This document shows positions 1 through 64,000 of a DNA stretch of 64,000 nt, in pieces. Position numbers and translations under genes: made by a program. Origin of the DNA: Blepharisma japonicum (taxonomy: Eukaryota > Ciliophora > Heterotrichea > Heterotrichida > Blepharismidae); assembly GCA_949751835.1 (NCBI GenBank), contig CATKHK010000030.1, forward strand, positions 1-64,000, in the 5' to 3' direction. Numbering within the stretch: the first letter of the stretch is position 1; every line of letters begins with the position of its first letter. Under the pieces are notes generated by a model that saw nothing but the letters and a program-made list of their open reading frames with translations, made no database searches and was not told the origin of the DNA.

Positions 1-1907
1 TAAAAACAAGCATACGAAACAGGGTTAGTGTTTCCATATGTTTCAAATAATGTATTATAAACATCTTTTCCTTTTTCTCCTATAAATACAGATTGAATAA
101 CAGCTAACAAGGGAACACCAATTTCTACCCTTTTATAGGTGTAGTCATCTTTATTGGCAATTTCAGAAACCCAAGCAGCGTTAGAAGAGATAAAAAGAAC
201 ATCACCTTTTCTCATTCCTAAATCATAAAATAATTCAATAGCATAATATAATAAAGGAGGGGTCAATAATAAAGCTACGAGTCTTACATTTGTATCAACA
301 ATTTCTTGGAAAACGTCTGAATAATTTTTTATTTGATTTCTCGTAAGTAGCTGTGGAATTATTCTTAATTCATTAACAATATTTAATTTCTGCGCTGCAG
401 CTGCTTGGCTTAGATAATAATTTCCTCAATAGCCTAAGCTATTATTTTCATATATTATTGCAAAATTAGCCCAGCCCATTACTTTAAGAAGCAGTGGATC
501 TTGAGAATACAGAAGATTGCTGGGCAAGTTCACTCTTGTATATAAGGGGTATTTTGTATAGTTTGAAAAGCCTGGATCAAGATTAAGGTAACCAACACAA
601 GGAATTGTTATGTTCAATTTTGCGAGATTAGAAATTTCTCCATAAGCAACTGAAGAGCCAGGAGAAAATAAATGAGCTAATCCTAGCTTGTCTTTATCTT
701 TTTTAAGACAGTTATAGTTAAAAGTCGCATTATATGCAAGCACACCACAGTCAAAGTCATTGAGTTTTAATTGAAAATTTTGTAAAATATCAGTACCTTC
801 ATTTATATCGTTTATTGCTAATGCCAATCCTCTTTTATAAATTAGCATTCCTGGAGAAGAGTCAGTGCCAGGATTTGTAGTTCCATCATTTGCGCTAATT
901 TCAATAATTTTTCTCTGAGAAGCTGGAATATCAGTAGAATTTCCTGGAAAAATTAATGCAGAGCTTAAAGTAAGATAACCATTTACTACAGAGCCAACAA
1001 CCTTTCTTTTGCTTTCTTGAATATTAATAAGAGAAAATTCATTAGTACAGTAATTGTTTGGACATTGATTTGAAAGTCAAATTAAAGAATCAATTGAACT
1101 TGAATTATTGCTTAAAAAACCGATCATTTCAGAAATGGCAACAGATAAATATTTTTCGTAAGAGTCAACTTCTTCTTTTCCCTTTTCGACAATAGCTAGA
1201 GCTCCATTACTGCTTGATTTATAGCTGCTTTCACCAATTAGCAAAATTCCTGTTCCTTTTGTAAGCATTTTTGATGAGATTAATGCTTGCTGAATTTCAA
1301 TAGAAGTATTTTTGTCTGAGAATATATAAAATAGTGATGAGCCCAATTTAAAAAATTCTTTTTGGATTAAATCTTCAATGAAAGTATCTGAACTAACAGT
1401 AAATAAAGAAAATTTTTCTGAATAATTGAATAAGCAATTTTTTCAGTTTGAATAGTTTTCAATATTGCTTACTGCTAGTCCAGCAGTTCAGTTAAAATAA
1501 CTTAAAGTTGCAATAAAAGCGTTATTAAAACTTTGTTGAGAACTGGATAGGGAAAAAGTTCATTTGTGAGGATAAAGTAAACTGTCAGAAAACTGAAAAT
1601 GTATAAGAAGATGCTTCTCACATAACTTCGAAATTTCAAATTGAGAGCTTAACTGATTTGTTATATCAAAAATTGCAAGTAAATTAGAGTGATTTGAAAT
1701 TTCTTCATAGATGGAGGAATAATCACAAGAAATAGTTTCAATTGAAGGAAAGCCAGAAACGTTTGCGTTAATATCATTAATTAAGCTTGAAATAGTACTC
1801 ATTGAGGAGCTAGAATATACAATCAACACTTCTAAAGAATATGAAAGCTCATTTGAAATCAAAAGTAGATACTGCAAAAGTAATTGGTAGAAATAATTTC
1901 ACTTCAT
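1..1907 (-). CDS. Receptor-like protein, array copy 1 (3' part outside window)
   Basis: First member of the tandem receptor-like family. The window edge cuts it at about residue 635, inside the type I periplasmic-binding domain, so the membrane part is not seen. Read with UGA as Trp, the frame is open throughout. I start at the ATG complementary to 1905-1907 rather than a methionine ten codons later, because the extra residues (MKWNYFYQLLLQYLLL) complete a hydrophobic signal peptide. The binding-domain hallmarks of the family are present: [22 protein letters not shown] followed by LAKLNITIP, and a GW at the end of the first lobe where W is TGA. No intron is visible. Ligand unknown. The family call is firm; the receptor role is inferred. 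Confidence 0.85.
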
Positions 1908-2399
1908 TATTTATTTTTCTTAACAAAGTTAAAACTAAAGGTTTAAAAAGATTTCAACCTTACAATCGGCATCGTTTGAGTTATTTTTAAATAAGTGAAT
2001 GAACAGATATTAGATAAAATATTATTAAATTATAACAAGTTGCAGACAATATGGCGACTTCTCCTTTTAACTCTTTTAAAGCCAACTTTTAGTAGATAAT
2101 TAGACAGCAAGGGCTTAAATTCCTGCTTATTAAATTTCTCTCCTATCAAACGTTGCAATTAAGGAAATAAAATTCATAAGCGATATGCTCTTCATACGCA
2201 TATTTATTTATAATAGTAATCTTATGAACCTAATTTATTAAAAAATTATTTAATTTTAGTATAATTAAAAAAAAATAATCATGGCTTTCAATAGATATCA
2301 TTTTGTATATAATTTCTTGAGTTAAGCATTATTATATCTCTTGTTGTTTATTTTTTGGATTATTTAAAATTCAATATTATAAATGAATAATATTTATTA
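1908..2399. other. AT-rich spacer between array copies 1 and 2
   Basis: About 490 bp between the start of copy 1 and the stop of copy 2. It must hold the copy 1 promoter. I see no gene, RNA or clear repeat in it. Confidence 0.6.
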
Positions 2400-5300
2400 T
2401 TATTTAGAGTTAAGCAATTCAAGTTTTTGAGGTATTATTTTTGAGTGGTGATCTTTTGATTTCTTTCCAAATGAAAATGCAAATTTAAATAAGTTTGAGG
2501 TATCTTTTGCTTTCTTTCTATATAATAAACTTGGATATTTTTTCTTTTGGACAAATAACCCTATCAATATTAAAAATCCCCATCCCCCTAAAATTAAGAA
2601 AATTCATGGAAAGCTACTTCCATTTATAAGGAAATTCATGGTTGATAGAAAAGATACTCAAGTAACACCAATAAGGCTTAAATTGTGCCATCAGTTGAAT
2701 CTTTCATAATTATAAGCTTTAAATTTCAATAAAATGAGTATATAAAGAACAACTAAAAATGTAAATAAAAATCCATGGGCTATATCACTAGATCTTTTAA
2801 GTGTTTTACTCATAACTATTAAGATCACTTGAACAACTGTTTTCACCATTAAATATAGAGGAAATGATTTTACATGCAATTCATGCTGAAATTCTTGCCA
2901 AAGAGGTCTACAAAATACTGCAAAAGGGTGATAACATATTAATGAAACAGCAGATAAAATAGCATAAGCAATATGATTTCCTTGTCAGCAGAATTGATAG
3001 CAATCAATCGAAAGGTAGCTGTCTTTGAAATTATTTCCAATAGAATTATCACAGACAAAAATATCCAGCAGGATTGATATAAATGGGATGAAGCATAAAT
3101 TACCCAAAATTGGCATAGAATTATCAGCTAAAATTCCTAGGGCTCTAAAAAACCAAATATTACTGAATGTTTCATCTAAGTGCCAGAAGATTTCTATACA
3201 AAAAATACACCAAAGCCCACACAAAATAATAATCGCTTTATAAAACCACCAAAAAATATCATTTTCAAACTTTAAAATCCCCCTAACATCCAAGGATACT
3301 GCATCTCCAATATCAGCCAAAATTGAATTTAACGGCCTGATATCAGGACCTTGCGAAAGTAATTGAAAAAATTCTACCACTATTGTAATTCCAACAATCA
3401 TATCTGCAATTGAAATCTCTTCACTTTTTGTAAGCACTTCTACCTTCAAATTCCATCACTTTTTCCAAATAATAAAAGTTGCAATAGTTGTCACAATGGC
3501 AATAAAAAAACAAATTCCAAAAACCAAAGCTCGGCCTTTAGCAAATGTTTGCTTTAATTTATCATCAAATGGACAATTAGTCCTTGTGATCCTAAAATCT
3601 GTTGGCTTATTACTAGTTCCATCTGCGTATACAAAAGGAGTTTCAATAGTCAAAACTTTTAGGCTTGTAGGTGCAAAAAATCCAACGTCATAAATTTTTA
3701 ACGTACCTGCTGTAGAGTTATAAGAGTTAGATTGGATTGTGAAGCTAGACAATTGAACATCATTGCTATTTTTTTGAATATAAATAGTTCCACTACACCC
3801 AGTAAATTTTACGCTTCTTATGGCTGATTGAAGGTTTTTAGGATCTGTATAGTCTTTTCCTTGATTAATAGTCCAATCCAAAGCTATTCCAACCAAATAT
3901 ATAGAGTCATAAAACAAACAAGAAAATGAGCTGGGCTCTGTATTTCCATATGATTTGTATAAGTTATCATGAACACTTTTTCCTTTTTCACCTACAAAAA
4001 ATGACTGATATACAGCTAATAACGGAATAGCAACTTCTATTCTTTTATACGTATAATCATCTTTATTCGCAACAGAAGACAGCCACCCAACATTGGGAGA
4101 ATAAAAAATCATATCCCCCTTTCTTATTCCTAAATCATAAAAAACTTCTGCAGCATAATCGATTAAAGGAGGATTTAATATTAAAACAATCATTCTTGCA
4201 TTTGTATCAATAATATCTTGAAATACATGAGTATAATTTTTTAGCTTGTCCCTGGTCAAAAGTGGTGGAATTGTTTTTAATTTGTTGACGATATTTAAAT
4301 TTTGCTTTTCATTTGCTTTGATAATGTAATTATTTGCTGTAATGCCTAAGCTATCGTTCTGATATAAAATCGCGACATTGTTTCAGCCCATTACTTTTAA
4401 TATTAATGGAACTTGTGAGAATAAAACAGTACTTGGCACACTTACTCTTGAATAAAATGGGTATTTGGTAGAATTTGAAAGGCCCGAGTCGACATTTAGA
4501 GCCCCGATGCAAGGTATAGTGATATTTAATTTTCCTAGAGTGGCGATTTCTCCATAAGCTAATAAGGAGCTTGAAGCCATAATGCGGGTCAATCCAAGTT
4601 TGCCTTTATCTTTATTAATGCAATTATAATTAAAAGTAGCGTTATATACAACTGCTCCACAATCAAAGTCATTCAGTTTTAGCTGAAAATTTTGTAAAAC
4701 ATCATTATCATTATTTATATCTTTTAAAGCTGATGTAAATCCTCTATTATAAAGAATCACTATATCTGAAGGGGCAGCACCAGGGTTGGTTGTCCCATCA
4801 TTGGCACTGGCATATAAAAATTTCTTTTGAGATACTGGAATTTCAACAGAATTCCCTGGGAAAACTATTGAAGAATTCAATACTAATATCCCATTGATTA
4901 TAGATCCAACAAGCTTTCTTTGGTTTTCATGAATATTTATAAGGGAAAATTCATTTACACAATAGTGATTTGGGCACTTTTCTAATAATAACATCAAAGA
5001 ATTATCGACACTTGAAGCATTGCTTAAAAGAGAAATCATATCTGAAATAGCGAGAGATAGGTATTCCTCATAAGAGTTTGCTTTTTCTTTGCCTTTTTCA
5101 ACAATAGCTAATGCTCCTTCTATAGCTGATCCATAACTGCTTTCGCTGATAAGAAGAATTCCAGTTCCATCAGTAAGCATTTTGGAAGATTTTAAATTTT
5201 TTTGTATTTCGATGGAGCTATTACTGTCTGTAAATAGATAAAATAGCGATGAGCCTAATCTCGTAATTTCTCTTTGAATAAAATTTGTAACAAATGCGTC

Positions 5301-5810
5301 TGAGCTTACAGAAAATAACTCTATTTTTTCAGAATAATTACTAAGGCCGATTTGGTAAATTGGATAATTTTCAACGGCACTAAATGCAACACCACTAGTT
5401 CAATTAAAGTACTTTAAGGTCGCAATAAAAGCTTCACTTAGATTTTTTTTTGACCCAGAGAGAATATAAGTTCAGTTTTGTTTGTAAGGCATGCTATCAG
5501 AAACTAAAAAATGTATAAGAAGTTTATCTTTGCAAAGCTTGGATATCTTAAATTGAGAATTTAAGTTATCCGTAATGTCAAAAATAGCAAGTAAATTAGG
5601 AAATTTTAAAATTTCTTCTTCAAGAGAGTTAAAATCACAAAAAAACATTTCAATTAAGGAGATATTGGAAACACTTGCTTTTATTTCAGCAAATAAGCTC
5701 TTTGATGAATTTGAATAGGCTATTAAAACTTCTGATGAGGTTGAAACTGTTATAAAAGTCAAAAAAAGCAATTTTAAAAATCCTCTTTGCTCAAATAATA
5801 TGACAGCCAT
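2400..5810 (-). CDS. Receptor-like protein, array copy 2: PBP1-type ectodomain plus multi-pass membrane region
   Basis: Complete intronless member, 1136 aa, stop TAA at 2400-2402. I use the ATG at 5808-5810, which starts a hydrophobic signal peptide. A methionine-free extension upstream is open but has no ATG. Order: signal peptide (about 1-30); divergent N-terminal region (30-330) with [17 protein letters not shown]; type I periplasmic-binding domain (about 335-730) with [30 protein letters not shown] and [10 protein letters not shown]; a conserved [13 protein letters not shown] linker; then about 8-9 hydrophobic segments, including [10 protein letters not shown] and [18 protein letters not shown]; and a basic tail. 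Many in-frame TGA codons fall where paralogues also need Trp. In animals and bacteria this ectodomain fold binds amino acids and similar small ligands. The membrane part does not obviously match class C GPCRs. Confidence 0.88.
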
Positions 5811-6379
5811 GCCAGTGAATAATTTATTCAAATCTCATTGAAAATGAGACTTATTAGAAACTATTTACATAAGACTTATTAAATCTAAAGCCCAAATAAA
5901 ACCTATTAATTCAAAGAAGTATGTACTGTTTGAAAATCAAGTTTTTAAAGTTCGATTTTTGATTGGTAAGCTTGAGATTGCTTACAGAAAGCAAATACGA
6001 ATTTAAATAGAGCAAAGGTATCTTTTTCTCTTCAAAATAATTCTTCTTCTGCGAAGCAATGATAACTGTCAATCCTTTTAAAATCATAGCAATCGATAGG
6101 AAGGAAAATGCATTAATCAGGAAATTTTTTGTAGATAAAAGAGATACCTAATTTATTGTAATAAGATTTAATTTGCACCACCTGGTCTCTTAAAAATGCA
6201 GCTTGCTCATAGACTTTATACTTTTAAATTCGAAGCATTTATATTGCTATACTAAATTATTATAATGATAGTCAAAACTTCAAGTTGCTGGCTATCTATG
6301 TCCACCATGCCTAAACACTCTCGAACTGAAATATGAAGGCTCAAGCTATACATCCAATTACATTTAAAAAGTTAATTTA
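5811..6379 (-). pseudogene. Spacer with degraded 3' end of a receptor-family gene (about 5931-6185)
   Basis: The spacer between copies 2 and 3 contains a decayed piece matching the C-terminal coding end of the family on the minus strand. It keeps recognisable tracts for the final TM, the KKxYPxLLF-like stretch and the tail (for example around 5993-6030 and 6110-6175). It carries stops and frameshifts and is not translatable. The rest of the spacer is AT-rich with no other feature. It is a remnant of a lost array copy. Confidence 0.6.
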
Positions 6380-9300
6380 TTATTTAAAAAAGTCTAATTT
6401 TTGAGGTTCGATTTTTGAATGGTGAGCTCTAGATTTTTTACCGAAGGTAAATGCAAATTTAAATAATGTTGAGGTGTCTTTTTCTCTTCTAAATAGTAAA
6501 CTTGGATATCTTTTCTTTTGGACAGCAAAGCCTATTAAAATTAAAAGTCCCCATCCACATAAAATTAACGCAACTCATGGAAAATTAGATCCATTAATAA
6601 GGAAATTTATTGTAGATAACAGAAATACCCAAACAACTGCAATAAGGCTTAGCTTGTGCCATCAATTGAACCTTCCATAGTTATAAGCTTTAAATCTCAT
6701 AAAAAATGTGGCATAAAGCAGCAAAAGAAATATAAACACAAACCCATGAGCAACATCACTGGATTTCTTAAGAGTTTTGTTAAGAACTATTAAAATCACT
6801 TGCATTACGGTTTTTACCATCAAGTAAAGAGGAAAAGATTTAACATGCAATGAATGCTGAAATTCTTGCCAAAGAGGTCTGCAAAATACTGCGAAAGGTT
6901 CGTAGCAAATTAGAGAAATTGCAGATAAAATGGCAAAAGTTATATGATTTCCCTGTCAGCAAAATTGATAGCAGTCGACAGAGAGATAACTGTCTGTAAA
7001 TTTGTTTCCAATAGAATGATCGCAAACAAATATTTCTAAAAGTATTGATATAAAAGGAATAAAACACAAATTTCCTAAAATTGGCATCGAAAAATCCGCT
7101 AAAAGTCCTAAAGCCCTAAAAATCCAAATATGATTAAATTTCTCATCTAACCTCAAAAACATTTCTATACAAAAAATGCACCACAAATCACACAAAACAA
7201 TAATTAAAGTAGCAACCCACCAAAATACACCATTTTCAAGTTTCACAAAACTTTTCAAATCCAAAGACACAGCATCTCCTATATCAGCAAGCAAAGTGCT
7301 CAAAGGTCGAAGATCAGGACCCTGAGAAAGGAGCTGGAAAAATTCTACCAGAATTGTAGCTCCAACAATAAAATCAGAGATAGAAATTTCTTCTCTTCTT
7401 GTAAGTTCTTCTACTTCTGTATTTCACCAATTTTTCCAAATGAAAAATGTAATAATTATTGTAACAGCTGCAACAAAAAAACAGATTCCAAATACCAGGG
7501 CTCGGCCTTTATCAAAAGTTTGCTTGAGTTTATCGTCAAATGGGCAGTTAGTTCTTAAGATTCTGAAATCTGTAGGCTTATTAGTGGTTCCATCTGCATA
7601 TACAAAAGGAGTTTCAATAGTCAAAATCTTAGAACTTGTAGGTTTTAATAAGCCATATTCATAAATTTTTAACTTTTCTGATGTGTAGTTATAAGAATTT
7701 GACTGAATCGTAAAGCTTGATATTTGGACATCATTGCTTCCTTGCTGCATATAAACTTTTCCACTGCATCCTGTAAATTTTACATCTCGAATAGTTTTTT
7801 GAAGGATATGAGGATTAGTATAATCATTACCTTTATTTATAGTCCAATCTAAGGCTGAGCCAATTAAATAGCCAGCATCATAATATAAGCAAGCATACGA
7901 GTTAGGCTCGGTGTTTCCATACGCAGTATATAGTTTGTCATGAATCTTTTTACCTTTTTCTCCTATAAAAAGTGACTGAAAAGTAGTTATTAGAGGAACA
8001 GCGACTTCTACTCTTTTGTAAGTATAGTTATCATTATTCGCAACTGAAGTGAGTCATACAAGATTAGCAGAGAAAAAAATTATGTCACCTTTTCTCATAC
8101 CTAAATCATAAAAAAGCTCAGCTACATAATCTATTAATGGAGGATTCATTGCTAAAAGTATCATTCTTACATTTGTATCAATAATATCTTGAATTATATA
8201 TGTGTAATTTTTTATTTGCTCTCTGGATAATAGTGGAGGAATAGCTACCTGCTCATTAACAATATTAATATTCTGCTTTTTAGCTGCTTTACTTATAGTA
8301 TTATATGAAATAACTCCTGTACTATCATTTTGATATAAAATGGCCATGTTATTTCATCCCATAACTTTAAGTAATAAAGGAATCTGTGCAAATGTAATTG
8401 TATTCGGTAGGATTAACCTCGTATAAAATGGGTATTTTGTGGAGTTTGAGAGGCCTGAGTCAACGTTTACGGCTCCAACAAGAGGAATAGTAATATTTAA
8501 TTTTGCTAAAGTCGCAATTTCTCCATATGCGACAAGAGAGCCTGAGTTAACCATATGAACCAATCCGAGCTTTTCTTTATCTTTATTTAGGCAACTGTAG
8601 CAAAAAGTAGCATTATATACATTTGCTCCACAGTCAAAATCATTTAATTTTAACTGGAAATTTGGTAAAATATCGAGTCCTGAATTTATGTCACTTATTG
8701 CTTGTGTTAGGCCTCTTTTATATATAGCGACCAATAGGTTAGGGACAGCTCCAGGATTGGTTGTTCCATCATTCGCACTGAAATATAAAATTTTCTTTTG
8801 AGATATTGGTATAACGGAAGAGTTTCCAGGGAAGATGAGAGAAGAATTTAATATTAGATTTCCATCTATAATAGATCCTACTATTTTTCTTTTATTTTCT
8901 CGAATATTTATAAGAGAAAATTCATGCGCACAATAATGATTTGGGCACATTTTTGATAATAAAATTAATGAATCGTCAACACTTGAAGAATTGCTTAAAA
9001 GAGAAATCATCTGTGAAATAGTAGTGGATAAATATTTTTCGTAAGATTCAACTGCTTCTTTGCCTTTTTCAACAATAGCTAACGCTCCATTAGTTTTTGA
9101 TCCATAACTGCTTTCACCATTAAGCAGAATTCCAGTTCCATTTGTAAGCATTTTTGACGATTTTAAATATTTCTGTATTTCGAAAGAATTATCTTTGTTT
9201 GTAAACAAATAAAATAATGATGAGCCTAATCTCATTAATTCACCTTGAATAAAATCTTCAATGAAGGTATCTGAGTTAACAGGAAATAATTTAATCTTAT

Positions 9301-9787
9301 CAGAATAATTTTTGAAAGTAACTTTCGCATTTGAATAGTTTTCAACGCTGCTAATTGCTGTGCCAGCAGTTCAATTAAAATATCTTAGAGTTGTAATAAA
9401 AGCCTCATTTTGTCTTATTTTTGAACTTGCAAGTGAAAAAGACCATTTATGAGGATAAAAAAAGCTGTCAGAAACCTGGAAATGTATAAGTAAGTTTTCT
9501 TCGCATAGTTTTGAGACCTCAAATTGAGAAGTAATGCTACTAGTTATGTCAAAAATTGCAAGTAAATTTGGATGGGTGGTGATTCCTTCTTTAAGTAATG
9601 AGATTTCGCATGTAGAAAGTTCGATTGAAGGAAGATTTAAAATATTTGCCCTGATATCGGTAATTATACTTGGCATGATACTTCTTGAAGAATTTGAATA
9701 AGCAATCAATAATTCTAGAGAAGCTGAAAGCCCTATTCATGTAAAGTACAGAAATTGGAAAAGTATTTGATGACTACCAAATGCCAT
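6380..9787 (-). CDS. Receptor-like protein, array copy 3
   Basis: Complete intronless member, 1135 aa, ATG at 9785-9787 and TAA at 6380-6382. The N-terminus MAFGSHQILFQFLYFTW (W is TGA) is a signal peptide. The binding domain lies at about 330-730 and membrane segments run from about residue 760 (GRALVFGICFFVAAV) to about 1095. The tail ends HHSKIEPQKLDFFK, a C-terminal signature shared with its neighbours. Potential N-glycosylation sites are frequent in the ectodomain (LSNSTKYP, KLNITIP). Its block 6901-7440 is nearly identical to 9833-10379 in the adjacent pseudogene, far closer than other array copies are to each other, so this is the youngest duplication or conversion event here. Confidence 0.88.
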
Positions 9788-9829
9788 TTTAAAATATTTT
9801 TAATTATAACTGTATTAAGCTTTAAATTT

Positions 9830-10980
9830 TAGTAGCAAATTAGAGAAACTGCAGATAAAATGGCAAAAGTTATATGATTTCCCTGTCAGCAAAATTGATA
9901 GCAGTCGACAGAGAGATAACTGTCTGTAAATTTGTTTCCAATAGAATGATCGCAAACAAATATTTCTAAAAGTATTGATATAAAAGGAATAAAACACAAA
10001 TTTCCCAAAATTGGCATCGAAAAATCCGCTAAAAATCCTAAAGCCCTAAAAATCCAAATATGATTAAATTTCTCATCTAACCTCAAAAACATTTCTATAC
10101 AAAAAATACACCATAAGACACACAAAACAATAATTAAAGTAGCAACCCACCAAAATACACCATTTTCAAGTTTCACAAAACTTTTCAAATCCAAAGACAC
10201 AGCATCTCCTATATCAGCAAGCAAAGTGTTCAAAGGTCGAAGATCAGGACCCTGAGAAAGGAGCTGAAAAAATTCTACCAGAATTGTAGCTCCAACAATA
10301 AATTCAGAAATAGAAATTTCTTCCCTTTTTCTAAGTTCTTCTACTTCTGTGTTTCACCAATTTTTCCAAATGAAAAATGTTAGAATTATCTTTGTTTGTA
10401 AACAAATAAAACAGTGATGAGCCTAATCCCATTAATTCTCTTTGAATAAAATCTGTGATGAAGGTGTTTGAATTCACAGTAAATAATTCAATATTTTCTG
10501 AGTAATTTTTCAAAGTAATTTGTTTATTAGAATAACTCTCAACACTACTTATAGCTAAACCAGCAGTTCAATTAAAATATTTTAGAGCTGCAATAAAAGC
10601 ATCATTTTGATTTTTTTTGAACTTGTAAGTGAAAAAGTTCATTTGTGAGAATAAAGTAAGTTCTCAGAAACCTGAAAATATAATGAGAAAGTTTTTATCA
10701 CATAGCCTTGAGACTTCAAACTGAGAAGTTAAACTGCTGGTTATATCAAAAATTGCAAATAAGTTTTGATGAAGAGCAATTTCTCCTTCAAGTAAAGAAA
10801 TTTCGCATGTATAAAGCTCTATTGAAGGAAGATTTCAAATATTTGTTTTGATATCAGTGACTAGGTTTGGAATTTTGCTTATTGAAGAGTTTGAGTAGGT
10901 AATTAATAATTCGAAGGTACTTGAAAATACAAAGTATGTGAAAAAAATGTCTGAAAAACTTGATAGTAATAGAATACCAT
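9830..10980 (-). pseudogene. Receptor-family pseudogene (array copy 4) with large internal deletion
   Basis: A broken copy joining two separate parts of a family gene. Positions 9833-10379 match TM1 to TM5 of copy 3 almost base for base. At about 10380 the sequence jumps to the N-terminal region (LFTNKDNSN, then QRELMGLGSSLFY), so nearly all of the ligand-binding domain is missing. The 3' end after TM5 is also absent. The N-terminal part, down to an ATG at about 10978-10980, has at least two or three further frameshifts relative to copies 2 and 3. A short chimeric frame remains open across the junction, but it enters the membrane part out of frame. Not expected to make a functional receptor. 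Confidence 0.85.
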
Positions 10981-12066
10981 TTTAATTCTTTTTTATTATA
11001 TGCGACTAACAATAAAATTCTGATGTACTTTTTATAAAAAATTGCAATTTCCAGTTAATATACATTGAAAAGATAACCTTAAAAAGAAAGCCTATTGAAA
11101 TATGATTAGCTTTTATAAGTGATTTCGATTTATAATTGTCTAGAAATTTGCCAGAAATGAGATATTTATAACAGATTTTATTTTTAAAATATGAAGAAGA
11201 GGTGAAATGGTTGAGTCGTGTGGAATAAATTTCAGAGGAAAATAGAGCACTAAGTTATAGATTATATAGCAATAATATACTGCTAAGAGCAAAATTATAG
11301 GTAATGATTAGGGTCATTGGCTTTCTAATCTTTACTGATGGAAAAGGAGTACCCATTTTTATTACTTAGGTACAAATTTAAATAGTATTGAAGAGTGCTT
11401 TGCTTTCTTTCTGAATAAGAAGTGAATATTTCTTCTCTCGAAAATAGTAGTCCTATTACTATAGCCTCTTTTTAAAACAGTTAATCCCAAGAAATGTTAG
11501 ACGCTCCAACAATAAATTTATTTATTAAGCAATATATCTATTAAGCGAATCTTGAATCATAAAATATATTTTAATAATAACATTGATTGGCATGAACACT
11601 AACTGTTAAAGATTATTATTAAAGTTCAGAATTTCAGCATAGAGATAACAGTTTATATTTTTTATCGAATAGCAACTGATTCTTTATAGGTTTATGTTGT
11701 TTAAATAGAGCTTGAATAAAATAATTGCTGCAATAAATCTTAGCTGTTTTGCAGTATATTTGTTTTATATTAATATGTTATTTTTATTTAAGATAGAGAG
11801 CTGCAAGACTAAACCTAATAAAATCAATCTTTAAAAACATAATAATTACCTCCCATATTTTAAAGTGTACTGCTGAAAATAATCTAGTCCACCTCATCAT
11901 ATAAGACTTATAGCGTGCTTTTACCCTTGCTTTGTTCTCTTTATTTGCATCTAATACTTATTTTTTAAAATTAATACACTTGTACAAGGAATAGTCATTT
12001 TGTATTACCAAAGGATTAATGAATGATATAACTAAAAGTTTATTTAAGCAATAAATAATGAAATAA
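10981..12066. other. Spacer between array copies 4 and 5 with C-terminal relic and a duplicated spacer block
   Basis: About 1.1 kb without an intact gene. Around 11365-11480 there is a decayed minus-strand fragment of the family's C-terminal coding end (matching 12170-12250 in copy 5). From there to about 11850 the spacer itself resembles 15835-16180, including a shared stretch beginning AATAGCAACTGATTCTTTA at about 11675 and 16010. The spacer was therefore duplicated along with the gene. Nothing else is recognised. Confidence 0.6.
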
Positions 12067-15000
12067 TTATTTAGATGATAGATAGTCGAGTTTTTGGGGC
12101 TCTATTTTTGAGTTAAGTTTTTGAAAATTTTTTCCAAAAGTAAATGCAAATTTAAATAAGGTTGAAGTGTCTTTTCCTTTCTTTCTGAATAGCAATGCTG
12201 GATATTTCTTTTTTTGAACGGCCAGCCCTATAAAGATTATTATTACTCATCCAGCCAAAATTATTGCAACCCATGGGAAGGTAGATCCCTTAATAAGATA
12301 ATTTATTGTAGATAAAAATGCTACCCAAGCTACCCCAATAATACTTAATTGGTGCCATCAGTTAAACCGTCCGTAATTATAAGCTTTAAATCTCAAAAAA
12401 AATGCTACATATAATAATAAGAGAAATGTAAATATAAAGCCATGGGCAATATCACTAGACCTTTTGAGCGTTTTATTTAAGACTATCAATATCATTTGGA
12501 AAACTGTTTTTACCATCAAATATAGAGGTAATGATTTCACGTGCAAATTACCTTGAAATTCTTGTCAAAGAGGCCTGTAAAATACTGCAAATGGCTCGTA
12601 GCAAATTAATGAAATTGCAGATAAAACAACATAAATTATGTGATTTCCTTGCCAGCAGAACTGATAACAGTCAATTGTGAGATAGCTATCTCTGAAGTTA
12701 TTTCCAATAGAATGATCACATATAAAAACTTCTAATAAGATCGATATAAATGGTATAAAGCACAAGTTACCCAAAATAGGCATCGAATTGTCAGCCAAGA
12801 ATCCAAGAGCTCTGAAAATATAAATCTGATTATATTTTTCATCTAACTGAAAAAGCATTTCAATACAAAAAACAGTTCAAAATCCACATAAAACTATAAC
12901 TACTGTAGCAACCCACCAGAACACCCCATTTTCAAGTTTTATAAAACTGTTTAAATCTAGAGACACTGCATCTCCAATATCCGCAAGCAAGGAATTTAAT
13001 GGTCTAATATTAGGACCTTGTGAAATCAATTGAAAAAATTCAATAACAATGGTGGCTCCAATAATTATATCTGCAACTGAAATTTCTTCTTTTTTTGTAA
13101 GCTCTTCAACATTTATCCTCCATCATTTTTTTCATACAAAAAATGTCATTACTGCTGTGAGGACTGCAAAAAAGAAGCAAATTCCAAAAACCAGTCCTCG
13201 ACCTTTATTAAATGTTTGTTTTAATACATCGTCAAATGGACAGTTAGTTCTTGTAATTCTAAAATCAGCCGGCTTATTAGTAGTTCCATCTGCATACACA
13301 AAAGGGGTTTTGATGGTTAAAATTTTTGAGCTGGTTGGAGTTAAATAGCCGACATCATAAATATTTAACGACTCCGTTGTCGCGTTATAAGAGTTAGACT
13401 GGATCGTAAAACTTGTCATTAAAACATCGTTGCTACCTTTTTGTATATAAATAGTTCCTCCGCATCCAGTAAATTTAATAGTTCTAATTGCAGATTGAAG
13501 AACATAAGGATTAGTAAAGTCTTTTCCTTGGTTTATAGTCCAATCTAGAGCTTCTCCAATCAAATATCCAGCATCATAGTACAAGCAATAAGATAAAGTC
13601 GGCTCGACATTTCCATTTATTTTAAACAGATCATTATAGACTTTTTTCCCTTTTGCCCCTACAAAAGGCGATTGAAGGGAGGTTATCAGAGGGACAGCAA
13701 GCTCTAGCCGTTTATAAGTATAGTCATCTTTATTACCAAGGGTTGAAAGCCACCCAAGATTTCCTGAGAAAAATATAATGTCGCCTTTTCTCATACCCAA
13801 GTCATAAAACATCTCTGCAGTCAAGTCTGCCAAAGGAGGATTCATAACCAAAACTACCATTCTTGCATGGGTGGCTATAACTTCTTGAAACACATGTGTA
13901 TAATTTTTTATTTCTTCTCTTGATATTCCATAAGGAAGTGCTCGTAAATTATTAATAATTTTTAAATTATACTTTTCAGCGGCTTGAAGAACATAATAAT
14001 AATTTGGAGAAACTCCTGTGCTAGTATTTTGATATAAAAGGGCTATACTTTCTCAGCCCATGGAATTTAATATTAAGGGAATCTGCGCAAAAGCAACAGT
14101 ACTAGGCAAGCTGACTCTGGTATAAAATGGATATTTTGTGGAGTTTGATAATCCTGGGTCTTGGTTTAGTGCTCCAACGCTAGGAATAGTTATATTTAAT
14201 TTTGATAATGCAGCAATTTCCCCATAAGCAACTGCAGAATTAGCAGACACAATATGAGCTAATCCCATCTTATCTTTGTCTTTTTTAAAGCAACTATATA
14301 GATAGCTTGCGTTTAGTACAGTTGCTCCACAGTCATAATCATTAAGCTTTAGTTGAAAATTCTGCAATATATCATGGTTATTATTTATATCTTTGATTGC
14401 TAATCTTAACCCTGGAATAGGCACAAGCACTGATGGATTAGAAGGAGCTCCTGGATTAGTCATTCCATCACTTGCGCTGATTTCTAAAATTTTATTTTGA
14501 GATATAGGTGGATCAGATGAATTTCCTGGGAATACTATAGTAGAATTTAATGAATAATACCCATCTTTAATAAAGCCTACAACTTCTCTTTGATTTTTTT
14601 TAATATTTATAATAGAAAATTCATTTACACAGTAGTTATTTGGGCACTTTTTTGACAATAAAATTAAAATTTCATCCAAAGTTGAATATTTACTTAAAAA
14701 AGTAATCATTTCTGAAATAGCAGAAGATAAATATTTTATGCTAGAATCGACTTTTTCTCTACCTTTTTCGACAATAGCTAATGCACCTTGAGTGGTTGAT
14801 CCGTAGCTGCTTTCACCAATGAGAATAATTCCTGTGCCTTTAGTAAGAATTTTTGAAGACACTAATGACTTTTGGATCTCAGCTGAGGAATTTTTATCTG
14901 TGCACAAATAAAACATTGATGCACCAAATTTCATAAATTCTTTTTGAACAAATTCTTTAATAAAAGTTTCTGAACTTATAGAAAAGAGCACAATATTTTT

Positions 15001-15504
15001 AGAATAGCTATTTAACGCGATTTTTGAATTTGAAAACATTTCAACACTGCTCACTGCAATGCCATCAGTTCAGTTGTGATAACGCAAAGCAGCAATAAAG
15101 GCTTTATTTAGGTTCTCATTTGAACTTGAAAGAGAAAAAGTTTTTTTATTCTGATAAGGTATGCTACCAGAAACTAAAAAATGAACGAGAAAATAGTCCT
15201 CGCACAACTTGGAGATCTTGAATTGAGAGCTTATACTTTTGGTTATATCAAAAATTGCAATTAAATTTATACGCTTTGAGATTTCTTCTTCAAGCAACTG
15301 AAATTCACAAAAAGAAATTTCAAGAGACTTGGTTTGGAAAGTGCGTGCTTTAAGGTCTGAGATAAGGCCAGGGATGACAGTTTCTGAGTTTTTAGAATAT
15401 ACAACCAATACATCTGAGGCTTTTGAAACCCAAAATAAAGCAAAACATATCATTTTAAAAAGTTGTCGAAAATTGCAAAAAATTTTTTTGTTTGATTTCT
15501 CCAT
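12067..15504 (-). CDS. Receptor-like protein, array copy 5
   Basis: Complete intronless member, 1145 aa, ATG at 15502-15504, TAA at 12067-12069. The N-terminus begins MEKSNKKIF, with a hydrophobic stretch around MICFALFW, a more polar start than its neighbours. The binding-domain hallmarks vary ([30 protein letters not shown]), and the sugar- or amino-acid-binding fold should be preserved. Linker TNCPFDDVLKQTF and TM blocks [18 protein letters not shown] are conserved. The tail ends SKIEPQKLDYLSSK. It differs more from copy 3 than copies 6 and 7 do from each other, so ligand preference could differ. Confidence 0.88.
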
Positions 15505-16279
15505 GCTAAATATTGATTATTAATAAATAATCATTAGATGCAACCTAATCTCCAGAGAAGTAGTTATTTAATTTTTTACTCAACAGAAAAGAACTGAATA
15601 ATAGTAACCATATAGAATATTTTTAAGCTAATAAAATGCTTAACTTTTTTTATAATATCGACTACGAGAAGATCATAGTAATAGTTGAAATATTATTATA
15701 ATTTATAGATCATATTTTAAAGATCTAATAAATAAATTATTAGTCTGAAAGAAATTCAAAAATTGAATTATTAATTAAAAAAATACAGTTGCTTTAATTA
15801 AAGATTTTGTAAGGAGAAGCGGAATTTTAAAATAATATTAAAGTGCGTTTGCTATCTTTCCTAAATAATTAGTTTGGATATTCTTCTTTTGATGAGGAAT
15901 TAACTCATATTATTTATCATCACTTCTTCTTAAAGCAGTTATATTAATAATCATATTCGTTGGCACGTACATAAACTTTTTAAGACTTGCAGGCTATAGT
16001 TTCTTATTGAAATAGCAACTGATTCTTTAAAAGTTTATGCTGTTTGACTATAGTTTGAAATTATTCCTGAGATAGAATCTTAGATCTTTGCAGTATATTT
16101 AAGGCCTTTATATTAAAATGCCATTTTATTTTGGGCAGAGAGTTGGATAAAAACCCTCATAAAATCAATCAATATATCTCTTAAATTTACTAATGAGTTA
16201 AATATATTTAACATCAATCATTTTAATTTCTTGGGTGGATTAGATAATTATCTTATAGCATAAATGTACAAAATAGCCA
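15505..16279. other. Spacer between array copies 5 and 6 with C-terminal relic
   Basis: About 775 bp. Around 15838-15930 lies a decayed minus-strand fragment of the family's C-terminal end. The following bases to about 16180 are similar to 11480-11850, showing a duplicated spacer. No other feature seen. Confidence 0.55.
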
Positions 16280-19200
16280 TTAAGGCTTTTGAAAATCTAT
16301 TTTTGAATTATGCGTTCGTGATTGCTTTCAAAAGGTAAAAGCAAACTTAAATAAAGTTGAGGTATCTTTACCTTTCTTTCTATATAATAAGCTTGGATAT
16401 TTCTTCTTTTGAACTACAAACCCTATAAAAATTAGTATAATTCACCCTCCTAAAATTAAAGAAATTCATGGAAAGCTAGGGTTCTTCATTTGCATATTTA
16501 TAGTTGCTAAACAAGATATCCAAGCAACCCCAATAAGGCTCAATTGCTGCCATAAGTTGTACCTTCCATAGTTATAAGCTTTAAATTTCAAAAAAAATGC
16601 TGCGTAGAAGCCAATAAAAATAGTAAACACAAATCCATGGGTAATATCACTTGACCTTTTAAGAGTTTTATTTAAAACTATTAAAATAACCTGGATAACT
16701 GTTTTTACCATCAAATACAGAGGATATGATTTTACGTGCAATGCTGCTTGAAACTCTTGTCAAAGAGGTCTGCAAAAAATAGCAAAAGGTTCATAGCAAA
16801 TTAACGAAATTGCAGATAGTGTAGCATAAGTTATATGATTTCCTTTTCAACAAAACTGATAGCAATCAATAGAGAGGTAACTATCGGTAAAATTGTTTCC
16901 AATGGAATGGTCACATATAAAAACCTCTAATAAGATTGAGATAAATGGGATAAAACATAAATTTCCTAATATTGGCATAGAATGGTCAGCTAAAATTCCT
17001 AAAGTTCTAAACAGTCAAATGTGTCTAAATTTCTCATCTCAATGGAAAAAGATTTCAAAACAAAAAATAGTTCAAAGCAAACATAAAGCTATTATTCCTG
17101 TCTCAAACCACCAAAATACTCCATTCTCAAGTTTTGCAAAACTTTTTAGATCCAAGGTTAATGTATTACAAACGTTAGCAAGAAAAGAACTGAGATTTCG
17201 AATATCCGGACCCATAAAGATTAATTGAAAAAATTCTACAATAATTGAAATTCCAACTATAGCGTCCACAACTGAGATTTCTTCTCTTTTTGTAAGCTCT
17301 CTGACTTTAAAATTTCATCACTTTTTCCATATTAAAAATGTTGAGATTGCTGTTAAAGTTGCAATAAAGAAGCAAATCCCAAATACTAAGGCTCTGCCTT
17401 TGGTAAAAACCCTCTTTAATTTATCGTCAAATGGGCAGTTAGTCCTAGTTACTCTAAAATCTGTAGGTTTTACATTACTTCCGTCTGCATATACAATTGG
17501 ATTTAAAATTGTCAGAACATTTAAACTAGTAGGAGAAAAAAATCCAATCGCAAAAGTTTTTAAAATTCCAGATGTACTGTTATAAGAATTTGATTGTATT
17601 TTAAAACTTGATAGTAACACATCATTGCTTCCTTTCTGCATATACACGTTTCCACTACATCCAATGAATTTTATGTCTCTTATTGAGGCTTGAAGGATAT
17701 AAGGATTAGTATAATCATTTCCTTGATGTATAGTTCAGTCTAAAGCTTTGCCAATCAAGTATCCAGCATCATAATATAAGCAAGAATAAGAATTTGGCTC
17801 AGTATTTCCATATATTTCATATAGTTCATCATGAACTTTCTTCCCTTTTTCTCCTACAAAAAGTGCTTGAAATGCGGTTATCATAGGGACAGCGATTTCT
17901 ACCCTCTTATATGTATAATCATCTTTATTTGCAACTGTAGAAAGTCATGAAGGAAAAACAGAAAAAAACATAACATCGCCTCTTCTCATGCCTAAGTCAT
18001 AAAACAGTTCTGCAGCATAATCAACTAAAGGCGAGTTTAGCACTAAAACTATCATTCTAGCATTTGTATCAATAATACCTTGGAAGATATGTGTATAATT
18101 CCTTATCTGTTCTCTAGTCAATAGCTGAGGAATGACTCTTATTTCATTTACAATATTTAAATTTTGCTTTATAGCTGCTTGAGTAAAGTACAAGTTCGCT
18201 GAGATACCTGTACTTTCATTTTGATACAAAAATGCAATGCTATTTCAGCCCATAACCTTCAACATTAATGGTATATGCGTGAATGCAACTCTGCTTGGCA
18301 AGCTAACTCTTGAATAAAATGGGTATTTAGTAGAGTTAGAGAGACCTGGATCAAAGTTTATAGCTCCCACACAGGGAAGAGTAATATTCAATTTCGCCAA
18401 TGTAGCAATTTCTCCATAAGCCATTGCAGAATTAGAGCCCACGATGTGAGCTAATCCTAATCTATTTTTATCCTTATTAAAGCAGCTATAACAGAAGCTT
18501 GCATTATAAACATTTGCTCCACAGTCAAAATCATTAAGTTTTAGCTGAAAATTTTGAAGCATATCAATACCATTATTCATTTCATTTAAGGCTAGTGTAA
18601 GTCCTCTTTTATAAAAAATGGTTTGTTGCAAAGGAGCGGCATTAGGATTAAATGTTCCATCATTTGCACTGATGTATATAATTTTCTTTTGAGATGTTGG
18701 GACATCAAGAGAGTTCCCTGGAAATATTATAGAAGAATTCAATACAAGATCACTATATTTTATGTATCCAACAATTTTTCGTTGACTTTCTTGAATATTT
18801 ATAAGAGAAAATTCATCAGCACAGTAATAGTTTTGACACTTTTTTAATAGGAAAAATAAAGCATCATCTATATTTGAAGCGTTTTTTAATAGCGAGATCA
18901 TTTCTGATATAATAACGGATAAGTATTTTGTATAGGAGTCAACCTTTTCTTTGCCTTTTTCAATAATAGCTAGAGCTCCTTCAACTTTGGCTTCATAGCT
19001 ACTTTCACCAATAAGTAAAATTCCTGTACCGTTAGTCAATAATTTTGCAGATACCAGCGCTTGTTGAATATCAAGGGAACGATTTTGGTCCGTGAACAAG
19101 TAAAACATTGATGATCCTAGAGCCATAAGTTCTCTTTTAACAAAGTCCTTAATAAAAGTTTCCGAGCTAACAGAAAATAGATTAATTTTCTCAGAATATT

Positions 19201-19696
19201 TGCTCAGAAGAAGTTGAGAATATGAATATTTCTCAACATTAGTTACTCCTACACCATTAGTTCAATTAAAAAATCTTAAAGTAGCTGTAATAGCTTTATT
19301 TCAGCTTTCTTTTGAACTAGAAAGGGAAAATGTTTTTTTATTCTGATATGGCAAGTTGTCAGAAACTATAAAATGTATTAGAAAATTGTCCTCACATAAC
19401 TTTGAAATCTTAAATTGAGCGTTTAAACGATCAGTTATATCGAATATTGCAAGTAGATTCGGGTGAATTGAGATTTCTTTTTCAATTGAAGAATAATTGC
19501 AATAAAAAATTTCAATTGAAAGGATATCAGAAATTCTTGCTTGGATGTCTGAAATCAAGTTTGGCATAATAGCCTTTGAGAAATCAGAATTCACAATTAA
19601 TACTTCTAAGGAAGAAGAAAATGCAATAATAGTAAGACATAATAATTTGAAATGTCCTTGATAGCTACAGTATAGCTTTTCACTGATTTGCTGCAT
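16280..19696 (-). CDS. Receptor-like protein, array copy 6
   Basis: Complete intronless member, 1138 aa, ATG at 19694-19696, TAA at 16280-16282. The N-terminus MQQISEKLYCSYQGHFK followed by LLCLTIIAFSSS is a signal peptide and resembles that of copy 7, so these two are probably close sisters. The binding domain has SANDGTFNP and KLNDFDCG. The conserved linker reads [13 protein letters not shown]. Membrane segments are in the usual order, and the tail ends SKIDFQKP, shorter than in the others. The TM2-TM3 loop differs (GPDIRNLSSFLANVCNTLTL), where other copies carry GDAVSLDL. Confidence 0.87.
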
Positions 19697-20160
19697 ATAA
19701 ATTATTACTCATTATTTAAAGAAATTTAATTTTTAAATTGAGGTATAAGGATTATTTTAAAGGGCATGCAAATTAAATAAAGCTAATTCCTTTTCTTTAT
19801 TAAACAGTTATTCTAAATACTTTCTTATATAAATTGTATAAAAGCTAAGAAAATATGGACAAAAATTCCAGCAAATTTATTATAATTTAAAAAATAAATT
19901 TGTTATAAGTTGGGAAATTTTTTTCTTATCCTGTTTCCCCATTAAGCGATTAATGATAAATTTGAATTATATTAAACACTCTTTAGAAATGAGCAAAAAA
20001 TCACATGAAAAGTACTAATTATTGAGTATTAACTAAACAATTTAACTAAGTAAAATTTAAATAATTCCTGAATAAATTATTTGCAAAATTATATGCATGC
20101 AAATTTAATGAATACGGAACTAAATAAATATCAAATTAATATTGCACACAATAAAAGCGA
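19697..20160. other. Spacer between array copies 6 and 7
   Basis: AT-rich, about 460 bp. A weak match to the family's C-terminal coding end lies near 19755-19850, probably another decayed fragment. Otherwise empty. Confidence 0.45.
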
Positions 20161-23100
20161 TTACTTGTAAGAACTTAAATCTAATTTTTGAGGTTCGATT
20201 TTTGAAGTGGGCACTGTTGAATGCTTCCCAAATGTGAATGCGAATTTGAATAAAGTTGATGTGTCTTTACCTTTCTTTCTAAATAATAAACTTGGGTATC
20301 TCTTCTTTTGGACAATAAAGCCTATTAAAATTATGATTGCCCATCCAGATATAATTAGAGAAACTCATGGAAAGCTCAATGCCTCAACAAAGAAATTTAT
20401 CGTTGATAAGAAAGATACCCATGCGACTCCTAAAAGACTCAGTTTAAACCATCAGTTAAATCGTCCATAGTTATATGCTTTGAATCTCCACACAAATAAT
20501 AGGTAGAACAATATCAGAACTGTAAATATAAATCCATGTGCAATGGCACTCGACCTCTTAAGGGTTTTATTTAAAACTATTAGCATTACTTGAATAACAG
20601 TTTTTATCATCAAATAAAGAGGAACTGATTTTACATGCAAATTACTTTGGAACTCTTGCCAAAGGGGCCTGCAAAACACTGCGAAAGGCTCATAGCAGAT
20701 CAATGAGAGAGCAGATAAGATAGCATAAGTAATATGATCACCTTGCCAGCAGAACTGGTAGCAATCAATAGAAAGATAGCTTTCTGTGAAATTATTTCCA
20801 ATAGAATGATCACATACAAAAATTTCTAATAGGATTGAGATAAACGGAATGAAGCATAAATTACCTAAAATTGGCATAGAATAGTCAGCTGCAACCCCTA
20901 AAACTCTAAAAATTCAAATTTTATTGAATTTTTCGTCCAATTGCAAAAAGATTTCTATACAAAAAATAGATCATAGTCCACATAAAACAATTATTGCTGT
21001 AGCAAACAACCAAAATACTCCATTTTCAAGCTTAATAAAGCTTCTTAGATCCAAAGACAGAGCATCTCCAGTATCTGCAAGAAAAGCATTTAAAGGTCTA
21101 ATATCAGGACCCTGGGAAAGCAACTGGAAAAATTCAACCACAATTGTGGCTCCAACAATTATATCTTCAACTGAAATTTCTTCACTCTTAATAAGCTCTT
21201 CAACTTTTATATTCCATCATTTTTTTCAAATTAAAAAAGTAATAATTGTTGTTATAACAGCAATAAAAAAGCATATTCCAAAAACCAAAGCTCGGCCTTT
21301 TGCAAATGTCTGCTTTAACTTATCGTCAAATGGGCAATCAGTCCTTGTAATTCTGAAATCTGTTGGCTTATTTGTACTTCCATCTGCATATATCACTGGT
21401 GATGCGATAGTTAAAATTTGTGAGCTTGTAGGTGTTAAAAAGCCAACGGTAAAAACTTTTGCTATTTCTGTTGTAGCGTTATAAGAATTTGATTGGATTG
21501 TAAAATTTGTTGAAAGCACATCATTACTATTTTTTTGTATATAAATTTTTCCACTACACCCTGTAAATTTCACATCTCTTATTGCTGCTTCAAGAATGTA
21601 AGGATCAGTATAATCTTTTCCTTGATTTATAGTTCAATCCAAGGCAGTCCCTATTAATAATACAGAATCATAATATTGGCAAGAAAATGATGCAGGCTCT
21701 ATATTTCCATATGTTTTATAAAGCTCATCATGAACTTTTTTCCCTACTTCCCCCACAAAAAGTGACTGAAAAACTGTTATTAATGGAATTGCCACTTCTA
21801 CTCTTTTATATGTGTAATCATCTTTATTAGCTACAGTAGTAAGTCATGAAGGATAGGTTGACAAAAATATGATATCGCCTTTTCTCATACCTAAGTCATA
21901 GAATAATTCTGCGGTATAATCTATTAAAGGGGGATTCAATACTAAAATTATGATTCTTACATTAGTATCAATGATATTTTGAAATACGTTGGTATAATTT
22001 CTTAGCTGCTCTCTATTAAGAAGAGCAGGAATTGCTTTTAATTGATTTACTATGATGAGTTTTTGCTCTAAGGCCGCTTTGTTAATATAACTATTTGCGT
22101 TAATTCCTAAACTGTCATTTTGATATAATATCGCGACGCTGTTTCAGCCTAGGACTTTTAGTATTAATGGAACTTGTGCAAATGTAACACTGCTTGGTAA
22201 GCTTACTCGTGTATAAAATGGATATTTAGTAAAATTTGAGAGGCCTGGATCAACATTAAGAGCCCCAACACAAGGTATTGTAATATTTAATTTTGCTAAT
22301 GTAGCAATTTCTCCATAAGCGGTTGGAGTACCTATTGCAAAAATATGTGCTAGCCCTAACTTCATTTTATCCTTATTTAAGCAATTATAGAAAAAAGTAG
22401 CATTATATACACTTACTCCACAGTCAAAATCATTTAGTTTTATCTGGAAATTTTGTAGCAGATCTATGCTGCTATTAATATGTTTTACGCCCAATGTCAA
22501 GCCTCTTTTATAAATAAGGATTGATTGATTAGGCGTTGCTCCTGGATTAGTTGTTCCATCATTTGCACTTATATATAATATTTTCTTTTGAGATACTGGG
22601 ATTGCAGTAGAATTACCTGGAAAAATTATAGATTTACTAATTGTAAGATTTCCATTTTTAATGAACCCAACAATTTTTCTTTTGTTTTCTTGAATATTTA
22701 TAATAGAAAATTCATGGGCACAATAATAATTTGGACACCTTTTGTATATCAAAGTTTGAAGATCATCTAAGTTCGAAGCATCTTTTAGAAATAAAATCAT
22801 TTCTGAAATGGCTACAGATAAGTATTTTTCATTAGAGTCCACAGTTTCTTTTCCTTTTTCTACAATAGCTAAGGCACCTTTACTGGTCGATCCATAACTG
22901 CTTTCCCCAATGAGTAAAATTCCTGTCTCATTGATTAGTATTTTTGACGACACTAATGCCCGCTGAATTTCTATTGAGGTATTTTTATTAGCCAGCAAAT
23001 AAAACAGTGATGAGCCTAATTTCATAATTTCTCTTCCAACAAAATCTTGAATAAAAGTATCTGAGCTAATAGAAAATAGTTTTATTTTTTTAGAATAATT

Positions 23101-23598
23101 ATTCAGCATAATTTGAGAATTTGAATAATTCTCAACGCTGCTTACTGCCACACCATCAGTTCAATTAAAGTAAGCTAAAGTAGCAGTAATAGCTCTGTTT
23201 AAATTTTCTTTTGAGATAGAAAGCGAGAAAGTCCATTTATTATGGTAAAGCAAGTTTTCTGATACCAAAAAGTGCGCAACGAAATTCTCCTCACAGAGCT
23301 TTGAAATCTCAAATTGAAAGTTTAAACTATCTGTTATATCAAAAACTGCAAGGAGATTTGTTCTGTTTGAAATTTCTTCTTTAAGTAAAGAATAATCACA
23401 GGAATTAATTTCTATTGAAGAACTGGCTGGAATGCTCGATTTTATATCTGCGATCAAACTGGATGTGACGATTTTTGAGAAATTTGAGTCAACGATTAAA
23501 AATTCCGAAGAAATTGTAACTGCAATTAAGTTCAAAAAGAAAATTTTTTTGAAGTGTCCGTGACAGCTACCAAATCTAATTTTACTGTCTTGCTGCAT
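20161..23598 (-). CDS. Receptor-like protein, array copy 7
   Basis: Complete intronless member, 1145 aa, ATG at 23596-23598 and TAA at 20161-20163. The N-terminus MQQDSKIRFGSCHGHFKK, then a hydrophobic stretch, matches copy 6 in style. The ectodomain carries the usual [10 protein letters not shown] and KLNDFDCG. The lobe motif reads [20 protein letters not shown], shared with the split copy at 26209-31490. The linker reads [13 protein letters not shown]. Tail ends SKIEPQKLDLSSYK. All in-frame interruptions are TGA. Confidence 0.88.
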
Positions 23599-24379
23599 GT
23601 TGATTAATAATAAAATCTTAGTAAGAAATGATTAAAGTATACGTAGAAATTAAAGAGAAATAATTAAGATAACTAGCTTGCATCATCAATTTACACTATC
23701 GACCAGATAACCCCAAGCACATATTTATTAAGCTGACTAAGATTTTACAAGCTCAACAATATTAAGCAGCTAGTCAAAGTCTAATTTTAGGGTTAGCTTT
23801 TTATCTCTTGGGACCTGTAGAATGTGGAGTTTGAAAAGTATGCTCAAGCAAGTTCTTGAGATTGCAGATGACGATATTAGACCCAAGGCCTAGTATCTAG
23901 TGCCGCAATACTAGATGTGGCGTTTGGGGCTATATGCATCTGAAAACATATTAAAAGTTCATTTTTTATTTTTCAGAATGATAGTTCAAGGTTGGCATAC
24001 TATAAGCAAGCCTAGCGACTGGAGACTCAATGTCAGTAGCTACTTTAACAGCTGAACTAAACTTTTAGCTTAACGGTCCTTAAGTGCTGCAGAAGCTCTA
24101 ACTAACCTTAATCCTTACTTTTCTCTTCTTTTCCTAACCAAGTTTCATAGCACTATAGCTTCTTTGATAGCTTTTTGTCGTCATTGGCCCTTTTTTACAG
24201 GTATCTCTTCGCTAAATACTCCAACTCCATTTAATAGTTTTAATATAGCTTACCTTAATTTCTTTTTTTCTCTTTAATTTCTTTAGTGATTTCCTTTATT
24301 TTGGTAATGCAATGTGGTAATTGAATTAATTCTAATTTTATCTTCGGTCATGTCTTCATTTGATTCTCAATTTTTAGTC

Positions 24380-24835
24380 TCCTAACTAACTGCTTTGATG
24401 GACTGAATGGCCAAAATTAGTTTTACATCATCTTGCCTTGCAAGTCAAATTCTTTCTCCTTTCCATAATAGCCTTTGTTTCATCTACTTCACCTCATCTT
24501 CATCTGCATCTTCTTCATCTCAAATTTCTCCATCCAAAAGTATGTCCTCAAATTCTTTACCTCCTTCTTCCTCTTCCATGAGGCTTATTTCTTCTTCCTA
24601 AAATTTTTTATTTCATCAAGAACCTCATTTAAAGTGTCAGTTTCGCTAAACTAATCATATTCTCTGTAAGAGTCTCAGATGCTTGCATAATCATTTAATT
24701 CAATTATCACTCTAAAAATAAAATTTGCAGGCAATTTAGCAACCTGAGAAGACTGATCGAGCATTCAAACTTGTCGAACTTTTTCGTCAAGCCATAAGCT
24801 TGAATCAAGATGAGAAGCCAGATCTTACTTGGTAA
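24380..24835 (-). pseudogene. Decayed gene for an acidic protein, family unknown
   Basis: On the minus strand, reading UGA as Trp, about 24605-24820 encodes protein-like sequence (LDSSLWLDEKVRQVWMLDQ, then QVAKLPANFIFRVIIELND, then TDTLNEVLDEIKNF). In a neighbouring frame 24400-24600 encodes a run of acidic residues (EEEISLMEEEEGGKEFED). In-frame TAG and TAA codons interrupt both parts and no start is evident. I do not recognise the family. The Ser-rich plus-strand frame over 24407-24601 is just the complement of the Glu/Asp-rich stretch. Confidence 0.4.
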
Positions 24836-25299
24836 GCATTAAAATCAAAGTTAAATAAGATTATAAAGATAAATAAATTTACTTTTTATTTGGAAATCCT
24901 TATAAAATACTTTCATCCACTATATTTCTAGCTTTGAATTCTTATCAATTTTAGGTTCTTATTTTTTAGATACTACAAGATTATTATCAAATTAAATAAA
25001 AAATCTAGAGAAATATTTTGGCTTGCAATAAGTAAAAGAACAATAAATAATTCGAATTTCACAATATCTTTAATGAAATATTAACTAATGCATTTAAAAA
25101 GAGGGAGAAAAAAAAGGTATTATGATTTAGTTTCTCTATTTGTTTTTATAAGTATTCTTAATTCATGTCTAAAAAATTATAGCTTTTTCCTCAATCGCCC
25201 TGTCGGCATTGATCCAGAAGTAGAGTTGATCAGATAGACAACTTATTAACTGAGTTGTCGGACTTCTATATATTCTGGGGTGGTCAAATGCCTATATAA

Positions 25300-25605
25300 G
25301 CAACCTTGGTAACCGTACAGCACGTCTGGCTTAGTTGAAGGTCCAAAATTAAAATAAACTCTGGCAGACTTTCTGTAAAAATTGAAACTTGCGGCCTAGG
25401 AAATAACTCCTGATATTGTGCTTGGGATATTACTCCAATTGATTATGATATTATACATATGGAAAACATTTTCGCTAAGAACCAAACATGCACACTTAAT
25501 TATTATTCACATTATAGCATTCAAATGAGTTTTGCAATCCCTATTAATAGCTTACCTCCACAATACATAATTGGATTTACTAGCGAGAATAAGTATTTAT
25601 TATAG
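25300..25605 (+). pseudogene. Open stretch of about 100 codons, possible gene remnant
   Basis: Between an in-frame TAA at 25297 and TAG at 25603 this frame is open and protein-like, with Cys and N-glycosylation-type sites (KIETCGLGNNSWYCAWDIT, then MENIFAKNQTCTLNYYSHY, then SLPPQYIIGFTSENK). It looks like part of an extracellular domain, but it has no ATG at a plausible start and no recognised family. It may be an exon remnant or a fossil. Confidence 0.3.
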
Positions 25606-26208
25606 AAATAGGATGCAGCAGCTATTAGGAATGCTATTATTCATTGTAAGTAATATTTAAATAGGCTATTATTACTTAGTATGTCTTTTATCCTTATCAA
25701 ATTCTCTGAGATTTTCTTTTAAAGGTTCGAGCTGTATAAGATTTTTTTCTATGAGGTTTCTTCTGCCATTTTTTAGTTACCTAAAATGTTAGTTTAAAAG
25801 ATCGGTAACAAGTCTTGCTGTACACACCTCTGCGAGGTATTTTCAGCTCTAATACTTTTAGGCTATCCCTCTAAGAATTTAGTTTAATTTTCACTAGATT
25901 TAGATTTTGATATTTATCTATTATTATGATGCCTTAAAATCATTGATTCCATTAACTTTCCTGCTTAATTCTAGCTGATCAGTTTGATTTAGTAAAACCA
26001 TATATTTGTCAGATTGAACTTGGCTTGCCAGAGTTTAGCAGAAGATTCAATGTGATTGGTTTCTGCTCTCTTCATGTAGCCAACCTTAAGGCTAGCTTTG
26101 TTGTCCCGCTTTCAAATATTTGAGAATCGTATTAATTTTTTTGACAGCCATCTAAATTTATGCTAAGGCTATAATTACAATATAAATTTCTGTTTACATT
26201 ATAAATAT

Positions 26209-29200
26209 TTATTTACATTCTGACTTAAACAAATCCAACGTTTGAGGCTCGATTTTTGAATGAAATCTTTTAGATTTCTTTCCAAAAGTGAATGCGAATT
26301 TGAATAAAGATGAAGTATCTTTTCCCTTCTTTCTGAATAGCAAATTTGGATATTTCTTCTTTTGGACAATTAGTCCCATAAGAATAATGATTGTCCATCC
26401 TCCAATTATTAATGAAACCCATGGGAAGCTCGATCCTTCAATTAAGAAATATATTGTTGATAGGCAAGATACCCATGCAACTCCTACAAGACTCAGTTGG
26501 TGCCACCAGTTGAATCTTCCATAGTTATAAGCTTTAAATTTCCACCCAAATGCTAAATAAAACAAAATTACCAATAAAAATATAAATCCATGGGCAGTAT
26601 CACTTGACCGCTTAAGTGTTTTATTTAAGACTATGATAATCACTTGTATAATTGTTTTTATCATCAAATATAAAGGAATCGATTTTACATGCAAAGTATG
26701 CTCAAACTCTTGCCAAAGAGGTCTGCAAAATACAGCGAAAGGCTCATACAAGGCCAATGAGAGCGCAGACAAAATAGCAAAAGTAAGATGACTACCTTGT
26801 CAGCAGAACTGATAGCAGTCAACAGAGAGGTAGCTATCTGATCAGTCATTTCCAATAGAGTGATCACATACAAAAATTTCCAATAGGATCGATATAAATG
26901 GAATAAAACACAAATTTCCTAAAATTGGCATAGTGTAATCATATATAAAAATAGCATAAGACCTACCTGGCATGCACTTTAACTCCTGTAGCCAGTACCG
27001 AAAATAGGTAGGGTACATTGAAGAAGGCACTACATCTTCAGGTGTGTGCTCCCAGCTAGGCTCTCTAAACAATACCTAGGACATCCACTAGGTTAATCGG
27101 AACATTTATCAGTGCGATGCCAGGTTCTGAGAATTGGGCTAGTAAATTGACCTGGAACATATTTTAATTTTTCAATATATGAAATAATAATTTATATATA
27201 CATTTTATACACAAAAAATATTTTTACAGCTTAAACAATGCTTATTTTTCCTTCTTCAAAATGGCTTATATTGAAGCAAAAATAGGATACTGGTTGGTTT
27301 GACCATTATCATGCTTACAGTATTATTGCAGCTCTTATGAGCTTTTTAATAACTATTTTCTCCGTATTTTCTTAAGTTTTTGCCTGAGCCTTCGCCTGAA
27401 CTTCATCAGAGCCTTTGCCTGAACTCTTGCTTGAAATTTTGCTTGAGCTTTTGCTATACTTTTGCCTATACTTTTGTCTGAACTTTTGCATGAAGCTTTG
27501 CCAGAACTTTTGCCAGATCTTTTGCATGAGCTTCTTTCTGAAGTTTATCTGAACTTTTAGTTTAACTTTTACATTTACTTTTGCATCAGCTTTTGTCTCA
27601 ACTTCTTCTCAAATTTCTTCCTCAACTTTTGCCTCAATTTTTGCCTCAACTTTTGCCTCAACTTTTGCCTCAACTTTTGCCTCAACTTTTGCCTCAATTT
27701 TTGCCTCAATTTTTGCCTCAACTTTTGCCTCAATTTTTGCCTCAACTTTTACCTCAACTTTTGCCTCAACTTTTGCCTCAATTTTTGCCTCAACTTTCGC
27801 CTCAACTTTTGCCTCAACTTTCGCCTCAACTTTTGCCTCAACTTTTGCCTCAACTTTTGCCTCAACTTTTGCCTCAACTTTTGCCTCAACTTTTGCCTCA
27901 ACTTTTGCCTCAACTTTTGCCTCAACTTTCGCCTCAACTTTTGCCTCAACTTTTGCCTCAACTTTTGCCTCAACTTTTACCTCAACTTTTGCCTCAACTT
28001 TTGCCTTAGCTTTTGCCTAAGATTTCTTTCCAGCTTTTGCCTCAGTTTTTGCATCAGCTTTTTCCTCAGCTTTTCCCATAACTTTTATCTCAACTTTTGT
28101 AACAGCATTTGCCTCAACTTTTACCTCAACTTTTGCCTCAATTTTTGTCTCGAATTTTTCCTCGATTTTTGCCTCGAATTTCGCCTCTACTTTTGCCTCA
28201 ATATTTCCTTTGGTTTTTTGGCTTTGCTAGCTCTTTTAACTTCTTCTTGAGCCTTCAGCTCCGTTTTACCTGCTGTTGGCAGAGCTTTCGCCAGACCATA
28301 AATGAGTGAAACCGGGAGCTCCCTACATTTGCTCACTACCTGGATCAATTCCCCTTCATCTAGCGCGATTCCATCCATCTCTGAACCCCATCTCAGCATC
28401 ATTTCCATAAATTCTTGCTCATTAACCTCACTTTCACTTCCAAGATCATTCTCCTCATCGGACATGCAATCATCAAATAGTTTATCCACTTCTCCCAAAA
28501 CTCCTCATCATAAAACAATCTCTCCTCATCTGAAGTCATGCTTTCAAGAGTTCGTTGCTACTTCACAATCCTTGACCAATCAAGGCAGATATTTCACGCT
28601 CTCTTCCTCTTGCCGCCATTTTCCCTAACAAAATAAAAAATAGAATTTTTTGATCAAATTAAAGTGTGGAATGAGTAAAGTAATGTATGAAATTGTGAGC
28701 ATCAGTGAAGTATTATTGAAGTGAATAAAGGTCACCGAGCCCTCACAGCTGCGTATCAATAAATTAACTTAACGTTAACAACATAGAGTAATCAGCTAAA
28801 ACTCCAAACTCTCTAAAGAATCAAATTCGATTAAATTTTTCATCCAAATGAAAAATAATCTCAACACAAAAAATAGCTCACAGTGCACATAAAGCAATAA
28901 TTAAGCCTAAAATCCACCAAAAAACGCCATTTTCAAGCTTATAAAGATTTTTGAGATCTAATGACACTGCATCTCCAATGTTCGCAAGAAATGAATTCAA
29001 AGGTCGAATATCAGGGCCCTGAGAAAGCAGCTGAAAAAATTCTACAACAATAGTAACCCCAACAATCATGTCTTCAACTGAAAGTTCTTCGTTTTTTATA
29101 AGCTCCTCAACATTTATATTCCACCATTTTTTCCAAATATAAAAAGTGACAATTGCAGTTACTAATACAACAAAAAAACAAACCCCAAAAGCCAAGCCTT

Positions 29201-31490
29201 GGCCTTTAGGGAAATTTTGCTTTAATTTATCATCGAATGGACAGTTTGTTCTTGTGATTATGAAGTCTGTAGGTTTTTTTGTAGTCCCATCAGCATATAT
29301 AATAGGAGTTTCTATTGCCAAAATTTGCAAGCTTGTAGGTGTAAAATACCCTACATTATAAGTTGTTAATATATCTATAGTAGCATTATAATAATTTGAT
29401 TGGATTGTTAGACTTGTTAATTGCATATCATTGCTATCTTTTTGTATATAAACTTTTCCACTACATCCATTAAATTTTATATTTCTAATAGCTGCTTGAA
29501 GAATAAAAGGATTGGTATAGTCATTCCCTTGATTTATAGTCCAGTCCAAAGCGGTCCCTATTAAATAAGCAGCATCATAATACAAACAAGAGTACGATGT
29601 AGGCTCAGTGTTTCCATTAGATGCATATATTTCATCATGAATTTCCCTCCCTTTTTCGCCTACAAATGCTGATTGGATAACAGTCATTAATGGCACAGCA
29701 ATATTTAATCTTTTATATGTATAATCATCCTTATTTGCAATAGAAGAGAGCCATGCAGAAATAACTGAGTATATAAAAATATCCCCTTTTCTTATGCCTA
29801 AATCATAAAATAATTCTGTAACATAATCCGTCAAAGGAGGGTTCAATACATATATTACCATTCTGGTATGAGTGTCAATGATGCCTTGCACCACATTCGT
29901 ATAATTTCTTAACTGATCTCTAGTAAGGAGGGGTGGGATTATTTTTAGCTCGTTAACGATTTTTATCTTTTGCCTTTCAGCTTCTTGACTAATATAATGG
30001 TAAGCTGAAATTCCTAAGCTGTCATTTTGATAGAGGACTGCAACACTCCTTCAGCCAAGAACTTTTAATATTAAAGGAGCCTGTGCATATAATACATTGC
30101 TAGGCAAGCTTACGCGTGTATAAAATGGATATTTAGTCTTATTTGAGAGACCTGGGTCAACATTTATAGCCCCAATGCAAGGGATAGTAATATTTAATTT
30201 TGCCAATAAAGCAATTTCTCCATAAGCAGTTGGAGTGCCTATAGAAAAAATATGTGCTAATCCCAGGCTATTCTTATCTTTGCTTAAGCAATTATTAAAA
30301 AATGTTTCATTATATATGCTAACTCCACAGTCAAAATTATTAACTTTTAGCTGAAAATTTTGTAAGATATCATATTTGGTATTGATAGTTTTGACTGCAA
30401 GTGTGAGCCCTCATAAATGACGAATTATTGAGGGTACAGAGACAGAGCCAGGATTAGTTGTTCCATCGTTTGCGCTGATGTATAAAATTTTTTTTTGAGA
30501 TACTGGAGTTTTAAGTGAATTTCCTGGAAATATGATAGGATAATTTATAGTTATTTTTTCTCCTGCAATGGATCCTACAATTTTTCTTTGGCGTTGGTTA
30601 ATATTTATAAGAGAAATATCTTTAGAGCAATAATGATTTGGGCACATTTTTGACAGCAAAATTCATGAATCATCTACACTTGAACTATTTTTTAAAATCA
30701 AAACCAGTTCTGAAATCGCGACCGATAAGTATTTTTCATAAGAGTCGACTAATTCTCTACCTTTTTCCACAACTGCGAGAGCTCCTTCAACAGTTGATCC
30801 ATAACTGCTTTCGCCGATAAGCAAAATCCCTGTTTCATTGGTCAGCATTTTTGAATTCATCAATGCTTGCTGAACTCCAATTGAAGTATTTTTGTCAGCA
30901 AATAAATAAAATAATGAAGAGCCTAATTTCATTAGATCTCTTTGCACAAAATTTTGAATTGATATATCTGAGCTAACAGAAAACAGCTCAATAGAGTTAA
31001 TGTTCAGCAAAAACTGCGAATGTGAATATTTCTCTACAGTTGTTAAAGCAACCCCATCAGCTCAGTTAAAATAGTTTAAAAGAGCAGTAAAAGCTTCTCT
31101 TAAAGTTTGTTTTGAACTTGAAAGAGAAAAAGTTTTTTTATTATGGTAAATTAAGTCATCAGAAACCACAAAATGTATGATAAAGTTATCTTCGCAGAGC
31201 TTTGAAATCTTGAACTGAGAATTTAAACTGCTAGTTATATCGAAAATTGCAAGAAGATTTGGCCGATTTGATATTTCTTCTTCCAGTCGTGAATAATCGC
31301 ATAAAGAAATTTCAGTTGAAGCTATACCAGAAATTTCTAATTGAATATTTGAAATCAAATTTGATATAACATTTGAAGGGCTTGAGTAAGCAATTAAAAC
31401 CTCTGAAGACGCTGAAAGTGCAATTAAAGCTAAAATTGCTTTTAAAAATCCTTGATGATAATAAGATGAATTGTGCTTACTATACTTCAT
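26209..31490 (-). CDS. Receptor-like protein, array copy 8, split by a 1.85-kb insertion
   Basis: ATG at 31488-31490 ([20 protein letters not shown], a signal peptide), TAA at 26209-26211. The coding sequence lies in 28795-31490 and 26209-26941. It is interrupted inside the predicted fourth membrane segment, between LADYS and MPILGNLCF. Removing the insertion together with one copy of the 13-bp direct repeat leaves 3429 nt, a multiple of three and in frame (1142 aa), matching the lengths of the other copies. No in-frame TAA or TAG is seen in either part. The gene could therefore still be functional where the insert is removed, for example by developmental DNA elimination. As the DNA stands it is disrupted. 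The lobe motif resembles copy 7. Confidence 0.8.
27360..28200. repeat. 12-bp minisatellite (consensus CCTCAACTTTTG)
   Basis: Dozens of head-to-tail 12-bp units, nearly perfect from about 27600 to 28010 and degenerate on both sides. Because 12 is a multiple of three, frames stay open on both strands. The plus strand reads Leu-Pro-Gln-Leu repeats. The minus strand reads Gln-Lys-Leu-Arg, or in another frame Ala-Lys-Val-Glu. The Ala-Lys-Val-Glu frame runs into the degenerate units on the right while keeping its Lys/Glu/Ala pattern, so it was probably the original coding frame of a helical charged repeat protein. Confidence 0.85.
28205..28620 (-). pseudogene. Decayed reading frame inside the insertion
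   Basis: Minus-strand protein-like sequence is spread over more than one frame: [35 protein letters not shown], and then a 100-residue stretch with [20 protein letters not shown] and [17 protein letters not shown] leading into the minisatellite. The amino-acid composition (Glu/Asp then Lys-rich) suggests one former protein with a charged repeat tail. The family is not recognised and the frame is broken. Confidence 0.45.
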
Positions 31491-32807
31491 AAATATTATT
31501 TATAATAAATACTAAACAGATTTTTGTATAATATTTATTAAAAACAACAATGCATTGTTAATTTTGTTCATGAGCATTCAGTTCGAAAGATAATTATCAT
31601 TATGGATTTTCCTTTAAAAAACAAAAGCAAGTTAAATAATAAATTATAACTGAACTATCCAAAAAAATTGATTTATGAAAATTTATAATATAAATTAATT
31701 GTTTTACTTTTATCAATCCTGTTAGAATGTAAAATTAAATAGCTTTAGATCTATGTATGATACTAGCAATTATATATATTCAACTATAGCAAATTTTGGT
31801 TCTAAGTTTATGAATATGCATGCTATAATTATCTAACATTTCACAAGTATTCAATTTGCATTTGATATTCAAATATAAAATTCTAATTAGAATTCATTAG
31901 AAATAAAGATTAGCCAGCTAAATTAAATTGATTAACAGAAAAAGATAGGTTTTTTTGAATAACTTTTTAGGATGAGATTTAAATTTTTTCAAGAATCTTT
32001 ATGCAATTCCATTAATTCAATTAAATTCTTTAAAGCTGTAGCAAAAGCATTAATTAAACTCTTTTTTGAACTAGATAGTGAAAATGTTAATTTTATGTAG
32101 AGTAAGCTGTCAAAAAATTATGAGAAATTGTCATCACATAATTTTGAGATCTTGAATTGAGAGTTTAGAATTATAATTTATAGAGAAAATATGTAAATTT
32201 TTATTATAACTAAAAGAATTAATATGGGAAAATTTTCATACCATAAATTTCGAACTAAATTCTTTCTATCGTTAAACTAATTTTATTTGATCTGAAATTG
32301 AATAATTATAAAATAGACTTAATATAGATGCACATAAATTTAATCTTTACTTTAGGACATTGTGCATAAAAACGAGATAAAGAGTATTGATTATATCCAA
32401 ATTACCAGAGCTAAGAAATAAGCTTAGAATATTAATTATTTTTCAACAACCAATTTCAAAGTTTATCTTTTTACCAAACATATATAATAACTTCTTTATA
32501 CATCAGTCATTGGCATGATTGTAAAGATAAGTAATTCTTACTTAATCACTTTAAGAATTCTTAAAATGGTTTAAAATCGAATTAAATTAACAAGCACATA
32601 CAAGGCAATTATATTTAATCTTTTTTTGTGAGCAATATTTTTTCTCCAACTAAATGGCGATATAATAATTAAGCTTCTATACTTTATTATTTATCTTTCC
32701 TGCACTTCTAATCACAATAATTATTGCAATCTCTTATTTTCAGTTGCTATTTGTATGGAAGCTCAAATTTATCAACAATTTATTAAAATCATCATTAAAT
32801 AATTACA
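31491..32807. other. Spacer at the array boundary, with an N-terminal relic of the receptor family (about 32000-32185)
   Basis: AT-rich, 1.3 kb. Around 32000-32185 the plus-strand text matches the complement of the family's N-terminal coding region (compare 31060-31220 of copy 8), with small deletions and stops. It is a decayed 5' end of a former copy and marks the array edge. The rest appears empty apart from the promoter of copy 8. Confidence 0.6.
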
Positions 32808-33119
32808 TTATTGTAAAAATACAATTTCAATTTTCTTTCCGTCATCTACATATTTCCCATCCATTTCCGTATAAAGTGGAAATATTTCTTTGCTTTTATT
32901 TAAATCCTTTGAAGGTATTCTTTGTATCGGTTCGCTTAATTGCTTTTCAAGGCTTTCTCTTATACTCTTCCTTAGTTTTGCAATTTTTTCTTTATCTCGC
33001 CCATTATTATCCAAATCAATTCAATTTTTACCTGAAACGGTGTCAGTGTTCGGCGTGATTCTTGATTCTCCGTCCTTCTTTTTATTAAAACCCAAGCAAC
33101 AGCTCCAAGATAAATTCAT
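32808..33119 (-). CDS. Small charged protein of unknown function
   Basis: 103 aa, ATG at 33117-33119, TAA at 32808-32810, one internal TGA read as Trp (KNWIDLD). The N-terminus MNLSWSCCLGF has two adjacent Cys that could be palmitoylated. The rest is hydrophilic, with a charged, probably helical stretch (DKEKIAKLRKSIRESLEKQL). No recognised domain. It lies just 26 bp downstream of the CRT-like gene's stop on the same strand. Compactness and a consistent frame support it, but short length keeps confidence moderate. Confidence 0.6.
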
Positions 33120-33145
33120 TACAAAAATGTCAATTTTATTAGAAA

Positions 33146-34177
33146 TTAATTTGAATAACTAAATTTAATTGGAACTTCTGGATAAAAATAGTACACAGAA
33201 CAGCCAAATGCAGCAATTATGCCTGTTAAGACTTCTACAAGCTCAGTCGAAAAATCATTAAATAAAATACCAGATAAGGAAAATCCAGATAGCATTAGAA
33301 AGCCGCTTATCATGTGAACGATTCTTTGACCTTCTTTAAAGTCCTTACTATTATTTAGGATAAAATGATGAACTGCTGTAGTAATTCCTAAACAAAAAAT
33401 GAATACTGGCAATAAGTCGCAATCAATCCCTACCATACATTTAAAACCCTCATTCAAGTGACTTCCTATAGAAACCCCTTGCATTGCTAAAATAAGTGGT
33501 AAAAATGCTCCTCCAAATATTGTGGAAGATAATAAAGTGACTTTATTCATTGCTAATTCTTCAGCTATGTTTTGTCTTAAATAGCTTATTTTAAACACAG
33601 TACTTGAAGTTTGTAGCAAAATCCCTAATAATAACAAGTAAGAATAATTATTCCCATTATACCCATAATTAACCGAAACGCTAACAATAATAATTATTCC
33701 TGCTATATAATGTGTAAGTAAAAACGGATGCATTTGTGTAAATCTCATCAAAAATATTCTAAAAAGAATAGAAATTTGAAATAAAGCAGATAAAAAAATA
33801 GGCGTGATATTCGCAGCAGTGGATAAGACTATAAACAAATAAGTCACATCAATTATTCCTAAAAAGACAAGGCTCTTTTTCTGCGGAGCAGTTTTTGACT
33901 TTATTCCTAAGATCCAGACTATAATTGCCATCAATACAAGAAGGAAAAAACCTAAAACCAAGCATTTTCCTTTAGCAGATTTTATGACTGATAAGAAAAA
34001 GAATTGCTGTGAGATCATAGTAAAAAAGAGGACGATTCATTTTCATGAGTATAAAATTCTTCTAGGAAATGGCAGTTTATTCTCTGGAAAGCTATGGAAC
34101 TCTTCGTCAGTTGTGAAATAGTTGATATCTTTGAATCTTCTAAGCAAGAGAGGCTCGTCCTTGATATTTGTCATCAT
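33146..34177 (-). CDS. CRT-like multi-pass transporter (drug/metabolite transporter superfamily)
   Basis: 343 aa, first of two tandem ATGs at 34175-34177, TAA at 33146-33148. The cytosolic N-terminus of about 45 residues (DEPLLLRRFKDI) is followed by about 9-10 hydrophobic segments. The order resembles the chloroquine-resistance-transporter-like family: a DVTYLFIVLSTAANITPIFLS stretch, a central FKISYLRQNIAEE, and a loop with paired Cys (KCMVGIDCD) before the last half. Known relatives sit in vacuole or lysosome membranes and move amino acids or peptides. Two TGA Trp codons (SWKWIVLFF) join the N-terminal part to the first TM. Divergent from the next gene with 57 bp between starts. Family assignment is by eye and moderate. 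Confidence 0.7.
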
Positions 34178-34234
34178 AATAAACTTATGCAAAAATTACA
34201 TATTTAATATACTTAATAAAAGATTTTGAAGGTT
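34178..34234. promoter_or_regulatory. 57-bp divergent intergenic region
   Basis: The start codons of the CRT-like gene (minus) and the release-factor-like gene (plus) lie only 57 bp apart, so both core promoters must fit in this AT-rich interval or overlap the genes. No specific motif is recognised. Confidence 0.4.
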
Positions 34235-34657
34235 ATGCTAAGGCTTTTATGCAGAAATTTTGGGAACTTTATACTTAATCCTGCAGATGTCAAAGAAACT
34301 TTAACGCGCGGATGAGGACCTGGAGGTCAAAAAGTAAATAAATCCACTAATTGTGTGTGCTTGAAGCATATCCCGACAGGAATTATGGTAAAAGTTCATG
34401 ATTCGAGGCAGCTCTATGAAAATAGAGAAATCGCTTATAAGAGACTTGAAGAAAAAATTGAATTTCACTTATATGGCGCTGAAAGCAAAAAAGGGATTAA
34501 AATTGAAAAGATTAAGAAACAAAAAGATAGGCAGAGGCGTAGAAGGCTACAAAAAGAAGATAGTAAATTCAAAGAATCTCAAGAATCTCAAGAATCTCAA
34601 GAATCTCAAGAATCTCAAGAATCTCAAGAAAGCGATGATAATAAAAATATTGAATAA
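34235..34657 (+). CDS. Mitochondrial release-factor-like protein with GGQ motif (MTRFR/ICT1-type)
   Basis: 140 aa. MLRLLCRNFGNFI looks like a mitochondrial targeting start. It is followed by TRGWGPGGQKVNKSTNCV, the class I release-factor GGQ motif in the short-form context. The W is TGA at 34313-34315. The GGQ loop hydrolyses peptidyl-tRNA on stalled ribosomes. The protein lacks the codon-recognition domain, as in human C12orf65/MTRFR and ICT1. The C-terminus is Lys/Arg-rich (KKQKDRQRRRRLQKE), typical of the ribosome-binding tail, and then carries a Ser-Gln-Glu tripeptide repeat. It ends 15 bp before the next gene on the same strand. Confidence 0.88.
34571..34629 (+). repeat. 9-bp tandem repeat encoding (Ser-Gln-Glu)n
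   Basis: About six to seven head-to-tail copies of a 9-bp unit (CAAGAATCT) in the 3' end of the release-factor-like gene. They add a polar SQE tail after the basic segment. Copy number is likely to vary between strains because unit length keeps the frame. Confidence 0.85.
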
Positions 34658-34672
34658 CAGATTTATTTATAA

Positions 34673-35389
34673 ATGGGCTGTAATACAAGCAGAGAAGATT
34701 TAAGTGAGGAGGAAAAAGCTATCATTTCAGTTGAAAAATACTTAGGATATAGCAATTGCACTTGCAAGCTAATTGATTTGATGTTCAGAAAATATGCGTC
34801 AAACGGAACCATTAACTGCCGACAAAGACAAGAAATTATGACTCATTTGATGCTAAAAGCAAGAAACACTAATGAATGTCCGCACATTGAAGATTTTTAT
34901 GAGAAATTCAAGCTAGATGACAACAGCTATGATTTCAAAGCATTATTAATACTTGGAATAACTTTAAGTGATGGGAAACCGAAAGAGAAAGCTAAGCTTC
35001 TATTTGAAATATTTGATTCTTCCAACAGAAAAATCATATCTAAAGAAAGTGTTGAAACCATGATAAAGATTTTGCTTATGAACGCCATTGATTTTATACC
35101 CATTTTATGCCACAACTCAAGTTTGGTCCCTATGTATGAAAATGAGATTAACGTTTATTCTGAAAAAATCAGAATAAGCAAAGAAAAAGCATTTGGATCA
35201 ATTTTAAGGAAATTTTTAGGCAAAGATCCAGAGAATTGTGAAGAAATTGATTTAGATGAGTTTTTAGCATGCTTTAATCATAGTGATGCTCAAGATTTGC
35301 TTAATCCACAAGGATTGAGGACATTTGTGTTGAGAAAAGGAAAACGTCTTGTTAGGAAACCTTTAGAAAGCGAAGGAAAAGACTTATAA
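34673..35389 (+). CDS. EF-hand-like protein with myristoylation-type start
   Basis: 238 aa. MGCNTSRE is a good N-myristoylation start with an adjacent Cys for palmitoylation, suggesting a membrane-anchored protein. The helix-loop-helix layout (LGITLSDGKPKEKAKLLFEIFDSSNRKIISKESVETM, given here as widely separated cues at about residues 98-135) resembles a calcineurin-B or NCS-like EF-hand region, although the loop ligands are imperfect (DSSNRKIISKE) and calcium binding is uncertain. A second possible hand ends with EEIDLDEFLACF at about 203. Compact neighbour of the release-factor-like gene. The start is the first ATG. Confidence 0.65.
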   Translation: MGCNTSREDLSEEEKAIISVEKYLGYSNCTCKLIDLMFRKYASNGTINCRQRQEIMTHLMLKARNTNECPHIEDFYEKFKLDDNSYDFKALLILGITLSDGKPKEKAKLLFEIFDSSNRKIISKESVETMIKILLMNAIDFIPILCHNSSLVPMYENEINVYSEKIRISKEKAFGSILRKFLGKDPENCEEIDLDEFLACFNHSDAQDLLNPQGLRTFVLRKGKRLVRKPLESEGKDL

Positions 35390-35501
35390 ATAGTATAAGT
35401 TGTAAAGAGCTTTAATTTATAAGTGGGTTAAAATATTGATTGGAATAAATATTGTTTAGTAAAAATAATAAATTTCATAGGTTTTTATAATTATATATGC
35501 T

Positions 35502-36623
35502 TTATAAATCCTTTTCAATTAAAGGCTTTTGACTTTTATCTTTTGGTAAATCAGACATCAGTAAAGTATATCTTGAAATTAGTACAGGAATGATATATCC
35601 CAAAATAAATCCTGAAATATACTTTTCGATACAGAAAAAAAATAATTTTCCACACCCTCATTTTAATAGTCCAATAGCAAGCTCTAAATAATTCTTACCT
35701 ACTCCATACATAAATCCAAAGAGAAAGCTTAAATAAACAAATGCAAAAATAGCAGTTTTGTAATTGAATTTTAATAATCTATATTTTCCTTTAAGACACC
35801 GATATCCAGTTATAAATCCAGCTAGTGCTAAAACATAGGATGTCTCAAGCAAATTTTGCAGTAAAGCTGAATGCAGACTTAGATCTTCTCCACTTCTATT
35901 TTTATAGTTAATTGACCAATTATTATTTCATTCAGGTTGCCTAAAAGTTAGTAAAAAAATGCCGATACCAATAAATGTCACAGAAAATACATGGATAATG
36001 CAAATATTTTTCATTTTTTTTACAATTGAATTTATATAATCATCAATTTCAGGCCTCATCAATATTGAGGCTAAAAATGCAGCATAAGAGTATCCTAAAA
36101 TAATAGGGAAATAAAATTCTTCGCCTAAATATGTATTATTAAATATTGTTAAAAACATAGCAAAAATCACTACAAATACCTTTGAGATTACAGTTTGACC
36201 AGTTTCAAGCCATAAATTTCCTAAATAAAAGATTAATGATCCAGCAAAAAAGGCTTGCATAGAAGGCGCCCCAAAATCGCCTTTTTGCCTGACACCATTA
36301 ATTTTAGGATACTTTCACATAGGCCTTGGATGGCAAATGCACATTTTAAGCATTGCTCCATGGCAAGCAGATATAAATTCTGCTGAAACGCTTTTTATTC
36401 CAAGCTTTCTATTTCAGCACAAATAAATCATCCCAGCAAAATAAGCAAAAATCAGTGTAAGTCCAGTATCAAGCCAACTAGCAATAGTATTAAATTCTGA
36501 TGTGCTAAAATTTTGTATCATTTCGATAATACTGGCACCTGTGCTATCAAGTGATTCTTCTTCAAATATCTCGAAATATGTGCATAACAAAGCAGCTAAG
36601 CTTGTTATAATAGTCGCTTTCAT
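35502..36623 (-). CDS. PAP2-fold membrane protein, probably catalytically inactive
   Basis: 373 aa, ATG at 36621-36623, TAA at 35502-35504, three or more TGA Trp codons. About seven to eight membrane segments. The PAP2/glucose-6-phosphatase superfamily layout is visible. Motif 1 is CHPRPMW. Motif 2 reads GAPSMQAFF where active enzymes have PSGHA or PSxHA. Motif 3 reads NNTYLGEEFYFPIILGYSY where active enzymes have SRxYxGxHxxxD. Both catalytic His, the motif 3 Arg and the following Asp are replaced. Active relatives dephosphorylate lipid phosphates such as sphingosine-1-phosphate. This one may be a lipid-binding or regulatory pseudoenzyme. Convergent with the EF-hand gene (112 bp apart). Confidence 0.72.
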
Positions 36624-36818
36624 TTATGTCTAAAATTCAGTAAAATAATCAGTAGAAAAGTAATCATATGTATTAAAAATTATTTCTATTTATTATTATT
36701 GATACATTCTTAATTTTTCTATAGTTCTTAGCAGTGAAATTTCTTTTATAATCCATTTTGAATAGTCTATTAGATTTTTCTCCTCCCCTTTTCTACTAAA
36801 TTCCATATTCTCAGTTAC

Positions 36819-37790
36819 ATGACAACTAGTCATCCAACTCGACAATCTTCTGTACCTGAAATCCATCCAATAATTCAACAATCAAGAAGCCTTCAATCTT
36901 CTTCTCAAAAGCGAATTAAAAATATCGTTGGGAGTACAAAATCTGGAACGGTTAATTATCTGCCAGACATGAAAGCATTCGACCCAGATCTTGTTCCGCC
37001 CACAGCTAAAAAAGCTGTTGAAGAAATCAAAGAATTTATAGCACTTGATATACTCTGCCTCAAAAAGCAAGAGTGAAATCGTAGCACTTATGTGGATCGC
37101 ACCAAATATTATTCAGACCAAATTCCTCTTGAAAAGAAAAAATTCGAAATTAGGCAAGGCCTTCGTGATTTTAATGAGCCAGAAGCAAGCAAAACAAAAG
37201 CCAATAAAATGTGGTCAGGGACTGAAACACGCAATAATTATACCAATTGAAATGTGAGCACAGAATTCAATATTCGCGAATCTAATAAAAATAATCAAAA
37301 ATTGTAACTTTTATACAGAACTCAAGAATCAATGCAAGAAACAGCAAAAAAGAACAAGAAATTGCTTCTAGTTAAAGGGTATGTAAAGCCTGATATGGGC
37401 CAAACAATTTTGAATGAAAAATTAAGGGACATAAAAAATCGAGAGGAAGAGCTTAGGAATAAAATAAGGCAAGAGTATTTATATGAATGTCCAGGATCAA
37501 GCAAGGAAAAAACTGCAGCTGGAGTGTTTAAGATGGTAGAAAAATATAAAATTAAGCAGAGACAAGCTGAAATTGCAAAGGTTGAAGTTCATGATGAAAC
37601 TTTTAAACCTGAACTAGGAAAAACACTAAAAACGAGAAAAACGAAAGAATATTTTCATGATGGAGCGTGGGTTATGAATGAAGATTTAGAAAAAGAAGCT
37701 TGGTCATGCTGCATGAATGAAGATGAAACATCGAAAGGCTGCTGTGTTCGAATAAGAGATTTAGACAGATGGCAAACTATTTCTATGTAA
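36819..37790 (+). CDS. Uncharacterised protein with CC/GC motif, one 15-nt intron
   Basis: 318 aa after removal of the intron at 37304-37318. ATG at 36819, TAA at 37788-37790. TGA Trp at 37074-37076. The N-terminal half is Ser/Gln-rich with SGTVNYLPDMKAFDPD. The second half is charged and probably helical (LRDIKNREEELRNKIRQ). The C-terminus carries AWSCCMNEDETSKGCC, a W-x-CC...GC arrangement that may bind metal. I have seen this type of ending in protist cytoskeletal or ciliary proteins, but that is only a hint. Divergent from the PAP2-like gene with 195 bp between starts. Confidence 0.75.
37304..37318 (+). other. 15-nt intron (GTAACTTTTATACAG)
   Basis: Without removal the frame stops at TAA inside the intron. 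With removal LKNNQK-type coding continues into the downstream frame. A at position 10. Confidence 0.9.
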
Positions 37791-38072
37791 TAGGCTTTAT
37801 TTAGCTAATTTATTAATTCATTTCTTCGAGATAAACAATGAAATTATTTAATATCACGAAATAAAGGAATCATTGAGAAATTTATAAAGAGACTCATCAT
37901 AAAAATTAATTCTGTATTTTTGCTGAATCACTATTTACCTAGAATTTAAAATGCATCATTTTAAATCTTTAAAAAAAATTATTATATAGATTCCTGGTTT
38001 AAATATATTGCGTCATAGAAAAAACTCAATATAATCTTATATCAAGGTAAAATAAATAATTATTAAAATATT

Positions 38073-39272
38073 ATGGCGGAACGACAATTATCAAGCTCTA
38101 AAAAGATGAAGCTAGAGAACAACGAAACTAAAGAAATCGAAGAGCCACAGCAACAGCTACTCGGAAGAGACGATCTTTACAATAAAATTTTTATCAAAAT
38201 TATTGATTTTGTGGAAGATGATGAAGAAGATCCAAAAAATTCTTTGAGTCTTTATATCTGTGGAAAGCCTGGGACAGGAAAAACATTTACAATTGAGAAA
38301 ATTATCGAAGAATTGCAACAAAGAAAAAAATCGCGCTTCAAGTTCATAATTACTTTGAATGCTATGGAAATAGCCAGTTATACCGATTTTTGGAAGCGAA
38401 TTTCTAACGAATTTCCAAAGCAATACAAAAAAAAGCCAGCGCTATTAGAGCCTAAACTTATTGAAGTCATAAAATTCCTTTCCCACCACATTTTATTGAT
38501 AATTGACGAATTTGAAAGTTTGATCCACCGATGAACTAAAGAGCAAGTGATAAAGCTTTTTATGCTCCCAAAGCGAACAAATGGGAAAATTGTATTAGTT
38601 TCTATATCAAATCTAGTAGGCATGCCTGATCTTTTAATGCCAGAACTTGATAGTCGATCATGCATGCCAGAAGTAATTGTGTTCCCTCCATACTCAAAAG
38701 ACCAACTTCTTAATATCATGACACATAACATTTCTTGTGAAAAAGATAATCGTGCTATGGAATTTTGTGCCAGACAAGTAGAAAAATTAGGAGATGTGAG
38801 GCAAGCTCTTGATATTTGCAAAAATGCTATCAGAGATGGAAAAATTGACCTAACAAATACTATAAAAACAGCCACAAAGTGAAATTCTAATATAAATGAA
38901 TTAAAAAACTTGCCTCAGCTGCAAAAATCTGCAGTTGTTATATGTAAAAGATTAACTGAAGACTTATCAGCGAAAAAAGCTAATGAAGGCGCAAATAAAA
39001 ATATCACAACTTCCCAGCTCCATTCAGCCTATTCACGAGCCATTTGTGGAAGAGGCGGTGAGGCACTTCCATGGCAAGAGTTTATGGAAATGCTTAATAA
39101 TTTAAACTCTTTTGGGTTTGCTAAATTAGAAGGCAAGTCAAAAGATGTTGGAAAGTGAAATGTTCAGATACCAGTTACATGGGAAGAAATTTCGAAAGCT
39201 TTTGAAGATGTGCCAGAAGTGCTAGAATTTAGAGAAACTCAGATAGGTTATTCTTGGAAATTTAGTGTTTAA
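38073..39272 (+). CDS. ORC1/CDC6-type AAA+ ATPase
   Basis: 399 aa, ATG at 38073, TAA at 39270-39272, TGA codons read as Trp (for example IHRWTKEQV). The AAA+ core has an initiator box (LLGRDDL), Walker A GKPGTGKT at about residue 68, Walker B ILLIIDEFE at about 143, sensor 1 region VSISN, and the sensor 2 signature GDVRQALDICKNA typical of ORC1 and CDC6. The C-terminal winged-helix region includes a TSQLHSAYSRAICGRGG segment. The family binds origins and helps load MCM2-7 in the nucleus. The protein is short and lacks the BAH domain of full ORC1, so CDC6 or a short ORC1 are both possible. Only 20 bp separates its stop from the convergent kinase gene. Confidence 0.88.
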
Positions 39273-39292
39273 TGATTAATTTCTTATAAAAC

Positions 39293-41479
39293 TTATATTT
39301 CATAATCTTCGTTAAATACATCAACAGATTCATAATCACAGTCGACGAAAACTACATCACATATCTCTTGAGCGGACCTGCAAGAAAATAAACTTGGATC
39401 TAAAGGTGGATTTATTTTTTTCTTGCTAAGTAAATCCCAGTTAATATCGCAGAAAAAGTGATGCTGCTTAAGCTGAGAAATCGTCGGTCTTTTTTCAGGA
39501 TTTTTATTCATTAAGCTTTGAATCAGATGCTTTGCATCAGATGAGATTTTTTTTGTAAATCTTAATTTTCCAGATGAAATTTGCTTGTACATTTTATTGA
39601 CATCTTGCTCGTTAAATGGAAGATGCCCTTCCAGCATTTCATAGAGGTTTACTCCAATTGAATATATATCGGCTGGCTTTCAGGCTCCATTATTTGATAA
39701 AAGTTCTGGTGCTAAATATGCTGGAGATCCACAAAATGTCATAGCTGGGTTTCACTTTGAGATATTTTCCTTTGCTAAGCCAAAATCAGCAAGCCTTATG
39801 TGCCCATCTTCATCAAGAAGAATATTTTGAGGTTTTAAGTCTCTGTAAACTATGTTAACCGAATGCAGATATTCGATCGCCAATATGGCTTCAGCTATAT
39901 AAAACTTCGCCTCTTTTTCATTTAAATATTTTTTATTTTCTATCAATTGCTCTAAATCACCATTTCCACAATACTGAAGTGCCATATAAAGGTTTTTTGG
40001 TGTTTGGAAAGCCCAATGTAGCTCGATAATAAATGGATTTTTGCTTGATTTTAATATTTTGCATTCAGCTATAGCATATTTCAGCTGGTGATGCCTTTTT
40101 AGTGAGCTTTTATTAAGTACTTTCAATGCATAAATTTCTCCATTGTTCTTTTTCCTTACCTTAAATACCTGCCCAAAGCTTCCATTACCAAGCTCTTCAA
40201 TGATATCGAAACTATTAAACCCTACTGACTGTCCATCCTCTTCTCTATCAGAGTTTTCATCTGCATTTTCCTCAAAGTTTGTGCATACTTTATTTAAAAT
40301 ATTTTTATTTTCTTCTTTAGCTCCATTGTCAAAACCTTTTAATTGGAAATATTGTACAGCTTCATGAATTTGCTTTATTCATACATTTGCCATGTCAGAA
40401 TATTTGCAGTAGTATTTGAAGGGCTTTTCTCTTGTTTCTATAGAAAAGTAGCATCTTTGATCATTATGAGTGCTTGACACTGGCCTGATATCTTGAATAT
40501 CTTTAATCTGTATTGAAATGTCTGGAGGCAAAGAGTCTATATAAGTTGCTCGCTGATTGTAGTGTTTCAAAGTTCCTTCTTGGGTGTCGAGAAACAAAAA
40601 TACAAGTTTATCATTTATTTGTCATGGGGTAGTTCAATAGACTTCTCCACTAAAGCTTGGAGGCTTATCCTCAGAGTTTGCTTTTGAATATTTATGCAAT
40701 AATTCGTTGCCTGAGTATTGAGGGATTAATTCAAGAATTCTTTGCTTTGTAGCAAGTTCCAACGGATTTTTTCCTTGTGCGTTTTCTAAAGAGATTGAAG
40801 CTTTGTTCTCTAAAAGTAGCCTAACTATTTTTGTATAGCCTTTTTCACATGCGATATGCAAAGCAGAACCTAAAATTGTCATTTTATTTATTTGGATCCC
40901 TGGGTGGTTTATTAATAGCTCTACGCATGGAAAATAGCAATTATCGCAAGATAATTGCAAAGGAGTTCAGCCATCTGCAGTCTCTATATTGCAATTGGCT
41001 CCAAGTTTTAATAATTCTTTTAAGACATTCGCCTTTCCATCTTGGCAGACATAGTGGATCGCACATCAATTATTTATAAGCGGAGAATTAATTAAGTCTC
41101 CGACGTCTTCTGAATTTAAATTTAAAGCTTTCTCTTTTTGGTATTCTTCAATGGTGCTTAATAAAAGGTCAACATTTCCACACTTGCAGGAGTCTATAAT
41201 TTTTTCTATTCACGTGGATACTGGTTCTGGGCTTATTTCGCTCAGAACACTTGGAGAGTCACAGCGGTGGAGGTTTATAATGGATGATGAGAATTTACCT
41301 AATGAGCATTTAAATTTTGATTCACTACATGGTGAAGAATCAGCTGTTTCAGCAGAGTTACGATAGATACTGTACCTGGCAAAGCCAAAAAAAGATTGTG
41401 AACTTGACTTAGGGGATACAGAAAGAGGAAAGTGGTCAAGGATTTCCTATGTGAATTGTACCTTATCTAATGGGTCCAT
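39293..41479 (-). CDS. Ankyrin-PH-AGC-type protein kinase
   Basis: 723 aa after removal of an intron at 41447-41461. ATG at 41477-41479, TAA at 39293-39295. The intron is needed because the frame from the ATG stops at TAG at its end. Order: Ser-rich N-terminus (1-85); about four ankyrin-like repeats (about 88-250; ADGWTPLQLSC, GSALHIACEKGYTKIVRLLL); PH domain (about 270-365, ending VWIKQIHEAVQYF); kinase (about 418-680) with GNGSFGQVF, ALKVLNK, YRDLKPQNILLD, DFGLAK and GSPAYLAPE. All catalytic residues are present, so it should be active. The PH domain suggests recruitment to phosphoinositides. Kinase features are AGC-like but a C-terminal hydrophobic motif is not evident. Confidence 0.9.
41447..41461 (-). 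other. 15-nt intron in the ankyrin-PH kinase gene
   Basis: Minus-strand GTACAATTCACATAG, A at position 10, phase 0 between MDPLDK and EILDHF. Removes the only in-frame TAG. Confidence 0.88.
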
Positions 41480-41931
41480 AATTGTATATATATATCATAA
41501 CTGGCTTATCAGTAATGATTAGATTTTGCAGGTGAAATAAATTATTATTAAGTGATAATAGTTAATTTGAAGATTCTAGGAGAAAAATAATGATGAGAAT
41601 AAATTTTAAGTAAGAAAATGGTCACTAAATTTTGAATTTTATTTCAATTTGATTTTTATTCTCAATTTTAATAAATTTATTTAAACTCATACCTAAATAG
41701 TTAAGGAAGTGGTAGTTTCAGTCTTTTTACCTATGAGACTTTTAATTTTTTCTTTTTATACTGATGAACTATCATGATAAGCAAGCATGGCTGAATTAAT
41801 TAATTCAACAAATGAAAATATAAAGGTTTTTAAAGATTTAAATTAGTCTAGATAATATTAAATTACAATAGAAAGTAGTAAAATGATTACTTTGCATTTC
41901 ATTATTAAATTATATTTAATTACATTTAGAC
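41480..41931. other. AT-rich spacer
   Basis: About 450 bp between two minus-strand genes. It should carry the kinase promoter. No other feature seen. Confidence 0.5.
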
Positions 41932-42786
41932 TTAATTTTTGTATGTGGTTTTGATAATTATATCAAAAAATTTTTGAAAACTGATTTTTTCAACGTTTTC
42001 GCCACATTTCTTCAGCATCATATTTGCAAGCATTTCTAAATGATGCTTTGCTGATTTTTCATTCATGTCGAACACTTGAATTAAAGCTTCTTTATTTAAA
42101 TCTCATTGATTTTCAGACTGAATTAGCAAGAAAAAAACTAAATAATTCTTACATAGCTGCCTTTGCACTCTCAAGCTTTTCTTATTTTTTTTAGCAAATA
42201 TTTTCGGAGTAAAAATATTCCAGCTGGATGACTCTTGCAAATTTTCCAAGCATTTTATAAAATTTTCGCTATTTACCCATATCATCCCTTCAATAGGGTC
42301 AGTTAAAAGTGACCAAAAATGATAGTCACATGCATAGCAATCTAATCACAATTGTTTCACAATCACTCGGTGAGCTTCTGGTTCACCTTTATTATCCCGA
42401 GTTCATGAAGTTGATTTATATTTGTCTATGAGTGAATGAAAAATAGTATCGATTGTCCAGTATTGGTCTATTGAATACAGGCTAGGAGATCTATTATGAA
42501 AAGTTTTGGAATTTGAAAAGTCTTCAAGTGTAAACTTGTTTTTACAGGTTTCGGTTAGAACTGAGAAAGTCATATCCATGTCAATTGAAATTTTTGTGTC
42601 AACTGGGCAGTTGAGGTTAACTAAACTTGAAGATTTTCTGTGAATTGTCCTTCTCAATTTTGATTTTTTCATGGAAGGCTTTTTCAGAAGCTTAGATAAT
42701 GCATGATTTTTAGAAATAAGTTGTAAGAGTTTCGTAAGTATTTGAGAATCAATTCTTTGAGATGAAGATACCAGGCTTGTTTCCAT
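41932..42786 (-). CDS. Uncharacterised hydrophilic protein
   Basis: 284 aa, ATG at 42784-42786, TAA at 41932-41934. Frame held across several TGA Trp codons (for example TSWTRDNKGE, NQWDLNKEA). N-terminal part basic and Ser-rich (KKPSMKKSKLRRTIHRKSSS), resembling a kinase-target region. The C-terminal 60 residues are predicted helical (KSAKHHLEMLANMMLKK then FFDIIIKTTYKN). No signal peptide or TM segment. I do not recognise the family. Gene status is supported by length and frame consistency. Confidence 0.65.
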
Positions 42787-43283
42787 TGAGATTTTACAAA
42801 ATTAATAAATGGATTCAGTATCTGATGAATTTAAAATTTTTTTATTGGCAAACCTAGATTAAATATTTTTATAGAGAGAATAAATGTCGTAACATCTTTT
42901 GACTTTATTGAATTCCAAAATTTTTTTTATGAAAGTAAAATTGTTTTTATAATTTTTTTAAGAGATGTTATTATATTGGCAGAAATTTATTTTAATTAAG
43001 ATTATTTCAATTTCTCAAATTAAAAATCTTAACCTAATATTTTATCAAATTAATAAAGGAATGTGACATATTAATTCTTCAAAAATCTTTCTACTTCACA
43101 TCGATTTAATATTGGCAGGGTAATAGTTAATACAATTAAAATAAAGATATTTTGATATATTATAGTTAAACAAAAAAAATTATATCTACGTAAAAAGCCA
43201 TAAGATTTATTAATTTCAGTTCTCCATTGATTATGAAACATGAAATGGATAGTTATTAATTACATTAAATCTATTGAGAATAG
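42787..43283. other. AT-rich divergent spacer
   Basis: About 500 bp between divergent gene starts, strongly AT-rich. No feature recognised beyond presumed promoters. Confidence 0.5.
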
Positions 43284-43935
43284 ATGAGCTCATACGAAGA
43301 AAAAGGAACTATAAATGAAAATTTTAAAGGTACTTTCTATGCTAGTTCTAATCATCGGTGCAAGAAATACAGGTAAGACCACTATTTTGCACAAATTTCT
43401 TCGAAGTCGGATTTCATGGCCACACTATCCTACACTTGGCTTTGAATATCACCCATATATATGTGTCCACAAGCCTACAAACCAAACTATTCGTCTTCAA
43501 GTGTGAGACACTTCAGGACAGAACAAATATAGACAAATAATCCTACAGTAATTGTTATATAGCCATTTCCAAAGAGTTCATGGCGCTTTGGTCTTTTTTG
43601 ATCTTTCAGATAAAAGCACCTTCAATGAGCTAGATAATTGATATCGAGATCTAAGGAGAGTATGTGGAAATTATTGTGCAATTATTTTGGTTGGAAATAA
43701 GTCCGATCTTCCAAGGGAAATTTCAATGCATGAAGCAATTGATTGAGCAGAAAAGAAAAGCATGTATTATCTTGAGACTTCAGCGATGTGAGATCCATTA
43801 AAAGAGGATGATAGGCTGGTAGGAGCTGTTGCTTTGTTTGAAAAATTAATTTCACTTGTAATGGAAAAACATTGCAAAGAGGTGAAGACTAAAATTAGTT
43901 ATCATCCACAGCCAAGAGATTCATGCTTTTGTTAA
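43284..43935 (+). CDS. Rab-family small GTPase, two introns
   Basis: 206 aa after removal of a 16-nt intron (43330-43345) and a 15-nt intron (43548-43562). ATG at 43284, TAA at 43933-43935. G1 GARNTGKT, G3 WDTSGQ (W is TGA at 43504-43506; Ser replaces the usual Ala), G4 NKSD, G5 ETSA. The C-terminus ends RDSCFC, a CxC-type double geranylgeranylation signal, so it should be a membrane-trafficking Rab. Ala-to-Ser in WDTAGQ can occur in divergent Rabs. Switch 1 contains YPTLGFEYHPY. A downstream ATG inside the first intron region would give a wrong N-terminus, so the intron-removed start is preferred. Confidence 0.9.
43330..43345 (+). other. 16-nt intron 1 of the Rab gene
   Basis: GTACTTTCTATGCTAG, A at position 10. 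Removal joins INENFK to VLIIGARNTGKT, restoring the expected beta-1 strand before the P-loop. Confidence 0.92.
43548..43562 (+). other. 15-nt intron 2 of the Rab gene
   Basis: GTAATTGTTATATAG, A at position 10. Removal of the TAA it contains joins YRQIIL to HHFQRVHGALVFFDL. Confidence 0.92.
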
Positions 43936-44887
43936 TAGAAATTAAATTAACTCAATAAAAAATAAATAAAAATTTTACTTGAAGCTAGGAATTTTTAATT
44001 CATTTTATTGATAAAATATCCTTTTGGATTTGGATCAGTAATTATGTAGGATTCAGTAATATTTTTATACCAAGTGGTTCATTTATATAAGTATAAAGTA
44101 TTATAAATCATCTTATAAGATATAGAATGAGTTAAGATCGATTTATAATCAGATTATTATTTCTTCAAAAACAATTTTTTCAAACTCTGATGAATAATCT
44201 ATTATCCCGTATGATTTGATCGTTTATGTCTGATTTTCTAAATGACATTTTCAATTATTAAAGACTCATGAATTAACTAATATATCCCTAAGTCATTTAT
44301 CAATTTTTTAACAAATTTTCAGAGTTTACAAAATGAAGTACAAGTCTATAAAAAGTATTATACCATCTTAATTAGTGTGCCAAATTGATAATTCCTGCTT
44401 TAAAACTTAATTTTCATATATTATTCCTTAAAATAAAAATTATTAAACTTATCATCCAAAAAATTCCATTAACTATTAATTCTTATTGATTAATTTTTCT
44501 TTGAAAACTTTCGGTTACCCGAATGAAATTTTTTTGAAATTCCCTTAATATGTATTTACTGACCTATTGGAAAAGAGGGAGCTGACAATAAATAAATTCC
44601 CCAGTAAACCAGAAATCTATGTTTTCCTATAGCACATGAGTAACTACCAACAAAATACATATAAAGTGGAATAATTTAAAAGAAAAACAATATTTTTTTA
44701 TTATTCTTGTTTTTCAACTGTTGTATTTTATAAAGCGAATTGGCATATGAATTACTAATAATCATATACTCTAACACATTAGAGTAATAAAAACTAAAAA
44801 AATAAAAAATTAAAGCGATCAGTATTTTCATTTCTTTGACTCTAGCCCATATTTTCCAGTAAATAATGCACACGATATATACATTAA
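43936..44887. other. AT-rich spacer
   Basis: About 950 bp. A hydrophobic minus-strand open stretch at 44676-44897 has the composition of random AT-rich DNA and overlaps the next gene's start, so I do not call it. Nothing else seen. Confidence 0.5.
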
Positions 44888-46093
44888 ATGTCATCAATTT
44901 TTACTCCTACAGACAGCTATCTAGAAGGTGTATTTAAGTTCTGGATGCCATACAGTCAATCCGACACTGAAGAAGTTTTAACCGAAAACTTATATGAAGT
45001 TACCAAAAATCAGATTCTTAAAGAAAATAGCTATACGTTGACAACTTCAGTGCTTATCAAAAACAGTGAGCATAAAAAATTTTCCCCTATAGAGTGAAAG
45101 TTTGTACAGCCTTTTATTGAAGAGAACGATAAAAATATTAGATATGGCTTCACACTTGGCCTTGATGAGCACTCTCAAGATTTTTATGTTTCCTGCAAAG
45201 AAAAGTTGGACAAGTGGCTTGAGTGCTTATCATCAACTTGCATTATGACAAGCATAGAAAACGATTTTTCTATCGTTAAAAGAATTGGGAAAGGCAAATC
45301 AGCGGAAGTCTACTTAGCAATCTCCAATGAAAACTCTCAGAAGTATGCTATCAAAGCGATTGAAAAAGCTACTCTCAATGCCCAGAGTATGAGTAATTTA
45401 ATAGAAGAAATAAAGATTATGAGAAGTCTCAATCATCCAAATATTTTGAAGCTCCATCGTGTGTATGAAAGCAATTCACATATTTCCTTGGTTCTTGATT
45501 ATTTTGAAGAAGGCGATTTATATTCAAGAATAATCAGAAAAAAGACTTTTTCGGAGGCAACAGTAGCTAAATTCAGCCAAAAATTGTTTGAAGTCTTAGA
45601 ATATTTAGACTCAAAAAATATTGTGCATAGAGACATTAAATTAGAAAATATTCTGATGGTCTCAAATGAAAATGACTATGATTTTAAGCTTGCTGATTTT
45701 GGCTTAGCCTCTAAGTTAGGAGATGGTTTAACGCAGATCTGTGGATCTCCTGGATATATAGCTCCAGAAATTTTAAATCGCTTTTCATATGGAACCAAGG
45801 CAGATGCATTCAGTGCTGGATGCGTTATTTATATTCTGCTCTCTGGAAGTATGCCTTTTTACGGAAAAGAAGTTAAGCAAATAATCATCAGCAATAGAGA
45901 AGCAAAAATTCATTTTCACCAAAAAGTATGGAAATCAATTTCTTCTGGTGCAGTGAATTTCTTGCAAAAACTTATGGATCCTAGACCTGGCTTTAGAGTA
46001 AGTGCAAGTGAAGCTTTGAAGCATCCGTGATTTAAAACTCAAAATTTTGAGAAATTTTCTGAAAAATCCAAAGTTAAATCGACACTTTTTTAA
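44888..46093 (+). CDS. PH-domain CAMK-like protein kinase, tandem copy A
   Basis: 401 aa, ATG at 44888, TAA at 46091-46093. The N-terminal PH-like domain (about 10-115) ends in the typical Trp helix LDKWLECL. The kinase domain (about 128-385) has GKGKSAEVYL, YAIKAIEK, HRDIKLEN, DFGLAS, GSPGYIAPE and a C-terminal HPWF where W is TGA at 46028-46030. The lysine and both catalytic aspartates are present. The glycine loop reads GKGKSAEV, with the third Gly replaced. Paralogue of the gene at 47084 in the same order and strand. Membrane-recruited signalling kinase by inference; no calmodulin-binding tail seen. Confidence 0.9.
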
Positions 46094-47083
46094 GCATTTT
46101 AGGATACATACTTGTACACTAACGATAAATAAATAATATTTTTAATATACACAAATTTTTGAAATTAGAAAGTTAACTGAAACGTAGAAATGCACTTTTT
46201 GAATGGAGAAAAGAAGTTTGGTAATTGCCATTTCAATATTAATAAGTGAACTGCATTTTAGAGTCTGCTTGATAATGTTCTTTTTGTAAAAATAAATATT
46301 AATTAAATTTTATAAACTTCCCATTTATTTAATTATAGAAATTAGAAATAATTTACACTTATTCTTTTGAGAAAGATCAGAAAGCAGTTGATTAATTAGT
46401 TTAGATCAAAATAATTATGATAAAAATTTGAAATTATTTATATTTTGGTTTTCAACTAATTAAATTTTATCATCCTATAAACTCTTATTTCTTTATATTT
46501 TATTCCTTTAAATAAGATGTTTGAATAACTTTAAATTCAATGTAATGATATTTATATGTCATTCGCTTGGAAGATGAATATAACTATCGCTAAAAATTCA
46601 AATTTTTCTATTATCATTATTAGTATTTTCCTATAAAACTCAATTAATTTTAGCATAATTAAATATAATCTTAAGGATATCGTTGAAATTTATTATTCTT
46701 AATTTAATAATTCCCCAAAGTTTCATTATAAGATTGATCAGTAAATTTAAAAAACATTTTCTCAAAAAAAGAAAAATTATAACTTTTCGTAACGCTTTGC
46801 ATATACTCAATTAGGATTCCACAACACAAACAAAATAGCTGCAGAGCTGAGAGATAGCTTATTCCTAAAAAATTCGTTAATTGATTTGTTATTAATTTAA
46901 AAATTTAAGTAAGGGCTCTACTCTTATGATACTCGAGTAAACAGCAATTTATCCTTTTCTTTTATCCTGAAAGCAATGATGATCAATTTTTATAACGAAA
47001 AAATTGAAAAAGTTTCAAATTTATTTACCATGTTTTTACTTGCAGAAATGTATTAAATTATCAGTGAAGTTATAAATATTAAA
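46094..47083. other. AT-rich spacer between the paired kinases
   Basis: About 990 bp with no recognisable gene, relic or repeat. Presumably holds the promoter of the second kinase. Confidence 0.5.
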
Positions 47084-48325
47084 ATGCAATCTATTTTTGA
47101 ATCAATTGACAAAGCAAAGCAGTTAAACTATGAGTTTTGGATGCCATATGTGTCATCAAACGATATAGAAGTGTTTAGTGATCAGCTCTACGAAGTTTCT
47201 AAGAATCAAATAAAAACTGGAACTTACACACTGACAAAAACCACACTTATAAAAAACAAGCCTATTAAAAAATCAGTGCCAATAGAATGAAAACTAGTGA
47301 TTCCATTCGTTGACGAAATTAACAACTCCAAGCGCTTTGGTTTTAGGCTTGGTCACACATCACATTATAGAGATTTTTTTGTTTCTACTCAAGAAAAGCT
47401 TGATCTTTGGTTATCGTACTTTTCAAATATCTGTATCATGACTGACGTTGAAAACGATTTCAACTTCATAAGAAGAATTGGCAAAGGCAAATCAGCTCAC
47501 GTTTTTCTTACAGATTGTATAGAAAACTCTCAAAAGTATGCTATAAAATCTATAAATAAATCATTTATAGCTGCAAGTGCTCAAAATTTGGAAGGAACTA
47601 TAAACGAAATAGCGATCTTAAGGAAGCTTGACCATCCAAACATAATTAAAATCTACAGAGTTTATGAGAATGAATCACAAGTGAGCTTGGTTTTAGACTA
47701 TTTGGAAGGTGGAGATTTATTTTCAAGAATTATGGAAAAAAGCAAGCTTCCTGAAAGCAGCGTTGCTAAACTTAGTCAAAATCTCTTAAAAACTCTTGAA
47801 TATTTAAATGAGCAAAAAATTGCACACAGAGACATAAAATTAGAAAATATTATGATGGTTTCAAAACGTAATGATTTTGATTTCAAATTAGCTGATTTTG
47901 GGCTTGCTCATGAAGCAAATGAAAGCATGACACAAATATGTGGATCACCAGGATATGTAGCACCAGAAATTTTAAGAGGGCTTAATTATGGAACAAAAGT
48001 TGATACTTTTAGCGCAGGATGTGTGATCTATATTTTATTATCAGGGAAAATGCCGTTTTTTGGTAAAGATACTAAAGAAGTGGTTAGAAAAAATAGAGAA
48101 GGGATTACATGTTTTCGTGACAGAGTTTGGGAATATGTATCATCAGAAGCCATAAATTTTATACTTAAACTTATGGAGCCTAAACCTGATGAGAGAGTAA
48201 ACGTGCATAGTGCACTTATGCATCCATGGTTCCGACATCAATTGAGAAGAAATTCCAATGAAGACTACATGGACTGCGATGAAATTGTTGATATATCTAC
48301 TTCCATAGGTTCAAGCTCTAAATAA
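47084..48325 (+). CDS. PH-domain CAMK-like protein kinase, tandem copy B
   Basis: 413 aa, ATG at 47084, TAA at 48323-48325. Same architecture as copy A: PH-like domain (EFWMPYVSSND to KLDLWLSYF), then kinase with GKGKSAHVFL, YAIKSINK, HRDIKLEN, DFGLAH, GSPGYVAPE and HPWF (here W is TGG). Internal TGA at 47288-47290 is Trp (PIEWKL), conserved with copy A, where the same position is also TGA. It has an additional acidic C-terminal tail (NEDYMDCDEIVDISTS). All catalytic residues are intact. Copies A and B are an old tandem duplication, given many substitutions. Confidence 0.9.
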
Positions 48326-49112
48326 TTGAAAAATCTCCTACACAATAAATAATAAAGTATTATTTAGTTGAAACTTTATTTAATTAATAAATGCCTATTA
48401 ATTCAAAATTTATGAAATTATCAAAACTTCCTCTCCAGTAAAACTTATTTCAGGTGTATATCAAGGCCTGCATTTTGTAACACTAATATGGGTAGTAATA
48501 ATAAATGCTTCTAGGATAGGCTTTGACATAAAAATTATTTGCTGAATTATTAAAATAAACAGAGATAAATCTTTGAATTGAAATTTTAAAGTGTACTTTG
48601 GGCATTAAATAGCTTTTACAACAGAGAAAATGCAATAAAGCGAAGAAAAATCAAAATGACTTAAGCTTATTTTTCTCTCCTTGGTATAAAGAGAAATTTA
48701 ATAGTAAAAAGGTTAATAAAAGATATTTATTAAAATTTAAAAAATAATTAATTAGCCTGATTTAAGTTAAAGTGAAATAAAGAAATTCCTTACAGGTTCT
48801 TATTAGATATACTGCTGCTTTTTAATTTTTCATTACTAAAAGAAAAGAATTCAATATCAATCATCAAATTCAGTAAATGTGAACAAATTTTAGAAATTCC
48901 GAGTAGAAGTATGAATTTGAGACCAAAATAACTATCTATATTGCTCAATGATTCATTTTTAGACATAATCTAATTCAAAAATGAAGCATATCTCTCAAAC
49001 AATTTATACTTATGCACGATAAATAATAAATTATTATTAATTTAAAGCTGATATTTAACTAATAAATATTATGCTTTTGAGTTATATAACAATTTTGAAC
49101 TTTTTTAATGGT
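48326..49112 (-). pseudogene. Spacer with decayed relative of the Cys-rich surface gene (about 48420-48665)
   Basis: About 790 bp without an intact gene. Two stretches match the downstream Cys-rich gene at the DNA level in the same orientation: about 48425-48480 with 49980-50035 (SFPGEEC...YTCGP region) and about 48596-48660 with 50170-50225 (start and signal peptide region). Stops and deletions make it non-coding. It is a fossil tandem copy. The remainder is AT-rich and empty. Confidence 0.5.
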
Positions 49113-50249
49113 TTAACTTATTGCTATTAAAACCAGCATTGATATAAATATTCCTTTGGCTCCTGAGTTGTTTCCATCATCATTGTCATCTCCTCCATTA
49201 TATTCATCCTTTGCCCTTACATAATTCAATGCAAAAGCATCAAGCACGCAGTTTTCACTTCCTTGAATTCTTGAATACATAGAATTTTGTTCTTGGTAAA
49301 AAGTAAAAGCATCAGATTCTTTCTTGCTTCAATAAGTTTTCACACAATTCTTATGAAATCTTCTCACAGTGTTGCATTTAGTTATATGCTCGCTGGAATT
49401 TCATTGATTAAGCTCCTTTAAGTACGCTTGATAAGGTAAATCGCCTGGAAAAATTTGGCAATTTGCGCTTCCTTGTTTATTAAATCCACAGCTGCAAATT
49501 CCTTTAATTGAGATAGGGGGGCTGAAGAAAGAGTCAGAGGTAGACTGGCAACTATTGCCGGAATTGATATCACATTGTGAAGCTGGGGTTACAGGAGATG
49601 ACAATAAATCTGTGCAATAAAAGTTAGTGTCAGAGTTTTCTTGGCAATAAATATGAGGGCATAAAGCACTAATTCCAGACTCACAGCCTCCAACTGGATC
49701 ATGAACTTCGAAACTGTGCCAAGGATAGCAAGTATTAAGGGCAGGATTATTTATATCCGCCACATTACAAGCTGCATTGTTTACGCATTCAAAGTCATTT
49801 AAACAGCCTGTTTGGCCCACTTTAATAAGAGGCTTACAAACTTTAGATATCTGATCGCAATAGAGGTTTGGCTCACATGACCCACTGTAAGTGCAGCTTT
49901 GACCTTGAGCAGTTCCAACACAAACCCCATCTTTACAGCCTGTCGTGTAAAGATATTGACAATCATTAGCAGTTTTACATTCCTCTCCAGGAAAGCTGAT
50001 TCCAGATGTATATGTAGGCCCGCATGTATAATTAAATCCTTGCACTTGAAAGCAATCGTAAGTGCTTGTTTCGCAGGCTTGAGCATAATAAGTATTTGTG
50101 GAATTATTAAAATATGCACAAGTTCGAGGCTCAAAGATTTGGCTTGAAGTTTTGCAAGTGTATTTTGAGCATTGGATATCTTTTACAGCAAAGGAAAAGC
50201 AAAACAGTAATGTGAAAACTAAAATGGATCTGGTCAAATCTGTCTCCAT
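49113..50249 (-). CDS. Cys-rich secreted surface protein, probable GPI anchor
   Basis: 378 aa, ATG at 50247-50249, TAA at 49113-49115. Signal peptide SILVFTLLFCFSFAV, then about 30 Cys in spaced pairs (TCKTSSQIFEPRTCAYF, GCKDGVC, SCEPNLYCDQISKVC), several N-glycosylation sites, and a polar NDDGNNSGAKG before a final hydrophobic stretch IFISMLVLIAIS with no basic residues after it. That ending is the classic GPI-attachment signal. Similar Cys-rich proteins with a Dickkopf-like pattern are frequent in ciliates, with unknown partners. Likely on the cell surface. A decayed sister copy lies just downstream. Confidence 0.8.
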
Positions 50250-50835
50250 TCTAGACGCAAAGAAATATAATATTAAAATGTTAAATGATATTGAAGGAAA
50301 GAAAAGAGTTGAGTAAAATTTTGCACTTAATTAAATTCTAAATAACTAATTGCTTTGATATAAGTTAAGAAAGAAGAAATCTAATGACTTATGGGCGCTT
50401 AATAGACATTTGTTTCTCCTGTAGTCTTATTACTTAAAAGATAAAAATTAATGACCTTTGCAAATCCAATAAATATATTCAAATCTTCATATTAACTCAG
50501 AATAGATACCATCTAAAGTTAAAAAACTAAAAAAAATCGTTAAAAACCATATTATAAAAGGTCAGAAGTTAAAAAGTCAAAAAAAATATTTGATGCTAAT
50601 TATTTTTTATCATATTTTAATAAAGAAATTTATTTTTTCGTTGAAAAATTGGCAGAAGAAGTTTAAAAATATATGATATAAGCAAAATCTTATGATTTTT
50701 AATTCCATATTGATTATTTATAATTTCAGAAGAGGACAAAAAATAACAAGATAATTAATTATTAGACACAGCCATACTTTTATATTAAGTTTTCTTATAA
50801 ATGATTTGTAAATACAGGCGAAAATATTAATCAAA
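50250..50835. other. AT-rich divergent spacer
   Basis: About 590 bp between divergent starts of the Cys-rich gene and the papain-fold gene. No feature beyond presumed promoters. Confidence 0.5.
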
Positions 50836-51900
50836 ATGGACAATCTTTTAGACTCAAAAGTAGTAAAGCCACAATCAAATATTAAAATTCTTGCCATTTT
50901 AGGAGCATCATTTGGCCTAATTTGTTTGATTGTCATTTTTACTTTTTACTCCAATTTAAATATATCAACTTCAACCCTATCTCAGTTTATTTTAGAAGAA
51001 GAGGAGTTTAAGAGCTATATTCTAAAATACAGCAAAAATTACAGTAAAGATGAATATCTTAACAGATTTAAAATTTTCAGAGATAATCTTGGTTTTATTC
51101 GTAATCAAAACGCTTTAGGATTAACCTGGACAGCTGGAATAAATCAGTTTACAGATTTAACTCCTCAAGAATTTAAAACTAAATACACTCACTCAAAAAT
51201 TATGCCTCCAAAATCCTATAGTCAAGAAGCTGCTAAAGAGAACCCTCTTACTGTCGCAAGTTCTATAGATTGGAGATCAGTAGGTGCAGTAACACCTGTT
51301 GGAAGCGAAGGATTATGCAATAGTGATTATGCTTTTGCATCAGCAGGAGCAGTTGAAGGGCTTTGGAAAATTTCAGGAAACCCACTTATAGTTCTTTCAG
51401 AGCAAGAAATTGTGGATTGCTCAATTTCATATGGAAATAAAGGTTGTGGAGGAGGCTTAGTAGATCATGCATACTCTTTTATACAAAGTAAGGGTCTTAC
51501 TTCTGCTCTGCTTTACCCATACACAGGAACAGATGGAAAATGTAATGAAAATGCTGTTAGTAGAGAAATAGGAAAAATCAGTGGATCTAATATAGTCCAA
51601 GCAAATAATCCACAAAGTCTGCAATATCAAGTTGCCTCGCAGCCAGTATCAGTATATGTGGATGCTGATAATTATATATGGCAATATTATAATGGAGGAG
51701 TAGTTACAAAAAATTGTGGAACTGAGCTCAGCCACTCTGTTTTAATTGTAGGCTACAATATGACTGCATCTCCTGCATATTGGATTGTAAAGAATTCTTG
51801 GGGAGCAACATGGGGAGAAAGTGGATATATAAGAATTGGAGTCAGCTCAGGAGCAGGAATCTGCGGAATTAATATGGCTGGATCATATCCAACTCTTTAA
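50836..51900 (+). CDS. Papain-fold (C1A) membrane protein with Asp in place of the catalytic Cys
   Basis: 354 aa, ATG at 50836, TAA at 51898-51900. Type II membrane anchor at about 17-39 (ILAILGASFGLICLIVIF). The inhibitory propeptide I29 at about 55-115 has an ERFNIN-like RFKIFRDNLGFIRNQN and GINQFTDLTPQEF. The mature domain starts near SSIDWRSVGAVTPV. The active-site segment reads GSEGLCNSDYAFASAGAVEG, where active enzymes have QGxCGSCWAF: the oxyanion Gln is Glu and the nucleophile Cys is Asp. The His (LSHSVLIVGY) and Asn (KNSWGATWG) positions remain. Protease activity is therefore unlikely. The fold may have a binding role, as in other inactive C1A relatives such as testin or silicatein-type proteins (where Cys is Ser). 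Confidence 0.9.
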   Translation: MDNLLDSKVVKPQSNIKILAILGASFGLICLIVIFTFYSNLNISTSTLSQFILEEEEFKSYILKYSKNYSKDEYLNRFKIFRDNLGFIRNQNALGLTWTAGINQFTDLTPQEFKTKYTHSKIMPPKSYSQEAAKENPLTVASSIDWRSVGAVTPVGSEGLCNSDYAFASAGAVEGLWKISGNPLIVLSEQEIVDCSISYGNKGCGGGLVDHAYSFIQSKGLTSALLYPYTGTDGKCNENAVSREIGKISGSNIVQANNPQSLQYQVASQPVSVYVDADNYIWQYYNGGVVTKNCGTELSHSVLIVGYNMTASPAYWIVKNSWGATWGESGYIRIGVSSGAGICGINMAGSYPTL

Positions 51901-52582
51901 GCTAATTTCTCTTAAATTATAGTTGTTATAAATTATTTTTATTTATATAAGTTTATTATTTATGATTAATTTAATTTTAGCTTAACTCATAAATTCAACT
52001 ATTAAATTCTTTATAAAATACAAATTTTAACTAAGAATTTATAAGATTTTCTAAATTTCATGCTATTAAATCATACTATATGTTATGATTTCTGAGAAGT
52101 CGAAAAATAAAATCTGTTTTTTATTAAAAATTGGACCTATCTTCACTTTGAAATCGTCACAGTTCTCTATATATTATTTAAAAGTTAAATTCTATTGGGA
52201 GATCTTGACATCTTGCTGAGAGTATAAACTGCTTTATGATCTTTTTTTGAATATTCGTAATAAAAATTTGATACATTTACTTCAGAATTTGCGAGCACTT
52301 TGATTATTCAAAATTGATTTTGGAAATCAAAATTGATTTTGGAAATCAAAATTGATTTTGGAAATCAAAATTGATTTTGGTTTCAAAATTTCAAATTCCC
52401 TCAGACCCAGTATCATGCCTTCATATCATGAAACTTAAAAAGTCACTTTATTTCTTTTAAAATCCTTTTTAATCTTCTATTTGTTGTTTCATCATCAGAA
52501 GATCGTCATTTTTGGCACTTTTAGGATTAGATTTTTATTGCATATTTAAAAAAACAACTCTCGGTTTCTTATAATAATTAAA
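51901..52582. other. Spacer with an 18-bp tandem repeat
   Basis: About 680 bp, AT-rich. The only structure is the repeat at 52305-52385, listed separately. Confidence 0.5.
52305..52385. repeat. 18-bp tandem repeat with palindromic core
   Basis: Four units of AAAATTGATTTTGGAAATC-like sequence. The core CAAAATTGATTTTG is close to an inverted repeat, so each unit can pair with its neighbour. It lies about 200 bp upstream of the FHA/RING-CH gene. Confidence 0.8.
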
Positions 52583-53683
52583 ATGAAGACCCCACAACAG
52601 TAACAGCTACTTAGAATTATAATGAAGACTATGACCTGGGCTCGTGACTCTCATAATTTATTCGACTATGAGTCTCGTAGCTGCCACAAGAAGAAGCTTC
52701 AGGCTTCAAATCCTTGCAACATAATTAGATGCGACACAGAAGTTGACCTTATTTCCGATTTCACAGATATATCCCGGCTGGCGCCTCATTCTCAGATCTT
52801 AGCCACTGTTTCTCAAAGAAATGGGATTTTCTACCTAAGTTCTGAGCAATCAGAGCCAATTTGGATGATAGTTAGATCCCTAAAAACTCCCGAGGGCTCA
52901 GGAGTTCTTTTAAAGCAAGGAGACGTCATAAAACTAGGCCGAATAGTGTACAGAATAAAAGAGCTCAGCACAGGCAGCTCTGACTCATCCAGTGACCAAA
53001 CCCAAGAAAGTGAAGACGAATGTGAAATTCCGAATGAGCATGAAACAACGACATGCCGAATTTGTTTTGGCGAGTCCGAAGGCTCAGAAAACCCTCTAAT
53101 TTCTCCATGCAGTTGTACAGGATCAGTTAAATTCATTCATTTGCGATGCCTGCAGAGATGATTGCTTTCTCGAGTTTCTACGCGGTCAGGAGAAAACACG
53201 TGCTGCTATCAATGAAAATCAATGGATTGCGAAATTTGCAAAAAAAATTATCCTTTCAGCCTAGATGTCCAAGGAAAAGAAAAAGAGCTATTTCAAGTCG
53301 AAAAATCTGATTTGCCCAGAATTGTAATCGAAGGTGTGGATGATGGGAAAGGTGCAAATAAAGCTGTATATGTAGTGGCTTTTAGTGAAAACTCAACAGT
53401 CAAGCTGGGAAGAGGCCATGAGTGTGAAGTGAGGATATCTGATATATCCGTATCAAGATGTCATGCCACCATTCATTTCAATAATGGAAATTTCACTATT
53501 GAAGACAATAATTCCAAATTTGGGACTTTATTACAAGTGAACGACCCACTTCCACTGCTTGCAAATTCTGCCATCGCATTGCAAGCTGGAAGAACTGTAA
53601 TTGCTGTATCTCTGAAAGGAGATGAAAGTGCTTCATATGAAAATTCGTTAGATAGATTGCCTGCTCATAAGCGGTCATTATAA
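52583..53683 (+). CDS. FHA and RING-CH (RINGv) domain protein
   Basis: 361 aa after removal of an intron at 52600-52614. ATG at 52583, TAA at 53681-53683. If the intron is not real, an ATG at 52622 would start the same frame. A weak FHA-like region (about 55-120, ending GDVIKLGRIVYRI) is followed by an acidic Ser-rich linker. The RING-CH domain has TCRICFGESEGSENPLISPC, then CSCTGSVKFIHLRCLQRW, then a distal CEIC, with Cys/His spacing of the C4HC3 type. A clear FHA domain follows (about 255-330; VKLGRGHECEVRISD, SRCHATIHF, NNSKFGT). RING-CH proteins are E3 ubiquitin ligases, usually membrane-bound; here there is no TM, and the FHA domain should bind phosphothreonine. Two TGA Trp codons lie in the RING region. 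Confidence 0.87.
52600..52614 (+). other. Probable 15-nt intron at the 5' end of the FHA/RING-CH gene
   Basis: GTAACAGCTACTTAG, A at position 10. Links an upstream ATG (MKTPQQ) to IIMKTMTW in frame. Confidence 0.75.
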
Positions 53684-53792
53684 GTAATATATTATATGAC
53701 TTAATTTTAGAATTATCCTGACCATATTTATTTCTATTCTTTTGATGAGTGCAATGATTATCGTCATTTTTATTTCTAAATCCTCATAAAAG

Positions 53793-54725
53793 ATGCTATC
53801 TAAAAATAAGGAAATTCCTTGTAGCAGGTTAGATTGCTATGTTGTATTAAAAACATTAGGGAAAGGAATTACTTCTAAAGTAAAATTAATCCAAGAGCCG
53901 ACTTCAAAAATCCTGTATTCTGCCAAAATATTTAAAATAGTTAAAAAAGATACACATACTCGTGAGCATGTTATCACTGAGATAGAGTGTTTAAATAGAG
54001 TTTCTCATAAGCGTGTTATAAAATATTTCAATTATTGTGAAGTTGGGATATATAGGAAAAAAAATAAGACGAGTTATAGATGCCAATACATTTTAATGGA
54101 GTACTGCATAAATGGGGAATTTTATGAGCTAATTAATCAGCGTGGAAGCTTAGATATGGATTTGTGCAGGTTTTATTTTAGGCAGCTAATAGAAGCTTTG
54201 GAAGCTTGTCATAGGGTTGGTGTTTATCATGGAGATCTTAAGTTAGAAAATTTGTTGTTGGACAGTGAATTTAATTTGAAATTAATTGATTTCGGCTCTT
54301 CGAATTATATAAATCTTAAAGATCTTATTGCAATTAGAGGAACAGAAAAATACATGCCGCCTGAAATAAGACTAAATTTGGAATATGATCCTGAAAAAGT
54401 TGATGTGTTTGGAGCAGGAGTAATACTGTTTATTATGTTTGCTGGGACACCTCCTTTTAATTATGCTGATTTATCTGATAAATTTTATAGGTGCCTTATT
54501 GGAGAAGATACATCAGATTTATTTTGGAGATATTATCAGAAAAAACATGAGAATAAAAACTTTACAGAAGATTTCATCAATTTAGTTGAAAAAATGCTTG
54601 CTTATAGCCCACAAGATAGGCCAAGCATAGATGATATCAAAAAGAACGCCTGGTTCAATGCAGATTTACCTTCAAAGGAAGAGGTGTTTCATATGCTTTC
54701 GTACCTTAAACTTAATACCCCATAA
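53793..54725 (+). CDS. Protein kinase with HGD catalytic loop (CAMK/SNF1-like)
   Basis: 310 aa, ATG at 53793, TAA at 54723-54725. Kinase domain fills the protein: GKGITSKVKLI (modified glycine loop), SAKIFKIVKK (the lysine present), YHGDLKLENLLLD where Gly replaces Arg of HRD, IDFGSS, GTEKYMPPE. The catalytic Asp and DFG Asp remain, so activity is likely, with loss of the HRD Arg that normally contacts the phosphorylated activation loop. This suggests an RD-independent mode. No extra domains. 110 bp after the FHA/RING-CH gene on the same strand. Confidence 0.88.
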   Translation: MLSKNKEIPCSRLDCYVVLKTLGKGITSKVKLIQEPTSKILYSAKIFKIVKKDTHTREHVITEIECLNRVSHKRVIKYFNYCEVGIYRKKNKTSYRCQYILMEYCINGEFYELINQRGSLDMDLCRFYFRQLIEALEACHRVGVYHGDLKLENLLLDSEFNLKLIDFGSSNYINLKDLIAIRGTEKYMPPEIRLNLEYDPEKVDVFGAGVILFIMFAGTPPFNYADLSDKFYRCLIGEDTSDLFWRYYQKKHENKNFTEDFINLVEKMLAYSPQDRPSIDDIKKNAWFNADLPSKEEVFHMLSYLKLNTP

Positions 54726-54913
54726 TTTTAATAAATAATTTGGTGTACAGAGAAAGCGTTCAAGCCATCAAACATAGAGCAACATACATATATAAATATC
54801 TGATTATTAGGAATGGTTTTAATACCCATATTTAAATGCTTTCTTACTTTGCTGGAAATAAAAATTGATTTATCTTACATTAAAAAAATAATTCACATAA
54901 ATAGATATACAAG

Positions 54914-56023
54914 TTATATCTTATTACCATCACAACCCTTGACCTTTCGATTTTCTTTCCCATCCCCTCGGATTTTAATTTTCTTGATTTCCCTCAATTT
55001 TTCTTCTTTAAAATCCAAGCATCTCCCTTTTTTCTTTCCCAATGAAATATCAGCTCCATCTGAGTCAGCATCTTCATTTTTGGATTTTTTGTAAAATAAA
55101 ATATAAGCTGATCTATCATTAAGAACTTTATTCACATTAACTTTAAGCACTGATAAATCGTTAGCTATATATCATTCGTTATTTGGACCCTTAATGTAGC
55201 TATAATAATGCCCTGACCTTGATGAGTATCCCATATGCACCAAAACTGCATAAAGTTCATAGACCGCTTGCTCTGGCGTTAATAGGTAAGGCTGAAGGTT
55301 TAGTTTTTCAGGGAATTTGACATGTGTCATGTCTTTTTTCCCTTCATTTGTAAACCGCTTTAAATGGAGAGTTAAAATTAATGGCGGGGATTTTATAATA
55401 AATTGCTTACATGCAACAGTTCGAACTCCACAAGGAGCACAAAAATATAGATTCATGCCATCTAAAAACTCATTTTTGCAGAAATTGGCAAGGCATCTTT
55501 CTAAATCTGAATCTGACAAATCCAAAGAAATGTCCAAAAAGTTTTCATAGATTTCAGATTCAAAGTGACAGTTGAGACACTGAACTTTACTCCTTAAAAC
55601 TCCTCCAAATATTTGCCTTACCACATCCCGTTCCATCCTTTCCACCAAAAACCTCAGCAGCTCGTGGGCGTCTTCTTGCTTACCTAAGCTAAAGTTCTGA
55701 GAAAACCTAGGAAGGTATTTTAAAAAATCATCAGGAATTCTCGTTGAACTTTTGAATAAGCGCTTGAAGCAGCATAGTGTGCAAAAAACTTTTTTACATC
55801 TGTGGATAATATTTTGAAGTGGCGGGGTGTATAGAAGACACTGAAGGGTTGAGTTGATGAAGCACGTGTTTCCCATGTTCTTAAATCCTCGTGATAGAAC
55901 TTGACGATGTTGCCAGTCAAGAAGCGATGACTCTTGAAATAAATCATAGGGGAGTTTGAGAGATTGAGTTGACTTTGAATTGTGTTGGAAGCTTTCTAGC
56001 TTCCATTGCAATTTATTATTCAT
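54914..56023 (-). CDS. Ubiquitin-specific protease (USP family)
   Basis: 369 aa, ATG at 56021-56023, TAA at 54914-54916. Cys box GFKNMGNTCFINSTLQCL at about residue 46-63, QEDAHELLRFLVERM, zinc-binding CLNCH and CAPCG pairs, LTLHLKRF, and the His box YSSRSGHYYSYIK followed by NEWYIANDLSV, where W is TGA. All catalytic triad positions are present, so it should be active. It resembles the compact USP36/USP42-like core. A Lys-rich C-terminal tail (KKKGRCLDFKEEKLREIKKIK) may be a nuclear or nucleolar signal. Convergent with the HGD kinase gene. Confidence 0.92.
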
Positions 56024-56594
56024 TGTTTACAAACCATAGAAGTTCCCTCCATAGTGTAGAATTGAATAGTAATAGAGTTTCTATTATGATATTCTTTGCA
56101 ATTATTTATTTAAATTATAAAATATTCTGATAATAATGTTTAATTTACAATTATGCTATAAAGGCAACTTAAGGAATAAAATTATTCAGATTTTTTATAT
56201 TGTATTTATGATAAAATTTCTGCTTTAATTACAAGGCTTTAAATTTGTCACCTGCTATTAAAGAGCTTTTAATGAAAAGCAGCTTAAATCCTTTATAAAC
56301 CTTTTATCTGCTTTCAAATTTTAAATTGCTTATTATATCAAAGACCTTATTTGGTTTTTCAATCAATGAATGCTATTAAAATAAATTAATCGTTCTACCC
56401 TTATCAGTATTTTTTATAATAATGCTTGATTTAAATAATTTTAAATATAACTTCAATACATTAAGTAAGTTAAATAAGAAGTGATTATTATAACCATTTT
56501 AATCATAAAATTTCTATAAACTCTCAAACCCTTTCAATTCTACTTCCATATAATGATTTAAATAAGTAATAATTAAATTCCTATTGGGGAATTA
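56024..56594. other. AT-rich divergent spacer
   Basis: About 570 bp between divergent starts. No feature recognised beyond presumed promoters. Confidence 0.5.
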
Positions 56595-58166
56595 ATGCTA
56601 AGATATCTATTATTGCTTTTCATTCCCGTCATATCAACAGCCTATTTGCCTCTTCATTCTTTGCAAGAAAAAAGCTCATCAAGTGGTGCCAATAAGATTC
56701 ACATCAAAAACACCAATAATGTAGTTATAAATTAGGAAGCTTATACAATTGCTTTATCAATTGGGACGCCACCACAAAAACTTGAACTTCTTCTAAGTAC
56801 AGGAAATAGCTCTGTAAGAATAATGCAGCTGAGTTGAATTGCGTCTGCTGATTGTTTCAATTGCCGAGTGCCTCTGAATGCATATGATATTACCAAATCT
56901 TCAACTTATATGAGTAAAGGGATTACAAATACAATTAATGTAAGTCATAAACAGAACGGCTATAGCTCATTTTGAGCTCTTTTAAGCACAGATAATTTCA
57001 CGCTTTCAGGTGGTAAAGAATCTTCTCAATTTTTTTGGTTAGCTGTACAAAACTTAAATTACCCAGGCCAAGTAATTGATGGAATCTTTAGTTTAGGACT
57101 TGATAATTTAGCATATCCTACTTTTATTGAGTCTTTGTATTACAGCGGCATTATAGATTCACCTACCTTTTCAATATATCTTAGCGATGTAAAGGAAGGT
57201 AAAAATGACACTGATTCGAGATTGCTTCTTGGGAATACAGATCTAACTCCTTATATTGGAACAAATGCAGTAAGATATTTAAATGTTCTGTCCTATAGTA
57301 TAGGCTGAACTACGAATCTTGACTCTATATTTATTGGGAATACAAATTTTTATCTTAATTCATGATATGCGGCCTTTGATGTAAACTCACCATATATTTT
57401 TATACCTTATGCTGACTTTTCAACTATTTATGATTATTTTATTTATTTCCATTCTTGTGAGTGGAATTCTGATATAATACAATGCAATGATAAAAATATT
57501 GAAAATTACCCGAGCATCACATTTGTGCTAAATAATCAATATTTTCAAATCCCAAATACAGCTTATTTAAGATATGATAAAAAAGCAGATACAATGACTT
57601 TTCTATTTATGCAGAATAGTTATTCAAACTGGGTATTGGGGAGTCCTTTTTTAAGACAATATGTATCAGTTTTTACTCAGGGGATCGGCACTCAATCAAC
57701 AATCGGCTTGGCATATATTGATATTAAGTCAAAAAAATCAAGCAGCAAAAGTGATTTTTGGAGTGATTGGAGTCTATATTTCTATATCGGGATAGGAGTG
57801 GCTGGAGGTTTAATTGCTATAATTCTCTTTATTATTTTATGTCGCTTGAGAAAAAGAAGACAAGCAAGAAAGAATCAAGAAAACAATGAAAGATTAATTA
57901 GTAACATAATTGAGCCTCCAAAGCCAGAATTAAAGCCAAAAAAATCAAGGTCAAAGCCAAGAATTTCTAACCCCTCCCCGCCTCCGCCACCACCTAAAAT
58001 TGCTGTAGAAAATCCTTTGCCTGTGAGTCAGTCAGGCATTGCAGATAGTGAATCTGGTATTTATCCAGATTTGGAGCCAGTCCCAATACTTAGACAAAAT
58101 CAGCAAGAAAGCGCTGAAACTGGGGCTTATCCCTTTTTGCCTCCAATAAAGGTACTAGAACCTTAA
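56595..58166 (+). CDS. Pepsin-fold (A1) type I membrane protein, catalytic Asp missing, cluster member 1
   Basis: 518 aa after removal of an intron at 56721-56735. ATG at 56595, TAA at 58164-58166. Signal peptide RYLLLLFIPVISTAYLPL, then SIGTPPQKLELLLSTGNSS: the first catalytic motif, normally DTGSS, reads STGNS. The second reads AAFDVNSPYIFIP, keeping Asp but losing Thr-Gly. FLRQYVSVF is the usual late motif. One TM helix at about 390-413 (LYFYIGIGVAGGLIAIILF) and a Pro-rich cytosolic tail (PPPPPPK). Without the first Asp the active site cannot work in the normal way, so it is probably a binding or structural protein on a surface or endomembrane. Several TGA Trp codons. Confidence 0.85.
56721..56735 (+). 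other. 15-nt intron in pepsin-fold gene 1
   Basis: GTAGTTATAAATTAG, A at position 10. Removes a TAG and joins NTNN to EAYTIALSIGTPP. Confidence 0.9.
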
Positions 58167-58443
58167 TAAGCATCAATAAATTTCTTATCTAAAAGTTATT
58201 TACTAAATTATATTTGCTATTCGAATTATTTTTAAATGCTAAATAAGTTAATAGTTAACCTAGCATATATGAATAGTATTCAGCTATTACATAGAAAAAG
58301 ATAAAATACTAATAATTAGCTTCTTGAGCATTCCTTAAAAATTTGCAATCCATCTTGCTCTAAGATAGCTCATCCAAACTAAGTTCTATGGAAAGATATT
58401 GGTAAGAGAAAATAGCATCTTTATAAAAGCATATATATTTATC

Positions 58444-59537
58444 ATGCTAAGGTATCTAATATGCTTTTCATTTCCGTCACATCAGGAATATATTTCTTCT
58501 TTCTGATAAAGAAAAAAGCGGATCAAGCGGAATCAAAAAGATTCCTCTTAAAACTACAAACAATGTTCATAAATTAGGAAGCCTATTCAATTTTCTTGTC
58601 TATTGGCACTCCACCATAAAAACTTGAATTGCTTTTAAGTACAGGCAATAGCTCAGTAAAAGTAATATAGATCGGTTAAGTTATATCTTCCGATTGCTAC
58701 AATTGTAGAATGCCTGTGCATATATATGGCATCTCCAAATCTACAACATACTTAAGCAGAGGAATTTCAAATATATTGAATGTAAGCTTTATGTAGAACG
58801 GTTATAGCCTTTTACAGCTTTATTAAGTACAGACAATTTCAACCTTGGAGACACTATTATATCTGCTCTATATTTTTGATTAGTTTCTGTGAATTTAAAT
58901 TATCCTGGACAATTAGTCGATGGAGTATTGGATTTAGGATTTAATAAATTTAGGATATCTCGCTTTTATTAGAGAGTAAAAATATAAACTCTCATAGAAT
59001 GGGCAAAATATCTTTTTCTTGCTTTAAAAGTGGCTTGAATACTTGTATTATAATGCCATTATAGATTCGCCTACATTTCCGATATATTTAAGTGATTTAG
59101 ATCATGACGAAATTGATTCTGATTCAATATTGATTCTTGGGACTATAGATCTAGAGCTTTATATTGGACAAAATATAGTAAAATACTTAGATATTTTTGA
59201 TAATGAAATCGGATGAACTATCAATATAAACTCAATGGTTATAAACACTCAAAATTATTATATGAATTCAATATATGCAGCTTTTGATGCAAACACTCCA
59301 TATATTTATATACCTAGAAATGATTTTGCAACAATATTCGATTATTTCATTTATTTTTATGACTGTAGGATAAGTTCTAATATATGGCTGTGTAATGATA
59401 ATAATATTAAAAATATTCCAAGCATCACATTTATCTTAGATAATCAATATTTTGAAATGCCAAATCTAGCTTTGAATATTAATAATTATCCTATTATTTA
59501 CCTAAAAGCTATCATAAATAATTTAAATAAATAAACT
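58444..59537 (+). pseudogene. Pepsin-fold pseudogene, cluster member 2
   Basis: A decayed copy of the gene at 56595. It starts with a recognisable ATG and signal peptide at 58444, keeps LSTGNSSVKV, then has many stops and frameshifts. About 58970-59045 contains a 70-odd-bp segment absent from gene 1 (between the equivalents of TFIES and YYSGII). The last third (59235-59534) is open and matches AAFDANTPYIYIP, then ends early without TM or tail. At least five disabling changes. The upstream intron is still visible as a shortened GTTCATAAATTAG. Confidence 0.85.
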
Positions 59538-59826
59538 GGACTATAATTTTTAAATACGAATTAAAGAATATTTTATGATATTAATGTGGTATTGTCTGTA
59601 AAATAAACGAATTAAAAATATTCAAAGATTAAAAAATTTAAATATCCTAATTACTATAAATTCGCCACCTAAGAACTGTGCTATTTTCCTCTTCAAATCC
59701 TCAAGTATCCATTTTAATTGGTGAAAAAATTCCAGGTCTCTAACCCTAAGAATCAGTTTTTCAATTATCTTCTTTATTATGATATTCCATAAATTGTATG
59801 ATTGGTGAATTAAATCAAAATAAATA

Positions 59827-61279
59827 ATGAAGCTCATATTCCTTCTAATCGTTTCTGTCCTTTCAAAGCTTTATCTCCCTATCCACACAGCGGACAAGCA
59901 TTTGCGCTCAGGAAAGGACATCTCATCTGTAGTTATTTCTAACTATAGCAACGTAACTTTTATATCAGTATGCTTACACAGTTCAAGTATCAGTCGGAAC
60001 TCCAGGCCAACTTTTTAGTCTTCTTCTTGATATAACCTCTTCCGTAATATTTACTCAGAATCTTTGAATAGTTGACGACATTTGCAAATCTTGCATCAAA
60101 CCCCTAGATGTGTTTGCCCCTACTGAATCCTCTTCATTTGTTCCTAAAATAGAATTTGTCCATCTAGATGTAATTTACATATAGCCACAATACGGTGGTG
60201 CAAAAGCCCTTTTATGCACAGATGCTGTTGAGCTTTCAGACCTTACTGCGGACAGTCAGACATTTGCCCTTGTGGTAGAAGATTTGACTTATGAAGGAGA
60301 AGCTTGGGATGGAGTTCTTGGGCTTGGTTTCAATAATAGCTACGATAATTTGATTCAAACCTTGTATAACCAAACCCAAATTGAAGCTCCTATATTTTCA
60401 TTGTATTTCAGTAAGGATGCGAATACTGATTCTAAGTTAATTCTTGGAGGAATTGATAAAGATTATATAGACGGTGAAATAAAGTTATTGGATCTTGAAG
60501 TAGGACAAAATTACTGGACAGTCAATCTTGAAGTAGTGGATATAATGACTGAAACTATTTACATTAATAGCCAAGCAGTATTTGATTTGAGCACTCCTTT
60601 TATTTTCGTTCCTCATAATGATTTGTATCGTATTTACGATACTTTAAAAAGAAAATACGATTGCCAAAATGGTCCTCAAATACATTGCTCCTGCGATTAT
60701 GTGAATGATTTTCCAAATATAACGTTTACAATGGCTGGGCGGTTTATAGAGCTCCCTCCTGAAGGATACGTGCAATATAATTCCTCATATGGTGAATGTG
60801 TGCTTTTATTGGAAGAATCTCAGACTGAAAAATGGGTTATAGGAACTTCTTTCTTAAGACAGTTTTATAGCGTTTTTAGTCTACCTGTGAATGGGAGCGG
60901 CGCTTATATTGGGCTTGCAAAGCCGGCAGCATATCATCATAGTGGTAATGGAGAGGATTCAACTGATGATTTACTTGGACTTAAAATTGGTCTTCCAATT
61001 GGAGGAGTTATAGCTTTAGGAGCTATAGGAGTTGTATGCTGTTTGTGTATTCGCAAAAGAAAAGCCAAAAAAGCTATGAAAAACCAAGAAAATAAACAAA
61101 ATTTGATTGTTTACGTGGCGCCTGATCTAAATACTGAAAGAATGCCTGAAGAGCCTAGATTAATCGAAAATGCTGATGGAGCTCATAGAGAAGTGAGACC
61201 AATCGTGGTGATAAATGAGCCTGATAAGAATACTCAAACGGTATTTTATCCATTTTTACCACCAGTTTCAGTGAATTAA
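59827..61279 (+). CDS. Pepsin-fold (A1) type I membrane protein, cluster member 3
   Basis: 473 aa after removal of a 16-nt intron (59953-59968) and a 15-nt intron (60170-60184). ATG at 59827, TAA at 61277-61279. Signal peptide KLIFLLIVSVLSKLYLPI. SVGTPGQLFSLLLDITSS is the first motif (DIT instead of DTG); AVFDLSTPFIFVP is the second (DLS instead of DSG/DTG). Both Asp remain but both Gly are gone. Late motif WVIGTSFLRQFYSVF is conserved. TM at about 370-393 (IGLPIGGVIALGAIGVVCC) and a cytosolic tail ending YPFLPPVSVN, like YPFLPPIKVLEP of member 1, a shared C-terminal signature that may be a sorting or binding motif. Residual activity cannot be excluded. Confidence 0.87.
59953..59968 (+). other. 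16-nt intron 1 in pepsin-fold gene 3
   Basis: GTAACTTTTATATCAG, A at position 10, phase 0. Restores YAYTVQVSVGTPGQ. Confidence 0.9.
60170..60184 (+). other. 15-nt intron 2 in pepsin-fold gene 3
   Basis: GTAATTTACATATAG, A at position 10. Removes a TAG and joins FVHLD to PQYGGAKALLCTD. Confidence 0.9.
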
Positions 61280-61671
61280 GTTTTATAGACTTAAGCATTC
61301 TTATTTTAAAAATATTTATTTGATTAAAATTATAAATAAGTATTTTGGTAATAAATAAAAATGACTGAGCCAAGGAAGAAAACTGTAAGTTAGCCTCTCT
61401 CGGTTTAGCAGTCAGAAATCATATGGCTTCGATAAGTGACGCGAATTAAGTCCTCGTCTTACAGATAAAGCCACACATTATTATAAGAAAAATAAGATAA
61501 CTATAAAAAATAGAAGTTTCTGATTTTCCCTTTGAGATTTAGTTAGTTTTATTTTAGGGTTGGATAAAACATAACAAAATCATTATATTCTATATAAATC
61601 TTATGATTTTATCTATTTAATTGGCATTCTAATAAACCTATATCACTTTCTATCTCTAGTGATTATTAAGA
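61280..61671. other. Convergent spacer with a GC-richer patch
   Basis: About 390 bp between convergent genes. 61383-61464 is less AT-rich than its flanks and begins CTGTAAG and ends CTTACAG, a perfect 7-bp inverted repeat 82 nt across. This could be a structured RNA, but I could not fit a tRNA cloverleaf. Otherwise empty. Confidence 0.4.
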
Positions 61672-62355
61672 TTATTCTGCTTGGCTTTTTTCAATCACGC
61701 TCTTCTGTTGGACTACTACTTCATTCAAAAATATCGATGCAAACACTCCACCTATAATGCCTCCTAAGTAAGGGGCAATAATATAAAGCCAAGTAATTCC
61801 GAAATGATCATCTTTATGCAATAGATAAGCCAAATTAATCCCCAACCCAACCGCAGGATTAAAGCAGCCTCCAGTGATTCTCCCTATTGCCCAGTTTCCA
61901 GTTGTCAATGTTAGCGCAATAATGCCTCCAGAAACCACGATCGCATCATTCACAGTCCCAATCATCAAAACATTTGCACAAAGAATCGTTGTGTAAATTA
62001 ATTCTGCAAAGAATCCTTGTGAGCCGCTATAATCAGAAGAAATGTCAAAATAAACTGGATATCGGATTATACCCCAGGCACATAATGAGGCAATAAAAGC
62101 TGAGAAAAACTGCACAACCATATATAAGAGAAATTTCACAAGCTCTGGCTGGGAAAGAGTATTGTTGATGTACTTGCGTGTTATTATTGAAAGAGTAATT
62201 GCAGGGTTAAAGTGAGCTCCTGATACAAATGCAGTTGCAACCATTGCTGCCCAAAGAGCACCACCGACAGTGAAAGGTTCACTTGTAGAGACTCCTACTG
62301 TAAAGGTAAGGACAAATGTTCCAATTGCTTCGGCTAAAAGCTGTCGAAATAGCAT
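61672..62355 (-). CDS. Aquaporin/MIP channel with altered selectivity filter
   Basis: 227 aa, ATG at 62353-62355, TAA at 61672-61674. Six membrane segments and two half helices. First NPA box GAHFNPAITLS, second GGCFNPAVGLG. The LAEAIGTFVLTF start of TM1 is typical of MIP channels. The residue right after the second NPA is Val, where nearly all water and glycerol channels have the filter Arg (NPAR). The filter is thus less polar and its permeant is uncertain. Soluble termini are short. Likely in plasma membrane or contractile vacuole by analogy with other protists; this is inference. No intron. Confidence 0.92.
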   Translation of the reverse strand: MLFRQLLAEAIGTFVLTFTVGVSTSEPFTVGGALWAAMVATAFVSGAHFNPAITLSIITRKYINNTLSQPELVKFLLYMVVQFFSAFIASLCAWGIIRYPVYFDISSDYSGSQGFFAELIYTTILCANVLMIGTVNDAIVVSGGIIALTLTTGNWAIGRITGGCFNPAVGLGINLAYLLHKDDHFGITWLYIIAPYLGGIIGGVFASIFLNEVVVQQKSVIEKSQAE

Positions 62356-62752
62356 TTCTATTATTAACTGGTAAAATATATAAGAAAATTAGCGATTTAA
62401 ATGGTTTAGATATAGTTGAGAAAATTATATTTAAATATTGCTGTAATAATTATCTTTCATATAAGTTTTTATGTATAATTAGAGACAAATGCTACTTTGT
62501 ATTTTAATGTAAGGTTTGAAGTTAAGCCAACAGAATTACTTTGAAGAAAATTAATTATAATTACCCAAATGAGGGTTCTATAAATGGATGAAGGGTATGC
62601 AAATTGTCTTTAAGTTTTATTTTTTCTATATTAAATATTGACTTCTGAAATATAAAATCGAAAGAATGATAAATAAATCTAATAATATCAATTATATGTG
62701 ATATAATTTAAATAGCTTATTGCCTTCATAATTTAATTATAACCTCAAAAAA
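62356..62752. other. AT-rich spacer
   Basis: About 400 bp between the aquaporin start and the next minus-strand gene's stop. No feature seen. Confidence 0.5.
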
Positions 62753-63709
62753 TTAGCTTGCAGATAAAATGGAATCGATTCCCCATTCCAAAGGACTCAT
62801 TACTTGAGGTTCATCAGATTTTGGAGTTAATGCTTGACGGCTCATTGGAAACGATACCTAAATATTTATTACAATTGATACTTCATTACTTCCAAACCTT
62901 CTTGAAGCCCAAAACACATAGAGACAAGTAATCATAAACATATCTTGAGACAAAAATCTGAGAAGTATAAATAAAAATATATTAACACCTTGGCTCCCAT
63001 CAAATAAATTGTTACAGTTGTCTTGAGTGTAAAACCTTTGCATAAGATTTTGGAACATCGCCGCAGTATTTGCAACAAGCATAATTAAAATCAAACCCCT
63101 GATGGAATATTACCATAATTCTTTTTCTCTCCCAGTATCGAAAAACAGATTATCACTGTTTTTCAGCATTTTCAGCTTCTGTGTCATCTTAATTCCTAAC
63201 ACTAAAAACATTGTTGTCAATAAAAGGCCACTGAGTCTTAAATAAATTCAAACATTGTCTGTGCATAAAAAAACATCATCGTTTCGCATACTATCTACGC
63301 CAAAAAATATAACAAAACCCGTTAAATATAATATATTCACGGCTAGCAGTATAACTCCTGCTCTTTTATATAAAATCCCTCTATTTTCTACTTTTGCAGC
63401 TTCCCAGGAGAAGTAATAAAACACCAAAGTATCTTCAATGAATTGAAAATAAATCATGATCATGTACAGCACATTCAGAGTACTGATTATAACCAAATAG
63501 TGAATGCACATGCATAGTGTCTGAAGGACTTGGATGTAAAGAATGATAAGTGTTTTATCTCTATAATTCTTGATGAACTTATAATTTTGAAACACTTGAT
63601 ATGTCTGATTATAAAATACTGTCAAACAGAACTCTATAAAAGAAACCCCAGCCAGTGAGTCAGCCACAACGCACCATTCCGCTCCAACTTCACAGGCTGG
63701 AAATGCCAT
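62753..63709 (-). CDS. Multi-pass membrane protein, about seven TM, two introns
   Basis: 308 aa after removing introns at 63099-63113 and 62858-62872. ATG at 63707-63709, TAA at 62753-62755. About seven hydrophobic segments: VADSLAGVSFIEFCLTVF, LIILYIQVLQTLCMCIHYLV, MIMIYFQFIEDTLVFYYF, AGVILLAVNILYLTGFVIFF, LRLSGLLLTTMFLVLGI, LILIMLVANTAAMFQNLM and IFLFILLRFLSQDMFMITCL. The tail SFPMSRQALTPKSDEPQVMS is soluble. The layout fits a seven-TM receptor-like protein of the kind common in ciliates, but no family motif is certain. The C-terminal intron avoids an early TAG and adds about 30 residues. Confidence 0.75.
62858..62872 (-). other. 15-nt intron in the seven-TM gene, 3' side
   Basis: Minus-strand GTAATAAATATTTAG, A at position 10. 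Replaces an early TAG by VSFPMSRQ. Confidence 0.85.
63099..63113 (-). other. 15-nt intron in the seven-TM gene, 5' side
   Basis: Minus-strand GTAATATTCCATCAG. Removes a TAA and joins EKELW to GLILIML. Here the candidate branch A is at position 11, not 10. Confidence 0.8.
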
Positions 63710-63744
63710 TTATAATTATCGGCTTGCTCTTATATTACAATTAA

Positions 63745-64000
63745 GAGAAGGGTAAAAACGCTTGCTTGAATCACCAAGAAAATGTTAAAAGAATCAGTTG
63801 ACTTCTTCATTGTTCAGTAGTCAGTTTACCGTACTCTTTCGTGCCTTCAACAATTGGATTTACATTTGCAAACTATAAAGGAGGCATTCGAGCTGCAAAA
63901 ATGCAACTTGCTAACCACAAGGAAGGCATGGACTCTCAGGATAGCTGCTTAATATTTGATATGGCTCTGAATGCCTCTGAAGTTTTAGAAGAAATATATT
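63745..64000 (+). CDS. 5' part of a gene running off the window, start unresolved
   Basis: The frame is open from after a TAA at 63742 to the window end and reads protein-like sequence (SVVSLPYSFVPSTIGFTFA, then GGIRAAKMQLANHKEGMDSQ, then CLIFDMALNASEVLEE). A TGA at about 63796 would be Trp. No ATG opens it at a sensible place. An ATG at 63782 is in another frame and no 15/16-nt intron joins the two, so the true start or a missed intron is unresolved. Family not recognised. Confidence 0.4.

Follow-up and report, generated by a model that had tools for sequence, protein, structure and literature searches.

PBP1 domains are found in ionotropic glutamate receptor (iGluR) channels and in ABC uptake systems. 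Class C G-protein-coupled receptors (GPCRs), comprising mGluR, GABA-B, CaSR and T1R, are recognised by a flytrap ectodomain (PF01094) and a seven-helix bundle (PF00003). To our knowledge, the molecular basis by which ciliates sense food, partners and danger is largely open. Luo et al. 2023 compiled a GPCR catalogue for 24 ciliates that does not include Blepharisma; it gives the largest receptor numbers for heterotrich ciliates and reports family C as not found (PMC9960496). Its selection, as described there, relied on similarity to known GPCRs and on 3–8 TM helices (PMC9960496), and would probably miss a Blepharisma family in which two flytraps precede nine hydrophobic segments. Such a family is present at the locus described here. 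On balance, we favour a chemoreceptor reading in which the array is one of many clusters of a large family in Blepharisma, and we hold the mechanism proposed below with the same moderate confidence.

Organization of the array and extent of the family

The window is a stretch of 64,000 nucleotides starting at base 1 of contig C30 of the Blepharisma japonicum assembly, and it opens with an array of related genes read with TGA as tryptophan. The original prediction of about eight receptor-like genes in tandem on one strand was confirmed, all copies lying on the minus strand, and its figure of about 1140 aa agrees with the 1135–1145 aa of the complete copies. Of the six copies taken to be uninterrupted, five are indeed complete open reading frames, and the sixth is cut by the contig end. 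This is copy 1 (3–1907), which retains the first 635 codons covering D1 and most of D2 (PF01094, E 1.6e-13), its frame being open at the end only because the contig begins there. The complete genes are copy 2 (2400–5810; 1136 aa; PF01094 5e-23), copy 3 (6380–9787; 1135 aa; 5.4e-28), copy 5 (12067–15504; 1145 aa; 2.3e-21), copy 6 (16280–19696; 1138 aa; 1.6e-20) and copy 7 (20161–23598; 1145 aa; 3.6e-23), which served as the reference. As the complete copies share 65–69% identity with copy 7 or copy 3 and are matched by copy 7 at E=0, chance is excluded. No promoter motif common to the copies was obvious by eye or alignment in the 220 nt upstream of seven of them.

The one deleted and one split copy of the prediction were also found. 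In copy 4 (9832–10957), residues ~10–209 are fused to ~769–962 and the 3' end is missing. Three small minus-strand relics were absent from the earlier account: a C-terminal relic with a broken frame (5927–6180; residues ~1043–1143; E 6.6e-14), a 3'-end relic (11373–11442; blastn 3e-9 to copy 5) and a relic of residues ~92–171 (31950–32168; E 3.6e-7). Copy 8 consists of an N-terminal piece of 903 codons (28782–31490; PF01094 1.7e-24) and a C-terminal piece (26209–26940; E 1.5e-119). The intervening segment (26929–28793, no strand assigned) is bounded by a pair of 12-bp direct repeats (26929–26940 and 28782–28793; 11/12 identical) whose starts lie 1,853 bp apart, and it has TA inside the repeat at its ends. 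It contains a 12-nt tandem repeat of ~66 units (27414–28201, no strand assigned) whose minus strand reads KVEA, and relatives of its part 27711–28640, or less of it, occur at 79–85% on contigs C195, C3 and C18. The internal eliminated sequences (IESs) of Blepharisma are mostly TA-bound, with a median of 255 bp, a 90th percentile of 603 bp and a maximum of 7251 bp (PMC9942856), and the segment may be a leftover of this germline kind.

Together, six genome searches matched the family at 148 places; 109 of the matches exceed 2.5 kb in length, and 113 places lie in clusters. The window copies are thus members of a large receptor-like gene family, as had been proposed. For the tree and column counts 45 sequences were kept, copy 8 by its N-terminal part only. 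Repeats of a window copy or of another locus (L001, L002, L005–L007, L013, L029, L037, L044 and L045) were dropped, as were L047, an 897-aa product at the end of a contig, copy 1 and the window relics. A similar cluster on contig C73 was considered as an allelic haplotype of the array and rejected, its copies being 61–68% identical to copy 7, with one at 48%.

For the window copies dS is ~0.9–2.2, with values of ~1–1.7 when they are compared with one another, and dN/dS is 0.08–0.33 in all finite pairs and domains listed, ratios that are rough because dS is near saturation and in one listed pair and domain infinite. Purifying selection acts in all three domains, D1 evolving fastest and the membrane domain slowest, and dN/dS in the listed pairs and domains gave no sign of positive or diversifying selection. 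Judged by these rates, the window copies are old and maintained by purifying selection. The description of the family as rapidly duplicating is therefore only partly right, and what stands is turnover, seen in the relics and in the recent copy 4, which has 96.8% DNA identity to copy 3 along 561 nt of its membrane part.

Two PBP1 domains and a possibly remodelled ligand cleft

The 45 aligned sequences have a common layout of D1, D2, CPF linker and membrane domain (copy 8 up to its split). In copy 7, D1 occupies residues 31–344 (22567–23508, minus strand), and D2 occupies residues 345–757 (21328–22566, minus strand) with the CPF linker at its end. PF01094 was matched in 7/7 window products holding the region (E 1.6e-13 to 5.4e-28) and not in the eighth product scanned, the C-terminal piece of copy 8. 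Among 23 members examined, D2 matched PF01094 in all 23 and, more weakly, Peripla_BP_6 in 16. Against PDB sequences the D2 profile found GLR3.4 best (2e-27) and GABA-B1 at 7.6e-21, placing D2 nearest to the ectodomains of class C receptors and of the glutamate-receptor-like (GLR) proteins of plants.

The nature of D1 emerges from profiles. In an HMM-HMM comparison with hhalign, the profile of 23 D1 domains matched D2 along 220 columns (95.4%, E 1.7e-8), and the best PDB sequence match of this D1 profile was the N-terminal domain of NMDA-receptor GluN1 (4.2e-12). Taken singly, nine of the 23 D1 domains matched PF01094 at E≤0.1 (best 2.3e-17; copy 7 D1 0.019), and one gave a weak match of the iGluR or GLR N-terminal-domain type (0.0027) that takes in the 'IIWPG' end strand. 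By sequence comparison the ectodomain is thus two PBP1 domains, D2 and, by profile, D1, so that the PBP1-type ectodomain first proposed is upheld and its number of domains corrected from one to two. Structure prediction of copy 7 from eight window sequences gave an unusable model (mean pLDDT 34.4). We infer an N-terminal signal peptide, an extracellular ectodomain and a cytoplasmic tail; single-sequence scans give weaker hydropathy peaks within the ectodomain as well.

Two hydroxyl positions of D2, residues 424 and 449, align with what we take to be amino-acid ligand contacts of class C receptors, a mapping made from GABA-B1 and mGluR7 alignments, of which the mGluR7 alignment leaves 424 unaligned. 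Residue 424 is S/T in 42/45 members and residue 449 in 34/45, the two being kept together in 32, L022 among them. The positions of D1 taken by eye as equivalent are S/T less often (20/45 at 91 and 15/45 at 113). D1 residue 89 is S/T in 37/45, and we know of no reason for calling it a ligand contact. Outside the window clade 449 is S/T in 34/37 members, inside it in 0/8, a loss that represents a single evolutionary event. The window clade departs from the rest at six of 245 otherwise conserved columns, five of them in D2 and including 449 and 497; five other clades tested carry 4 to 70 comparable changes. These replacements suggest a ligand shift. Because the clade has replaced a hydroxyl and a pocket-aligned aromatic position, its members probably have a ligand that is not an ordinary alpha-amino acid, or a D2 that acts as a non-binding partner.

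A different reading takes the products to be variable surface proteins that serve in adhesion or in telling self from non-self, such as mating-partner or gamone receptors, instead of small-molecule chemoreceptors. Fast evolution of D1 and numerous N-glycosylation sequons (18 in the ectodomain) would suit such proteins, and gamone 1 receptors are still termed putative (PMC10892320). The same text calls blepharismone (gamone 2) an amino-acid derivative, benzoyl lactate, and says that it is common among Blepharisma species (PMC10892320), from which a conserved receptor would be expected and not a diverged array. A family of 148 places far exceeds the needs of two gamones, and diversifying selection left no trace in the dN/dS values above. 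With the 449 hydroxyl gone in 8/8 members of the window clade, the amino-acid argument for gamone binding is weaker for the window copies in particular. We consider recognition proteins quite improbable, and the gamone link once suggested for the array was not borne out, the window holding no pointer to it.

The membrane domain and its possible output

The membrane domain of copy 7 (20164–21327, minus strand; residues 758–1145) comprises, by hydropathy only, nine hydrophobic segments and a basic C-tail, which upholds the presence of several membrane segments and corrects their number from the about eight to nine anticipated to nine. Across linker and membrane domain 13 residues are invariant in 45/45 or 44/44 sequences, at columns picked from a 23-sequence alignment whose members belong to the 45; the signature of the membrane domain can be written C-P-F/Y ... 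C ... C-x3-C-W ... R-x2-W. Loops carry 24 K+R on the inner against 10 on the outer side, and 12 of the inner 24 are in the tail; if the tail is set aside, only a slight bias is left, with 12 K+R among 68 inner versus 10 among 87 outer residues (doubled peaks merged). Neither a channel, a transporter nor any other Pfam relative was found for 23 membrane domains, and their profile has no PDB match at E≤10. A structure prediction from seven sequences was unusable (mean pLDDT 36.1).

One alternative assigns the role of pore or transporter to the nine-segment domain, which would make the proteins ligand-gated channels or uptake systems without a separate effector. The company that PBP1 domains keep in iGluRs and ABC systems is in line with this, as are the Cys, Trp, Arg and Lys residues strongly conserved in and between membrane segments and the scarcity of Lig_chan matches in the genome (three places, all outside the window proteins). 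Against it, Pfam and PDB gave no channel or transporter match, and no pore motif was recognised by eye. A channel or transporter is in our view unlikely, though a serious contender. Of the parts that mark iGluRs and GLRs in particular, the PBP2 ligand domain and Lig_chan pore were not matched at E≤1 in the eight window proteins.

Another alternative holds the proteins to be divergent class C (glutamate-family) GPCRs, in which one flytrap sits on a G-protein-coupled 7TM bundle. The affinities of D2 fit this, and elsewhere in the genome a protein combines a class C 7TM match with an RGS-like domain (the latter by eye), so some G-protein-type machinery may exist. Yet PF00003 is absent from the matches of the 23 membrane domains at E≤1 (HMMER filters lose most above ~0.1), and a genome-wide search found it at three loci only, none of this family. 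NCD3G, a cysteine-rich linker criterion that applies to the mGluR/CaSR/T1R branch only, was not matched at E≤1 in the eight window proteins. A genome-wide G-alpha search, run with no eukaryotic positive control, returned partial matches confined to profile positions 159–264, the pattern expected of Arf-like small GTPases. With two flytraps per chain and nine segments in place of seven, divergent class C GPCRs are improbable, and it was the membrane domain that led us to reject membership of that class.

As a proposed function, chemosensing is still the most economical interpretation of these sequences. A small ligand would close D2, the domain with the two hydroxyl positions, with D1 as the faster-evolving partner, so that a single chain might work like a pre-joined flytrap pair. 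The linker would relay this closure to the nine membrane segments, and these could then alter ion flow or recruit a cytoplasmic partner, with effects on how the cell swims, feeds or becomes ready to mate. In the window clade, the replaced positions would mean a different ligand or a D2 that does not bind. Tentatively, and at somewhat less than an even chance, the family may form an undescribed eukaryotic chemoreceptor class of ~110–150 or more genes with two flytraps per chain and an orphan nine-segment domain distinct both from 7TM GPCRs and from known channels, the amino-acid cleft having been remodelled in the window clade for a different ligand. Some 110–150 flytrap receptors in one ciliate would supply a concrete gene set and a new signalling domain, the chemistry of the ectodomain being known and the membrane module unfamiliar. 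If true, an amino-acid-type sensing fold would, independently of animal GPCRs, have given rise to an olfactory-like repertoire by expansion.

Among known systems, class C GPCRs share the PBP1 flytrap ectodomain on a multi-pass membrane domain and the pair of cleft hydroxyl positions retained by 32 of the 45 members, whereas the Blepharisma family has a second flytrap, nine segments and no NCD3G or PF00003 match. The N-terminal domains of iGluRs and plant GLRs are the best PDB matches of D1 (GluN1) and D2 (GLR3.4), but the eight window proteins lack the PBP2 domain and Lig_chan pore of those channels. LivJ-type periplasmic binding proteins (Peripla_BP_6) have the same fold, echoed in the weaker Pfam matches of D2, while the Blepharisma domains are duplicated, eukaryotic and attached to a membrane domain.

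Organisation and continuation of the array

The tandem array of receptor-like genes claimed in the original prediction is real and comprises five complete genes, one contig-cut copy, one split copy, one deleted copy and three relics. The complete genes, all on the minus strand, have 1135-1145 codons each; the sixth gene (copy 1) is truncated at the contig start. In these six the frames are open without any intron, and the array genes keep open frames only when TGA is read as Trp, a code reported for Blepharisma together with the telomere unit CCCTAACA (PMC9942806). Searching the window by sequence located, on the minus strand, the split copy (copy 8; 28782-31490 and 26209-26940), the deleted copy (copy 4; 9832-10957) and small relics at 5927-6180, 11373-11442 and 31950-32168. 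At 2.6 kb, the spacer between copies 7 and 8 (23620-26200) exceeds all the others; besides the edges of the two copies it holds no ORF of more than ~110 aa, and it has no second match anywhere in the genome searched.

The window is the first 64,000 bases of contig C30 in a genome of 45.2 Mb and 224 contigs; for B. stoltei the assembly in print has 41 Mb (PMC9942806). Among the ten contig ends read, 13 TGTTAGGG units lie within 200 bases at one end of C4 and a single CCCTAACA at its other end; the remaining eight have neither. On the telomere unit and the TGA code, the genome is treated as that of a Blepharisma. The first bases of contig C73 fall in the membrane domain of one more copy, at residue ~822, after which four copies lie on the plus strand and one on the minus. 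The array is likely to run on into C73 across a gap of ~0.55 kb in copy 1, the junction being absent from the assembly. At the start of C73 (locus L054, C73:1-2700), the partial copy is followed by a frame-broken N-terminal relic, an anatomy which suggests that the array spans two contigs.

Copy 8 is interrupted by 1,853 bp lying between two 12-bp direct repeats (26929-28793), which contain TA and agree at 11 of 12 positions; joined at the repeat, its two parts form one uninterrupted frame of 1142 codons. The segment holds a 788-bp array of a 12-nt repeat (66 units, KVEA on the minus strand), and for its part 27711-28640, or a shorter stretch of that, relatives 79-85% identical occur at three other places (contigs C195, C3 and C18). 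The segment may have been inserted recently, with duplication of its target, or it may be a piece missing from other macronuclear copies.

To the right, from 38073 to 58166, Pfam indicates genes unrelated to the array: an AAA ATPase with a weak Cdc6 C-terminal match (38073-39272), an ankyrin-kinase (39293-40882), a RINGv-FHA protein (52622-53683), a ubiquitin hydrolase (54914-56023) and an aspartyl protease (56823-58166). Four further products of this part gave no Pfam match.

Ectodomain and membrane domain

In the numbering of copy 7 (20161-23598), a hydrophobic N-terminus precedes a first ectodomain domain, D1 (31-344), and a second, D2 (345-757), which ends in Cys-Pro-Phe and is followed by the membrane domain and tail. 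Profiles were built from 23 members, namely copy 7 and 22 loci picked for diversity from two genome searches. D2 matched PF01094 in all 23, and its profile matched GLR3.4 (2e-27) and GABA-B1 (7.6e-21) in the PDB. D1 is hardly detectable with PF01094 in copy 7 (E 0.019) and reaches E<=0.1 in 9 of the 23 (best 2.3e-17); its profile matched the N-terminal domain of the NMDA-receptor subunit GluN1 (4.2e-12) and aligned to D2 by hhalign over 220 columns, starting at D1 position 129 (95.4%, E 1.7e-8). On the D2 matches in Pfam and the PDB and the D1 profile matches, the ectodomain is two flytraps in tandem. The predicted PBP1-type fold thus stands by Pfam and HMM profile, with two domains instead of one.

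About eight to nine membrane segments had been proposed. In hydropathy averaged over the 23 sequences, eleven peaks, with two overlapping pairs merged, give nine hydrophobic segments (770-788, 813-831, 866-884, 906-924, 956-974, 991-1009, 1019-1037, 1052-1070 and 1077-1095), followed by a 50-residue basic tail. In the resulting topology, Lys and Arg number 24 in the inner versus 10 in the outer loops; loop 925-949, outer after peak merging, has neither residue, so its side does not affect these totals. Invariance was examined at 14 columns chosen from the 23-sequence alignment, in 45 aligned family proteins or, after residue 905, in 44. Cys755, Pro756, Asp812, Gln825 and Trp863 are invariant in the 45, Pro831 is conserved in 44 of 45, and Cys929, Cys946, Cys950, Trp951, Arg977, Trp980, Lys999 and Gly1085 are invariant in the 44. 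If the N-terminus is outside, then by hydropathy Cys929 and Cys946 would belong to an outer loop that Cys950 borders, and the tail, which is basic, would lie on the inner side. Pfam gave nothing credible for any of the 23 membrane domains (the best match, E 0.0021, was a DUF in a single member), PF00003 was not among their hits at E<=1, and the 23-sequence profile found no PDB chain at E<=10.

A large family and its predicted ligand cleft

Six genome searches, merged by position using our own rule, yielded 148 gene-sized loci on 45 contigs among the matches listed, a count that may take one broken gene twice. It also misses members, because each search scored only part of its candidates (40 of 357, 102 of 267, 38 of 289, 40 of 297, 36 of 290 and 40 of 343); window copies 1 and 4 are absent from the matches listed. 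Spans exceed 2.5 kb at 109 of the 148 loci, the other 39 being shorter matches, often PBP1-only. With gaps below 15 kb, 113 loci fall into 26 clusters, within which neighbours lie on one strand in 81 of 87 pairs. The 30 places that match PF01094 best, by that choice a favourable sample, include 26 non-duplicate loci, and in 25 of these a frame stays open for 1000 codons or more. For comparison, PF00003 and PF00060 each gave three genome matches. Two over-cut-off matches to Lig_chan, the iGluR pore family, lie at loci on contigs C68 and C27 (L063 and L064).

In a quick tree of the 45 proteins, six window copies and two C73 copies (L003 and L004) form one clade (SH-aLRT 98), joined outward by L008 (83), then L009 (99), and next by copies on C12 and C11. 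Across the 15 pairs of the six window copies, the non-synonymous difference averages 0.223 for D1, 0.192 for D2 and 0.157 for the membrane domain, against 0.59-0.61 for synonymous sites. Among the pairs listed, dS is ~0.9-2.2 (infinite once) and dN/dS, where defined, 0.08-0.33. The window genes are old and under selection to function. The membrane part of copy 4 is 96.8% identical to copy 3, and copy 4 is the recent event in the array.

Aligned to GABA-B1, copy 7 residues 424 and 449 fall on the first Ser of 'GCSSVS' and the second Ser after the Gly of 'SYGSSS'; aligned to mGluR7, which leaves 424 unaligned, 449 falls on the Thr of 'ASTA' and 497 on the Tyr of 'GSYG'. We take S130 and S153 of GABA-B1, and the Thr and Tyr of mGluRs, to be contacts of amino-acid ligands. 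Ser or Thr occupies 424 in 42 of the 45 proteins, 449 in 34 and both in 32, and the columns beside them are more variable; D1 has no comparable hydroxyl pair at the positions compared. The simplest reading of these residues is that in most of the family D2 senses amino-acid-like molecules. At 449, Ser or Thr is found in 34 of the 37 other proteins versus none of the eight in the window clade, which have V, Q, F or I; copy 1, outside the 45, reads Leu. Residue 497 is aromatic in 31 of the 37 and in none of the clade. Overall, the other 37 proteins agree at 245 conserved columns, of which 100 belong to D2. The clade is altered at 6 of the 245, and five of the six, including 449 and 497, lie in D2. 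Since five other clades of 4-7 members changed at 4, 8, 47, 51 and 70 columns in the same test, clade-specific changes alone are nothing unusual; those of the window clade are of interest for their positions, not for their occurrence. For this clade the simplest reading is a shifted ligand, or D2 as a non-binding partner. The changes at 449 and 497 argue against deducing blepharismone from an amino-acid-binding fold. This weakens the gamone guess of the original prediction, although blepharismone, being a lactate and not an amino acid (PMC10892320), may still be a ligand.

Possible signalling partners and known receptors

All 38 candidates of the G-alpha genome search were scored, giving 19 matches, every one within profile positions 159-264. 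Only two exceeded the cut-off, in one 676-aa frame and by joint score alone; the pattern is as would be expected for Arf-like GTPases. A canonical G-alpha was not found in this six-frame, intron-blind search, whose control genomes included no named eukaryote. In Tetrahymena, a GPCR is reported to affect G-protein activity, with no G protein molecularly identified (PMC3226668). A 7TM protein on contig C5 (L056 1100-2160, minus strand) has a class C 7TM match (E 2.1e-8) and, judged by eye, an RGS-like C-terminus.

The array belongs to a real, large receptor-like family whose combination of parts was not found described in the open-licence literature searched. The word 'receptor' does not occur in the main text of PMC9942806. 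Luo et al., who retained only proteins of 3-8 helices, report finding no family C GPCR in 24 ciliates, a set without Blepharisma (PMC9960496). An eLife survey of GPCRs describes ANF with NCD3G, ANF alone and Cache with EGF in animals, and other domains elsewhere (PMC12716839); the double ANF ectodomain carried by the window family is unmentioned in section 9 of that survey. By the tests run on its sequences, the family is not a class C member. In its ectodomain it resembles class C receptors, and this part probably functions as theirs does.
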